A stretch of DNA of 64,000 nucleotides from Trebouxia sp. TZW2008 (taxonomy: Eukaryota; Chlorophyta; Trebouxiophyceae; Trebouxiales; Trebouxiaceae). Where the stretch lies: contig BDIU01000362.1 of NCBI GenBank assembly GCA_002118135.1, positions 1 through 64,000 of the forward strand. The letters run 5' to 3'. Of this stretch, positions 1 to 64,000 are shown one piece after another (position 1 is the first letter of the stretch; every line of letters begins with the position of its first letter). The translations under genes and the position numbers were made by a program. The notes below the pieces were generated by a model, which saw only the letters and a list, made by a program, of their open reading frames with translations, was not told where the DNA came from and did not search any database.

Positions 1-890
1 CCCGCTTCATGCCCCTGCCAGGCTCTGATCAGACACTGCCTCAGGTCTTGCAGAGCACGGAAGCCAGACGGTGTCTCGGTTGGCTGTTTGCCTACTGGGA
101 ATGGACATCTCCCCTGTACCCAAAAAAAAAAAAAAAGAAAAAAAAAGCACGCTGTGATGATGCTGGTGCAGATGACTGGGCTAAGCGCGGCATGCATGGC
201 TAAGTCTGCATACCAGTGACTTAGAACGGCTTGCAGTGACTTAGCCTTCATGCTGTCGGCTTAGGCAGACTTGCACATGCTTAGGCTGGCTGAGGCTGTC
301 TCAGCCAGACTAAGTATAATCTAATCAGGGGGGTAGAATTCATTGTGTTGGCAGCTTTGTTGAGGTAGTGATTGATGCGGTGCAGCGAGTTCCTGGCTTG
401 ATGTACTTGGCAGGTGTATCTCTTTTGCATGCATGTTTTTGGCTTGCTTGTATCAGTCACTTTGTGGCTGGTGGTAGGCACACACACGTTTTGTCGACTG
501 ATCGCCTTGTCGTCTTGATGAGGCCGGTGTATCACTCAAAATAGGTTTGTCTGGTATCTTTGCTGGCGTTTTGGGCTGCATGGAGTGGACATCTTCCCTG
601 TAAAAAAAAAAAAAAAGGTTCCTGGCTGGGCCGATATGCATTGAGTAATGTTGTTTCGTCTAAACCACTCGATTCTTCGCCAACAAGCTGTTTCGACCAT
701 GCAGCTCGGCCCAGTATTTTAGCCAAATCTTGCAATGTGGACATTGAAAATTGCAAGTATGGACTGCAAGGATTTTTGGGTCGTGCATGCAGAGAAGACG
801 CAATCGCACAGCACTGTCATCTTAGCCGAATCAAAATTGATTTTCACAACAAACAATCATCGTTGTCCTTGACCAAGACAGCCACTGCAT
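1..890. other. Non-coding left edge with poly(A) tracts
   Basis: No exon could be supported here. The stretch lies 3' of the minus-strand secreted-protein gene. It holds two A-rich tracts (about 121-147 and 602-616), each preceded by a similar motif (GGACATCTnCCCTGTA), and several CTTAG-containing motifs between 220 and 314 ending in an imperfect hairpin at 280-314. Open frames here cross the poly(A) tracts and have no coding character. Confidence 0.5.
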
Positions 891-3800
891 TCATGCCCCA
901 TGTGGCAACACAAAAACAGCCATAGATTGATCTTTTGCGGTGCAGACAAAAGGCATATCTGCCTTTGCGCGATCTAGAGTTACTACAACCCTGTGCCTGT
1001 CTATCCAGCTCAAACCTTCAACAGTACAATACACCTTGTCGCAATTGTTGTCCCGTGGGAAATGATACACCGATCCTGAATGCTTGAACTCCATCTCATC
1101 GAAATCAAACTCGCTGACCCAGAGAGCAGAGTCTTCCTGCACAGAAATAGATGGCGGCTCATTTGATTTGAAAACACACCCTCAACAGTTTAATGTCGCC
1201 AGGCGTAAACATGTGTGCCTTTCCTTTCAGAAACAGCCTGAGACTTGCCCAAAACTATCGTTGCGCATCTGCCCTGCAATTTGGAGGCATTGTGCATATT
1301 TTCACAGCTGCAGTGCTCATCTTCTGCCTGACTCACAATGCAGTGTGCGGCTGATGTGAATGCATAAGCACACTATGCAGTGTGCAATTTTGAATGCTGC
1401 AGGCATGCCTGAATGATGACCTATCACATATTCACTGATGCCTGAATGTCTGTTGCTTGCAAGCAAAGGAAAGAGCCTCACCTGAGAAACAATTCCAAAT
1501 CGGTCTCCACTGAAGGCCATGCCAGCATAGTCCTGAAAGTCTGCTTCAGAAGGAACATGTATAGTCTTTGTAGGGACCCATCTGCATGCATACAGACAAA
1601 AACTCACCTGATTGCTATAATGTACCATTGTGAGTCTCTCTTGCAGCGCAGCCTTTGCTGAACTAACCGCAATCAATAGCAGAAACTCGAGGCAACAATA
1701 GACATCACATCGCAATGCAAATGCTTGCGCTCTTGACATTCACTCTCATATGCACCTTGCGACCTGGTGCAACCTGGTAGGCAGATTGTTTGCATTCAGG
1801 CATGCTAGCTAATTTGACAGGTATCACCATAAGTGCGGCAACACAGGCTCTTGCACTCAGTACATCTAGTCTGACTGCAACAACCTGAGGACATGCCAGG
1901 GACATTGACGGATCATCTTTTGTATGAATTTAAGTAAGAAACAGCTGAAAGAAAGCCACCTGCAGTGTCCATTGGCATCCTGCTGCAGCTGAGAGATGAT
2001 GAGGCGACCATTCCCTGACTCTCTGCCCTTTTTGCCTCCGCTGCAGAAGTTGCCTTCGCACAATGCAAACAGGAACTTGCCTGCAGGGGTAGCGCCAGCT
2101 TTTTGGAGCATGCATATGGCAGCACATGGCATAATCATGATAGTGGATAATCAGTGGCTACACTTTTCAGCAAATGTTCTAGGTGTGTGTGGCCCAGTCC
2201 TATCTGACAGGCTGGCTTGTTCTGAGAGTCATGGTAAGGGCAGTTGACGTTCAACTGTTGAAAATGAGACAAAACAATGTTGTTCCAAATCTGCATGCAG
2301 CAGGGTGTGCAAACCTGTTCAAGAAGGAATTGTGCTTTGTCACACTCAGAGCACTTATTGCCAAAGGCTGTGGGAACAAACAGACTTGAGCAGGTGCATC
2401 AAACTTGCCAAGAGTAGGCACACTTTTCTGCAGTGCGTAGCTGCAGCAGTACATTACATGAGACAGGAACAATGTTGTTACAAAAAACTTTTGACTTGCC
2501 CTCAAACCGCGGTCGATGTTTTGTTGAGGTCTCTCTCAGGAATTGTTACAAAAACTTTTGACTTGCCCTCAAACCGTGGTGGATGTTTGTAAAAAACCAT
2601 CACGAAAATTGGGTCAGGACATAGCCTTCTCTCTAGCCTTCTCGAGACAGGCATTGAATGAGCTTGCACCTCTGGACAACTTGATAAAAGGACGATTTCT
2701 TGGTGAAAGCAGTCCTGATACAGCAACTGTGTATGAATTACCTTTTGGCCCTCCATCATAGTACTGTATGCTTTCAATGCCTTTGTTCTCATGTGACAGC
2801 TTCAACTCCAGATCGCATAGCTGCACAGATTTATAGGATGTCTTGTTTGGAAAGAGTTCCAGCTCCTCAATCAATGGCTTGAGTGAGTTGTCTGCATGCC
2901 ATGCAGATGTGTCAACATCATACACATGACACAGGCCAAATACAAGCATGTCCACGTCTATGCCATCATGCAAGTGCGCTCACTGTGCAACACAGACATC
3001 AGACAAACAAGACTGTGACTGTTGTGACTGCACATGATACAACTGCAGCATGTTGCAGGACCCAAAATGCATGCAGGCGCAAAGCGCTGACTCTGAAGAC
3101 CGCATGTCATGTATTGCAAATGCATGCCAGCAACAAGCAGTCTGGAGATATAGACCACATTCATGAGCTGCATTGGGTCCTGTCATGTTGCAAGCAAGCA
3201 TGAATTTCTTGACAGGGTGCTTCAAGCATGCAATGACGGTAGCGAGTTGCAAAGGCAATGTTTTGCTTACCTGGATGCCGATGTGATTCTTGCACAACTA
3301 GAAAAGTATCTGAGTCAGCTCTGCATGCACCACATTGCTCTTATTGTATTTTGTGAATTGGCTGACAGCAGTTTGCACCATTTACTTGAAGCATAGATTG
3401 CTGCTTTTTGAATCAAAAGCATTTGCCTACTTGTAGGTTATGCCCTCAAATTGTGACTCTTCCCCAATCTCGCCTGCTAAGTGATTGGCAGATGACATGG
3501 CCTCAAGCTTGTCATTGACGACTCCAAGGCTGCGATGACTGCAGGCATATCACAGAAAGTGCAGCTTGAGCGACCCTGGTGCTGCGGATTGCTAGGAAGA
3601 CACTTGAAACAATAGTAAGCAGAGCGAGTCGAACATTCATATGCGCTGGCACACAAGACTTTTGGACAGAACTGTTTGGAGACACTACACTGCTTCTGCA
3701 TGCACCTAGCTGGGTCATAGAACTTCACTAGAGTGCAGGGCAGTGATGATGACGATGCAGCTCGAATACTCAGATTCAAGTCAAATTCGCATGAGCAAGT

Positions 3801-4116
3801 CTTATCACCTGTCAAAGACGACGTAGTACGTGTTGTTGACGCGGACCAAGCCGCTTGCTTCGAACTTGGTCTCTCCATGCAAATCTCTAAAGACCCCAGC
3901 AAACGGGATCTCCTTTATAAGCTTGAGAGACTTCTTACGCCAGTCAGTCCGTTCGCAAAGGCTTTCTTTCGTATGTTTGTGAGGTCTGCCAAACGTTAAG
4001 AAGTCAAAAACAAGATTAGCCCGCTCAGCTGCTGACGCTCGGGAATTTGCGGAAGCTACGAGGCCGTGCAAACACAGTTGACTGATCAAGCACAAACGTA
4101 TCACAACAGCCAGCAT
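891..4116 (-). CDS. Conserved secreted protein, eight exons
   Basis: Modelled exons (minus strand, 5' to 3'): 4116-3809, 3538-3431, 3320-3271, 2891-2742, 2080-1960, 1652-1608, 1581-1482, 1136-891. Phases join without a break to a 375-aa protein ending at TGA 891-893. The start is the ATG at 4116-4114, which opens a hydrophobic signal peptide (MLAVVIRLCLISQLCLHGL) followed by an Ala/Ser cleavage-like region. Recognisable blocks are KFEASGLVRV near residue 90, SHENKGIES, FALCEGNFC followed by SGNGR, and a C-terminal EDSALWV with a DRAKAD/AKDQS region. From memory these blocks resemble a conserved plant/algal secreted family of unknown function that may be propeller-like; I give no enzymatic role. 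Exon 6 (45 nt) is the least certain. The first exon lies 285 bp from the divergent LHCB gene. Confidence 0.8.
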
Positions 4117-4401
4117 ATGCTTCAGCACAAACTCGAGCCTTGCTTCAAAGCTGCTGCAAACTCCTCGGCAACGATGTCAGCTTCGAGAACGCTGCGTCTA
4201 AACGCTCACATTGCAGCTCTGCAGCTAGCATGGCAATGACTTGCATGACGCATGCGCGCTCCACGTGCCTGGTCACATGGGCACAATTGCCGCAGCTCAC
4301 CCACGACTGAGTCAAGATCCGCGCAAGATAAGGCCATGCGCTTGAAGTCGGTCGCTGCTGCCGGTGTGTGCGATTGTTGAGCAACTTGAGCGATCGTAGT
4401 C
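4117..4401. promoter_or_regulatory. Bidirectional promoter: secreted protein / LHCB
   Basis: Only 285 bp separate the start codons of the divergent secreted-protein gene (minus) and LHCB (plus), so both 5' UTRs and promoters must fit here. The segment is relatively GC-rich with CG-containing motifs compared with the surrounding introns. No TATA box or light-responsive element was assigned. Confidence 0.5.
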
Positions 4402-7400
4402 ATGGCCAACGCACTTCTACAGAAATCGTTCCTCGGAACCGAGCTCGGCAGGCCGAGCTTGGGCATCAAGGTGAAGCAAGTGCTGTTTGATCTAGAGCGA
4501 TCGGCTGGAGCCGTATCTGCAGCGCTCGAATTTACGAAGTGATTGCGGGCAGCGCTGCAACAGCTTGTGCTGATCGCAGGCAAGGAGCAATGGCTCTCTT
4601 GTCGTCATGAAAAATGCCGCTAACAAGGCTGCAAAGACAGCCAAACAGGCGACACAATCAGCCAAGCAAGCGGCGGGCAAGGCAACTCAGGCCGGTAAGC
4701 AAGCCCAAGGCAAGGCTACCCAGGCAGGCAAGCAGGTGACCAAGAAGGGCGGAGCTTCAGTCCCTAAGGGCGCCCGCAAGACTGTCAGGCGCGTTCAGAG
4801 ACAGTTCGCTGTTGTGAAGGGCGCAGCTCATCACGCCAACAGCTCGTGACTTTGTCGATTGTCCATTGGCTTTTGACAAAGCCAATCTCCCGATTGTTGT
4901 GTGCAGGAGTCGATTGGGATGGTGAGTAGAACATCAGACACTGGTCTCAGGTTCTAGCAGGCCCTTTTGGCAGATTTTCTGCAATTAGGTAATGACTGAA
5001 TCAAGTGAAATGCAATACGTAACTCTATAATGGTACAGGTGGGGTCCTGACTCATCTCAATCAGGGGACAACCAGTGGTACGGCCCAAACAGAGCAAAGT
5101 TTCTAGGTGAAGATAATATTCTTGTTGCCAATAGCGTCTCCATGAGCACTTTGTCCTGTCTGTCTCACAGCTTATCTGATGCTTCACCTTTTGCATCACA
5201 GGACCCTTCACCAACCCTCCAGACTACTTGACTGGGGAGTTTGCTGGTGACTACGGCTGGGTGAGTTTTGTGTGTGGTTTGATGCCATGCTGTACCAGTC
5301 TTGATCAGCTTCAGTGCTTGACTTTGGAGTGACTGTCATGATGCACAGAACTGCATTGCCTGTTGATGACAAGGCAAAAGCTGCAAGAAGCTACTGTATG
5401 CTTTGGCAGCCTGAGGCATGAGCTGCTCCAAATGCTGCAGCAGCTTTTTTTGCTGCAATGTATGGCGTCAAGTCAGGTCACAAGCTGACAAGGCATTGAG
5501 GCAATGGCTGTGCCAGTTAGCATGTCGCAAATGCCTGCATCTGCAGGCTATTGTAGCTGCAGTGTGTACTCAGCAATCCTCGACCCAAAACAGAAACAGC
5601 TGCTTGCTGCTGTGACTGATTACAGCATATGGTGCAGGACACACAAGGGCTGTCAGCCGACCCTGAGACCTTCCGCAGGTACCGGGAGATCGAGGTCATT
5701 CACGCAAGATGGGCCATGCTTGGAGCCCTGGGCTGCATCACCCCTGAGGTAGCCACATCAGACCCGGCCGCCCCTCCTTTTCCCCTCATCCTTGCGTTTG
5801 CTGAAGCAAGCACAGTGCTTTTGTTGATGTTAAAGAGTGCATTTAGTGATGCACTGCCAGCCGTCAGCGCGTCGATGACAGCCGCATAGACTTTCACAAG
5901 TAGCATGCTAGCGCACCAGCATGCTCAGCCTGACGACAATCATGTGTTTGCTCTTTGCTGATGCAAATTCAATGAAAGCCAGCTTAAGTTCAGTCAGTCA
6001 GAGTTGGCATCCTGAAACGCTGTCGCTGAGGCGACCGGATCTAAAAAAAAGACCTCGACAGCTTGAGTTTTGTGGGTTGATGTATGGCAACTTGATAGTA
6101 GTGACATACCACTTGTGGTTGAGCTGTATCCTTTTTGAGGGACAATGGGTGTGAGTAGGCATCACAAGTCTATGTGCATTTGGCGGCAAGGATATGGCCT
6201 GCAACCCAGGTTTGCTGGTACACCAGGCAGGACACATGTCTGTGGCAAAGCAATGTGCAACATGCAGATACATATATATACGACATGACCACCAATCTGA
6301 CATCTCCAATTGTCAATATTGTAGTAGACAGGCGAAAGTCATCTTGACACTACTGTGAGCTTCAACAGGGTTGTGATTGTTTACAAGACACTCCTAAGCT
6401 TGCTCCCAATCTTGCCCAGTTGATACAATAGCACTTAGAGGAGAGAAGGAAACAGCACACTATACGTCATCTCATCACATTGTTGCTTGCGTGCAGTATT
6501 TGGAGAAGTTTGCGGGCATCAAGTTTCAGGAGCCTGTGTGGTTCAAGTCCGGCGCCATCATCTTGAATGAGCCTCTGAACTACCTGGGCCAGCCCAACCT
6601 CATTGGAGCCAGGAGCATCATTGCCACCCTGGCTGTCCAGGTAAACAGCACTATACGCAGCAGTGTGCAAAACCGGGCACTAGATCGTCAAATAGTACCA
6701 GCACAATCTGATAGGGATCAGAAGCAGCATTGCTACCCTAGCTGTGGAGGCACTACTGCGTCTTTATTGAGTTTTGATCATATGTAAACCCCACTTAAGA
6801 TGCAGGGCTATGACCGCTTGTGACGGTGCTAACAGACCCCAGCAAATTTGCTGCATGTCTAGTTGAATGGTTTGTACATGAAGGCTGTGACTGGCTGACA
6901 CAAGCATTGGCACCTGGCACCGCTTTTGTCTGCAGCCAGGCTGATCTATACAATAATTCTGATTGCATATGCTTGGAATGTGTGCCAGCAGGGAAACTTG
7001 CCATGCAAATATGTTCCCCGCATACAAGTGCAGCAGCATTGCTCAGATCTGCGTGCACGTGGTTTGCCTATCGCCTTCCTGTTTGCATGAATAGCAGTCA
7101 GCCAAGCACTCAGCGCATCATGCAGTCGCAAAAAGGAGGCTGTTCCTACTTTGGCATCCAGCAAAACCAGGCTACACATAACTGCCCAGATCAGGGTCAA
7201 GGTATGGCACAGATACGGCTTATCTATATGCCAGCCAATATCAGTCGACAAATCTGTTTCCCTTGCCCGTAACAATGCAAATACACCATGAGACAGGGTT
7301 TGATGCCCTGTTGCATTGCAGGTCATCGTGATGGGTTTGGTGGAGGGCTACCGTGTGAACGGAGGTCCCCTGGGTGAGAAGATTGACCCCCTGTACCCAG

Positions 7401-8753
7401 GAGGCTGGTTCGACCCCCTGGAATTTGCCTCTGACCCTGTAAGTGATCCACAAGTCTTCTTTGCGTGCAGATTTGCTGTCCTTTGTCACACACCCTTTGC
7501 ATCAGAGCCTGTGTCTTCTTGCATGATGCCAGTGCATCTGCATGTATACAGCTCAAGTGCGGGTTTTTGCCTTCTTGTGCAAAAGAGATGTGAGAGGGAG
7601 ACCTGTAAGTGCTGCACAACTGCGAAACATACTTCTGATGCCGACATCACTGCCTGCGCGGTGCCTGCTGTTTGCCTCTGTGTTTTTGCAAAACATTTGT
7701 ATGCCTGCTGCTCGCCTTCAGATTGACAAGTTGTTGGGTGTACGCGAGCCTGTGAGTGCTGCACACCTGAAGGAGTCACTCCTGCTGCTGCTGCTGCTGC
7801 TGCAGGGTTCACAGTGTAGCAGCATCCATCACAACAGCTGCTGCACTATCTGCCTGCCCTTGCAATTTGCCGCTGCATTTCTTCTCCTCTTTCTTTTCCT
7901 GCATGACTCTTGCTGCAGCGTACTCTCAGCAACTTGCTTGCTTAAGTCGGCATGCAGTCATCTAAAAGGGCTGCTTGGGCAGGTTGTGAAAGCAGCTTGC
8001 ATCATGGTGTTTGACAGCTGGTGTTTGCTCTACAGGACAGTTTTGCTGAGCTCAAGGTCAAGGAGATCAAGAACGGCAGGTGAGCATGGTACTGTAGTAT
8101 CTGCATAGCCATTGTCACCTCACATAAAGTTTGATCTATGCTGTACAGCTGGTCCACATATCTCCACATCTGGAAGCAGACTCTCACAACTGCATTGATG
8201 ATCAAGCTTTGATGAACTGCTGCATTGCTAGTTTGCACGGTTGTGTTGCCCCTGTCTCACCTATTTGGCATGCTGTATCAGAGGCATCAGTGTCAAGCCT
8301 GTCGCTAACATGGCTCTTGCACTGTTTGCAGGCTAGCTATGTTTGCCATGCTGGGTTTCTTTGTCCAGGCCATTGTCACCGGAAAGGTAGGCTGCTGCTC
8401 TCAATGCTTGCAAGGGCAATAAGTGCAGCTACAACAGCAGCACACACCACCAAGTGACAGCAACACGCATACTGCTGCTGCGACAGTCACACACATTTGC
8501 TGGTGTTTTTGATGGTACCTGCCATGGCGATGTTTCCAATGGATGCAAATGCACTGCATGTCATCTTCAGGCTGTCTCCATTGCAATTTTCAGTACAATG
8601 ATCAAAGAAACACCACCCTCACTTCGTATTTGGCTACGAATGGACAATGCACTGCAGGGACCATTGGAGAATTTGCTGGAGCACGTTGCCGATCCATTCA
8701 GCAACAATGGTCTGACCTATGACACAGCTGCTAAGTTCGACCCAAGCGGTTAA
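4402..8753 (+). CDS. LHCB: Chlorophyll a/b-binding antenna protein (LHCB family)
   Basis: Light-harvesting protein of photosystem II; binds chlorophyll a/b and xanthophylls in the thylakoid. Exons: 4402-4470, 4580 to about 4815-4846, about 4907-4921, 5202-5260, 5638-5748, 6497-6640, 7322-7438, 8036-8079, 8332-8386, 8657-8753 (TAA 8751-8753). Family marks: [12 protein letters not shown], then helix 1 with [14 protein letters not shown], helix 2 region ending in [22 protein letters not shown], and helix 3 [17 protein letters not shown] followed by VTGKGPLENL. The [15 protein letters not shown] loop and the DPFSNN C-terminus recall CP26 (Lhcb5) as much as major LHCII, so the subtype is open. Exon 1 and early exon 2 look like a plastid transit peptide. 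Exon 2 then encodes an unusual Lys/Ala/Gln-rich basic stretch. Its 3' splice junction is the weak point: the phase needed for exon 3 (VDWDGPF) fits no ideal GT donor after the basic stretch. Confidence 0.93.
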
Positions 8754-9313
8754 GCAGTTCGAGCGTGTAGTGGCTTGAGTTGCTGGCAGCTCTATTTTTC
8801 TGAGAGAATTGCTGTGGGCCAACTATCAGCGCTATTTTATAGTCACATGTATCGTGGTCAAAGCAGCATGACGACCTTGTACAGTCTTCAGACCGTGGCA
8901 GTGTAGATGTATACGAGTATAGAGCAGCTCATCAAGCCTCGCTTTGAAAGATACACATTCTGACCATGTTATTGCTGCAAGTTCTTAAACAACATCTCGC
9001 GTCAATGACACAGCCTTTGAGGCTGCTGTTTCGCTATTGAATCTCTCCTGATTCGATGTAACCGTTGCATACGTTGTAAGCGTTACATCGTAGCTTTTGA
9101 AGCGTTACACCGCGCGGATTGGCGAAGCGCTACAGTGTTCGCTGCAAGCGCATTCGCGTAGCATACGCTTGCCTCAAATCTCAAGGCATCGTTGCTGACG
9201 AGCGCATGTAGGGATTGTATGCATTTTCAATCGCTGCGCGGGCGCTCGCGCCAGGCGAGTGCTTTTCGCTGCCCGAGATAAGCGGAATGGCTTGATACAG
9301 AGTCTTTAGCAAG
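8754..9313. promoter_or_regulatory. LHCB 3' UTR and QRICH2-like promoter region
   Basis: Stretch between the LHCB stop and the next plus-strand start; no exon seen. It contains a clean inverted repeat, CGATGTAAC at 9054-9062 and GTTACATCG at 9082-9090, with a 19-nt spacer that carries a further TGTAA. The TGTAA strings resemble the green-algal polyadenylation signal, so the palindrome could belong to the end of LHCB rather than to the downstream promoter. Confidence 0.4.
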
Positions 9314-12300
9314 ATGGCAGATGTACAATCTGCTTTCCCAGACCTGGAGGTTGTACTGACTGTGAGTCGAGTGGAAGTTGTCAGCGGCGTCGAGATCGAA
9401 ACAATCAAGGCTGCACTACGGTGGCTTTACGATGAAGTCCAAAAGCGTCCGGTTGGCCAGCTCGATACGTCCCCGATGCAGACGCAGCTGGAGGAGTTGC
9501 GCAAGGCAGACGTAAAACAGACAGCATCCACAGACGCCTTGCGGCAGCAGCAGGTGCTCTGCATGCTGTTGACCGATGCAACCTATGCTATGTAGCACTG
9601 TCCCCTTTGCCTGCATGCAATCGAAATCAAGTGCTTTGTCATCAGACGTCACCTTTAACACTCACACATATGTCAGCTGCAAGCTTATAGTCGTCAATGT
9701 ATGGCACCAGACTTCGCTGATGCACTAACGCTAGCTGCACTGCTTTCCAGGAACAACTGCTGCAGAGGTCCAAAGACCATGACAAGGCACTTGAAGCTGT
9801 ACAGCAGCTGCTAGGTGCAGTGCAGGAGCTGCACGCCAGTGAGCAAGCATCATCAGGTATGCCATGAGCCCTTCAACCATTGTCCCCAAACAGACAGATT
9901 TGCTGCAAGCAAATCTTGCATTGTAGCCATTAGCAAGTCGGCAAGACTGCTACCAAAATTTGAGTGCACCACCGCTCCTTTTGTTGAAAACAAGATGTTG
10001 GGAACGCCGTGACATGAACTGGCATATTGCTCTCTCTAACAGCAGTGCTTTATGCCCTCAAAGCATGCATCATCATGGGGGAAGCGTTGCCCAAGGTGCC
10101 CTCTACAAAGACAATACTTCACCACATGCCATGAAATGTCACGCAGGCTTCAATGAGCAGCTACAGGCAATGACAGATGCCCAAATCAAGATGGCTCAGG
10201 ACATTGCAGCTCTGCAATCTGGTCAGCCGTCTGTCAGGTCTCCTCAAGCTCAACAGTCAGGGCAGCAAGGAGCCAGCAACATCAACTCTGATGTTCAGAA
10301 CAGCCCTGATGCTGTTGCTAGCCCTAGTGGGTCTGCTGCAAACAGCCCTGCTACTGTCATTGGGACTAGTGGAGCTGCTTCAAACAGCCCTGGTCCTTAC
10401 ACTGGAGCTGGTGGGGCTGCTGCAAAGAGCCCTGCTACAGCCAGCACAACTACAAGCACAGATGGCTGCAGTGCAAGCCTTGATCAGCGTCTGACTGCTT
10501 TGACAGCAGAGGTATGTACTCTGCATCTGCTACATCATTTGTTGCTGCATTACGCATCCTGTGACAGTACCATTGGAGAGTGTACAGATTTTGTGTCCAC
10601 TCACCTGTTTCCTAGCACACATTGCATGTGCCCACATGCGTGAGCATCTGAGCTGGAAATTCAAGGGACTGCAGCTAGAGTGAGACTCCCTGCACCTGAA
10701 AGCTTGCAACTAACAAAAGCAGACGCTTTCACAAAGCAAAACAGTTGCTAACCAAAGCCTGCATGGTACATATCCGCACCATTTAGTGTCCATCGGAAAT
10801 CAAACGAGTCAGACAGGCTGCTGAGCCAATTCCAATTCTTAACCAGTGTGTTGCCGCAGGTGGCTCAACTTAGGGCTGAAGTGAGCAAAATGGCCCCTCA
10901 GAGCAGCAGCAACAGCCCTGCCCCCTCTAGTCAGGGCGCAGCAGCATCCACCAGTGCTGCAACATTGGCTGTAAGTCACCCTGGGGGTCCCAGTGCTCAG
11001 ACAGAGGGCAGAACAGCTTCTGCCAAGGAAGGACAGATAGCTGCTCAGATAAACAACCAGCAGAACAGGTAAGCCAATCACTTCTGACCCTCGCTCTCTA
11101 GCAATGTCACAGCAGCGTCTATTTGTGCTGGGTCAACAGCTGCAAGCCAGTCTGTTGGTGACGATGCTCAGTCACAGGGCAGATCAGCAGCTTCCTGCTA
11201 AGGGCAACAGCTAGCTGCTCAGCACAACAGGCGAGCCAACTACTTCAGTCTTCTAGTGTTTCTAAGACTTCTACTCATTCCTTTTCTGTGAACACCATGA
11301 GTCATTCAATTACTTTTCATACTTCTATCGGTTCTGGTTCTGCTGACATTTCAGGTTGTCTTATACTCATAAGGCTCATTGCCCTGGCACGGGCTTGTGC
11401 CAAATGTGCACATGTTGATACTGCTCTTGCTATTTGCTGATGTGCCAAATACAAAAGTGGTGTTGGCTGCGCCTGACTACTGCTTGTCTGAATCAGCAAT
11501 CAAGAATCTCAGGCAACACAAGCATGACAACAAGCAGCAGTTAATCACGCACAAGACTGACCGTGCGATGTTCCTGAATTTCAATTTCAGATGTGTTGAG
11601 CGTGTATGCGTGCATCGGACTGGACGGCCTTGCTCAGCCTGTCTTGCTTACACAGCGCTGCTACCACGGACTCAGTGTGTTCTCCATCTTCTGCTCCTTT
11701 TGACTCTGGAGTGTGGGATAGGCATGGTCATGTTTGTCACTTTCCCCATCTTTGACAGTGCAGATACGTACAACAGTGAACATGCCTTTACCACAGGCCA
11801 GCCTCAAAAGCACAAGATAGGATGCAGACTGGACAAAACTGCTCAGCCATCAAAAGCTGCCTCATGCAGTCTTGTCCTTGCAAACTGGTTGTCTTGAAGA
11901 GCACACACAGACACAGTGTCTTGGCCATCAGCGCTTGATATATTACAATCAGGCTGCTTCCTTGGCGTGGCAGCCAGCTAAGCCTTTCAGCTTGCAAAGC
12001 ACATGACTGTATCATTGAAATATGTTTCTGAAGTCTTCTGAAATTTCAACTGGTGCAAGCAAATCTTCAATGTCTGTCTGTCATGTTGTGCAGGCTTGGC
12101 CAGGATTCAGAAGCCCGTCTGGCAAACCTGGCAGAGTCTCTGGTAGGGTTGCAACAGCAGCTGGCAGGTCAGGGCAATACCCTGGCAGAACTGCAGGCAG
12201 CAGAGGCAGATCTGGCAGGCTCCCTTCCAGGGCTACGGCAGCAGCTGGCAGGGCAGGGCAATGCCCTAGCAGAACTGCAGGCGGCAGAGGCAGAACTGCG

Positions 12301-15300
12301 GCGGCTGCTTGCTGACAAGGCAGGGTTGGCAGATGTACAGGCTATCTTGCAATCCAGCCATGCACCTGCCCTTGTGCCGGTATGTGCTGTCTGCCAAGCA
12401 AATGTCATGCCATTTCTGTTCTAGTACTGCAATCTTTATCCTTGCTCAGCAAAGCGCTAGTTGAGACATCAGACAAAGCTAACATGCGCAAGCTGTCCTG
12501 CAAGCCAGCCATGCACCTGCCTGGGTGCTTCACATCACACAGGACCATTCACCCAATCTTGTCTGTCCCTAACCACTTTCAGGAACTGATGGCTGCCGTT
12601 GACGGGTTCCAGAGGCAACGGACTGTGCAGAGGAAGTAGCAGGGTACTTACTTTGTAAAGTGCGCTGCCTCTGACGCCTGCCAACAGCAGTGACATCGAC
12701 AGTTTCTGCAGCATGTAATATGACACTGCCGAAATTGATAGTGACAGATGCCAGGGGGCCACCCTGGGGAGGCAGGGTTGGTAGGGCCCCTACCAGCCCT
12801 AAATGGGTTGAGGGTCAAGGTTGGGGGGCTGCAGGGCCTGCTCACACCCAATCAGCAGGCTGACATCTTGTTGAGCCACGCATCTTCTGTGTCTCAGAGG
12901 GTCGCACAGACTCATAGTAGTGACTGCTGATGATAGATGCCAGAGGCAATGGACTTCACACAGAAGGGTCAGAACACTGCAGGATGATTGTTACTGTCGA
13001 CAGGCGCCTGCTCATCCTTACTGAGCAGCGTTATGTTTGGAGGCGTCAGACATCCTTTCCTTAATGTATGGGACAGAGACTGATGAAGGGTGCTGCTGTT
13101 GACAGATGCCAGAGGGCAACACAGAGGAGGCGGGGTTGGCAGGGGCCCTGAATGGACTAGGGGTCAAGGTGGGCGGGCTGGAGGGACTGCTCACCCTTAC
13201 TCAGCAGCGACTTGCTGACAAGGCGGACTTAGCTGAGCTGGACGCACTCAGGTGAGACACTGACTAAGCCAGCAATAGTGCAGTGACTGAGCAACAACAG
13301 TACCTAAACCCTTACGAATTGATCGCGCACCCGGAAATTTGAGATTATTCTAGGGCTTCGCGCACCCCTGTCACGCAGGGCCTTGAGGGGTTTTGCGGCA
13401 TCGCGTGTTTGGCAAAATATGGCCAAAATCGCCCAAAAATGGCGAATTTTGAGCGTTTTGGGCACTTTTGAGCCAGAACAATTATTAAGTTGCTTTGCGT
13501 AGGGCACTTTGTGCAGTGGGCAAAATAATCACCCGAGCTGATCGCGCAGGGCAGATTTAACTTTGTATGCGCGATCAATTTGAGGACGTACGGTAGTGAA
13601 ACCATCAGAAATGCGTTCCAAACAATGTACTCCGTGCATGAAGCATTTGATTGCCCACAATTGTTGTGTTTGCTGATGTAAAAGTTTCAGCCAAAGATGA
13701 ACATGATCTGCCAGAGAGCCATTGTTGCAGGCAGGTCATCAAGAGGTCAAGAAATGCTGTTAAGGCAGTCCCTGGTGTACTGTCCGGCAGCATATCTTGC
13801 CCTTGTATCAGACCCTGCATCTCTGTAAAAGGGCCGACCTGTTTTTGCAAGGGGTTGTTTATGGTAGACTTGAACCCTGCACCTCTTTTCAAGAGCGAAG
13901 TGATTGTGACAGGGAGGTTGAAGGCTGCAATTGGAGATCAAGTAGTCCCAAGCGTGCTGTCAATAAGCATGGCTAAACCCTTGCATTGGACGCTGCGCCT
14001 CTGTGCAAAAGACCGTTCCTTGCCTTAGACCCTGCACCTTTGTGCAAAGCCAACTTGTGTGCAAAAGGAAAATTGTTGTTGCAGGGAGGCCATAAAGAGG
14101 TTGAGGACTGCAGTGGGGGACGAAGCAGTGCCAAGTGTGGTGTCAGGAAGCGCGGCAGGACCAGATGTAGTGCCAGCTGAGTCTGACACTTCAGCGCCTC
14201 AAGCCCTGCCTGCACATGGTCAGTCATGCATTCTGTGCTGCTCCAAAGTTGCTGCCTTAGATTGCCTTTGGCACACATTTGGTGGCATCACGCCTGCATG
14301 TTGCGCACACAGCAATAACAGGCTGAGCTTTTGACCCATGATGTGACAGATGTTGCTCCACTGACCATGGCAAAGTGTTGTGTTGGGAGACTGTGCAGCG
14401 TAGCATCTTTGACTAGTGCACTTTGCATGCGCGGCAGTGACCTCCTGCTCAGCCGGACCTGCATTGAGGCTTAGGCTCATCACTGTTCACACTGTTATGC
14501 ATGCTGCTGTAAGCACAAGACCAATGAGCACGTATGCACGCAGCATGAAACAAATTTGCAAAACAAGTTTATGGGAATCTTGTATTGCTGCAGGAGGAAG
14601 AGCAGCAACCCATAGCAAGGGTGCCAATGTGGCTGCGAGTAGTTTGAATGCCAGATTAGCGACCCCAGAGCGCTCCATGTCAGCCGCTAACAAGCTGACA
14701 CCTGGCACCAGGAGAACCATCAGTATGGCACCAACTGCCCAGCTGTCTTCTTCTTTTGGGGCTGTTGCACCTGAGGGGCAGAGTTCCTCTTCTGCTTCAT
14801 CTGGTGCTGGTTCATCTTCTGGCAGCAGTGCAGACTCAGAAATCAGACTCAGGCTTGCAGCATTAGAGGCTCAGATTAGTCATCTGACACAGCCAGGGTC
14901 AGGGATGCTGGGGCGTGACTCTGCCAGGCATGACTCATCATCAGTCAGTGCCCCAGGGGATGAGTCATTGCAGCCAGTGCAGGCTGCCTCAGCGTTAGTC
15001 ACAGGCAGGTTGAGTCAGCTGCAGGAGCAGGTGGACGCCCTGACAGCTGGCAAGGCCAACAAGGCTGATTTAGAAGCCCTGCAGCTTCATGCAGCTGTGC
15101 TTAGCGGTGGCAGCAGTGGCAACACCAGTAGTGGCGATGGCAGCACCAGCAGCAGCGGCGGTGAAGACAAGGGCAGTCAGGGCAATGCTGATGCTGGTAG
15201 GTTCCTCTACAGTCCTTGCTTGGTATTGCTGATTATCAGTAAATGCAGTGTACACTTGATGCTTTGGTTGGAATTAGAGTGTTGACAAATCAGTTTTACT

Positions 15301-16010
15301 AATCTGTTTGATATTTCCATATTAGGTCCACCCTTCAGGGTTTAGGCGTGCGGATGTAGGCTTTAGGGTTTTGGTCAGGTGAACATTACACTCAATGAAA
15401 GGGGTATTGCCATTAGTGGCTGGATTGACCTCGATCCTGGCTTCAGCCTCACAAGTCACCTGTGTTAGCATGACTCTTGTGCATTGGCTGGTTGCTGAGA
15501 ATGAACTGTCAGTTTATCTCGGTGCATAATGCCTTCAAACAGACTTGTTTGAAGGCATTCACTTGCTTCTGTACACACTACTAACAGGGCTATTTGAACT
15601 CATGAGCAAGCCTATAGATGATGTTGAACATGTCGTCAACAAGCCAGCCGGGTGTCCCAAGACGTGTGCCGCACACACCAAACACATGTGCTTCAATGTG
15701 TAAACATTCTTGAGTTATGATGTTGATGATGTGCAGGCAGCATGGCGGGGCTGCTTGAGACAGTGCAGAGACTGTTGGGAAGCAAGGCTGACCGGGAGGA
15801 GTTGGGGCAGTTACAAAGAGCCCTAAGAGACAAGATCAACCTGGCAGATCACCAGGTGCCCACCTGCCTGCCTGCCTCTGTCTGTCTGTCTGCCTGCCTG
15901 CGTATTTGCATGTCTGTCTGTCTGTATGCCTGTATGCCTGTCTGTCCATCCTTCTGTCTGCCTGCCTGCCTGCCTGTCTTTCACTCTGTCTGTCTGAATG
16001 TCTGTCTGAA

Positions 16011-16070
<60 letters not shown>

Positions 16071-19000
16071 CGTATGTCTGTCTGTACCCCTCTCAAGTTA
16101 ACTTATCCAGAAGACACTGCATGCACTGCAGGCAGCCTATGACAATCTGGAAAGATCTCTGCTAGAATTGCAAGGCAGTTCACCCCCTATACGGCCAACT
16201 GCAGGGCTGCTGGGTGCAGCCCCAATCCCAGCTGGCAAGGCCTCAGGGATAGGGTCACCCAGGGGGTCAAGGGGTCCAGCTGGGGGGTCAGGGGTTGGAG
16301 CTGCAGGCTTCACTGCAGTGAGACCTGCCAGGAGGGGTATAGCGCAAGATGAGAACGCAGGTAAGCTTTTGATTCTACATGTCTGCGGTATGATTATTGT
16401 ATGCCATTATGACATGTCTATTGTGCCTGCTCAAGGCCTTGGACTGATGAGCAATCCAGGCAAGCGCTTAGGTATGACAGGTACAGGGCATGCAGCACTG
16501 ACAGCTGGTGCTCACAATGAAGCTGGAAAACTCGCTCACTCTGCGCGTGTCGCTGACGCCTGCCATTCATTGAACTGAATCTGAACATCTAGAAATCTGA
16601 AAGTCAACCTAGATAAATCTGTCAAGAGCTGTTAAGAGCTGCATTTGGGCAAGCCAACCTTCCCATAGGTTTCAAAGCACTGCAGTCATCATGTGCTTCT
16701 CATGCTGGCAAAAAAGCAAATTATGATTTCAGACATGAAATGCCATTTGTAAACATGCTCTGGTTTGGATTCATGCTACACAGGATGTCTGATTGTGCAA
16801 GATGTCCAGTTGCATGCCAAGTTCTAGCACTGTTTTGGAACGATGCTTGAGTTTTCTGATGTGCAAAATGACCAATTGCACGTCTGACATCTGCCATAGA
16901 CAACATGTACATGGGAATGCAGTGCCTAGCGGAGATTTGGAGGCGCTGCGTGAAGAAGTACAGCAGCTGAAGGGTGTGGTGGAGGTGCTTACTAATGCCA
17001 CGCACCTCATGGCCATTCCAACTGCGGCGGAGACTACAGGTTGTGTCCAGCCCCGCTTTTTGTCAGGGGCCCTTTGCCACAGGCTTTGCTTGAGCTGTAT
17101 TGCACAGAGTTTTCATCTGCCCAGACCAATCTTTGACACAAGCATCAGACATGTTGCTCTTCTTTGCAATTCATGTGCATTCATCCCACAGTCACTTGCA
17201 AGTTTGCAATTCTTGAGCTATGCTTAGCACAGGTACTTAGTAGTGCATGGGAATGCAGTCAGCTCACTTGCAGACTCTACATGGGTCATCACACAATGAC
17301 ATCACAACAGCAACCCATATAAGCGCTATATACAGGCATCACATCAGCTGCCAAAGCGTTCAGCACATAAAAGAAGCAGCAGCAAAAGCATACAGGCATT
17401 CCAGAATGGTGCCAGCACATTTGCTTAGCCTCAGTTGTTTGCGTGCAGGTTGCAGAACAGGTGATGTAGCTGTTACAGAGCTGATTCAAGGAGAGGTCAG
17501 ACCAGGCAGCGTACCCGGCACCTCTGCCACAGCTGTGGCAGGCCCTGCTCCAGCAGCGGCCCCTGCTGCCACAGCTGCTGCAGCTGCGGCTGCCGCCATT
17601 GCGGGGCTGGGGTCCAAGCTGCCTGGAGAGGGGGCAGGGATGAGTAAGGCTGGTGGCTTGCACCTGCTCAGAGGCGCCTCACACCTCAAGCAGGCAAGCT
17701 TTTCTTACATCTGTTGTACATTGAATATAGATACAACAATGTACTTCTGCATGTACACACATATATACATAAAACAACATACTTCTGCATATATACACAT
17801 ACAACAAGTACTTCTGCAGCATGTACACACATACAACAATATACTTCTGCGTCTACACAAGGGCAACATTGTACTTCTGCACGTGCTTACATACAAAACA
17901 CAATAAATCATGTTGTATCCGTTTTCCATTTTGTATACAAAATAGATTGATTGAACGGATTGATGTCCGTTCGACATAAATGAGCTACTTCAAGGCACTG
18001 CTCAAGGAGGGCCCTACTCTGACGCAAGCTGTAGAGCTCATTTAGCCGCATTTGTGAAGATACATCGTGCACTCTGCAAAGTCAATGTCCACCCATACAG
18101 CACAAGAATGCTTCAAGGAAATGGCGTTGTCTGCGTACTTTTCCAAAAAATGCGTTCTTCTATTTCACAATGGATGCAAGCATTTCAAAGCCACAGCTGG
18201 CTTTCTGACCCATGCTGTGTACCAGCAGGGTAGTGCTTCTTCATCAGCAGGGCTGAACCCAGCACAGAGCCCTGCTACAGGGGCTGCTGCAGGCAATGGC
18301 CCTGCCGCACCAGCCCCAACCCCCAGGGCTGATGGCAGGCCCGCAGAGGCCCTGCCCCATCAGTCATCAGGCACAGGTACAACTTGTACACATATCTCAT
18401 AGTCACCAGACACAGCTGCGACTCATAAGGTATGTTGGCCAAGTTACTTGCAATTGTAGATATCACTGTACCTTGCTAATACATGCGAACAATTTTGTCG
18501 GCAGGCCGAGCTTTGTAATCATCATTTGTTGTGTCCCACAAACACGCTGTATCTTGCCCAGCTGTCAACATTTCTGTGTGATTGTAGCACATGTCAACAG
18601 CCTGTCGGGTAGGCCAAAACCTGCAAACAACCTATCTTGTGTTTGTGTTTACGCTCATGGGTGTACTTGTTATTACATTTACAATCACACCATACCCATG
18701 TCGACGCTTGTGATATGTTTCCAGGGGTTGAGGGGGGTGAGGTGTGGGGACCCCTGCAGGAGCTGGTGAGCAGCATGAGGGCCGGCCAACTGGGCCACAA
18801 GATGAATGACAGCGACATACATGACCAGCTGGTAAGCGCAAATCCAATTATCATATAGAGCCTCTGGCTTGATATCGTGAATGCACTTTGCTTGTGTTGA
18901 CACTGAGATAGAAAATCAGCTATTAAGGGACCCTGCATATTTACATGTCCTTAGCACTGTAGCACAAGATGAATGACAGCGACATGTATGACCAGCTAGT

Positions 19001-22000
19001 AAGGGAATCTTGCCTTGCAAATTCTTATTGTCACTATCTGCAAGCATGTTGCAGTCTCTAGAATGACGTACTAAAGCTCAATTGTGGCATGAATGGAAAC
19101 AGGCCATCAATGATTGCAATCCACGTGGTTGTTACTGTTGTTTCATTGCTTGCTGCCATTGTTAAATGCACAGTAGATGCTATTGCATAGAGCCAATTGT
19201 GCAAAATATGCAAGCCAACTTGCACTAACTGCTCCATCAGCATTTCTGGTAGGTGTTGTGCAACCTGCAGGCGCAGCGCCTGACTAATCTGGAGAAGCTG
19301 GTGAAGAAGCTGAGCCTGCAGCCACAGGGCTCACGGCACATTGCAGGGCCAGTTGGGGGCAAGGGCCCTGATGAGCGCTTACTCAGGCGACTTGGCAGTG
19401 ATCTCGCGTTGGTCAAGAGGAGGCTGGATGAGATTGCACCGCCCAGAGATCCTGGAACGCTAATGATGATGCGAGAGGGTGACCATGCTATGTTGGCAGG
19501 CAAACCATTGCAGGGCTACAGGTCTGATCAGCACCTGCAGTTGCCTGCAATTACCTTCAACACAACAGTAAACATGTCAGAACCCTGAGCGCAAGACACA
19601 CAGATATCTGCAATTGTCCAATCTAAGTCTGGCTTGCGTGCTTCTGAGTCTTGCTTGCATGCTTCTCTGCATAAGTTGCCCTCAAAATCCATCCTTAGTA
19701 AAATGTGAATGCAGGTGCATGGCATGTGACTGGCCCCTAGTTAAGTTGGATGCAGATATGGGGGGCTTTGCATTACAGTTGTGCTCGCATAACCTCAACA
19801 TGCTTGAATCATTGCACTAGTTGTGAGTCACAAGTGGGATACGTGTCAATACAGGTGCGTGGCATGTGACCGGCCTCTAGCAAAGTTGGATGCAGATATG
19901 GGTCACTCTGCATCACAATTGTGCTTGCATGACGCCAAGATGAAATCGTCGCGATGGTTGTGAGTCGCATGTGGAATGTATATGATTGCAGGTGCAGCCA
20001 TGTGATCGGGCACTAGCAAAGCTGGACGCAGACATGGGAGGCTTCATACCTGGCCCTCACATGCCAGTCAGTGCATGCTCAATGCCTTCTGACATGCACA
20101 TGCAGCAATACAAGCACACAAGTACAGCAGGCAGAATGTGATTTCAATGTGAAAAGAGGTGCATGGCTTGTGACCTGTCATCAGCAAAGCTGGATGCAGA
20201 CAATGCAGGCTTTGTACCTGGCCCTCACATGTCAGTCAGTGTTAGCATGGACCCCTCCAAGCATGAGAAGAAGAAGCAGCAACCTGGCTCCGTCATGAGT
20301 GTAGGTGCATGGCGTGTGATCGGCCTCTGGCAAAGCTGGATGCTGACATGGGGGGCTTTGTACCGGGTCCTCACATGCCAGTCAGTGTCAGCATGGAGCC
20401 ATCCAAGAATTTTGGGGTGGTGGTGCCTGGCAAGGAGGGCTCAGGGGGGCGGCAGGGGGTTTCCAAGAGGGGCCCTGCCCCTGCCCAGCACAGTAGAAGC
20501 ACTGTCCAGCAGAAAGGTGTGAAGGCTTTCTGTGACTTCGTTGGTGCCAAACTTTGTGAGTTTCTGGGCGTTTGAGGCATAAGTTGTAAGCTACATAAGC
20601 AGCGACAGGATGATTCATGTCAAAATTGAAGCAGTGCCTGCAATAGACTTGGCAAGGAGGGCCCAAGGGAGCAGCGGGGAAATCCCAAAGAGGGGGCCAG
20701 CCCCTGTATTCAACTGTTTGTGCACATCTGCCATAACAAGTGAGGTCCATGCAACAAATTGAACTGATGCCAGAGATATGTCAGCACAAGCTGTAAGCAG
20801 ATATGCTGAGCTGTGTCCAACATGCAACATGCCATCAGGCTCAACACAAATGTTTCAGGATAGCACAGGACCAAACTGGTTGGAGACAGTTACTCAATTT
20901 TGCACCTGGCTGGGCCTGCTGACCCTGTGTAGCACACGTTCAGAATGAATCAATGAAATGAATGGATCGTGATCAGCATGTACATCAGCTGATGTGTGTT
21001 ACAGGTGAGGATCCTGTAGGGCCCCAGAACTGGTTCAAAGATGCACAGGGCCAGGCCGCACAAGCCCTGCCCAAGGAAGATGTCGGACCCCATCTGCCCC
21101 CTGGAGGTCACCCCCCTGCTTTCTTGTCCCTTTTACTTTTCATGTCTGTTGCACTTTGTCCCTTTCAACAATGCCCTTCACCTCCTGCCATTTGTCCTTT
21201 GCCCCTGTGCCTTTTGTGCCTTTTGTGCCTTTTCCACTTCAACCCTTTCAGCAATGCCCTTTGCCTCCTGCCATTTGCCCTTCGCCCTCTGCCTTTCATG
21301 CCTTTGGCCATTGCCCTCTGCCCTTTGGCTTCTGCTTATTGCCCTCTGTGCTTTGCTCTCTGCCTTTGGCCATCGCCTTCTGTCCATTGTGCTATTGACA
21401 CTGTGCCTTTGGCTATTGTCCTCTGCCGTCTGCCCCTTTGCTCTTTCTCTTTTGCGCTAAGCCCTGTGCCCCTTACCCCTTTGTCTCCCTGCCATCCCTT
21501 GAATAGGTGTGTCACATCTGTCAGCCTGACTGAAACACGCATGTGTTGCTTTGATGTTGCAGGATGGAGAGCAGGCACTAGTCAGGGCAGTTGGACACAG
21601 GCCCCCAAAACGAGCCCCAAGCACCCAGGTCAGCTTTGGACTGAGAAAATTCACTTCACCACTTTGGGCTCCACTGTGTTGTTGTTTGCACTAGATGACG
21701 CATGTTGCATACGCCACGCTAGCACACACGTCAGCAACAGCTGGCACAGATCTTACTTGACAACTTTCTTGTGCCATGTAGAAAAATTTGACTGATGCAA
21801 TGTCACTAGCTGCCAGCAGACAGAGTGCATCTTTTGCAAACTGGCCCAGTGGCAGCCAACTTGTGTGCTGCAATATTGAGCTGAACTAAGATGCGCACAG
21901 CTTATACAGTGGGACATTGCGCCATGAATCTGGTAAATGGCAATACGGGTGCTCACGGCTTTTGCTGAATGCTGCAGGATCAAGGACGCCGGGTGAGCAT

Positions 22001-22072
22001 GGTGCAGTGGCGGCTTGGGACACCCAGGCTTCTGTTCCATTGCCTGACATCCATGCCAAGCCCAAAGCATGA
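9314..22072 (+). CDS. QRICH2: QRICH2/DUF4795-like coiled-coil protein
   Basis: Modelled exons, all phase-consistent: 9314-9553, 9751-9856, 10147-10511, 10860-11068, 12094-12379, 13106-13251, 14085-14218, 14594-15196, 15737-15855, 16132-16360, 16436-16471, 16923-17039, 17449-17693 (GC donor), 18229-18376, 18725-18831, 19253-19521, 20305-20516, 21005-21106, 21563-21628, 21978-22072 (TGA). The product is about 1277 aa: an N-terminal helical segment, Ser/Pro/Ala-rich linkers, repeated coiled coils (QQLAGQGN...LAELQAAEA twice; LADKADLAELDALR; SKADREELGQLQ), then AMLAGKPLQGYR-CMACDRPLAKLD, then LPPGGWRAGTSQG. A coiled coil with 'DKADL' heptads leading into a KPL-x-CxxCDRPL element is the DUF4795/QRICH2 layout. 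Mammalian QRICH2 is a sperm-flagellum protein, so an axonemal role is likely but inferred. Several exons exist in extra tandem copies. Confidence 0.75.
12583..13251 (+). repeat. Four tandem copies of a DUF4795 exon
   Basis: The intact exon 13106-13251 (starts MPEGNTEEAGLAGAL, ends LAELDALR) is preceded by three related blocks: one beginning near 12583 (ELMAAVDGFQRQR), one at 12748-12900 (MPGGHPGEAGLVGPL, ending before a good donor) and one near 12937-13050 that is frame-broken. Each block keeps a (G)ACAG/ATAG acceptor followed by ATGCCAG. Only the last copy has a clear GT donor (13252). The others are either unused copies or possible alternative exons. Confidence 0.6.
13316..13580. mobile_element. 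MITE-like element with short inverted ends
   Basis: An intron segment with composition unlike its surroundings is bounded by AATTGATCGCGC (13317-13328) and its exact reverse complement GCGCGATCAATT (13568-13579). There is no coding capacity inside. The termini and about 265-bp size fit a miniature inverted-repeat element. No convincing target-site duplication was found, so this stays tentative. Confidence 0.4.
13735..14218 (+). repeat. Three tandem copies of exon 14085-14218
   Basis: The used exon (EAIKRLRTAVGDEAVPSVV) is preceded by copies near 13735-13790 and 13911-13975 sharing the GTTGCAG/TGACAG acceptor, the AAGAGGTT(G/A)A..CTGC core and a common upstream CCCTGC(A/G)CCTCT segment. The upstream copies carry indels or stops. 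The period is roughly 170-180 bp. Confidence 0.55.
15880..16090. repeat. (TGTC)n microsatellite in intron
   Basis: A TCTG/TGCC-rich tract directly after the donor at 15856 becomes an uninterrupted TGTC repeat from roughly 16010 to 16070. It generates long spurious open frames (Cys/Leu/Ser/Val on the plus strand, Arg/Gln/Thr/Asp on the minus strand). Confidence 0.9.
17715..17895. repeat. Intronic minisatellite, TACTTCTGCA motif
   Basis: Six copies of a roughly 25-32 bp unit built on ACAA(C/T)-TACTTCTGCA followed by a run of TACACACA lie in the intron after the GC-donor exon of the QRICH2-like gene. It is non-coding. Confidence 0.7.
18967..19002 (+). repeat. Duplicated 36-nt mini-exon copy
   Basis: The last 36 nt of exon 18725-18831 (HKMNDSDIHDQL) recur 170 bp downstream as HKMNDSDMYDQL, flanked by TGTAG and GTAAGG, that is, with its own acceptor and donor in phase 0-0. 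It could be spliced in without changing the frame. Confidence 0.55.
19715..20516 (+). repeat. Five tandem copies of the CxxCD exon
   Basis: Copies start at 19715 (CMACDWPLVKLDADMGGF), 19859 (CVACDRPLAKLDADMGHS), about 19993 (one base lost, frameshifted), 20159 (CMACDLSSAKLDADNAGF) and 20305 (CMACDRPLAKLDADMGGF). Each follows an AG acceptor in the same phase as exon 19253-19521. Copy five is the canonical exon (to 20516). Copy four runs open into the next acceptor. Copies one and two lack an obvious donor before their stop. Confidence 0.75.
21110..21500. repeat. Pyrimidine-rich intronic minisatellite
   Basis: The intron between exons 21005-21106 and 21563-21628 is a degenerate array of TGCCCTTTG / TGCCTTTTG motifs. 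It opens artefactual frames rich in Leu, Pro, Cys and Phe (plus) or Arg, Gln, Lys, Ala (minus). Confidence 0.75.
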
Positions 22073-24032
22073 TCAGTGCTAGACAGAAAAGAACAAAAAA
22101 GCCCACACTGCTAGGGGCCACAATGGGAGCCTCTGTCTATCAAGGCAGCCCAGGAATCAGTGTTGTGTCTACAAGGCCACGCTGGTTGCAGCAACTTCAA
22201 GAACGGAAGTGTTGCTGACAACAGCATGTTGCTTTTGATGTCAATGGCTGTCTACAAGCCTGAACTTTTGTGTGATACAATGCATGCATGCCAAATGTTG
22301 TCGCACTTCGTCAACAGCTCATGACTATAGCTAGCTGTTGCCAGATCTCAAGAATACTGCAAATCTTGTGAATCATTTTGTGCTTGTTGATCTGAGAATA
22401 GCAGATGCCTCATGTAAGTGCAGTTTGTTTTGTGCTTGAGTACGCTTTGAGCGCAGATTTAAGCATGTCAACCTGTTGCAAATCAACACAGCATGCTTCA
22501 CTGCCAGGCTAGGTCTATGATGCAGCTGTGCTGTAACCATGCTATGCACTGCATTCTGCAGGCAACACCTGCCAAACTCGATTGCCCTGCTATCAAACCT
22601 GCAAGCTCCTGTGTGCAGCCTGTGCAAGTAGCCCATTGCATTGGCCAACCCATGGGCAACAGCTCACAACTGCAAACAAATCCGAATACGCTAGCTCACT
22701 GTTGCTGAGGACTTGTCCGCAGACTGACTTGATACTGAATTTTCAGAGGTTAGAAACAGCCAGCAAATTTGGCAAAAGATTTTTGTTGTTGTTAGTGGGG
22801 TCCCAAGTGACGAGTCGGGTACCCCTGCCTAAGCTTGGGAGCTGTCGATGGGCTGCGACTGGTGGCGTTAGGCGGCCACCCAGGGTCGCCGTGTCGAGCC
22901 AGAAGGCCGCAGTCGACACCAGGCTTTCAAGGCATTGGATGCAAGAAACGCATACAAGTGCATACAAGTGCTGTAGAAATGGTGTAACATCTCAGCTATG
23001 GGCAGGCAGGGTCAAGGGCAAAACTCTAGCTTCGGGCGGTTCGCTCTGCCAAGCATGCAAACTGTGACTGTTAGAGTGTCCAATGCATACCGGTACCGAT
23101 ACCGTGATGTGGGCAGTAAGTTTGGGGCCGCGGTCGCAGAGGTTGTGACCTGACTGCTTGTCGTCGCGCTCGCAGACAAGGCCGCCGTTGGTCTGAGCCC
23201 TGCATGCACTTACGTCTGTTCATGTCCAGCAGCGAAAGTCCGTCTCTGTGATTCTGGATTTCGTCTGCAGACTTGTCGCCCACATTTTGAAATCATGCTG
23301 ACGTAGCGCCTCATTTGCGTTCGTCAAACTGGACTTGTAGCCTATGTATGCTACTAAGTGCTTGCAAAAAGGTGCAGCAAACAGCTCTCCATTCCATCTG
23401 ACCCAACCACCTGTGTTAACCGGGTCGCTACTGTATCTTGTGCGCTTGACCTTGGCCGCATCCGCATCAATGAACAGCTTTGGCGATTTTACAGCACAGG
23501 AACTTGTCAGAGAAACCAGTTGTCGCTGAATATATCAGGACAACATTAGGATCGTGTGCAAATCAAAATGTGTGATAGGGGCAGGGAGTAGGGCCTAACA
23601 TCTTATGTCTTTAAGCAAGCGCACTGCAATCAGGCACTGCAAGGTACTGTATGTCTCACAAGCACACAGTCACATTCTGCAAGTCCAACCCTGCGTAAGT
23701 AAACTCAATGATCAAATCTGGAGAGTATCAGAGGATCAGTATAAGCAGGGCAACAACAATACTGCGAAGCAAACAGCAGACTCTACAGCTGTCAGCTGGA
23801 ACGACATCTTGAGAGCCATCAATCTGTGATGGCATATGACTTGCTGGTCAGAGCAATTGCTCAAAACTGTGAGCAATGGGATGTTGATGCTGTACTTAGG
23901 CTGAAAGCATAAATGTTTGTAAATCAAGATTGGGCCTATATAGGGTATGTCTCAAGAAACAAAGGGAAAAACACTTCACGCCAATTGGTACAGGCAGTTC
24001 TCTGATGCCAATATCAGCCTATGACTGTGGCG
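22073..24032. other. Intergenic, convergent gene ends, with GC-rich island
   Basis: Space between the stops of QRICH2-like (plus) and MATE (minus). Most is ordinary non-coding sequence. Positions 22790-23530 are more GC-rich and contain exon-like open frames without start codons, listed separately. The rest, 23540-24032, holds no supportable gene. Confidence 0.5.
23230..23522 (-). CDS. Possible orphan exon, function unknown
   Basis: A minus-strand frame of about 95 codons, open from a possible AG acceptor near 23522 to a TGA near 23230, encodes KSPKLFIDADAAKVKRTRYS, then DPVNTGGWVRWNGELFAAPF and a basic C-terminus. It has coding-like composition but no ATG, and I could not join it to a second exon with confidence. 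A neighbouring minus frame at 22743-22967 (containing TAAFWLDTATLGGRL) looks similar. It may be the 3' part of a small gene, a decayed gene or a mobile-element remnant; I do not recognise the family. Confidence 0.25.
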
Positions 24033-27000
24033 CTAATCTTCCAAATGCACCCTTTGGTCACTGCTGCTGTCCTCGCCTGCTTCAAGATTTGGGCTGGGCT
24101 TGTCTGTACTATCTCTGAGCAAGGGCTCTTCTGTATCATTGTCAGTCTTGGACAGGCCAACCCTAGCTGCCGCCTCTTCAGCTTCTAGTGTCCAGTCCAT
24201 GCGCCACACTAGGAAGAAGAAGCAAGCAGAATGCACAACAGTCCCCAAAAGCATCCCCACACAAAGGCCCTTGACTCCGCATTTTAGGTGGAATCCAAAC
24301 AGGGCTGCAAGAGGCAGCCCCACTGCATAGTAGCTGAAGAAGACGAATGGTGTGGCCAGCAGCTGCTTGCCCACTCCCTTGACGACACCTCCCAAAACGT
24401 TCGATAGGCCATCAGCAATCACGTACACTGATAGAATGACTAAGATCTGGGCAATCAGGGCACTGAGTTGGCCATCATTACTGAATAACACCCCCCACTG
24501 GTGCCTGCACCAGAAGCACAACACTTGACAGCAGATCAAAACAAGTCATTTCTGCTGCAGTTTCATTTTTTGCTATGCTATATCTTTCTGGAGTATGCTG
24601 CATTGCATGCTGCATAGTGTTGGCAATGCGGTGTTGCACATGGCTGCAACAGCTGACCTGGCACAATGCGTTGACACAACGGTAGGGTGTGAGGCGATGC
24701 AGAATAAACAGCGCAACACATACAATGATCAGAGTGATTTATGAACAAAGACACATAGAGAACTGGGTGCTTGACCCAGACAAGGAGAGCACGGCTTTGA
24801 CACTGACAATACGACGCATGCAAAGGCAGAAATGCACATTGATCGCTGGTTGACTGACCTGAAAAGGAAGAGCAGGGCTCCAACACTGACGGTACACAGG
24901 ATACACAGGCAGATGCTGACACTGGAAGCATGGGCTGCCACTCTAGGCCGTCCAGCACCCAACTCATTAGACACTCTGGTGGAGACAGCAGTAGATATGC
25001 CAAGGGACAGCATGAAGCACATTGCATTCGTGGTCTGGTATATAGCAATGGCTGAAAGCTGCCGTTCAGCATCCGGCAGCAGCCCGCCCATCATGACCAT
25101 CAGCTCACTGGCCCACCACTCAGAAATCAACAGCATGCCTGCAAACCGTCAAGCCACTATGAAGAGTACTGGCATGTGATTACAACTCAGACAGAGCCAC
25201 AGCATGTCTACATAGCGGCAATCACAATTCAAGCATTACAGCCAGGCCATGGCAACTCAAGACAGGAGAATGAAGACCACTCAGATATTGACAGCATTGA
25301 CAAATCCCATCAGAAACACTATGGGAGTGTGCAGCGAACATCACAGTCTGCAACTGCTTTGGCAAGACCATTGCCTAGACTCAGACAAGTGCAAGTGTTG
25401 GGTTTCTGCCTACAATGCTTGACACACTCAAAAGGAAGGCATGCAAGGAAGCAAATAGCCAGGTGCATATGGTGTTGCAAAGGGCTTACTTGGGATGGCA
25501 ATCTTGAAGAATGGCCACCATTGCCGCAACGCCTCTTTTGACCAGCCAGTCCATGTCGGCTCCCCTCCCTGCATCAGTTATTGACAATGAGTATGCCTTG
25601 ATATGTTAATGCCAGCATGATGTGTCCCTGGAGCTTGTTTCCGTTACATTGCTGTCCTTGAAATCATGCCTCTTAAACAACTGCAACTTGCATGAACGTC
25701 CATGTACACTGCAAATGCATACGTCGGTTGTTGCACTATAACATGGCACAAGGACCGCCTGTCGCTGATAAAGTAGCCGTCAATGCATTCATGCACTCTG
25801 GCTCAACAAGCATATTTGTCTGCTGATGAGAAGGTACACAATGTGTTGCACACAGGCTAGCCATTCTGCAGTGCACGATGTCTTAGCAGGCACATGCTTC
25901 ATGCAGAGCGAGTGTTGACTGATGAAGCTCTTGTGTTGGCAGTCAAGGGAACGAAGGCTGAGCAAGGAGAGTCACAGGTATACATACCTTGAGGAAGAGG
26001 ATGAAGAAGAGAAGGGTGAGAAACTGCAGCCAGTACGCCACAGCAGTGGCTAGGGCCGCCCCCCGGTACCCCAAACCTGCAACCCAGGCATTGCACATTT
26101 ACCACACAGACCAAAAAATGCATAATAAGCCTGCCACCATCAGATGACATTGCAGAGTTGGGTCCTGAGATAACAGCCAGCAGCATGCCCCAGCAGTGGC
26201 TAGAGCCAAGCCTCTGCATGACAAGCTTGCACTCTGTGGCAGACAGTTTTGCAGAAAAATGAGGAATATGATTCAATCTGCACACCATGTGATGTCACTG
26301 CGTAATCAGTCAGCTCCAGTAAGACAGCTGACCCTGGGCTTAGGTTGCTAGGTCAAGTAATGAAGGACCCTGACCCAGCCAACTTGCATATCAGGCATGC
26401 CTATATTTGCAGACAAATGGGAAATTTGGGTCAGTTTTCACACCAGTTGACACTGCAGTGTGATCAGTCAGCTTCAAAAGCAGCAACTGACACTGGGCTT
26501 CAACTTGCTAATATTGAGTGACGAAGGACCACAACCCATGCAACTTGCACATTGGGCATGCCTATCTTTACAGACAACTTGTCGCAGACAATTTGAAGCA
26601 GGTAACTCAAAAGTATGGCATAAGGCTGAACTCAATGATGCTGTGTAGAAAGTAGGTTAGCCTGGAGGTGTCAGGTGATGCAGGAGTCTATCCCCCGAAT
26701 TTGCGCAGCAGGCATGTCATGCTTTGCAGACAACTTGAAACTATGTGAGTGTCTAGCTGTAATCTCAGAAGCCAACTTGGCTTCTGGGACCACAGCTGGG
26801 CACTGGGGTGTTGCCTGACGGGTTTAGCCGATGCACATCCCGACCCCACAAACTTGTTTAGCAGGCACGCCGTGCTTTGCTGACAGCTCAAAAGTATGTG
26901 ACGGTCTAGCTGTGACCCTAAGTGGCAACTTGGCCTATCAGGTCACAGCTAGGCACTGAGGTTTAGCCTGGTGATTTTAGCCAATGCAAAACCCGGCCCC

Positions 27001-29268
27001 ACCAGCTTGCACAGCAGGCATGTGTGCGTTGCAGACAATGCTGCGGTATGTGAGTGTCTAGCTGTGACCCAAAGAGCCAACTGACAACATGATGACATCA
27101 ACTGATGCTGAGACCAGTTGATGTCAGTGTGTCATCAACTGGCTGCTGAGTTCACAGCTAGACACCAAGGTTCAACTTGGTGAATTTAGCGGATGCAAAC
27201 GCTGACCACACAAACTTGCACAGCAGGCATGCCACGCTTTGCAGATAACTCAGCAGTATGTGAGAGTCTAGCTGTGACCATGTAAGCCAACAGAGCAACC
27301 CAATGACATACACTGATGTCATTGTGTAATCTGTTGACTTCCTCAATCACAGCTACACACTGGGATTCAGCCTGGCGGTATCAGATGGTGCAGACCCTGG
27401 CCCCACAGACTTGCACAGCAGGCTTGCCACGCTTTGCGGACAACTCAGTAACATGGGAGTGTCTAGCTGCGACCTTCAAGCCAATTGAATACACGTTTCA
27501 AGTGATGCTGTGACCAATTGATGTCAGTGTGTAGTCAATTGGCTTTCAGAGTCACAGCTAGACACTGGGGTGCCGCCTGATAGTGTCAGGTGATGCAGAG
27601 CCTGGCCCCACAAACTTGCCTAGCAGGCATGCCACGCCTTGCAAACAACTCGACTACATGTGAATGTCTAGCTGTGGCCTTGTAAGCCAATTGAGTACAC
27701 ACTGATTCAATTGATGCTGTGATCGGTTGATCACGTAACAACATCAAGTGATCACAGCATCAGTTGAATCAGTGTGTACTCAGTTGGCTAACAAGGTCAC
27801 AAAATTAGAAGAGTGGTGACTAATTCAGGTCTCTGGTAGCAATGTTGCACAGCAGCTGGTGGAGGAGCAGATCCAAATACACAGCAGCTAAGCTGCAATG
27901 AACACTGACAAACCATTAACGCTGACAGCATGGGGATATGCGTGGCTTACATTGGAAGACCGCACTGAACCCACAATCAACACTGAACCCACATGGCTTG
28001 GAATCTCTAAGAATTATTGATCTTATTGTTAGACAGGATAGCAGACCAGAGTTGTTGGCGTTTGTGCATGCAGCAAGCAGCATGTTTGAAGTTGCAACAC
28101 AAGAAAACAATGCAGTGCTTACCAAAGGTGTATATAAACAGCCAGTTCATGGGTGCGTGGAGTGCCAAGGTGATTGCACTGGTGACCACTTGCGGCCTGA
28201 CCACCTTCTGCGCTTGCAGGTAGTTGGTGGCTGTAATATAAGCAGCAAATCCCCATACCCCCGGCAAAGCCCACCTGAAAGCAAGCTTCCATCATATGCA
28301 GATACTCCCGGAAACAAGCACTTTTTTCCAAGACAAGGTGTAATGCACATCGTGACACAGATCGTAAAGTGTGATGTATGAAACATATGGAAAAAGGCAA
28401 GAGCAAGTTCACCAGCTACAACAAGACATCACACTGCAATGCAGGAGGTCTTGATAATTCTTGTCAACACTGAAATAGTGAGCGACAAGCCTGAATAAGC
28501 GGCAGGCGCCAGCACATGGGGCTCAATCCTTCAGCGAGCAGCACGCACTTCTGCACAAGCAAGTTCTGGGCAACCGAGGAGTATGCTTTCTTGTCTGACC
28601 TGATGTAGGAGCCTGTCATGGCAGCCACAGTTGCTGTCTGCCCAGTCGCCAACAGAATGGGCTCAGCAAACAGCAACAGGACACTGATGGGAACGCAAAG
28701 CAGACCCAGAATGATGATGGCACGCTGCCAGATGTGCCCAACCATTGCATACTGTTTTGCGCCAAAGGCCTGTATGCATCAGCAATACGCGTCAATCTCC
28801 AGGCTTACATGCACGGCATGGACCAAAGGTGCTCCATTCAGCCCAGTATAGGTGTGTATGTGTGTATGATATCTTTGAATGTGACATTGCAAGAGCATTG
28901 CAAGCAGCAATGTGATCTTGCAAGCTCGCCATGGGTTTGATGCATACAACAAAGAGGTTCAGCACAGCAGCATAGGCAGACACATCCAATGAGCACAAGC
29001 AAGCACTAGCACTGCAAATCACCTGCCCACTCAGTGTTATGATGGCGCCAGCAAGTCCAGCCATGACAGCAAGACCAACAATATTCAGTAAAGAGCTTCC
29101 CAGAGAAGCTGCTGCTAGCTCTGCAGGCCCCAAATGTCCAACAAAGATAACACTGATGAAGGGAATCATTCTGTTCAGTAGAAGACCAGTTGACACCGGG
29201 ATGGACAGGCGTAACAGGCTGCGGACTTCTGTGTAGTTGTTTTGCCATATACTGTTCATTGCCTCCAT
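24033..29268 (-). CDS. MATE family efflux transporter
   Basis: Multidrug and toxic-compound extrusion transporter; a cation-coupled antiporter with twelve membrane helices, expected in the plasma membrane or tonoplast. Exons: 29268-29023, 28769-28600, 28274-28123, 26076-25988, 25568-25490, 25138-24859, 24504-24033. Phases are continuous and give 495 aa, the usual MATE length. Diagnostic parts are PVSTGLLLNRMIPFISVIFVGHLG in helix 1, AFGAKQY after helix 2, TATNYLQAQK, GYRGAALATA, SEWWASELMVMMGGLLPD of the second half with TRVSNELGAG, and GVVKGVGKQ. The C-terminus is an acidic, Ser-rich cytosolic tail. The ATG at 29268 is the first supported start. An upstream open frame (29354-29590) lacks ATG, but a 5' exon cannot be excluded. 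The 1.9-kb third intron is filled by a repeat array. Confidence 0.92.
26330..27820. repeat. Tandem array with internal inverted repeats
   Basis: Within the MATE intron, a unit marked by TTGCACAGCAGGCATG recurs at about 26703, 26857, 27007, 27210, 27413 and 27617 (spacing about 150, then about 203 bp). More degenerate copies lie upstream. Each unit carries (G)TCTAGCTGTGACC and its complement (T)CACAGCTAGAC, plus shorter mirrored CAATTG-containing arms, so single units can fold into hairpins. There is no coding content. Confidence 0.7.
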
Positions 29269-30361
29269 CTTGACAGGCACAAGATCAAAAGCTGTGGTGT
29301 CTGTGAGGCGAATGAGGCACCAAGTGGCAACCAGTAGTAAACCTGGCGGAATGTCAGCTGTCGACAGGCGTTGCAGCGGAGGCACAAGCTGCAGTCAAGG
29401 CCGGCGGAGTAGTATAATCGTAAAGCTGCGCGCACTGCTGCTGTTTGCTGGCAACAGTTTTATTCGCCCTCCTACTGCTGCCGACAGTCAGACGTGACTG
29501 CGTACGATCACAAGGATGCCGGTGAAGCTGTGGGCAGGCTGAGACGCGGTCACGACTGTCCCTGCTGCTAGCAGAATGTTGCCGAAGCAAATGCGTATGC
29601 CTTATGATACTCAGTGGCGGGCGCCTGAGCGCTGCGGACTTCTTTCAAGCGACGTGGTTTCAAGTGAGCAATGTGAGCGTTACGGCCTAACTTAAACTCC
29701 ATCATCTTCTTCATTGAACCTGTGGGAAGTCAAGCTCGCCTTGCACATTGCAGTTGGTACGCTGACGCAGTTGGGCAGAAGTCATTGAAGGCATGGCCAA
29801 ATCCGGCAGGCTCAGTTCACGCTCCAGCAGATGCCACCTCTCAGTGACCCCAGCAGCAGTCCATGCTGTTCATGGATTAAATGATCAACAAAAAAAGTAA
29901 GCCACAGTCAAATTGAGGACATCATGACTCATAAACAGCAATCAGTTCAGATGCCAGCCTTATTCCATTTGGAGTGCAGCACATGCATCTGTTGAGAGCA
30001 TACAGTCTGGGCTTGTGCGTTTGCATACATGTGCAACTCACTTGGTAGCATGCCCTGCAGCGCTGCTTGCAAGTCACAAAGTCATGGGGTCAGTGTTGCA
30101 AGCTCACTAGCTGCAAGTTGACTTGTACTGTCAATGACATTGCACAGTCAAGTCAATACTCAAAAGGCCAAACTTGCAACAAAGCCCTGACATGCATGAC
30201 TCAAACAATTAACACAGCACGTAGTTCAGTCCAAGCCTGCTTCGGCACCATTCACTGCTTACTTAGTTGGTGATCTGGAAGCAGACTTCCAAAATTGTAC
30301 TGACAAGCAAGCTTTGTAACAATGCCGAGATTGACTGGAGCCTCTGTTGGTTCCCATGTGG
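29269..30361. other. Intergenic region between MATE and mS29
   Basis: This holds the 5' flank of MATE and the 3' flank of mS29. Position 29354-29590 is an open minus frame without ATG that could be 5' UTR or an upstream MATE exon. From 29640 to 30361 nothing gene-like was seen. Confidence 0.5.
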
Positions 30362-33300
30362 CTAATAAGCCCAGATGTCTTGCCTTAGAGGTACACTCTT
30401 CTCCTCAAGGCGTGCGATATCTGCTGTGGATATGGGACCGACGTGTCACCAAGCAGGCTTTGAAGCTGACAGCAAACATATCATAGCATTATTCACTGCT
30501 TGGATGCTTGCGATGTGCTTTTTGCTCCTGCTCAGACAGGTCAAAGACTTGCTTTGTCAATCTTCACTGAATTCCGGCCTGCAATTTTGTTGCCTGATTT
30601 GCTGACTGACTTGCATCATCTGACCATATCCATTCTTGATCAGCCTGCTCCATCATCTGACTGCTGATGGGCATGTCCATGAGCCTTGTTTGCCATTGAC
30701 GCAGCTCTTTTGCGCTGCCATCAGTTGCATAATAGGCGGACTGGATGTTGTAGATGTCTGGTGCAAACGTTCCAGCAACCTACACAGCAATTTGGCAACA
30801 AGACATGATACCTGCCCAGCAGCGGCTGAACATGTCAAACAAGCTATGGCAAGGCATGGCAGATGGCCACGACATTGAGACATGCAAAGATGGGCTTTCT
30901 CACGGCCCTGTCAATCAAAGCATGTGCAAGCTATGCAGCATCAGCTGGTCAGTCCCTTTGCACCACAATGCATGCTCATGCTCGTACTGTGGCTGCTAAA
31001 CTGTAGGCTGCTACTCTGCAGGCTGCTGCAGTATGAGCACCCTTCAGGGTCTGGGCTTCCAACTTGACACTGACATGTAAGCGATTTCCAAGACAGCACG
31101 CCTTGACAGTGCACAACTGTAGTGTACCTCAACAGCATAGTATTTCAGCTGCTGGGTAGCTTCATCCAAGCTGAGCCTAGGGATGGTATGTCTGGCTCCT
31201 TTAGGGCAGGGCACTCTCAGCTTAGGGCTGACTGGCCCTGCATAGCTGGCTGCCCCCACAAACATGCCATTCTTGGGTGTCTGCATGCGGCAAGATTTGC
31301 AATGATTCACTGTCTCAACATAGTGTCGACATCTAGAGGCAGGACAGGATTTGGGCCACAGGAATTTAAACCCTGTGCTAGAGTGTACGACTGGCCCTGC
31401 ATAGCTGGCTGCCCCCACAAACATGCCATTTTTAGGCGCCTGCATGCAACATGGTTTGTCTGCGCTACTTTTTGGACAGTAAACACTCAATTCATCACAG
31501 AGTGAGTTTGGCAGGGTCAGTCTGAGCGAAGGATTGGGCACTCTGAGCGAAGGACTAACTGCCCTTGCACAGCTGGCTTGCCCCACAAACATGCCAGTCT
31601 TGGGTGCCTGCATGCAGGTTGCATTGCATTCAAATGTGATGTTGTGCAGTAGTTCAGCTGCTGGGTAGCTTCATTCAAGTTGAGCCTAGGTATGGCGTGT
31701 CTGGGCCCTAGAGGGCAGGGCACTCTCAGCTTAGGGCTGACTGGGCCTGCATGGCTGGCCGCCCCAACAAATATGCCATTCTTGGGTGCCTTCGTACAGC
31801 AAGGTTTGTGAAGGCTTGCCACTTGCTGCGCAGTTGAAAAGAGACAACAGTGGTCATCAACAGACAATGATAGCCTTGCATTCCACATTGCAGCACAGGC
31901 ACTAGGTGTGCGGCCAAACCATCATGGTACAAGTGCCCTGATAAATTGAAAAGTAAGTGCAGTCAGGCAAGCATATATAAGAGATGTCGTGCAGAGACTG
32001 CCTGCTTCTAAAACAAAGTCACACCTGGTGCTCCAGGATTCTAAACGCAGAGCCCGACCTGAGCTTGCTCAGCTGCAACTGCCGCCTGTGAGACTCAATT
32101 AAGCGTTCATGCCATTTGCCATGCAAGTACAGCACATCGCATATGCTGTTTTTTGCTGCAACAAGACAGACTTTCTGTTGCTGCAAGTCAATCAGCTTTG
32201 GTCAACAAATTCTTATCAGCCAAGTTTGATCAGTCATGAACATACCTGGTGCTCCAGGATTCTGAATGCAGCACCCAATCTGAGCTCGCTTGGCTGTATT
32301 TGCCGCCGGTGATACTCATTCAACCATTCGTGGTAGTTCGCATGGGAATACAGTATGTTGTAGTCATCCACAGCAATCATGACGGGACCCTGTATGCATA
32401 GTCACAGCAATCATAACTGAACTCTACATATGCATTGAGCACTTCTGCAAGCTAATTGCTATCAGGGGACCATGTTTTATTGCCTTGCAATCAACTTCAA
32501 TCAGGAACATACAGACAGTGCACACATCCTCATGGGAGTACGCACAGGGTACAGCAATTGTAGTCATCCACAGCAATCATGACTGAACCCTGCATGTGCA
32601 TTGACTATAGTCATGCAGCCTAGTTGACATGAGAGGAGCATGATTTGTCGCCTTGCAGTCACGCTTAACACATTTACAGTCAGTGAGGTAGTGAACATTT
32701 GTGGAAGTTGACGTAGGGCTACAGCAATTGTCGTCATCCACAGCGATCAAGACCAGACCATGTACATTGATCACACATGAAGCTTAATGGGTATGACTGA
32801 AACTTGTAAGGGCTGCGCTCATTGCGGTCAAGTGGGGCAGCATCGCGCAAAGCCCCTGACATTCATAGCCAATTGTACCCACTTGCCACGATTAAAATGG
32901 TCATTAATACTGGTCAAAATTAGCTCACCTGATCAGTGTTGGCCAGCTCTGTGACTAAGTTAGCCAGCGCCATGGATGATGAATCAGGTTTGGTGCCCAC
33001 CAAACCATCTTCAATCAACTGCAGCATACACATTTCATAACTCAGCATGCTGCAATGAGTGAAGTCATGACGAACTGGACATGTGGCTTGATTTGTGTGA
33101 CAAATGCAGCAGCTGCAGTAGATGGTGAGCCAGGTTGGATGGCCGCAAGCCCATCTTCCATCAGCTGCAATAAACATATCTCATAAGTCAGCTGACCGGA
33201 TCTCAATCAGCAAACTTCTTAAACACTTGGCTTCAGCTTTGGCATTGTGTGACAAAAGTGACATCTGCCTTGAAAGCGTAACCAGATGTGGTATTGGCAA

Positions 33301-36300
33301 GAACACTTGTCAAGTGCAGTACATACTCTCAACGCTCCCTTGACACATCAACATCAGCAGCACCCATGAAGTGCAATGCATACCCTTGTTGCTCGCTTGG
33401 CACATCAATGTGAGCAGCATCCATTCATCGCAATTCATCCATTCGCTCATTCAATGAATGCAATGCACACGGTTGTCGCTCACTTGGCACACTGATGTGA
33501 GCAAATGGCAAACAACTGACTGCTGTGTACACCTCAAGACTAAGAATGTCAGCACATCATCTTCAGCATTGACCAGTATCCCACAAAGGCTGCATTGCAC
33601 ATTGGCACTTCTAGTCCTAGCTGACCCCCATGAACAACTTTTCATGGACAATTCTGCCTGTTGAACCCAGCGCTACACCCAAGCAATCATCAACAAACAA
33701 CAGGAGTGTTCCTTTGTGCTACAGTCTTTGGGGCGTTATTTGCCTAGAGCATATCACAGCAGTGACATATGCAGTTGCGCTGCTTTTCTCCATCATAGAT
33801 TCTTGTGCTCACCTGAAGTAAGCTGCTATCAGAGCTGCTCTTGAAGTGCTGAAGCTGCTTCTTGTGGTTTGTCAGCATGCTCTGCAGCACCATTTTTGCA
33901 ATCTCGGGCGTGTCCCACAAGCCGTCATCTCCTTTGCTGTAGATGCCACCTTCTATCAATGCCACTGCTGATGGGATGTACATCACCTGAATGCACATCA
34001 CAATACACTGATTGCTTAAGCCAGTATGGTTGCGTTGCTTGACAACAGCTTTTGCTTTCAAAAAGTTGGCACTGCCATGGACATGGCTTTGCCAGCATGC
34101 TCTGCAGCACCATGCTGGCAATCTCAGGTGATGCCCACAAGCCGTCATCCCCTTTGTTGTAAACGCCGTCTTCTATCAACGCCACTGCTGATGGGATGTA
34201 CATCACGTGAGTAACACATCACAAACCACCGTCAGAGCTTGTGCTGATGGAATGTGCAACCTCTGAACACACACATGCTGCACATTCTATCAAAGCTGTT
34301 GCTGATGGAATATGCATCACCTGAGGATACATCACATGTCATTGTCAGAGTTTGCGCTGATGAAATGTGCATTCCTTGAGCAAACATGGAGATTATTGAC
34401 TGCTTCATTGCAAACACAGTCAGAGTGTTGGATGCTAGACTGCAGAGCAGATTTTGCATTGAGAAACACTCCTCTTCACTGAAGGTACCAGCTTGTGCCA
34501 GAGCTTGTGCTGATGGGGTGTACATCATTGGAGAACACATCAACAACACTGCTTGCTTCATCCCCAAACCGTTCTAGTATGTGCCACGGCAATGCTCTTC
34601 CCAAAGTTTTTATGCGTAATTGATAAACCTATATGACAGAATGATTACCAGCCAGCCCTGAGATCTTGCCCAAATCACAAGTGATGCCAAAGCGATGTTA
34701 CTAACTGGAATTGATTTAGTGATGCTCTTGCTGAAATGGTCAGTGCAACTAGTTCAGCCTATATGGCACATGTGCTTACCAGCTAGCCCTGGCATCTTGC
34801 CAAGTCTACAAGTGATGCCAGGGCAATGCTTCTGCCACAACAATGACTTGTAACACTTGGCCCAATACAGCACAAAGGCTTGCCGACCAGCCCTGAAATC
34901 TTGCCCAGTCTACAAGTGATGCCAGGGCAATGGTCTTGCCACATGATGCTCTGCTGCTCGCCATCATATGAGACAGCAATCAGATAGAAGCTTTGGCAAT
35001 GGCTTGAAGTTGTAATTGGTCTACTCCTTTGTAGACACAGGACTCTGCTTACCAGCCAGCCCTGGGATCTTGCCCAGTCTACAAGTGATGCCAGGGCAAT
35101 GCTCTTGCCGCAGCCTATTGGTCCCTCCAGGTACAGTTGACTATGGCTCCTAGATTTTGCTTTCAGGTGCAGCTGCCGTATGCAGTCTCTGTACTGGACC
35201 ATGCTAGACCTTGTGTATGCTATTTCAGCCTGCACAAAACATCAAACATCATGATAATGATGAGGCAAGTATGTACATTGAAGAGCAGGGCAAGACTAGA
35301 ACCAAGTTCATGCCAAAGATGATGAAAGATGATGATCACGACGGCGCAGACAAAAGTTGGCACATGCTGGCACAAATACTAGCTGTGTGCGGCCTAATTG
35401 ATCAAACAGGTCAATTGTAATGACCCAGAACACATAACACAAGAGGTTCTCTTGACCAGCTGAATCCAGTGCAATGTAGCCAGCAGTCACAGCTTGCATG
35501 CAGCAACTTGCAATAATGACTATCTGTAGGTCTGCATGACCTTGGTGCAAGCTTTGGCTCCATGAGCACTGTGCAACTTGTGTGACTCACCAGCCAGAAT
35601 GTGTAGAGTGGCCACCTTGATGTAGAGCTCAAATACATGCTGACATTCAAGCCAGCCAGGACGCAGTTGGGTCTGTGACATGCAGAGCGGCCTGACAGCC
35701 TTTCAGAGCAAGACAAACTCTACGATAATGAGTCACAGCAAGTGAACCTGGACAAATAAGAAGCCAAACTTGAACAAGCTGATACATCCTGGATGACTTG
35801 TGTGGAGACATTGGCTTTTTGCACTGAAGACAAAACCTGAAGCATGCCAAAATGCATGATGAATGTACCTGTAAGCCTCTGCATCCTCCATTCTCCAGAA
35901 TGCTGTTCTCGTAAAACTGGTTCATAGCTTCAGGCATCAGGTCAGTGTCCAGCTGGTAGTAGCGATTTACATCATTCTCTGTCAGGTCTTTTGCTGCAAC
36001 ACGGGATGCGTAAATTTGACACCTGCACCACACAATCACCAGTCAGCATAAGCCTCAGCTTATCACACAGCTGTAAGCTCACTGATCATCTTGAGCAGTG
36101 CACATCATCCTGTGTCAAAGTCTCTTGCTGCAGCATGGCATGCGTAGACTTGACACCTGCATCACACAATCACCAGTCAGCATAAGCTTCAGCTTATCAC
36201 ACAGCTGTAAGTTTCACTGATCATCTTGAGCAGTTCACATTTTCCTGTGTCAAGTCTCTGGCTGCAGCATGGGATGCGTAAATCAGACACCTGCACCACG

Positions 36301-38611
36301 CAATCACCACTCAGCATAAGCCTCAGCTTATCACACAGCTATAAGTTTCACTGATCATCTTGAGCAGTTCACATCATCCTGTGTCAAGTCTCTTGCTGCA
36401 ACACGGGATGCGTAAATTTGACACCTGCAGCACACAATCACCAGGTGGCATTAGCCTTAGCTGATTGCACAGCTGTAAGTTTCACTGATCATCTGAAGCA
36501 ATTCGTATCCTGTGTCAAAGTCTCTTGCTGCAGCATGGGATGCGTAAACTTGACAGCTGCACCACACAATCACCAGTCAGCATAAGCCTCAGCTTATCAC
36601 ACAGCTGTAAATTTCACTGATCAATTTAAGCAGTTCACATCATCCTGTGTCAAAGTCTCTTGCTGCAGCATGGGATGCGTAACCTTGACACCTGCATCAC
36701 ACAATCACCAGTCAGCATAAGCCTCAGCTTATCACACAGCTATAAGTTTCACTGATCATCTTGAGCAGTTCACATCATCCTGTGTCAAATCTCTTGCTGC
36801 AGCATGGGTTGCGTAAACTTGACACCTGCATCACACAATCACCAGTCAGCGTAAGGCTTAGCTTATCACACAGCTGTTCCACTGATCACTTTTAAGAGTT
36901 GTATGATTTGCTCAAATGCTGGTATGTCTTTGAGCCAAAAGCATCCTAGCATGGCAGTGCAAGACATACTGCAGCATACTGGTCACTGAGCAGACTACAG
37001 TAAAATCTCTTTGCAGAGACACTCAATGTAAGGACAATCTTGATGTAAGGACAAGGCCATTGACAACCAATCACGGCATTCTCACTGCAGTGGTTCCTCC
37101 AAGTAAGGACAATTCGATGTAAGGACAAACATCTTGGTAATCAAAGCAATGAATGCAAAGATGATTGTCTTGTCTGCAACCATTGCGTGAACGCCTCAAA
37201 AAAGCCAGACTAGCTAGACACCACACAGACCTAGCGCCTGTGCTAGATTGCATAGTCTAAGACTGTTATCACTGTATGTTCTTGCAGAGTTGCATGGCGC
37301 TCTTGATTTGTTACTGTTCACACCAGCCGCTTACCGAGTTTCATGGCGCATTTCATCTTCCATCTTCTTGATATCCTCTGGTGTTAAGCTCTGCTGCTGG
37401 GGGTCACCCCTGGAACCCCCTTCAGCCCTTTTGGGGGCCTGCACGGGGCGGGGGCTCCCTGACCCCACCTGACCCTTCTTGCCCACAAAGCCTGGCCGTT
37501 GAGCCTGGTCACCCTTGGGGTCACTTTGAATAGCAGCAGCAGCGCCAGCAGCTGTTGGGAGCTGAGTTTGGGGATTTGAAGCTGCTGCTGCCTTTTGTGA
37601 CGCCTTCATCTGCTGCTTCTGCAGAAGCCGCCAAGAAGCTGGCTCGGGTGTTTGTGGCTGAGCAGCATCAGGGCGGTTTGAAGTCTGAGGCTGAGCAGAG
37701 TCAGGTGAGGCTGCAGATTGAGGAGCAACAGCTGGTTTTGCATCTGCAGTTTGATCGTTGATGGCGGTTGGTTTAGCTGGCGCAGATAGTGGCACTGAAG
37801 CATCAGGTGTCTGTGCTGCAGACACTGCTGATGCCTTTGCCGCCCGAGCAGCTTTTTTAGCTTTGACATTTTCCCTAAAGTGCTTCCAAGAGTGCTTCTT
37901 GCCAGAACTTGCTGGCTTCGCACCATCTGACGCCTCATTGTTCTTCTTTGACTGAAGTTGCTGCAGCACTTCACCTTGATGCTTTGCTGCGTCAGGATTT
38001 TGGGGCTGTTCCTCAGCAGGGGCTGCTGCAGCAGTCTGAGGAGCTGATGCGGCTTGTAGCCCTTGCTCAGCTTCAGCAGTGTTCCGCTCCCTACGTATCT
38101 TTGCTCTCGTGTTGACGTTCTTGCCTGCTGGTTCAGCATCTTGGGGACCAGCAGGCTCAGCAGACTTTTGAAGATGACCTGGTCCTGATGTCTGTGGAAC
38201 TGGACCTGCAGGAAAACCCATAAAATGGGTTGATCACTGCCAACTAAATTTCAAAGCCAAAAATTGCAAGCCGTGTGATCTGGCAGATGCATAGGTGCGC
38301 ACCATCGGGGTCGATGCGCGGAGGGCCTTGTCGTGAATCAGGTGGCACAGTTTCTGAAGCAAAGCTGCGGCACGCAAGCCAGTACTGCAGCAGGTCTTCG
38401 TGACCCTTGCAGCCCAAGCTTGGCAACAGACAGAGACCACGTTGATCGCTTAGTACTGCCAGCAGCCTCCTGTAGCACAGGACATCGTGAGCTCGTCGGC
38501 TTTGTCATTTTGACTAGCAAAACGGGAGATCAGGCATCAAGCATACTCCTTGCCAGCTCCCTGTAGCGACGCAACGGCGGCTACTCTTCTGGCAGCATGC
38601 AGCGCTTGCAT
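30362..38611 (-). CDS. MRPS29: Mitochondrial ribosomal small-subunit GTPase mS29 (DAP3)
   Basis: mS29/DAP3 is the GTP-binding protein of the mitoribosomal small subunit. Exons: 38611-38547, 38469-38303, 38205-37335, 36022-35869, 35229-35053, 33986-33813, 33018-32929, 32389-32246, 31280-31128, 30779-30611, 30423-30362, giving about 741 aa. The start MQALHAARRVAAVASLQGAG is an amphipathic basic mitochondrial presequence. Exon 3 is a long Ala/Gln/Pro-rich, charged extension not usual for the family. The core follows: DVNRYYQLDTDLMPEAMNQF, Walker A (EGPIGCGKSIALASLV, exon 5), YIPSAVALIEGG (exon 6), Walker B-like VMIAVDDYNILYS (exon 8), FVGAASYAGPVSPKL with IPRLSLDEATQQLKYY (exon 9) and a GSAKELRQW element. 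Exons 5-9 are all phase 0-0, and each exists in extra tandem copies. The last junction (30611 to 30423) uses a non-ideal donor; reading through instead ends the protein near 30571. Confidence 0.85.
31128..31797 (-). repeat. Four copies of mS29 exon 9
   Basis: Minus-strand copies start near 31797, 31612, 31444 and 31280, each right after a GCATGCAG-like acceptor and each reading (K/T)xPK(N/T)G(M/I)FVG. The copy at 31280-31128 is the canonical exon with a GT donor. The copy at 31797 keeps the full PSPKLRVPCP to LNEATQQLNYY length but lacks a clear donor. The middle two diverge after about 20 codons. Confidence 0.75.
32020..32765 (-). repeat. Partial copies of mS29 exon 8
   Basis: The 5' edge of exon 8 (acceptor plus VMIAVDDYN codons) recurs at about 32557-32593 and 32728-32764. 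Its 3' half (HRRQ-x-Q-x-S-x-LR, then SAFRILEHQ and a GT donor) recurs at about 32024-32105. The complete exon is 32389-32246. The copies therefore bracket the real exon on both sides. Confidence 0.7.
32929..33167 (-). repeat. Two copies of mS29 exon 7
   Basis: The canonical exon 33018-32929 reads LIEDGLVGTKPDSSSMALAN. An upstream copy beginning near 33167 after a TATTGCAG acceptor reads LMEDGLAAIQPGSPSTAAAA and then diverges. Both are in phase 0. Confidence 0.65.
33813..34560 (-). repeat. Up to six copies of mS29 exon 6
   Basis: Full exon 33986-33813 starts VMYIPSAVALIEGGIYSKGD. A near-full copy (about 34206-34090, MYIPSAVALIEDGVYNKGD) has CAC instead of CAG at the acceptor position. Shorter pieces of the same start lie near 34245, 34305 and 34357, and a diverged longer one (MYTPSAQALAQAGTFSEEEC) near 34520. 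Confidence 0.7.
34645..35125 (-). repeat. Four copies of the Walker A half-exon
   Basis: The 3' half of mS29 exon 5, spanning CGKSIALASLVDWARSQGW and the GTAAGC donor, recurs at about 34875-34945, 34785-34840 and 34650-34710. One copy reads CGKTIALASLVDWARFQGW. Each copy keeps a GT following the TGGCTG/TGGTCG edge, but none has an acceptor-bearing 5' half. Confidence 0.65.
35990..36880 (-). repeat. Seven-copy 134-bp array across mS29 exon 4 acceptor
   Basis: A unit marked by GGGATGCGTAAA recurs at about 36003, 36138, 36271, 36405, 36537, 36671 and 36806 (period close to 134 bp). Each unit contains a minus-strand GATGCAG/GGTGCAG acceptor followed by the first codons of exon 4 (CQ(I/V)YA then AAARD) and then intron sequence. 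Only the promoter-distal unit (36022) runs into the complete exon. Confidence 0.8.
36990..37145 (+). repeat. Dispersed TAAGGACA repeat, copy 1
   Basis: A segment beginning CAGTAAAATCTCTTTG with several GATGTAAGGACAA motifs, an internal CCAATCAC..CTGCAGTGG core and another TAAGGACAA pair lies in the mS29 intron. It is homologous to segments at 57680-57830 and, inverted, 63440-63600. The CAGTA-type end and TAAGGACA strings resemble termini of pogo-like DNA transposons; that assignment is inferred. Confidence 0.6.
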
Positions 38612-38836
38612 CGCTTCAGGCCTACTATATCTTGGCTAAGCTGCTCGACTTGCACGCATACGCTGCCGGTCAAGCTTCCAGCGAGGTTGACTGGTGAGTT
38701 GCACTGACCTGAATAGGGTTGAGTCACTGCAGTGACTATAGCTACGATCGTTTACCCATGCAGCGCTTGGCACAAAGCGTCGCGAGCTATTCAAGGACTC
38801 TTCAGCCTAACGTGCTGCATTTGAGCAGCAGCAGCC
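38612..38836. promoter_or_regulatory. Bidirectional promoter: mS29 / PRORSD1
   Basis: There are 225 bp between the divergent start codons of mS29 (minus) and the YbaK-type gene (plus). Both serve translation, in mitochondria and in tRNA proofreading, so co-expression is plausible. No specific motif was assigned. Confidence 0.45.
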
Positions 38837-41070
38837 ATGGCAGTCACTCCTGCTATTCTGCTGGCCAAGATGCAGGGGCTGAGCATCTCTACGGACGTGA
38901 TCAATCACCCCGCTGTGCTGACAGTTGAGGTACGCGTTCATTCGTGAGGCGCGGGCGTCCCGTGCATTCTGTGCTGACGTGTGCGAGGGCGCTTCAGGAA
39001 GCGAGGAAACACACCGGGGACGACCCAGGAGTAGACGTGAAGAATCTGTTTCTCAAGGTGCTGTGTTTGCACGCAAGGCAATGCAGCAATGATCGTGTGA
39101 CTCACGATTTCACATCGTATAGTGTAGGACAAGAAAAACAGGCTGTTCTTGGTCACCGCAGAAGCGTCAACAAAGGTGGATCTCAAAGGTACCTAAAGCA
39201 TAAGACCTTTGAGTCCTGTAAAGTTCCTGTAAAACTGCTTTGCAAACTGACATACTGTCAAATGCATGATCGGATTTTGAGTGCAAAATTGTGGTGCTGC
39301 AGTTTTGGGAATAAGACTCGGGTGTCCAAAACCAGGAGTAAGAATGGCACCTTCAGAACTCTTGGAGTCTGTCCTTGGGGTATGGTCATTTTGTGCAAAC
39401 ACTGTAAAGTTGCTTGTGCTTGTTGCTCTTCATTCATGCAATCTGGTTGTCAGCATTATCAACGAGTGAAACTGTAATGGCCACAACTGAGACTGCGCGC
39501 TGTCTGATTGCTGTCAAACTCGGGGACCTGTAGTTGTCTGAACAACTTGCAATGACACGCAGTCGAGGTGCAATGCTAGGCATCTTCTGACATAATGCCT
39601 TGTCTTAATGACACTCAAGTACACAAGTGCAAGCATGCACTCTTTTGCAAGGGCTTGTGCACTCATCTTTGTTTGAAGTCTCACTGTGACATGGCCAAAA
39701 CTCAGCAGGTTGGACTGCAAGGCCTATCCAGTTCCTCAACAATGCAACCTGTCCTTGGCTCTTGCTAACAGCTCAATGGCATGCAATGCTGCTCAGTTTC
39801 ATGCAGGTATACATGCTGACATACCTTGTTAGCTCTTTGCTTGTTTTCTTGTGTGATGCCTTTGCTGCTTGAGCATCGGTGTAGATGCTCTTTGCCCCAC
39901 AATTAAAGCACTAGGATCTTTCTTCAGGTACCTCTTGGCAGCGTCACTCCTTTGGCAGTTGTACAGCCTACCGCGTCTGCTGTAGTGCTACTTCTGGATC
40001 ATAAGCTGAAAGGCAAGGACAGAATCCTGGTGCACCCCTTGACCAACACCAGCACAGTTGCACTTTCCTCTGAGGGCCTTGAAGCCTTCCTCAGGTATGC
40101 TTATTCACCTCTACATCAGACCAACGCTGACTTTCCCATACTTGCAGAAATGAAGCTCAAAATTGTTCATGTTCAGATTCTGTGCAGGCATGCCGTTCAA
40201 TGCGTAGCATATCACAGCACTTTGCTTGTGACACTCATGGACGGCGTAAGCCATGTTTTTGCTGCCCTTGTGCACGCTCACACCTTTCGTATGTTTATGC
40301 AGGTCAATAGAAAGGGAAGCTCATTATGTAGATTTAGAAGCTCAGCCAACCACAGGTGCAGGTCAAGCAGACCTCAGGCACTTACTGCCGTCAGATACTG
40401 CTTCAGACACAATAGATGACTCAACGGCCGTAGTGTCAGAGTCTCAGCCTGTTACGAGTACAGCTTCAACTGCAAGTAGAGCTTTAGATTCAGCTGGAAA
40501 TGGGCCCAGCAGCTCGAAAGCTGCCAAGGCTGCAAAGCCTGCCAAGAAAATAGCTAAGCCTGAGGCAGCTGCCAGCATTGCGCCAGTGAGCTTGCAGGAC
40601 ACTGCAGAGAGTATAGTGCAACAGGTACAGCTTGCAGTGCTCTTTACCTTACTATTGATGGGCTGCATTTCGTGCGCTTTTTAATAAGGTCTGTAGCAGT
40701 CCTGTCCAATCAGAAGATGTTCAGGTTTTATACCAAATTTTCGCCATGCACAACCTGGCGTATGACGGCGCAGTGCTTGCCTGCCTGCATCACAAAGGCT
40801 GCCAGCTGCTTGGTTCTGTGTGCTATCCAGTGCAAGTGCAGGCAGCAATCAGGGTGTAGCATTGGGCAACATGATAGCTGTTGTTGTGCACTTCAGGTGG
40901 TCCAGGAGGCTCAAGTTGATGTTGCCAAGTTGGACCCAGATGTCATAAAGCACCTAGCAAACAACATATTCTTACAGCTTATTGCCTTACAGAATAGCTC
41001 ATATTCCAAAGGTTACAAGGCAGCTAAGCATGAGATATCTGACTACTGCCTGAAGACGTTTGGTAGCTAA
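38837..41070 (+). CDS. PRORSD1: YbaK/PRORSD1-type aminoacyl-tRNA deacylase
   Basis: Trans-editing domain protein that hydrolyses mischarged tRNA (typically Ala-tRNA-Pro in this family). Exons: 38837-38929, 38998-39057, 39128-39188, 39303-39379, 39928-40094, 40303-40624, 40897-41070; in phase, 317 aa. Family blocks appear in order: VINHPAVLTVE, DPGVDVKNLFLKDKKNRLFL, VTAEASTKVDLK, ARMAPSELLESVLGVPLGSVTP-type region, VLLLDHKLKGKDRILVHPLT, STVALSSEGLEAFLR. The conserved lysine of the KNLFLKD motif is present. A C-terminal extension (about 140 aa: Ser/Thr-rich linker, Lys/Ala tract, helical end) follows the YbaK fold; plant homologues also carry a tail. The acceptor choices of exons 3 and 4 are supported by the protein blocks. 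Confidence 0.88.
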
Positions 41071-41269
41071 TGTCAGGAGCTTGTTCTTCAAACAACAGAT
41101 GATGTGTGTTCCCTTGTGATGCTTTACTGAACTTGTTGTTTTGGTTGCTTCTATCTTGTCATTGGTCTTGTAACCTCTGCCAGCAATGTTGCCACCCTGC
41201 AGAACATATTGCAAGCAATGTTTGTGCTGTGTACGGATGAAGTGTCTGCAGCAGCAACAACAGGCATGC

Positions 41270-42342
41270 TCACTGCGTTTGTTGCAGGTCTGTGTTGTCC
41301 ATGATATCATCAGCGCTGCTGTTTGCCAGCGCCTGCAAGGAGCCCATCATGCGTAGAGAGTTTGCCTGATGTTGCTGTAGGTGCAAGCCAGGGATGCTTG
41401 TCAGCACTTGATTTACAGCTGCAGAGCTCATCACTGCTTCCTGTCTCTGCAAGCATACGCAACTGCGCTCAATGGCATCCTGAGACGCAACATTGCAAGC
41501 AATTACACGCCTCAGCTAGTGCGTTGTTGTGGGGTCATCTTCTGTTGAGATCTTTGTCAGCGGAGCTGTGTTGCAAGTGCATTTGTATTTGGCTGGCAGA
41601 CAGCAGCTGCAGTATCTCAGCTTGGCAGCTGTGTACAAACAATTTGTGGTTTTCACAGTTTGTGATGCATGAGAAAGGGCTGTCCTCACCTGAGGGCTCA
41701 GTCCATCCTGTGTTGCTGCCAAGCTTTCAAACAGACTGACGGCTTTCAGAGACAAATCTGTGCCAGGTGGGAAGCAAATGATGCACAGCTTGCCTAGGTA
41801 CCTGAACAACACAGAGCTGGTCAATTTTTTAGGTGAGCACTCTCACACTTACTTGCGTTGAGTTTGGTGGCTGCAAGCAGGCAAGCAGTCTGTGTGGTAT
41901 GCAACCTGCAAGCTGATTGAACAATCTGCTGGCTTGTGCTTGCAACAACCAGCAGGAAGCTGTGCTGGAATGTCTTGCTGATCTTGTCTGCCCTGTAGCC
42001 CGCTGAAATTATTGCCGTCTTCTTGTACAGTCTGTCATTGCAAGTCTTTGCAATGCCTGACTGACAGTCTGGATTGACAAGATGCAACAGCTGCGTTGAG
42101 CAGCAGCATTTTATAGGACATTCGTTGTACCTTTCCCAGCTGTCTGAGCCTGGCTGGAGGTGTGATGCAGAAGGCACCAACAGAAATGATGCTGTTTTGC
42201 CTGCTTTGCTCAAGATCAAGTCTGCAAGGATTTGTCGCGAAGTTGTAACCTTGTAGCCTGATTCCGCCAGCTTGTCTACATTGATCAGTCCAAACTGCTG
42301 CTGTGCTCGCTCGTGCACAAGGCAGACGACATGCACGCTCAT
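41270..42342 (-). CDS. Small SPO16/XPF-like protein with C-terminal HhH-like part
   Basis: Exons: 42342-42131, 41992-41853, 41793-41690, 41446-41270 (TGA); phases continuous; 210 aa. The N-terminal part alternates hydrophobic strands and helices (MSVHVVCLVHERAQ; ASFLLVPSASHL; FQHSFLLVVASTSQQ; KLCIICFPPGTDLSLKAV), the pattern of an XPF/ERCC1-type nuclease-like fold without a visible ERKxxxD active site. The C-terminus (VNQVLTSIPGLHLQQHQAN, then SLQALANSSADDIM) looks like a helix-hairpin-helix module. Length and order fit SPO16, PTD or FAAP24-type ERCC1 relatives. The NSFLV-type strand plus the divergent HEI10 neighbour make SPO16 my first choice, but the family is inferred from weak similarity. 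Confidence 0.6.
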
Positions 42343-42827
42343 GACCGCCGCCGGCGCTGTGGACGCCTCCTTGGGCCAGCCAGGACAACTTTCCTCGCTT
42401 GCAGTGTAGTTAGCTTACGGCTGGCATTAGGAGCTGGCACGCTGAGATCGATCCTCCAGTCATTCAAATTTAGCAACGGCGGGAGATCTTTGCTGCTGAC
42501 GCTAGGCGTGCGTGCTCGACGTCGACGTTGTCAGCTCTGCAATCTGACACTCACAGACGCTCGAGCTCTTTTGCGCGACGACAGTGCCGCCAGCTGTTTT
42601 CCTGTGCCTGCATCTTTGCGTTGCACAAAGGCAGGGACAGGACCGCTTGTGACTGGGCGCCACAGCACGCATAGCACTGCTGAGCTGCGGACTGCCGACG
42701 GTCGACAATCTCGGAAGAATAGCTCGGCACAATGCAGCCACGAAGTGAGCCTCCTTGACAGGGACCCGCTGCTATCCCTGGAGCCGGTCGTGTCTCAAGT
42801 CGGCAGTCTGCAGCACCAGCTTCTGAA
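42343..42827. promoter_or_regulatory. Bidirectional promoter: SPO16-like / HEI10
   Basis: A 485-bp GC-rich interval lies between divergent start codons. The open frames crossing it show no family features. Both flanking genes are candidate meiotic crossover factors, so shared control is plausible. Confidence 0.45.
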
Positions 42828-45800
42828 ATGAGATGCAATGGTTGCTGGTCTGAGCTTGAGCCCAAGAGCAAATGCATTGCCACTGCATGTGGACATCTCT
42901 ACTGTAAGTTGACTGGCGCTAGCTTACCTTACTTTGCTGACCTGCTGTGTCAAAGGCTGCATGCAAAGCAGCGTCTTGAGCTAGCTCGCAGACTGTGCCT
43001 ATGCAAACCTGCCAGCCTTCCACAAAATTTCCCAGCGCGCACTTCAGATGAAGAGCACGCTGTTCTGTTTACAGGCTTCAAATGCGCTCAAAGCATAGTT
43101 GAGTCTGAGGACTCTGCTTGCCCCATCTGTGAAAACGTCATCACCAAAAGGTACTTGCTTTGTATGCCTACAAGTCGCCTGTTGCTGCAGCAGCTTCAGT
43201 CTGAGCTTCATTGCGTCAAGCTCCATCCTTGCACTTGACAGCTGTGTCCTGTTTCCTAACATGCTTCAGTGCCTGCAGCAATGTCAAGGTTGTGAATGTC
43301 CTGGAGGAGAGCTCGGCTTGCAAGGCAAGATCTATCCCACTATGTGTACTCATCTCAGCAGTCATGCGGGCTGTGACCTGTTTTGCTCTGCCTACATATG
43401 TGTGCTTTGATACACATGGACGCAAGCCTCAAGTGCAGCTTGCGTATCTACTGCAATGTAAGACATCATGCTCAGCATGCAGCGCACACAACAGTCAGCC
43501 ATTGTGGCGTCCATGCTGGACATGACGCAGGGGCCAAGGGCTACTGAGGCTGTCATTGTGTTTGTATTATATTTGTAGCAGCTGCCTGCAGTTGTCTCTG
43601 TGTGGTCAAGATCCAGAAACAGCGCTGAACAGCGCGCTGGCTTCTGTCAATTTCTTTCTCCAGCAGCAACAGCTGTACTTTGAGTTCCGTGAAGCTCAGC
43701 TGCAGAAGAAGATTAACAAGGTTCAGGAGGCTTGCAAAAAGAAGCTTCAAGAAGTCCATACAGGATACACAGCGGTGTGCTTACTCACATTGGCCGGCAC
43801 AGGTTGCATACCACAGTATGACATTGTGCGTGTGAACACACAGTGCACCAAAACTGCAGGTGCCCTGCGCTGCGTCACTTGAATTTTTCAAGGACACTGA
43901 GACGTCGATAGCTTCAATCAGCAGGCTGCGTGAGCAAGGACACTTTTTCAGAGCATTGGAATGTGAAACATGGCTACTGCCACTTCTATGTCAGCAAAGT
44001 CTCAGCGCGCATCTTCAACACCATGTTATTGCTTGTCAACATACCTGCGTAGACATGCTGCAAGATCACATAATTGAGCGCGCAGACCATTGCCAACATT
44101 GGTCTGTTGGGCGAGCAACTTAAGGTCCATGTGCAGGCCAAGCGGAAGTATCAGGAAGTGCTGGCAGTGAAGCAGCAGCTGGATGGTGACAATCAGGAGC
44201 TGCAGCAGAAGTATTCTCAAAAAGCCATGTAAGGTTTTTGCTGTAGCGCATGCAACGTCCACTTGATGTGTGCAAAAACAAACTCAAGAAGTTCGTTGCA
44301 TTCAAGACTGCTGTTGTTGCTCATACAGCCTGATCAAGACACATCTTGGTTTGACTGACTACACAGAGCTCGGCCTTTGTCCCGTACACTGCAGCTTTGC
44401 TAGGCATCAGCCTCTATACATGGACTTGCAGCACAGGAAAGCTGCACAAGGCACTTCACAAGGCTTTGATGCTTAGACACAACTTACAGGCAAGCCAGAA
44501 AGCTACAGGAGATGTTCCAGAAGGTGCAGCAGGAAAATGAGATGCTGCGCAGAGGCAGGGGGCCTGCCAATGGGGGCCAGATGGGGGTGGGAGGGGGATC
44601 CCAATTCAATGACTTGCTCAGCCCAGCGCACAACCTGCGGCCAAACAATGCGCCTGGGTCAGGCAGAGTGGTAAGCAATTGTATCCAATGTTGTGCTATC
44701 GACTGGTCTTGGAGATCAACTCAATGCAATGAAAGCGACTTGCTTGTCAAGTAATCCCGTGTTGTATGCATGGTCTACAGCTGTTGCTCAGGTCAACTGT
44801 ATTCATTGTCATCTGGTCAACAACATGTTTTGTGAGGCATAGCAAGTATGAGCATACAGCTTTGCAGTCCCTTTGTCTGAGGTAGGCGCAAGCATAGGAA
44901 GGCATAAACGCTGAGCAGTCAGAGCTAAGCGTTGACGTGCAAAGTTTGCATGCAGCTGTCAAGATATTGGTGCATGTTGTGCATGGTCCTTTGTGATGGA
45001 TCCGTTGATCCATGAGTTACAGGAATTCAAAGATGATGCAAGTTGAAGTGCAGCTGAAAAAGCGCATCATCTGCCATGCACAGCACCAAAGAGTCCTCAC
45101 AGCATGCAAAGAGCTTGCACTTGCCAGCCTCCCACATTACGTTACCTGACAAAGGCAAGCATGCCATGTGTTGCTTCAGGTGACCACAGTACAGCACAAA
45201 CAGATGTTTGTGCCAAATCAGCAGCTGCCCAGCCCCAACCTGCTAGAAGGGGGAGGGCAACTGGCAGCAGCCCCTCCAGGGGGGTTCTTGGGGTCCAAGA
45301 GGGCTGGCGCCATGCAACAGGCTGTCAACAGGTATATCGCCGCATTATTACTATTTACAGTGTACAATTGTCATGTTGCGGAGCTGACCGTAATCTTCTG
45401 CAATGAATGCACGTCATGCTGTACATTTATTCCTCTGCCAAGCTGGTGTTGTACTGGTGTCTTTGTGTCATCAGACCAAATTGCAACTAAAGGGGGTTTG
45501 CATGACACCTGCCAAGCAGAACCTCATGCCTGCGTATGCACCAGCACACTGCCTGCTCAATGGCAAGACACTCAGGCTCAATTGAAGATGTCTCCACTCA
45601 TGTATTGCATATAAGCAAATTAGGCTTTGCATACGTGCTTCTTGCGCACAGCTGCATTTGCTGCTCTGCAGGCAAGCCAGACAAAACCTTGGCACAGGTA
45701 ACAATCATGGTGGCATGGCTGGCATGGGTTTTGAACAGCCCTCCCCTTCAGGCTTGCAGCTAGCAGGGCAGCTGAGCCCTTTGCAAGAGTCCTCCTTCAC

Positions 45801-46100
45801 CCCTCACCGCACTCAGCCTAAGAACAACCTGAGGCAGCTGCTGGGCAATACAGGTGTTGTGCCAGTACTAAGCCATGATGCTTGCTGACAGCTATGTGTA
45901 CATCATTTACATCATTCGCCCTTTCCTTCTTGCTGCGCCTTGCCTGAAAGCAGTCAGTAGCAGCTGCTGTCTGACACTGAACATTCAGCTGTAGCTATGT
46001 CAAGCTGATGTTCTGTCATGAACAAGCTGTGCATAAGTTGTTGTTTACTCCTTGCAGGCCTTCAGTGACTGCAAAGGGGTTTGGAACTGCATCAGAGTAG
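42828..46100 (+). CDS. HEI10: HEI10 (CCNB1IP1-type) meiotic RING E3 ligase
   Basis: HEI10 is a SUMO/ubiquitin-type RING ligase that marks class I crossovers on meiotic chromosomes. Exons: 42828-42903, 43075-43150, 43279-43324 (GC donor), 43592-43774, 44086-44228, 44490-44670, 45180-45331, 45672-45853, then an uncertain last exon near 46059-46100. The start MRCNGCWSELE with CGHLYC, FKC and ACPIC makes a complete RING whose first residues match plant HEI10 (MRCNxCW). Next is a helical segment (GQDPETALNSAL, FFLQQQQLYFEF), a coiled coil through KYQEVLAVKQQLDGDNQELQ and RKLQEMFQKVQQEN, then a Gly/Pro-rich tail with TPHRTQPKNNLRQLL, corresponding to the conserved C-terminal LRNLI-type element. The end of the protein is open: phase 1 splicing gives a two-residue tail, phase 0 a 19-residue tail. 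Confidence 0.85.
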
Positions 46101-47095
46101 CTATGCCTCGAGGCTGAGGTCACAGTCTTGCACATAAGCAGATGCGCTTGGCAGCCTCTGTCATTGATTTTCGCCAGCTGTTTCTATGACTCTAACATCT
46201 GCATGCCAATAGCTGCACAGGTCTTTTGCCATCACAACACCATCAGCTGCTTGACTGGTAAATGCAGCATGCTAAGGAAGCTTCAAAACATATGATGTAT
46301 ATTTTCAGCTGGGTGACCAGCATGAACATTGATGAGGTTCAGCATGCACAGCAACAATGTTGACATTGTTGCATTGTGTGTCATGTGCAGGAGTAGGGGG
46401 GTCTAATGCTGGATTTGGAAATGGCACTGCAAGGAAGGCAGGTTTCCTTGGGGTCAGAGGTGTGTAGAGCACATGTGTGAAGTCATGCCATCGCAGGCAT
46501 TCATGTGCTACACCAGCTTGGCCGCATTCATTTTGTTCTGTCACATCATCTCTCATTTGTCCTTTGTCCCCTGATAGAATGCATCAAGACAATCATGCTC
46601 ATTGGCTGCTCAATTGCTGTTTAGTGGTGGCTTGGTAGTCTGCATAGACTGCAACAGCAGCTGCCCAACAATGATGCGCAACGCATCATTCATGCTCAAT
46701 CAAGTGCATGCATAGCAATCTCCCAGCACTACTGCTTGACTGCATTGCTGTTGGTGTGTTGCCTGAACGTTTTGATATTGCTGATTGCATGCAGGGGGAT
46801 CACCAAGTGGCATAGCCAGTCTCTGAACGAGCTACATCTTCAAAGTATTATGCACAATCTCAAAGACAGTATCAAGTATCAACAGCCTGCTTCAGCTGTC
46901 ACACAATTGTACATACCGTCAGAAGTTCTCAAACTAGTAGATTGTGCTGATCAAATGCTGTTGCTGACAGATCCACTGGAAATTATCTACTCATTTGCCT
47001 CGACATGCGCTTTCTGCTAGGCTTCTTGTACATAAACTGTCCAGACTGAAGAACCACTACTACCTTGCCTTCAACTCGCATTGAAATTTTTAGTC
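46101..47095. other. Intergenic, convergent ends of HEI10 and PSBS
   Basis: This is the 3' flank of both genes. No exon with family similarity or good splice context was found; the short frames at 46305-46556 and 46736-47020 look random. Confidence 0.5.
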
Positions 47096-50012
47096 TTAAT
47101 ACATGTCTTCTCCACCTTGGGCCTGACCAAGGTTGCCCAAGCCGATTGCAGCAAACAATGAGAAACCAATCCACACTGCCAGACCAAAACCTGCAAAAGG
47201 TGTGAGCAGTCAGGCTTGCAGCCAGCATGTGCATGAGCTGCACTGGTGCTACATGCTTTGAGATGCTTGAGCATTTCAGCCTTACAAGTTGCGCTGTGCA
47301 AACACGTGTGCTGCGACCCATTTGGACCATATGCATCAGGTCAGAAACTGAACACAGACATGGCACTGATGCAAGTCTGCAGGTTGCTCCACAACTTTCT
47401 TACTTGTACTGACACAGAATCTGTGCAAACATGTTCACAGTGCTTTGAGTCAATGATGTTATGGACTACCTGCAACTTGAGAGTTGAGGGGAGTCTGAAT
47501 AGGCAAAGCCAATTGACCGAGAGGTCCCTTGCCACCTGTCTGGATCTCACCCAGAATGGCTGATGCAAACCCAATCATGGCAACCCTGCCCACAAAAACC
47601 TGCATCACAATTTGCCTTGGACATTATTGGTGCAGTCAACATTGCTGCAGTGCTGTACAATGTCTGCAATTGCCATACATGATCAACCCAGCAAAAGAAC
47701 TCTGTATGCTGTAGCATATTGCCGAACCACTTTCACAATACCACTGAGCTGTTGGGAATGGTGTTGCAAAAGCACAAGCAAATTCAGCAATGCCATCTCA
47801 TATGCCAAAATGCTGATGTGATGCACTTAAATAGCACCAAGAATGCAAGAAACACGCAGTCGCTGCAACAAGCTCAACGTTCTGAGTCACATCACTGTTT
47901 GCTGCTTAGCATACGTCCAGGCAGTGTACATTAGCATTGGAAGCATGAGGCATTCTTGAAACATGGCTATGCTTCTGCAACAGTGACAGCTGTAGCACAG
48001 ATATCATGACGCATGATGCACCAGAAGGGTCAGCATCATTGGACATCATTGGACTCTGCAAGGTCAGCTTGGGTAGCTAAGCCTTGCGCCTTGACCCAAT
48101 CTGCACCTTTCGCTCAAGACTCAGGGTGACTCTGAATGCATATGCCTTGCTGCAGATGGGCCTTTGAGCAAGTCAACAAGGTAGATGGCCTGTCGCTCAG
48201 ATGATCACTTTCAGCGGGGCACGTGCATTCAGCATCACCCTGGGTGTCATGTAAGGCTTGCAATGTCATGAAAGGGTGTCAGGCGATGACCTTACAAGAT
48301 CTAGGCTGTTGTGACAAGTGTTATAGGATGGAATGCATGCCTCCTAATGATTGTTTGGACACATCCTTGATGTTTGTTTGGATAGCGCTAAGGCTGTGAA
48401 TGTACAGCACTGACTTGTTGACCTACAGGAACATGGTGACGCACACCTGTTACCTACCTTGCACTCACGCGGGCACAGGTTTCAAAGCAAGCAATCAAGT
48501 GACTTGTTTACCTCATTGCGCTTGGTGAAGCCAAAAGATCTGCTGATGCCAAGGAACCCTTGTGGGTCTGACGCAACATCCTTCTTGGGATTCTGGACGG
48601 GGCCAGCAGGCCTCTTGCGCACATCCTTCTGGTTTTCGAAGCTCCATGTTGGGGACCTGCATGTCAAAAGAATAATGATCATAATAGCCAGACATTCCAG
48701 CACATGTGCTAGGTGTGTGTTGCCCAGATCCTGCCAACAGAAGTTTCGGCAGAACTGTGAGTGATGCATGCAATGGTGCAGCTGACTGCGTGACTGTGCA
48801 GTCAGGAAGCCATGTGTTGTACACCAATGTGAAAAGCTTTTGTGCCCCTCTCAGCATATGAATTTGTGCACAGGTCAATAAGACGCAGTGAACTCAGTCA
48901 TGATCTTGAAATGATGTTGATCTTATAATGCCACAACTACATCAACACCTCTTCAGTAAGCGCATGTGGCCAGCCAAATTGGCATGCTTTACATATTTGC
49001 TACAGGTTCAAAAGTCTGAATTCCTGACCTTGGGCTGACAGCAGCAAAGTAGTTGAAGCTGACAATGACAACATCCAGTCGTTAAATAGGCCAAGGCCTG
49101 TGTCACTTACTTCACAGGGACTGCATGTGATCCTGCTGTGTGTGCAGCCAGAAACATGCTGCATTTAACGCAATAAAGGTTTGTAGTGAAGACTGCAGAC
49201 CTGGGGTTTACAGCAGCAAGGTAGTTGAAGCTGACAATGCCAACAACCACTGCTTGGACAGCAGGTCGGCTGAGGCCTGTGTACAGCCCAACTTGGCCAA
49301 GCACTCCACGTCCTGTCAGTAACTGCAGCAAAGATTCACAGGTGTAAACATGTGGGCACAAGTACATTGTTGTCCTGAAGTTTTGCTTGCATGTGCCATG
49401 AAATTTGATTTGCACGCATGAGCTTGCCAGTTCTGGCGAATCAGAAAGGGCATGATAATCATGGAGAAACATGGCGGATAGCTGTTCGATTACCTCGCCA
49501 AAAACAGCGCTGACAAAGCCAACCATGGCCAGGCGTCCAACAAAGACCTCTCTTCGCCTTGTGAAAGCTGGTTGCAGCAAGTCTACCTCAGTGGCATTAG
49601 GATCGGTCTTGACCTGCAACAATGTCAGCGTGCATGTGGCTGTACCCGAACTTATTCGGCTAAAGCCATCGCACGATGGCGTCAGATGCGACGAGGCACG
49701 GGCGAGATAGGCAGGATAAGTACGTCTGTGATGCAGAATGCAAGCAACTGTAAAGCTCGTTGGTTAGATGACGAGTGCACGGCAATTTGAGCTGCCAGCA
49801 GCGAGGATATGTTTGTGCATGCGTACCTTGCCCCCTGTCTCTGTGATGTCTTTGCTCTCTTTGTTGCTGGTCTCGGTCTTTGCCCTCAACCGTTGAGAGA
49901 AATTGCAGCGAGTCTGTCTTGCATTGGGTCCGCTTGCAAATCTCACTTTGTTTGTGATTTGGCGAGATGTGATCGTGCAGTTGCATCCTGCCTGCAGGAT
50001 GCTGGCAGACAT
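47096..50012 (-). CDS. PSBS: PSBS-like four-helix photoprotection protein
   Basis: PSBS is the pH-sensing thylakoid protein of non-photochemical quenching. Exons: 50012-49827, 49613-49494, 49322-49201, 48656-48512, 47599-47470, 47190-47096; 265 aa, the normal precursor length. Exon 1 encodes a Ser/Thr/Arg-rich plastid transit peptide. Two homologous modules follow: FTRRREVFVGRLAMVGFVSA with GRGVLGQVGLYTGLS, then GFTKRNEVFVGRVAMIGFAS with GKGPLGQLALP, separated by the loop SPTWSFENQKDVRKRPAGP. FTK/FTR-x-NE-x-FVGR-x-A is the PSBS/LHC-superfamily helix 1/3 signature. The positions where land-plant PSBS has its lumenal glutamates after helices 1 and 3 carry no Glu here (SRPAVQAVV; QTPLNSQVAG). 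It may be a divergent PSBS or a close four-helix relative. Confidence 0.82.
49010..49105 (-). repeat. Decayed copy of PSBS exon 3
   Basis: About 190 bp downstream (minus strand) of exon 49322-49201, a similar segment reads VIVSFNYFAAVSP followed by AG-GTCAGG, matching the VGIVSFNYLAAVNP end of exon 3 and its donor. Its 5' part is frame-broken and has no acceptor of note, so it is a non-functional exon duplicate. Confidence 0.7.
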
Positions 50013-50211
50013 TGTTGTGCCTTGATTCACCACAAACAACTGTAGATGTGTGTTATGCTTAGATCTAGAACTGTGGTGTTGGTCACGACAATCTGATGAT
50101 GCGTATGCGCAAAAATCGAGCGCTTGCCAGGCACATCATACGACAACGAAATTGGGCCAAGAACTTGATGTCTCGTGGGACGCATGTGCTACGAAACCAC
50201 ATGACTGCCAC
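50013..50211. promoter_or_regulatory. Divergent promoter: PSBS / unidentified gene
   Basis: A 199-bp interval upstream of both the PSBS start and the first plausible ATG of the plus-strand gene. No motif was assigned. Confidence 0.3.
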
Positions 50212-51126
50212 ATGCAGGACTCTGATGAAAATGCAGATTGGTCTGCTGCATCGCAGGCAGCTTTTGCGGAGCTCAGGCTTGCACAGCGCATGCATGTCAC
50301 CGTATTTGCCCTTGGGGCAGTGCTTGCGCAGCAGCTGCCTCAAATTCTGAGGATCTCAAAACAATTTGCTGTCATGCTGTCAACAAGCAACGTTGCTCAA
50401 GAATGGCAGCTTGCTCTGCATTTCCGGTAGATTGTTTGAGCTACTGGTTTGTTGCACAAGCTGTACAACAGCTTGAGCAAAGCAGTACAGCTTGTGCAAC
50501 ACAAGGTCATGCCTGGAATTGGTTGATGGTCAGGCAGCCTTAAAGCACTGTCTTGGTGGCTTGCAACAGCCAAGCTGAGAGGGATATGCTTGAGCTGCGG
50601 GTGCTAGAAAGCCTTGAGCACGTGCTCTGCTGTAATGGTGTTGCTTGCATGCTTTGCTGTATGTGCCATCACAGGCTTGGCCGAGGCAGTAGTACCTTGC
50701 CACATCAACATCCACAGCACATCAGATGCAGGTCTGCATGGCTGCGCATGACGATTGGAGACACTGACAAAACCTCTGCTGCTTGGATACAGCTGCACAC
50801 ATCTGTTGACCAGGTCAGGAATGTTGCCACTGCTGCCTGGCCAAGCACCAGCATCACAGACAGTTATAAACAGCAGCTGAACCAGTCTTGACAGGGCCTG
50901 CATGCTGTTTTGCGCGTACAGGCAGGAATGCTTTAAGCAGCTGTGGCAGGCAGTGCTGTCCAGAAATCACAGCTCTGACATCCTGCTGCTTCCAGGTGAA
51001 TGCTTGAGATGCAAGTGTGCTTGTGCAGCAGGTATGAAATCAGCACATTTTGCAGTGATCTGTGACCTGCAGCAGCTGCTTTCTGAATGTCCGGACTCGA
51101 CTATCGCCGCATCTGCTCTATCTTAA
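50212..51126 (+). CDS. Unidentified multi-exon gene
   Basis: From ATG 50212 an exon reads MQDSDENADWSAASQAAFAE, then helical sequence to a GTAGAT donor at 50429. It joins in phase to an acceptor at 50569, giving RQAERDMLELRVLESLEHVL. A further exon-like block at 50932-50998 (QECFKQLWQAVLSRNHSSDI, flanked by ACAG and GTGAAT) and a C-terminal block QLLSECPDSTIAASALS ending TAA at 51126 lie downstream. The middle exons (50650-50830) could not be resolved. The protein would be mostly helical and soluble; I do not recognise the family. The intron between the first two exons contains a long perfect hairpin. Confidence 0.4.
50450..50501. repeat. 17-bp perfect inverted repeat
   Basis: TGTTGCACAAGCTGTAC (50450-50466) is followed after 18 nt by its exact reverse complement (50485-50501). 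It lies in a putative intron of the unidentified gene. Confidence 0.85.
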
Positions 51127-52212
51127 TGTACCACAGCTCGCACCTGGTGCATTTGCTGGGGTTGAGACGGTATAAAGCGCACAGGACAGGAGCTCACCTG
51201 CTGTTGATCATTTTGATCAAAGTCAGGTCTTGCCGAAAGGCGTCACCACGTTGCCATTTGCAACTCACACGCGATTATGCGGCTCAGCGTGCCTCAGTGC
51301 ATGCTGCAGCATAGCCGTTGTCGCCGCGCAGACGTCGCTGTGTCGTTTACCTTTCGCCAGTCCTTTACCTAGGGTTTTCTGAGAGCCATAGCTGCTGCCT
51401 GAATTGTTTTGCTGGCACCCTTTATATAGGGGCCACATTTCCAGTATGCACTGCCGATCAGCAGCCCAGTCTGATGGCCAAACATCACTATCTGCCTAAC
51501 ATGTTGCTCAGCATGGCCCCCTGGCTCACTTGAGTCCACCCGCCCACACTAGCCCATGTTTGCCCACAAAAGCCCACACAGCCCACAAACGCCCATACAG
51601 CCCACCATGGTCCACAACAAGCTCAAGGCCCACTAGCCTACCAGCGCTCAACCCCACTAAACCCCTCAGACAGGTTGCACAACAGCGTAACCCCGAGGCT
51701 GAGCTCAGATGAAGCAAGATTTGTCAAACGAAATGGTCAACAGTGATGCATAGGACTCTGTTGCATTGCAGCATTTGTCCATGTCGCCATACAAGCTTTT
51801 GAGACATGTGCACTTTCGTAACTTGAAGCAAGCAACCTGCTGTCATGCTGTGGCAGGCTTTGCAAAGGCTGGACTTGAAAACGCACCGTGTGGCACAGAT
51901 GTACCATTACAAAATAGTTGTGTTTTGCAGTCAGCATGCCTGTGATTCAGCTTTTGCAAATCAGGCGTTGGGTTGTGTTGCTGTCTATTTCGATACATGC
52001 CGACACAGTGTTCAAGTCTTCAGCTGCTCAGCTACGTTCTACAAGCGCAAGGTCACATGTGTGAGGCCTGGGAACAATGCACTGACTGACCACATATGGC
52101 CTCATCAAATTTCGTGCTTGATGGCGCACTTTGTGCACCTCATCTTCCAAAGGGTTGGCTCTACTAGCTATATTTGTTCATGACATGACACACTGGCGTG
52201 CAGCAAGGCAGA
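51127..52212. other. Intergenic with CCCACA-rich tract
   Basis: No gene was supported. Positions 51536-51660 are a C-rich degenerate array of GCCCAC(A/C)A motifs (TGTGGGC on the other strand). The remainder is unremarkable and forms the 3' flank of the convergent nucleoporin gene. Confidence 0.5.
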
Positions 52213-55200
52213 TTATCTGCGCATAGACCACATGTTTGAGCTTGCTGGTGCAGAAGAAGGTGCAGGGGCAGGGCTTCCTGCAAAGCCCCCAAACCCTGCA
52301 AATCCTGAGCTAGGCTGTGCTGCTGCTCCAAAACCCCCTCCTTGTTGTGCTGCAGCCCCAAATGCATTGCCACCCTGCTGAGCTGCTGCACCAAAGGCAT
52401 TTCCTGCAGCACTGCCAAAATCAGGAGACTGCTGTGCAAAATCCCTGAAGCCTCCTCCACCTGTGCAAAGAAATGCATGTCATCAATACACTCATGCCAT
52501 GCAAATGATCAAATATTGCCCTGCATTTGGCCGAGCTGCAGCCCAAAAGGCATTGACTGCAGCACTGCTAATACCAGGAGACTGCTGTGCAAAACCCCCA
52601 AAGCCTCCTCCATCTGTGCAAGGAATTCTATGCCATCGACACAGCCATGCCATGCAAATGATAAAAAAGTGTGATGCATTTGGCCGAGCTGCAGCCCAAA
52701 AGGCATTTCCCGTAGCACTGTAAAAACCAGGGGACTGCTGTGCAAAACCCCCAAAGCCTCCTCCACCTGTGCAAGGAGATGCATGTCATTGATACGCCCA
52801 TGCCACGCAATTGATCAAATATTGCCCTGCATTTGGCCGAGCTGCAGCCCAAAAGGCATTGACTGTAGCACTGCTAATACCAGGAGACTGCTGTGCAAAA
52901 CCCCCAAAGCCTCCTCCATCTGTGCAAGGAATTCTATGCCATCGACACAGCCATGCCATGCAAATGATAAAAAAGTGTCCTGCATTTGGCCAAGCTGCAG
53001 CCCCAAAGGCATTTCCTGTGGCACTGCCAAAACCAGGGGACTGCTGGGCAAAACTCCCAAAGCCTTCTCCACCTACAAAAACGCAATACATGTCAATTGA
53101 TACACCCATGCCATGCAGCAGATCAGAAAATGCCCTGCATTTGGCATGCAGCCCCAAAGGCATTTGCTTTAGCACTGCCAAAACCAGGGGACTGCTGTGC
53201 AAAACCACCAAAGCCTCCTCCACCTGCGAAAAAGCCATACATGTCATTGAAGCAACCATGCCATGCACGTGATCAAAAGATCTCCTGCATCTGACTGATT
53301 TGCAGGCAAGCTCTGGTACACAGCTGGTTGTTGCCAAACCCAGGAGACTGCTGTGCAACACGACCAACGCCTCCTCCACCCGTGCAAGGAAATACATGTC
53401 ATTGAGACGCCCGTGCAATGAAACTGCCCAAAAAAGCCCCCTTGCAATCGACCAATTTGCACGCAAGCTGTGGTGTACAGCAGGTCAACATTGCTCTACA
53501 GACTTCCAGGTTGCTGACACTGTTTGAAGCAATGACTGCTGCTTCGTGGCACTCAAGACTCAGTGGTACAAATACGCAGGCATAGCTGCTTGCCTGCAAT
53601 GGTCCAGCTGCAAGACAGTGTGCAATAACCACACTGCACATCATGTGCACACACACACACACACACACATTGTGCCGAACTCAAGTGCATTGCCAAAACG
53701 TAAATCACATTTTTTGAGAGGCAGCATGAGCAGCTCACCAGAAGCTGCAGCACCAAAAGGCGCAGCCCCGCCAGCAGCTGCTCCGAAACCAGGTGAAGCC
53801 GCTGCTCCAAAACCAGGACTGCCAAACGCCCCTCCTGGGGTTGTTGGGGTGCCAAAGCCGGCCTGGGGGGTTGATGGAGCCCCAAAGGCAGGACTCTGTG
53901 TTCCCACTGCTGACGGACCACCAAATGGGGATGCTGGCGTGGAAGGCTGTCCAAAGCCTGGAAAGCAGAAACAAGAAGATTTACAGGAGACTCTGCACTG
54001 TCAGGCAACATACAAAGAGCCTCTCTTGGTATAGGCAGCTCCTATTGTGTTCCCTTTTGACTCATGACAGGGTTTTCAAGAACAGCAGGGCGGTGTCATT
54101 TGCATCTGCTGCCTCAAAAAAGTGCACAGCACTTTGCTGCAAGTGCAAGTGCTGTTTTGCAACAGCTAGACACAGCCAGACCGCATGTGAACAGCAGAGC
54201 GCGCACACACAAAAGGTGTTGGCACCATTCAACAGCCTCGTTACAGCTTCAGAATTGACTGTGGCAAAATGTTGTGAACCTGTAGGTTGACCAAAGGCAT
54301 TGCCAGGGGCTGAGGGCTGCCCAAAACTGCCCCCAGGGCTAGAGGGCTGCCCAAAAGCGCCCCCAGGGGCTGAGGGCTGTCCAAACGGCCCTGCTGGGGT
54401 GGAGGGCTGCCCAAAAGCGCCCCCCGAGCTGCCAAAGCTGCTGAAAGGATTTGCTGCGCCTGCAGCACCACTGACAAAGCTCAACCATGTTAGAAGCGGT
54501 GAGATAAATTTGTGTGAGGGCAACCTGGAAGGCATGGTTTTAACAGAAACAACAGTGATTGTGCACAACACTTGTGCTTGGCCATAGTTGCACACACTTC
54601 ACGCATGTCAGTATGAAGTTTGCTGCAGAAGAAAGATCCTACTCTATGCAGGTCTGGACTCGCTCATGCTGTTGATGTCTGAGCGAGCCTGTTCCTGATT
54701 GTAGCCTGCGAACAAGTTTTTGCTGACAGCATCCGACGGCGGGAATTTGGCAGATCTGCAACATGACTTAGCATAGACATCATTGACACACCTAATTTCA
54801 ATCATCGCTGCTACTCACAATCTCTGGCAAACTCCAGCAACTTGCATCACAAAGATGAAGATGAAGGTGAAGCAGTTCATAAGTATCAGACTGCCAAAGT
54901 CTACCTGAAGCTGGAGAGGCCGCAGGGGTTCCAAAAACACCCACCCCGAAACCCCCTGAAGAAGAAGCAGGAGCAGCTGCCGCTGAAGAAGAAGCCCCGC
55001 CAAAGTTCAAGCCCTTGCCAAATGGTGACGATGCTGGTCCTGAAGCTGCTGAGGGAGAAGACTGACCCAAACCAAAAATTCCAAAACCCAGGTTAGAAGG
55101 GGAAGAAGGGACAGCTGACCAGGGCGAAGCAGAAGAGGAGGAGGCTGCACCAAAGGGTGCAGCTGCAGCAGATGAAGCTGGCTGCCCAAACCCTGCAAGA

Positions 55201-58200
55201 GCAATTTGTCACCGTCAGGTTTCATAACATAAATCCAGGTTACATGAGGAAGAATGGGCAGCTGACCAGGGTGAAGAAGAGGAAGAGGAAGCTGCACCAA
55301 AGGGTGCAGCTGCAGCAGATGAAGCTGGCTGCCCAAATCCTGCAAGAGCGAATTCACTACTAATGTCTTGACCAAGAACTCCGAACAGCTCACTTAATAC
55401 ATGTGGTCCTCACAACACATGCTGGGTGTTTCGTTCAGGCTGCATACTGCTGCTGGGAACATCGTCAACTTTAGCACAGAGCACAGGGAGGTTTGCCTGC
55501 ATAAACCCATATCTCAACGTTTGCACACATTCAAGCATACAAGCTGCTGGTGAGGGAGGAACCTACCTCCAAAAGCGTTTCCAGCAGAAGTTCCAAACAG
55601 CCCTGGTGCAGGGCTGGCTGACGCTGTCTGCCCAGTCTGCCCAAAAGGCCCCAGGGCAGGGCTGGTGGAGGAAGCCCCAGTCTGGCCAAACAGCCCTGCC
55701 CCAGGGCTGGCCGGTGCACCAAATGCGGAGAACAGCCCTGAAGATGTTGTTGTGCTTGCTGCTGATTGACTAGCCAGATTGCCAAACAAAGCAGGAGTTG
55801 AACCAGAGCAAGTAGCTGCAACAGCAAATGAACAAAATTTTGGCATGAATGATTTTGGTCACGTACGCCGTCATCAGCAAATGGCACACTATGTTGCTGC
55901 ATAGTTTGCATGTGCCATGCAATGTTCAGATGAGCCAGCAGACAAAGCAGCTGCGGCGTTGATCTTGGGTACTGGAAGTCACAATTTGAGTGACCGTGAT
56001 GGCAGGCAGCAATATCAGGTATCAGTATTAAACTCGCAAGCGTCACAATGCAGCAGTATGTAAACATCATTATGCAACTGCTGCAGATGTTTGTAAACAC
56101 CGCATTGCATCAACAGCCAGCAGAAGCAACAGTGCTTTAGGCGAGGTGCTGCTGTTTAATGGGAATTGCACTCAAATGCAGCTGTGATGGACATGTGATG
56201 TATGTGTTGCTCACAACAACATTCTGCATGTGTCACCTGTGCTTGCTGGACCAGAAGCTTTCAGCATGCCAAAACCAACTGGTACAGGTGACGCTCCACT
56301 GCTTGCAGCAGCAGGTCCAGCTCCAGAACCAAATGCAGGTGCAGCTCCGGAACCAAATGGAGGGAAAGGAGACGCTCCACTGCTTGTTGCTGCAGCAGAT
56401 GCTACGCCCTGCCCAAAGGCTGATGAAGAGGAAGAAGGGAAAGGGGACGCAGAAGCTGTTGAAGGAGAAGCAGGGGCGGCAGTGCTGGCCGCAGCTGCTG
56501 ATGAAGAAGGTATAGGGAAGGCGAGTGCTGAAGAAGAAGCTGAGGAAGGTGGAGTAGTAGCTGGGGATGGGAGACCAAAAGGTAGGACAGATGGTGCCTT
56601 TGCTAATGCACCTGAGGCAAATATGAAAAACGCTTGTAAATAGGCAGGTTTTGTGCAAGAGAAATTCTGATGGATTATGAGCTTGGTAATTTTGAAGGAG
56701 ATGAGGAAGCGGTGGGTAGCTGCCAGTGGGCATCAAACCAAAAGGTAGGACAGATGATGCCTTTGACAGTGCACCTGAGACACATATGAGAAAGGCTTGA
56801 AGATTGGCAGGGTTTGTGCAAGAAGATTTATGATGGGTTACGAGCTTGGTATTTCTGAGGGGATGGTGGGGTAGCAGCTGGTTTGGGAGACCGAAAGGTA
56901 GGACAGATGTGGCCTTTGCCAATGCACCTGAAGTGCACATTGCAACATACCTTTGCAACCTGTTATGCAAAAGACATGTGCATAAGCTTGGCCTGAAAAA
57001 AGAAGCTGTATAGTTTGGGCTATTGGGTAGTATGGAGCTGAAAAGTGTGCAGATGAACTCTAAAGCAGCAATTATGTCGGCAACATGCCCTTTTGCAAAC
57101 AAACCTGCAAGCAGAAACGTTCAAGAGCCGCTAATCAATCATGTGGAGATCAAATGCTGACCTGATGCTGCACTTGTGCCGGTGGCAGCTGAATTACTGG
57201 TTGCCAATTGAGCCCCACTCCCACTGGCAAAGCCGAAAGGAGAGCTGTTGCCTACTGGGCTCTTGCCAAAGGGGAAAGCGCTGGAAGTGCTGCCTATTGA
57301 GCCAAATGCATTGGCAGCGCTGCTGGAACCTGTGACAGGCAATAGCAGTTCAGCAGATGCATCGGTGACTACACAGCATGCTTGTGGGGTGAGTGTTGGC
57401 AGGCACGATATGCTGGCAGGCTAACAAGGCAGTTGTGCATGGCTGTGCAGCTGTGTTGTGTGTTTGGTAAGAGCGCTGATGAATGATGAATGTGACATTC
57501 TCAGGATTGACCAGGAAGCTGCAGTGTTGATTTGCTATCTGAGCAACTGAATGCCACATGAGCACAGTGAGATATCTGGGTCCAACTTCATTTGTCAACC
57601 TTTGAGGGTTTGTTATGCAAAGAGAGGCAGCTGTTGCTGTCACAAACTCACACAGTCAAGACCACACTTTTTGTGTACGATGCCCTCTCTTTTCACGGAC
57701 ACTTGATGTAAGGACACTCTCAGTGTGTAGACAATGCAATCGGTAGCCAATCACTGGTATTCGACTGCAGTGGCAGCTCTGAGTAGAGACAACTCAGTAT
57801 CAGGACAATTCTGTTAAGAACCAAAGCAGTCATCACAAACAGAGGTCACTGTACATCAGAGCAGTAGCTACATTGCGAGAGGACTATACCTTGTAAGTTG
57901 AAAGTGCTGCTGGTGTTTGCTGAAGAGCCAGTTCCAGCAGACGATGCAGCAGGAGCGGTCGCAGTCTTGCCAGCCTGAGGTGGCAGCTTCTTGTTGGCTT
58001 CCTGCATTTGCAGCATAGGTCTCAAAACGAACTGCACACAGGCTAGCACAGCGTTACACTGCAATGTTTTGTCCAAAACACAATGAGAACGGTGTCTGTG
58101 GATTTTGCAGACTCAAGTGTCCAAGCTTTCTGGCGTCTGTCGTTGCTCAAGTAAGTGTGCATGCTGGCAACCCAAGTGCATTTGTGACATGATAGCCCTG

Positions 58201-61200
58201 AAGTGCTGATCAGAAACGCATGTTCAGAGATGTCTGACTGAAGGTGCATGCACGTACCTGCTGTTGAGACAGGGTTGGCATGGGGGGGTACATAGCCCCC
58301 CCCTTCTTCTTTGCAGCAGCAGGGCTTTTGGGGGCCTCCTGCCCTGTTGCAGCAGGGACAGCTGCATGGGGCCCTGCTGACTTCTCTGCAAACTTCTTGC
58401 CTGCGTCTTGGGCAGCCTGCAATGCATTTCATCAACGGCTCAATGGTTGCAGACTCCACTTACACTTGCAATTTTGAGCCATTTTGAGCTTAAGCCCCCC
58501 AAGTCGGCCTAGAAAGATCTGGAACAAGATTGTTTTGTCTGACATCATAACTAAGAACATTAGACGTCCACTCTGTGATGCTCAGAACAAGCCAGCCGGG
58601 CGAGACAAGATTTGTGCAACACACACCTAGCACTCTTGCTGGTAGTGTAATCCATCTTATTATTGTTACCATTTTGAGCCATGGAAAGCTTTCTGACAAG
58701 TCATCGCAGGCTGCCAAAGCATTCACCTCAGAGGTTCTGCCTTCAGACGCAACTTACTGCGCCATCAAAATGGCCTGGCACAAGGCGTGAACAGCTAAGC
58801 TGGAGGAGAGCGTGGCTAAGGAGTGCAGACCAAACATGCATAGGCGAGGTCGTAAGCTTTGCTCATGAGCAGTATGACATTCGTCAGCAAGTGGACCTTG
58901 GCTTGGGCCGTGGTTGAAATTTGTGGTGTGAAGCCCTGTGGCTGAAGAAGAAGAGCAGAAGAGGGTCGAAAGGACCTTGGCTTGGACCATAGTTGTCAGT
59001 GGTGGTAAAGGCGCCTGAGGCTGAAGAAGAAGAGCAGAAAAGGTCTGAAAGGGCCTTGGCCTGGGCCATAGTCAGCATTTGTGATATGGAGCCCGCATGC
59101 CGAAGAAGAAGAGCACAAGAGGGCTGAAAGGACCTTGGCTCAGGCCACAGTTGGCATTGCTGGTGTGAAACCCTGAGGCTGAATAAGCAGAGCGGAAGAG
59201 GGCTGACAGTACCTTGGCTTGGGCCATATTTGGCATTGGTGGCGTTAAGCCCTGAGGCTGAGAAAGAAGAGCAAAAGAGGGCTGAAAGGACCTTGGCTTG
59301 GGCCATAGTTGGCATTGGTCCCATGGCAGCTTCTGGCAAAAAGAAAGAGCAGAAGGCAGCCAAAGGAGAAGAAAAATGCAACATGAGTACACAAGATGAT
59401 CCAATTTTGCAGCAGGACAAGAACAGGGCCAGCAATTACCTAAGCTTGAGCCATACTTGGCATTCTTGGCATTGCAGGCCTGGGGACAGCAGAAGAAGAG
59501 CAGAAGTCAGCTGAAAGAGCTGAAAGAGAAGAAAATTGCATGAAAGTGCTCATGGAATTGCTGCTGAAGAAGAAGTCAACCAGGAGAATTACCTTGGCTT
59601 GAGCCATACTTGGCATTGGTGGCATCACAGCCTTGGGGGCAGCAGAAGAAGGAGGTGCAGCTGGCACAGCAGGTGAAGGGGCAGCTGCTGCAGATGACGA
59701 AGAAGAAGACGCTGTGGATGCAGCCTTGAGGGCACTTGCTGCCATTGCATTTGCAGCCTGCAACATACACCAAGATTTAAAGTCTCAGTTTAGAATCTAC
59801 TTGTCTGACAGCCACAAAGGCTGTACGCTGGTCAGCTGCAGCTGAAATGGTCTGCAACAGTACCAGAACAGCCGACGCAACAAGAAAAACCAGTTTCAAG
59901 CATACTGCATGCCAGCTCGTCCCACGCCATCCTCAAAAGACAGTGAGCCAGATATAGACAATACATGCACTTCCCATCATTGCTGCCAGATGGTGAGAGG
60001 GACACCAAAAATCATACACAGCACTTGCTGCAGACTGTTGTTGTCAATGCAAGTGGCACTATAGGTAAACAAGGGCTGAAAGACAAACCTTTTGCTGTGA
60101 CTGTGTGGGCATGGGAGGCATTGCTGCCTTCTGTGGCAGCTTCTTTGGGGCAGCAGCTGCAGGGCTGCTTGGCGCTGCCCCTGGCTGACTGTCCTTGACT
60201 AAAGACTGCAGCTTGGCTCCTGACTCAGCAGGGACTGTTTGGAACTGCCCCAGTGAAAATCCACCAGGGCCGCTGGGGCTGGCCCCAGGAGGGCTCTTGG
60301 AGGCGGCCTGGGAGGGGCCCTTTGCAGGAGGGGCTGTTTGCGGCTGACCCAAGGAGAAGGCAGCAGGACTGCTGGGCCCAGCCCCAGAAGAGCCCTTGAA
60401 GGTGGCCTGAGAGGGGCCCTTTGATGCAGCAGGGGCATTTTGAGCCAGCCCAAATGTAGAGAAGGCTGTGCTTGGTGCTGCTGAGGTGCGCGTGTGAGTC
60501 TGAGGCTGAAGTGGTCTCTGAGCTGCTTTTGCACCTGCACCACCTCACTGTCATGCAAAAGCAGATACAGGTCAGGAAGGCATATGTGACACTTAACATG
60601 AAACATGCGCACGCCTTCTACACTGTCAAGAAGCATGTCTGCTTGCACCTGGCCCCTTGCCCTGATTATCCAGTGAAACCCAGCAGCACAGAACACTATA
60701 GTCAACAGCGTAAGCAGCTAGGATTTACCAGGTCTATCAGGTCAAGAGGCCGACTGCAAGCAGACAAGCCTGTTGACATCATGAAACCTATGCAGCTAGG
60801 TCATGATGAGTAGAATGCACTTAATAGTCATCTCAGAGGATTTGCTCCACTTCTGTCTTCAAGGTCTAAATCCAAACATTTGCAGCAGTTTCAAGACACC
60901 AATTAGATCATACATGACTCACATCACACCCACTCAGCCATCGCGCCGGCGCCTGCAACAACTATTGGAGTTGATGATCTTACTGTCTGTGTCAGTGGCC
61001 TTGATCCAGCATGGCAAAGCAAGCACAGGTGTTGCAGGCAGCTTGTAAGTCTAGCTTTTGCATATGTTGCAATGGGAAGAGCCCCCTGGACCAGTCCAGC
61101 GAGTGTCCATCAGCTGGAGCTGCCTCTTGGCCAGACAAAGACCTCATGTTGCAATCAGGACTTGGACAATAATTCTTTTTTCCAGCAAGAAATAAAGACT

Positions 61201-63881
61201 TGCACTTTGTTCCAGCAAATGAATGGACTCCTGCTGAGATTTTCCAACCTTGAGCAGTGCCTTTGGCTGGTCGATCCCAGGGTGATTGGACAGAGGGCGT
61301 GGAGTCCCGTCTGGTCATGCTGCCTGTGTGTTGACTGTCCACCACAGACTGGCTGCCCCTCATTTGGATGCTGCCTAGACCTGCCTGGCTGCCTTGCATG
61401 TGGATGCTCTGCATTGTCACTGCACTGCCTGCATGCACAACAGAATGTCTGCTGCTTGCTTGTTCGCATGGATCCATGTGCATATGAATGATGATAGCAA
61501 CGGGACTGGACGCCTGTGCGCTGACTGTCCACCACAGACTGGCTGCCCCTCATTTGGCTGCTGCCTAGACCTGCTTGGCTGCCTTGCATGTGGATGCTCT
61601 GCATTGTCACTGCACTGGCTGCACGCACAACAGAACGTTTGCCGCTTGCCTGCCCATGTGCATGTGTTTGTGGAGCATGGAAGTGAGAGGGCTGGCTGCC
61701 TCTTGTCAGGATGCTGCCTAAACCTGCCTGGCTGCCTTGCACATGAATGCTTTGCATTGTCACTGCACTGCCTGCAGATACAGTGGGGCCCATTGATATT
61801 TCAAGTGTATCTCAAACCTCACCCATGCAAGATGTAGAGTAACCCCAAGTCCTGGTTCCTTTCTCTTTTGGAATGCAAATTGGGCATGCCTGACTGCCTT
61901 GCTTCTGAATGCTCTGCATTGTCACTGTACTGCCAGCATGCCCAACAAGCGTCTACGCTAGTGATAGCATGACATATTGTCTGTCATGTGGGTGGTGTGC
62001 ATGCGAGTTGTACCATTTGGCTGCCCTGCTATGTTTCCAGCACAGGGCCATGTTCATGCAGCTTAGTGCATGTCACAGGGCCACATGCTCATCTGATGTC
62101 AGTCGATGGCGACATTGATTATTCAAGCACAGGGCCATGCGGAGGGAGCTTAGTGCTTGTCACAAAGTCACATGCTCATCTGATGTCAGTTGATGACGAC
62201 ATTGATCTATAGAAATCAGACACATGAGTCATGCTGACCTTCAGCTTGAGAAGACGAAGACACAGGGAAGGTAAGGTTGGATGGCCCGTCCTTGTATCTG
62301 CTGGGACCTGCAATTGCAACACACATTGTATCAGCAATACATTGGCAGATGCAACTGCACAGCCTTGTCATTGTTACTCACACGTCAAGCGCAGCCAGCA
62401 GCATCATTCAAAGCAATGCTGCTGTCTCAAAGCATGCAAACATGTGATATGCAGTACATGCACTTTGGACAAGTCATCTCAATCCCATGTTTGTAACTAG
62501 CATCGTCTTTTCACGGCTGCCTCGTTGTGGCTAGCACAGTCAGTGCATTTCACACCAGCACTGTGATCTTCTGATAGCTATGCTTGTTATATCACACGTG
62601 GTTGCCTCCTATCATGCAGTGTCATGGAGTGTTGGTGTGGCATGACTCACCAGGGCTGGTGAGTAAGCCTTTGGTAGGGCTGTTGTTTCTTGCGTCCCCT
62701 GCTGCTGCTTTTCTGGCTTCAGCGGCATTGGCCTGCAATCAGTGAATCACCATACGTGACACTCAATACGCAATACATGATACGCAATACGCAGAATTTG
62801 GCTGTATGAATCACTTGAGGTGCAGTGCAAATTAAGAAATACGCATACGGTTGTGCCAAGACGTAATACCCGATACCCAAGTAGTATAAAGCATTAATCA
62901 ATGAGATCAAGAGTATGGTGATTCACTGCCTGCGACACTAATGCACCTTACAAGGTGACGATGATGCATCATGACAGTCCAGGTGCACACAATGATGCTG
63001 ATGACGACGCTGACAAGTGCAGAAGCTCGAAGTGATGCATGCAATCAACAACTGCATCCTGATGCAATGTTGATGCCAAATGCCAGCGCAGCAAGCATGT
63101 GCAAAGAACGGCGTAGCTGCTGATGTTCTCTGATCTTTGAGCTAAGGCGGCGCCAACAACACCCTGCTTGAGTCATACACTAGGTTTGTATGTGGCATGT
63201 GAATACTACATTTGAATGTAGCATGGAAATGCTCATCTTCAATGTGGCATATGAACACACTGTGTAGTAGGGACAAATGAAGCCTTTGTTACTGAAAGCC
63301 TTACCAGCTTGTAATATACTTGTACTTGCACATCTTCTGCATGGTGTGTGAATGAGACATGGGCATGCTGGCATCTTTTGCCATAGTCAGAGGCTGCTGC
63401 ATGGCATGCAGTGTACAGTGACTTCTCTTTGTTTTGACTGCTTTGTTCACCAAGAAAATTGTCCTTGCATGGAGGTGTCCTTACTGAGAGGTGCCATTGC
63501 AGTCAGACTAGATTGGTTGGTTCTCAATGACATTGTCCTTACATTGAGAATGTCCGTACACCAGATGTCCTTTCAAAGAGAAGTTACTGTACGTGCGTCT
63601 GCACACTTTATGAATAGCATTCAAATGTGCTTTGTCCAAGCTGACAAAGCATGTGAAACATTCTCCTAGCCTGCATGCCCAGTACACTAAATGTGCAGAA
63701 ATATGTGCTCACCTGCAGCTTCTGTTTTAGCTTCTGAGCTTTGTCCTGGTTCCAAGCGCTCCACACATCTTCTTTGCCAGCAGCCTGCTTGACCGGGGTG
63801 GGGCTATGGGCCCAGCCCACTTGCCGTTTCTGCTGACTGGCAGGACTCTTCTTCACTGGCTGCCACGGCGACAGTGGAGAC
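52213..63881 (-). CDS. NUP214: FG-repeat nucleoporin, NUP214-like, 5' part missing
   Basis: Phenylalanine-glycine nucleoporins line the nuclear pore channel and bind transport receptors. Exons (minus): 63881-63713, 62732-62651, 61428-61249, 60534-60089, 59757-59593, a mini-exon array, 58416-58258, 58001-57890, 57329-57162, 56611-56237, 55815-55567, 55339-55244, 55192-54905, 54459-54280, 53957-53739, 52460-52213 (TAA). All phases agree. The first visible exons are charged and helical (EDVWSAWNQDKAQKLKQKLQ); the middle is Ala/Ser/Pro-rich with recurring PPMP(T/S)xxQ motifs; the C-terminal third is FG-rich (AFGQPS, GLFGQTG, GFGAAA) and ends PASSNMWSMRR. Coiled coil before a C-terminal FG domain plus a basic terminal tail suggests NUP214; other FG nucleoporins remain possible because the N-terminal domain lies outside the window. 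Confidence 0.75.
52230..53470 (-). repeat. Seven-copy FG-exon array, about 154-bp period
   Basis: A block reading GGGF(G/R)(G/D)FAQQSP(G/D)(F/I) followed by NAF(G/W)AAA recurs near 52429, 52580, 52734, 52890, 53040, 53189 and 53347 (position of the AQQSP codons). Most copies keep a TGCACAG-type acceptor. The one at 53380 has CACGG instead. Only the last (52460-52213) extends into a full terminal exon; the others meet a stop without a good donor. Confidence 0.75.
53648..53669. repeat. (CA)n microsatellite
   Basis: About eleven CA units lie inside an intron between the FG array and exon 53957-53739 of the nucleoporin gene. Confidence 0.9.
55244..55339 (-). repeat. In-frame duplicate of an FG exon's 5' half
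   Basis: This 96-nt segment (FGQPASSAAAAPFGAASSSS) duplicates the beginning of exon 55192-54905, including the TTGCAG acceptor, and ends at a GTAACC donor in phase 1-1. It fits the gene model as a real exon. Confidence 0.65.
56720..56945 (-). repeat. Two partial copies of exon 56611-56237 start
   Basis: The exon edge CAG-GTGCATTAGCAAAGGC, coding GALAKAPSVLPFGL, recurs near 56775 (ALSKASSVLPFGL) and near 56937 (ALAKATSVLPFGL), with acceptors retained. The copies diverge after about 20 codons and have no clear donor. Confidence 0.65.
57675..57835 (+). repeat. Dispersed TAAGGACA repeat, copy 2
   Basis: This is homologous to 36990-37145: CCTCTCTTTTCACGGACACT, GATGTAAGGACA, a CCAATCACTGG..GACTGCAGTGG core, then ATCAGGACAATTCTGTTAAG. 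It lies in a nucleoporin intron. Confidence 0.6.
58897..59329 (-). repeat. Six 79-bp units: 39-nt mini-exon plus 40-nt intron
   Basis: Minus-strand mini-exon ends (CAAG before GTCC/GTAC/GCCC) fall at 59292, 59213, 59134, 59055, 58976 and 58897, exactly 79 bp apart. Each 39-nt unit is in phase 0-0, coding versions of GxxPxMPTMAQAK (for example GLTPPMPNMAQAK), the same peptide that ends exon 59757-59593 (MPPMPSMAQAK). The 40-nt spacers start GTCCTTTCAGCCCTCTT and end TCAG. One copy (59134) has an in-frame TGA and one (59055) a GC donor with no AG before it. Confidence 0.85.
61249..61945 (-). repeat. Four copies of a nucleoporin exon
   Basis: The canonical exon 61428-61249 begins GSAVTMQSIHMQGSQAGLGS. 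Copies begin near 61618 (ASAVTMQSIHMQGSQAGLGS), 61775 (GSAVTMQSIHVQGSQAGLGS) and, short, 61935. Acceptors TGTGCATGCAG, GTGCAG and CTGCAG are kept. Downstream ends differ. Confidence 0.75.
62035..62215. repeat. Tandem duplication of about 95 bp
   Basis: Two adjacent copies start at CAGCACAGGGCCATG (about 62039) and CAAGCACAGGGCCATG (about 62125) and share CACATGCTCATCTGATGTCAG and GCGACATTGAT/ACGACATTGAT ends. They lie in a nucleoporin intron; non-coding. Confidence 0.7.
63440..63600 (-). repeat. Dispersed TAAGGACA repeat, copy 3 (inverted)
   Basis: Read on the minus strand it starts ACAGTAACTTCTCTTTG and continues with TCAATGTAAGGACAATG, a GACTGCAATGGCACC core and CAGTAAGGACACC, matching copies 1 and 2 in order. 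Confidence 0.6.
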
Positions 63882-64000
63882 CTACTTTGCACGGGAATAT
63901 GGATATGGGATATGGGATATGGACATAGGATCTTGCAAGCGTAGGGTGTGTGCATCAGTCCAAGAGTGTTTTTGACAGAGTGCTTTGCTGTTGTCATCCA

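Follow-up and report, generated by a model that had tools for sequence, protein, structure and literature searches.

Several described systems copy sequence beside itself within genes, and each offers a point of comparison for the alga studied here. In repair-mediated duplication, as it appears in the accessible text of PMC2671141 (Pace et al., 2009), short linked copies are made of nearby DNA, some of them with exons and splice sites; partial exon/intron sequences account for 4 of the 824 donors in Table 2 of that work, one inverted insertion is described, and coding constraint was absent from the two full-exon copies tested. The pairs reported below are likewise short and linked, but they occur densely, in direct orientation and around exon ends, whereas exon donors are rare in that account. 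Tandem exon duplication and mutually exclusive exons (PMC9013439, accessible part) also repeat exon sequence beside its source in the same gene; unlike them, the present copies are mostly partial, carry one splice site, look neutral and follow no phase rule. Intron gain through AGGT tandem duplication, in the accessible portions of PMC3443670 and PMC4974935, again associates local duplication with splice signals, but here the copies sit within existing introns and are hardly ever flush with the next exon. Arrays with units of 153, 134 and 79 bp, in an FG-rich gene and in mS29, recall minisatellites in their contiguous head-to-tail units; most isolated pairs differ in being spaced. Introners, according to the accessible part of PMC9860276, likewise consist of repetitive intron sequence; in contrast to them, the copies and spacers tested here are local, and no dispersed family was found for them. 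At search level, and within the text that the sources make accessible, we recognised no account of exon ends being copied into the introns of algae.

The window, the genome sample and the gene models

The window, by which we mean the whole stretch of 64,000 nucleotides analysed, opens contig BDIU01000362.1 of Trebouxia sp. TZW2008. Its GC content is 49.7%, and the contig belongs to a genome of 68.54 Mb in 527 contigs; Trebouxia genomes in print span 63.1-73.9 Mb and 49.6-51.1% GC according to the accessible text of PMC11523091 (PMC12712428 is another published Trebouxia genome source, likewise accessible in part). Repeats in the window were located by self-BLAST and Tandem Repeats Finder, and ten order-3 Markov sequences gave the chance level for local repeats. 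The genome was sampled with 23 stretches of 10 kb outside the window, 19 at first and 4 added later, hand-chosen via contig number and offset with their content unseen; this choice is arbitrary, not random, and many stretches lie on contigs already named in one genome search.

Exon edges come mainly from our own small HMM gene finder, trained on this genome's sequence. Its splice matrices look realistic, Pfam domains were recognised in six of seven of its proteins, and in a citrate synthase gene on another contig (best named relatives Apatococcus lobatus, 80%, and Coccomyxa viridis, 79%) eight of nine exons agree to within 12 bp with a tblastn alignment of a relative's protein. The genes it missed include L036 and most of MATE, and it apparently called some copies exons, for example at 49029-49058 in the PsbS locus.

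Copies of exon ends in the window

The mS29 gene, its identity supported by a PDB match (7pkq_x, E 5.6e-10) and by the Pfam DAP3 family, contains copies around several of its exons, as follows.

31128-31280, minus strand: mS29 C-terminal exon, APKNGMFVGAASYAGPVSPKLRVP...
31389-31458, 31536-31615 and 31648-31808, minus strand: acceptor-end copies upstream of the C-terminal exon
32246-32389, minus strand: mS29 exon IAVDDYNILY..., with copies upstream, e.g. 32530-32596 (block to 32770)
33813..33983, minus strand: exon after the P-loop exon, (V)MYIPSA..., acceptor CAG/GTGATG (cut at the slash)
34088-34224, minus strand: 137-bp acceptor-end copy of exon 33813-33983, 85% identical, acceptor AG lost
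Up to ~34550, minus strand: shorter decayed acceptor-end copies of the same exon (by eye and alignment)
34862-34943, 34758-34839 and 34628-34697, minus strand: three decayed donor-end copies of the P-loop exon, in its downstream intron
35053..35229, minus strand: P-loop exon, AEIAY...GWL, donor GGCTGGCTG/GTAAGC (cut at the slash)
35966..36900, minus strand: contiguous 134-bp x 6.8 array that covers a putative mS29 acceptor, that of an exon farther upstream

Judged by eye, a stop interrupts the reading frame in one of the three P-loop donor-end copies, and the donor of one is GC. In the intron between 33983 and 35053, 371 of 1069 bp are copies of its two exon ends by BLAST alone, and a genome search that skips very common words matched this intron to its own locus only. 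The upstream exon beneath the 134-bp array (~35869-35993) is a candidate placed by eye. Within 34628-35112 the intron sequence that the decayed donor-end copies have in common with one another extends farther downstream than what they have in common with the functional donor, and this extra intron fits no model considered here.

Elsewhere in the window the copies and arrays are these.

6497-6640, plus strand: exon of an LHC-type gene (named by eye), donor-end copy at 6699-6749
12121-12298, plus strand: coding tandem inside an exon of the QRICH2-like gene
12742-12858 and 13100-13207, plus strand: duplicated exon start, QRICH2-like gene, 75% identical, both predicted exons
18725-18831, plus strand: QRICH2-like exon, donor-end copy at 18963-19003 (41 bp, 92.7%)
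20160-20264, plus strand: example of the QRICH2-like acceptor-end copies (block from 19704) upstream of exon 20305-20516
26248-27801, no strand assigned: noncoding tandem array of 153/205-bp units between MATE-like reading frames
49201-49322, minus strand: PsbS exon
49198-49249 copied to 49026-49077, minus strand: PsbS donor-end copy, 52 bp, 88% identical, spacer 120 bp
52216-52460, minus strand: last exon of the FG-rich (nucleoporin-like) gene
To 53485 (array 52377-53485), minus strand: contiguous 153-bp x 6.9 array of acceptor and exon start, upstream of that last exon
54285-54424, minus strand: tandem inside an exon, FG-rich gene
55084-55206 and 55231-55354, minus strand: paired copies, FG-rich gene, 89.5% identical, both mostly predicted coding
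58893-59651, minus strand: block with a 79-bp array (contiguous array 58893-59319), FG-rich gene
56533-56931, 60226-60466 (within an exon), 61322-61947 and 62035-62206, minus strand: other blocks of the FG-rich gene

An initial annotation had reported extra exon copies in mS29, PsbS, a nucleoporin and a QRICH2-like gene, and self-BLAST and Tandem Repeats Finder confirm local copies of exon sequence in all four. The names fared unequally: PsbS, like mS29, has a PDB match (4ri2, E 3e-12), but scanning three reading frames for the nucleoporin and four to five for the QRICH2-like gene gave no convincing Pfam match, and both names are kept here as labels. Four genes had also been listed as free of copies. 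Three of them, PRORSD1, SPO16-like and HEI10 (~38.8-46 kb), indeed contain no repeat block, but the MATE region holds the noncoding array at 26248-27801, which also has inverted-repeat sections.

Exon ends copied into adjacent introns across the genome

Local direct repeats cover on average 11.6% of bases in the 23 stretches, one of which is repeat-free. Coverage is 12.3% in the 19 stretches chosen first; the window, over its first 60 kb, has 13.6%, and the ten Markov sequences have 0. Repeat blocks number 3.7 per 10 kb in those 19 stretches and 3.3 in the same 60 kb of the window. The window is typical of the genome for local repeats, and the copying extends beyond four genes, the LHC-type gene of the window itself being affected too. 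The orientation is strongly one-sided: pairs at most 2 kb apart comprise 165 direct and 2 inverted in the 23 stretches, and those farther apart 4 direct and 1 inverted. Aligned pairs are 34-914 bp long (median 103), and among the isolated ones (n=63) 50 are spaced and 13 contiguous. The 165 close pairs fall within the distance and size that define repair-mediated duplication (source and copy at most 5 kb apart; tens to hundreds of bp).

Pair identity ranges from 65 to 96%; three of the 165 pairs lie between 95 and 98% and none reaches 98%. That duplication recurred, and was not one event, is well founded in this range and in the many blocks found genome-wide, but the identities lend no support to its continuing, as had been proposed; assembly collapse could hide the youngest copies. 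An assembly artefact as the source of the repeats is most improbable, since 165 pairs with 65-96% identity, together with tested spacers that are unique, do not represent one sequence assembled twice.

Repeats and splice sites coincide more often than chance would have it. Of the 91 repeat blocks in the 23 stretches outside the window, 49 enclose a predicted splice edge, where 33.4 +- 4.2 were expected by shifting (0 of 500 shifts reach the observed value); the window alone has 9 of 21 blocks against 9.9 expected, no excess, and all 114 blocks give 58 against 43.6 +- 4.9. A splice motif stands at the intron-facing end in 36% of the 50 gapped pairs, as compared with 10% at random positions; the 13 contiguous pairs show a weak excess (23% vs 8%). 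Among five mitochondrial-carrier genes retrieved via Pfam hits, three contain four repeat pairs, all of which overlap an exon edge in our own reading. Local repeats are densest in stretch L022, at 40.7% of bases, where one predicted gene that lacks a Pfam hit is copied at several of its edges.

The same matter can be seen from the exons. The test covered 217 internal exons (157 from the other stretches, 50 from the window, 10 from carrier genes), each 75 bp or longer and from a gene with a score of 40 or more. For 41 of them (~19%, in this one genome) part of the exon recurs in an adjacent intron, which makes 30 of 157, 10 of 50 and 1 of 10, respectively. Matching each exon to the flanks of one exon elsewhere, as a cross-locus control, gave 0 of 217. 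The exon matches are 85 in sense orientation and 0 in antisense, 70 of the 85 being in an adjacent intron. Among the 41, the copy includes a single exon end in 29 cases, the interior in 11 and both ends in 1, so that the copied unit is usually an exon end together with its splice site, and not the whole single exon of the earlier description. Random placement would give 10.6 single-end copies, and none of 2000 simulations reaches 29; in the other stretches alone there are 22 of 30 against 6.7 expected. Polarity is equally marked: 28 of the 29 single-end copies lie in the intron that adjoins the copied end (21 of 22 in the other stretches), and one is on the wrong side. In a looser list made at the DNA level 12 of 54 rows break this polarity; in each of them the second copy is exonic in part, the exonic portion is shorter than 25 bp, or the row comes from a whole-exon pair.

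These counts bear on the capture of random nearby DNA at intron breaks, with the link to exon edges due to detectability only. The copies are indeed proximal, short, spaced and sharp-ended, like the class known from primates in the accessible text of PMC2671141, and size and distance fit. The edge bias does not: exon-interior copies should then dominate, yet the position of the template is tied to exon edges well above the random-capture expectation, and polarity and orientation are too strict. We therefore regard random capture as an unlikely source of the copies.

Two further proposals made for the window can be judged here. Phase-symmetric exons had been thought to be favoured, but the length is divisible by three in 20 of 41 copied exons and 88 of 176 uncopied ones. 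The birth of introns from duplicated AG/GT boundaries needs a copy flush with the next exon; among the single-edge intron-side copies 1 of 50 has its end 9 bp or less from the predicted exon that follows, and the median distance is 338 bp, which speaks against it.

Fate and origin of the copies

Where one copy of a pair is non-exonic (25 pairs), the three codon positions carry 71, 69 and 120 substitutions, close to what one constrained and one free copy would give, so that the intronic copies are not maintained as coding sequence; the pattern also rules out long constraint on both copies. With an in-frame stop in 14 of 70, the copies look neutral, and judged from their sequence they are apparently silent leftovers of local duplication, not spare exons. 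Alternative or mutually exclusive splicing of functional duplicate exons kept by selection, raised as a possible outcome for the window genes, would require coding constraint on both copies and duplicates of whole exons with their two splice sites. It can point to the QRICH2-like pair at 12742/13100 and the FG-gene pair at 55084/55231, predicted coding in both copies, and to a carrier gene of stretch L033 (1436-1561 and 1776-1900), where by eye the exon copy differs mostly at synonymous sites and may now or recently have been a working exon. Most copies, however, are neutral-looking with one splice edge, phase symmetry is wanting, and in the one gene compared, citrate synthase, the relative's protein is without the copies. 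As a general explanation we hold functional exons to be very improbable.

The explanation that we favour, with a confidence somewhat better than even, is that local duplications straddling a splice junction are invisible in the mRNA as long as the outer splice site is used, and decay in the introns. Many short local direct duplications would arise throughout the genome by a tandem-type event as breaks are repaired, whether or not filler DNA is added; some would be contiguous and yield minisatellite-like arrays, while most isolated ones would be spaced. When such a duplication crosses a splice junction, the outer copy would still adjoin the exon body, splicing would be unchanged and the mature mRNA the same, while the inner copy, which consists of a donor or acceptor and the exon end next to it, would be left in the intron to decay neutrally. 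Selection, acting as a filter, would mostly purge duplications that lie inside coding exons, and introns would gather worn versions of the exon ends beside them, those of donor ends downstream and those of acceptor ends upstream. Edge bias, polarity, neutral decay and sense orientation would then follow because junction-straddling duplications survive while the exon-contiguous site is still used. Against this account count the 11 of 41 best copies that are exon-interior, the single-edge copy on the wrong side and the lack of splice-edge enrichment in the window alone; it also leaves unaccounted for the unique spacers and the stop of homology just inside the intron.

Contiguous tandem duplication would predict spacers homologous to the flanks of the copies, but such homology is absent from 36 of 38 isolated gapped pairs, which argues against a simple tandem event; together with the simulation described below, this rules out that gapped pairs are decayed contiguous tandems. 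Two spacers, among them the QRICH2-like spacer at 18837-18962, matched no place in the genome outside their own locus, and neither did the mS29 intron, in a search that skips very common words and so does not prove rarity. A mobile element as spacer is accordingly rejected for the two tested.

The ends of homology were compared with a simulation of random breakpoints followed by decay, on a small set of 20 pairs with edges from our own gene finder: 19 from the 54-row DNA list and PsbS, kept by hand though 58% of its other copy is predicted exon, the prediction at 49029-49058 being taken as spurious. The rows left out had a partly exonic other copy, an exonic part below 25 bp or, in stretch L020, a whole-exon pair. 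Homology runs at most 16 bp into the intron in 17 of the 20 pairs as against ~40% in the simulation (Mann-Whitney P 1.5e-4), and in all 8 of the youngest, whose identity is 88% or more, as against ~46% (P 0.007). Leaving out PsbS gives 16 of 19, and adding two L020 rows to the 20 pairs gives 17 of 22; in the L020 whole-exon pair (2559-2736) the intronic parts are 19 and 90 bp. All 20 pairs are on the intron side, and with mirror positions free in 8 of 20 this gives P ~0.004. Over edges pre-chosen for at least 25 bp of exon, identity is at background by about +15 to +20 for 26 donors and -15 to -20 for 36 acceptors. Copies include the splice motif, and an exon-exon junction is spanned in 2 of 104, which excludes spliced mRNA as template.

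Such sharp stops are what copying linked to splicing would predict: exon ends copied to adjacent introns in sense orientation and ending just past the splice site, so that introns grow from their own exon edges, for example because an intron break is repaired from nascent pre-mRNA or from exon DNA bounded by stalled complexes. The short reach into the intron, the 85 sense and 0 antisense matches, the intron-side placement of all selected pairs, the included splice motif and the near absence of exon-exon junctions all agree with it. On the other side, contiguous arrays with at least 70 bp of intron exist, at least one pair (that of L020) has 90 bp, selection alone also yields edge bias and polarity, and survivors could be biased towards copies that lack intronic splicing context. 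On balance copying linked to splicing is, to our mind, rather improbable; should the abrupt end of homology at splice sites hold against an empty site in a relative, it would indicate a mutational process coupled to splicing.

If about one fifth of internal exons have left partial copies in introns, these introns constitute a readable record of their own growth, and this record opens the lengthening of introns to testing, and likewise the tolerance of splice-site choice for decoys nearby. It is a warning to annotators as well, because the intronic copies resemble exons.

Repeats of other kinds also occur in the window, where Rfam at gathering scores gave no match. A dispersed element of ~75 bp, TTACTTAGTTGGTGATCTGGAAGCAGACTTCC..., lies at 30245-30334 and has at least 40 further places in the genome at 81-93% identity. 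One dispersed repeat family is present at 36996-37161, 57686-57855 and 63412-63591, and a second at 2168-2292 and 58515-58641.
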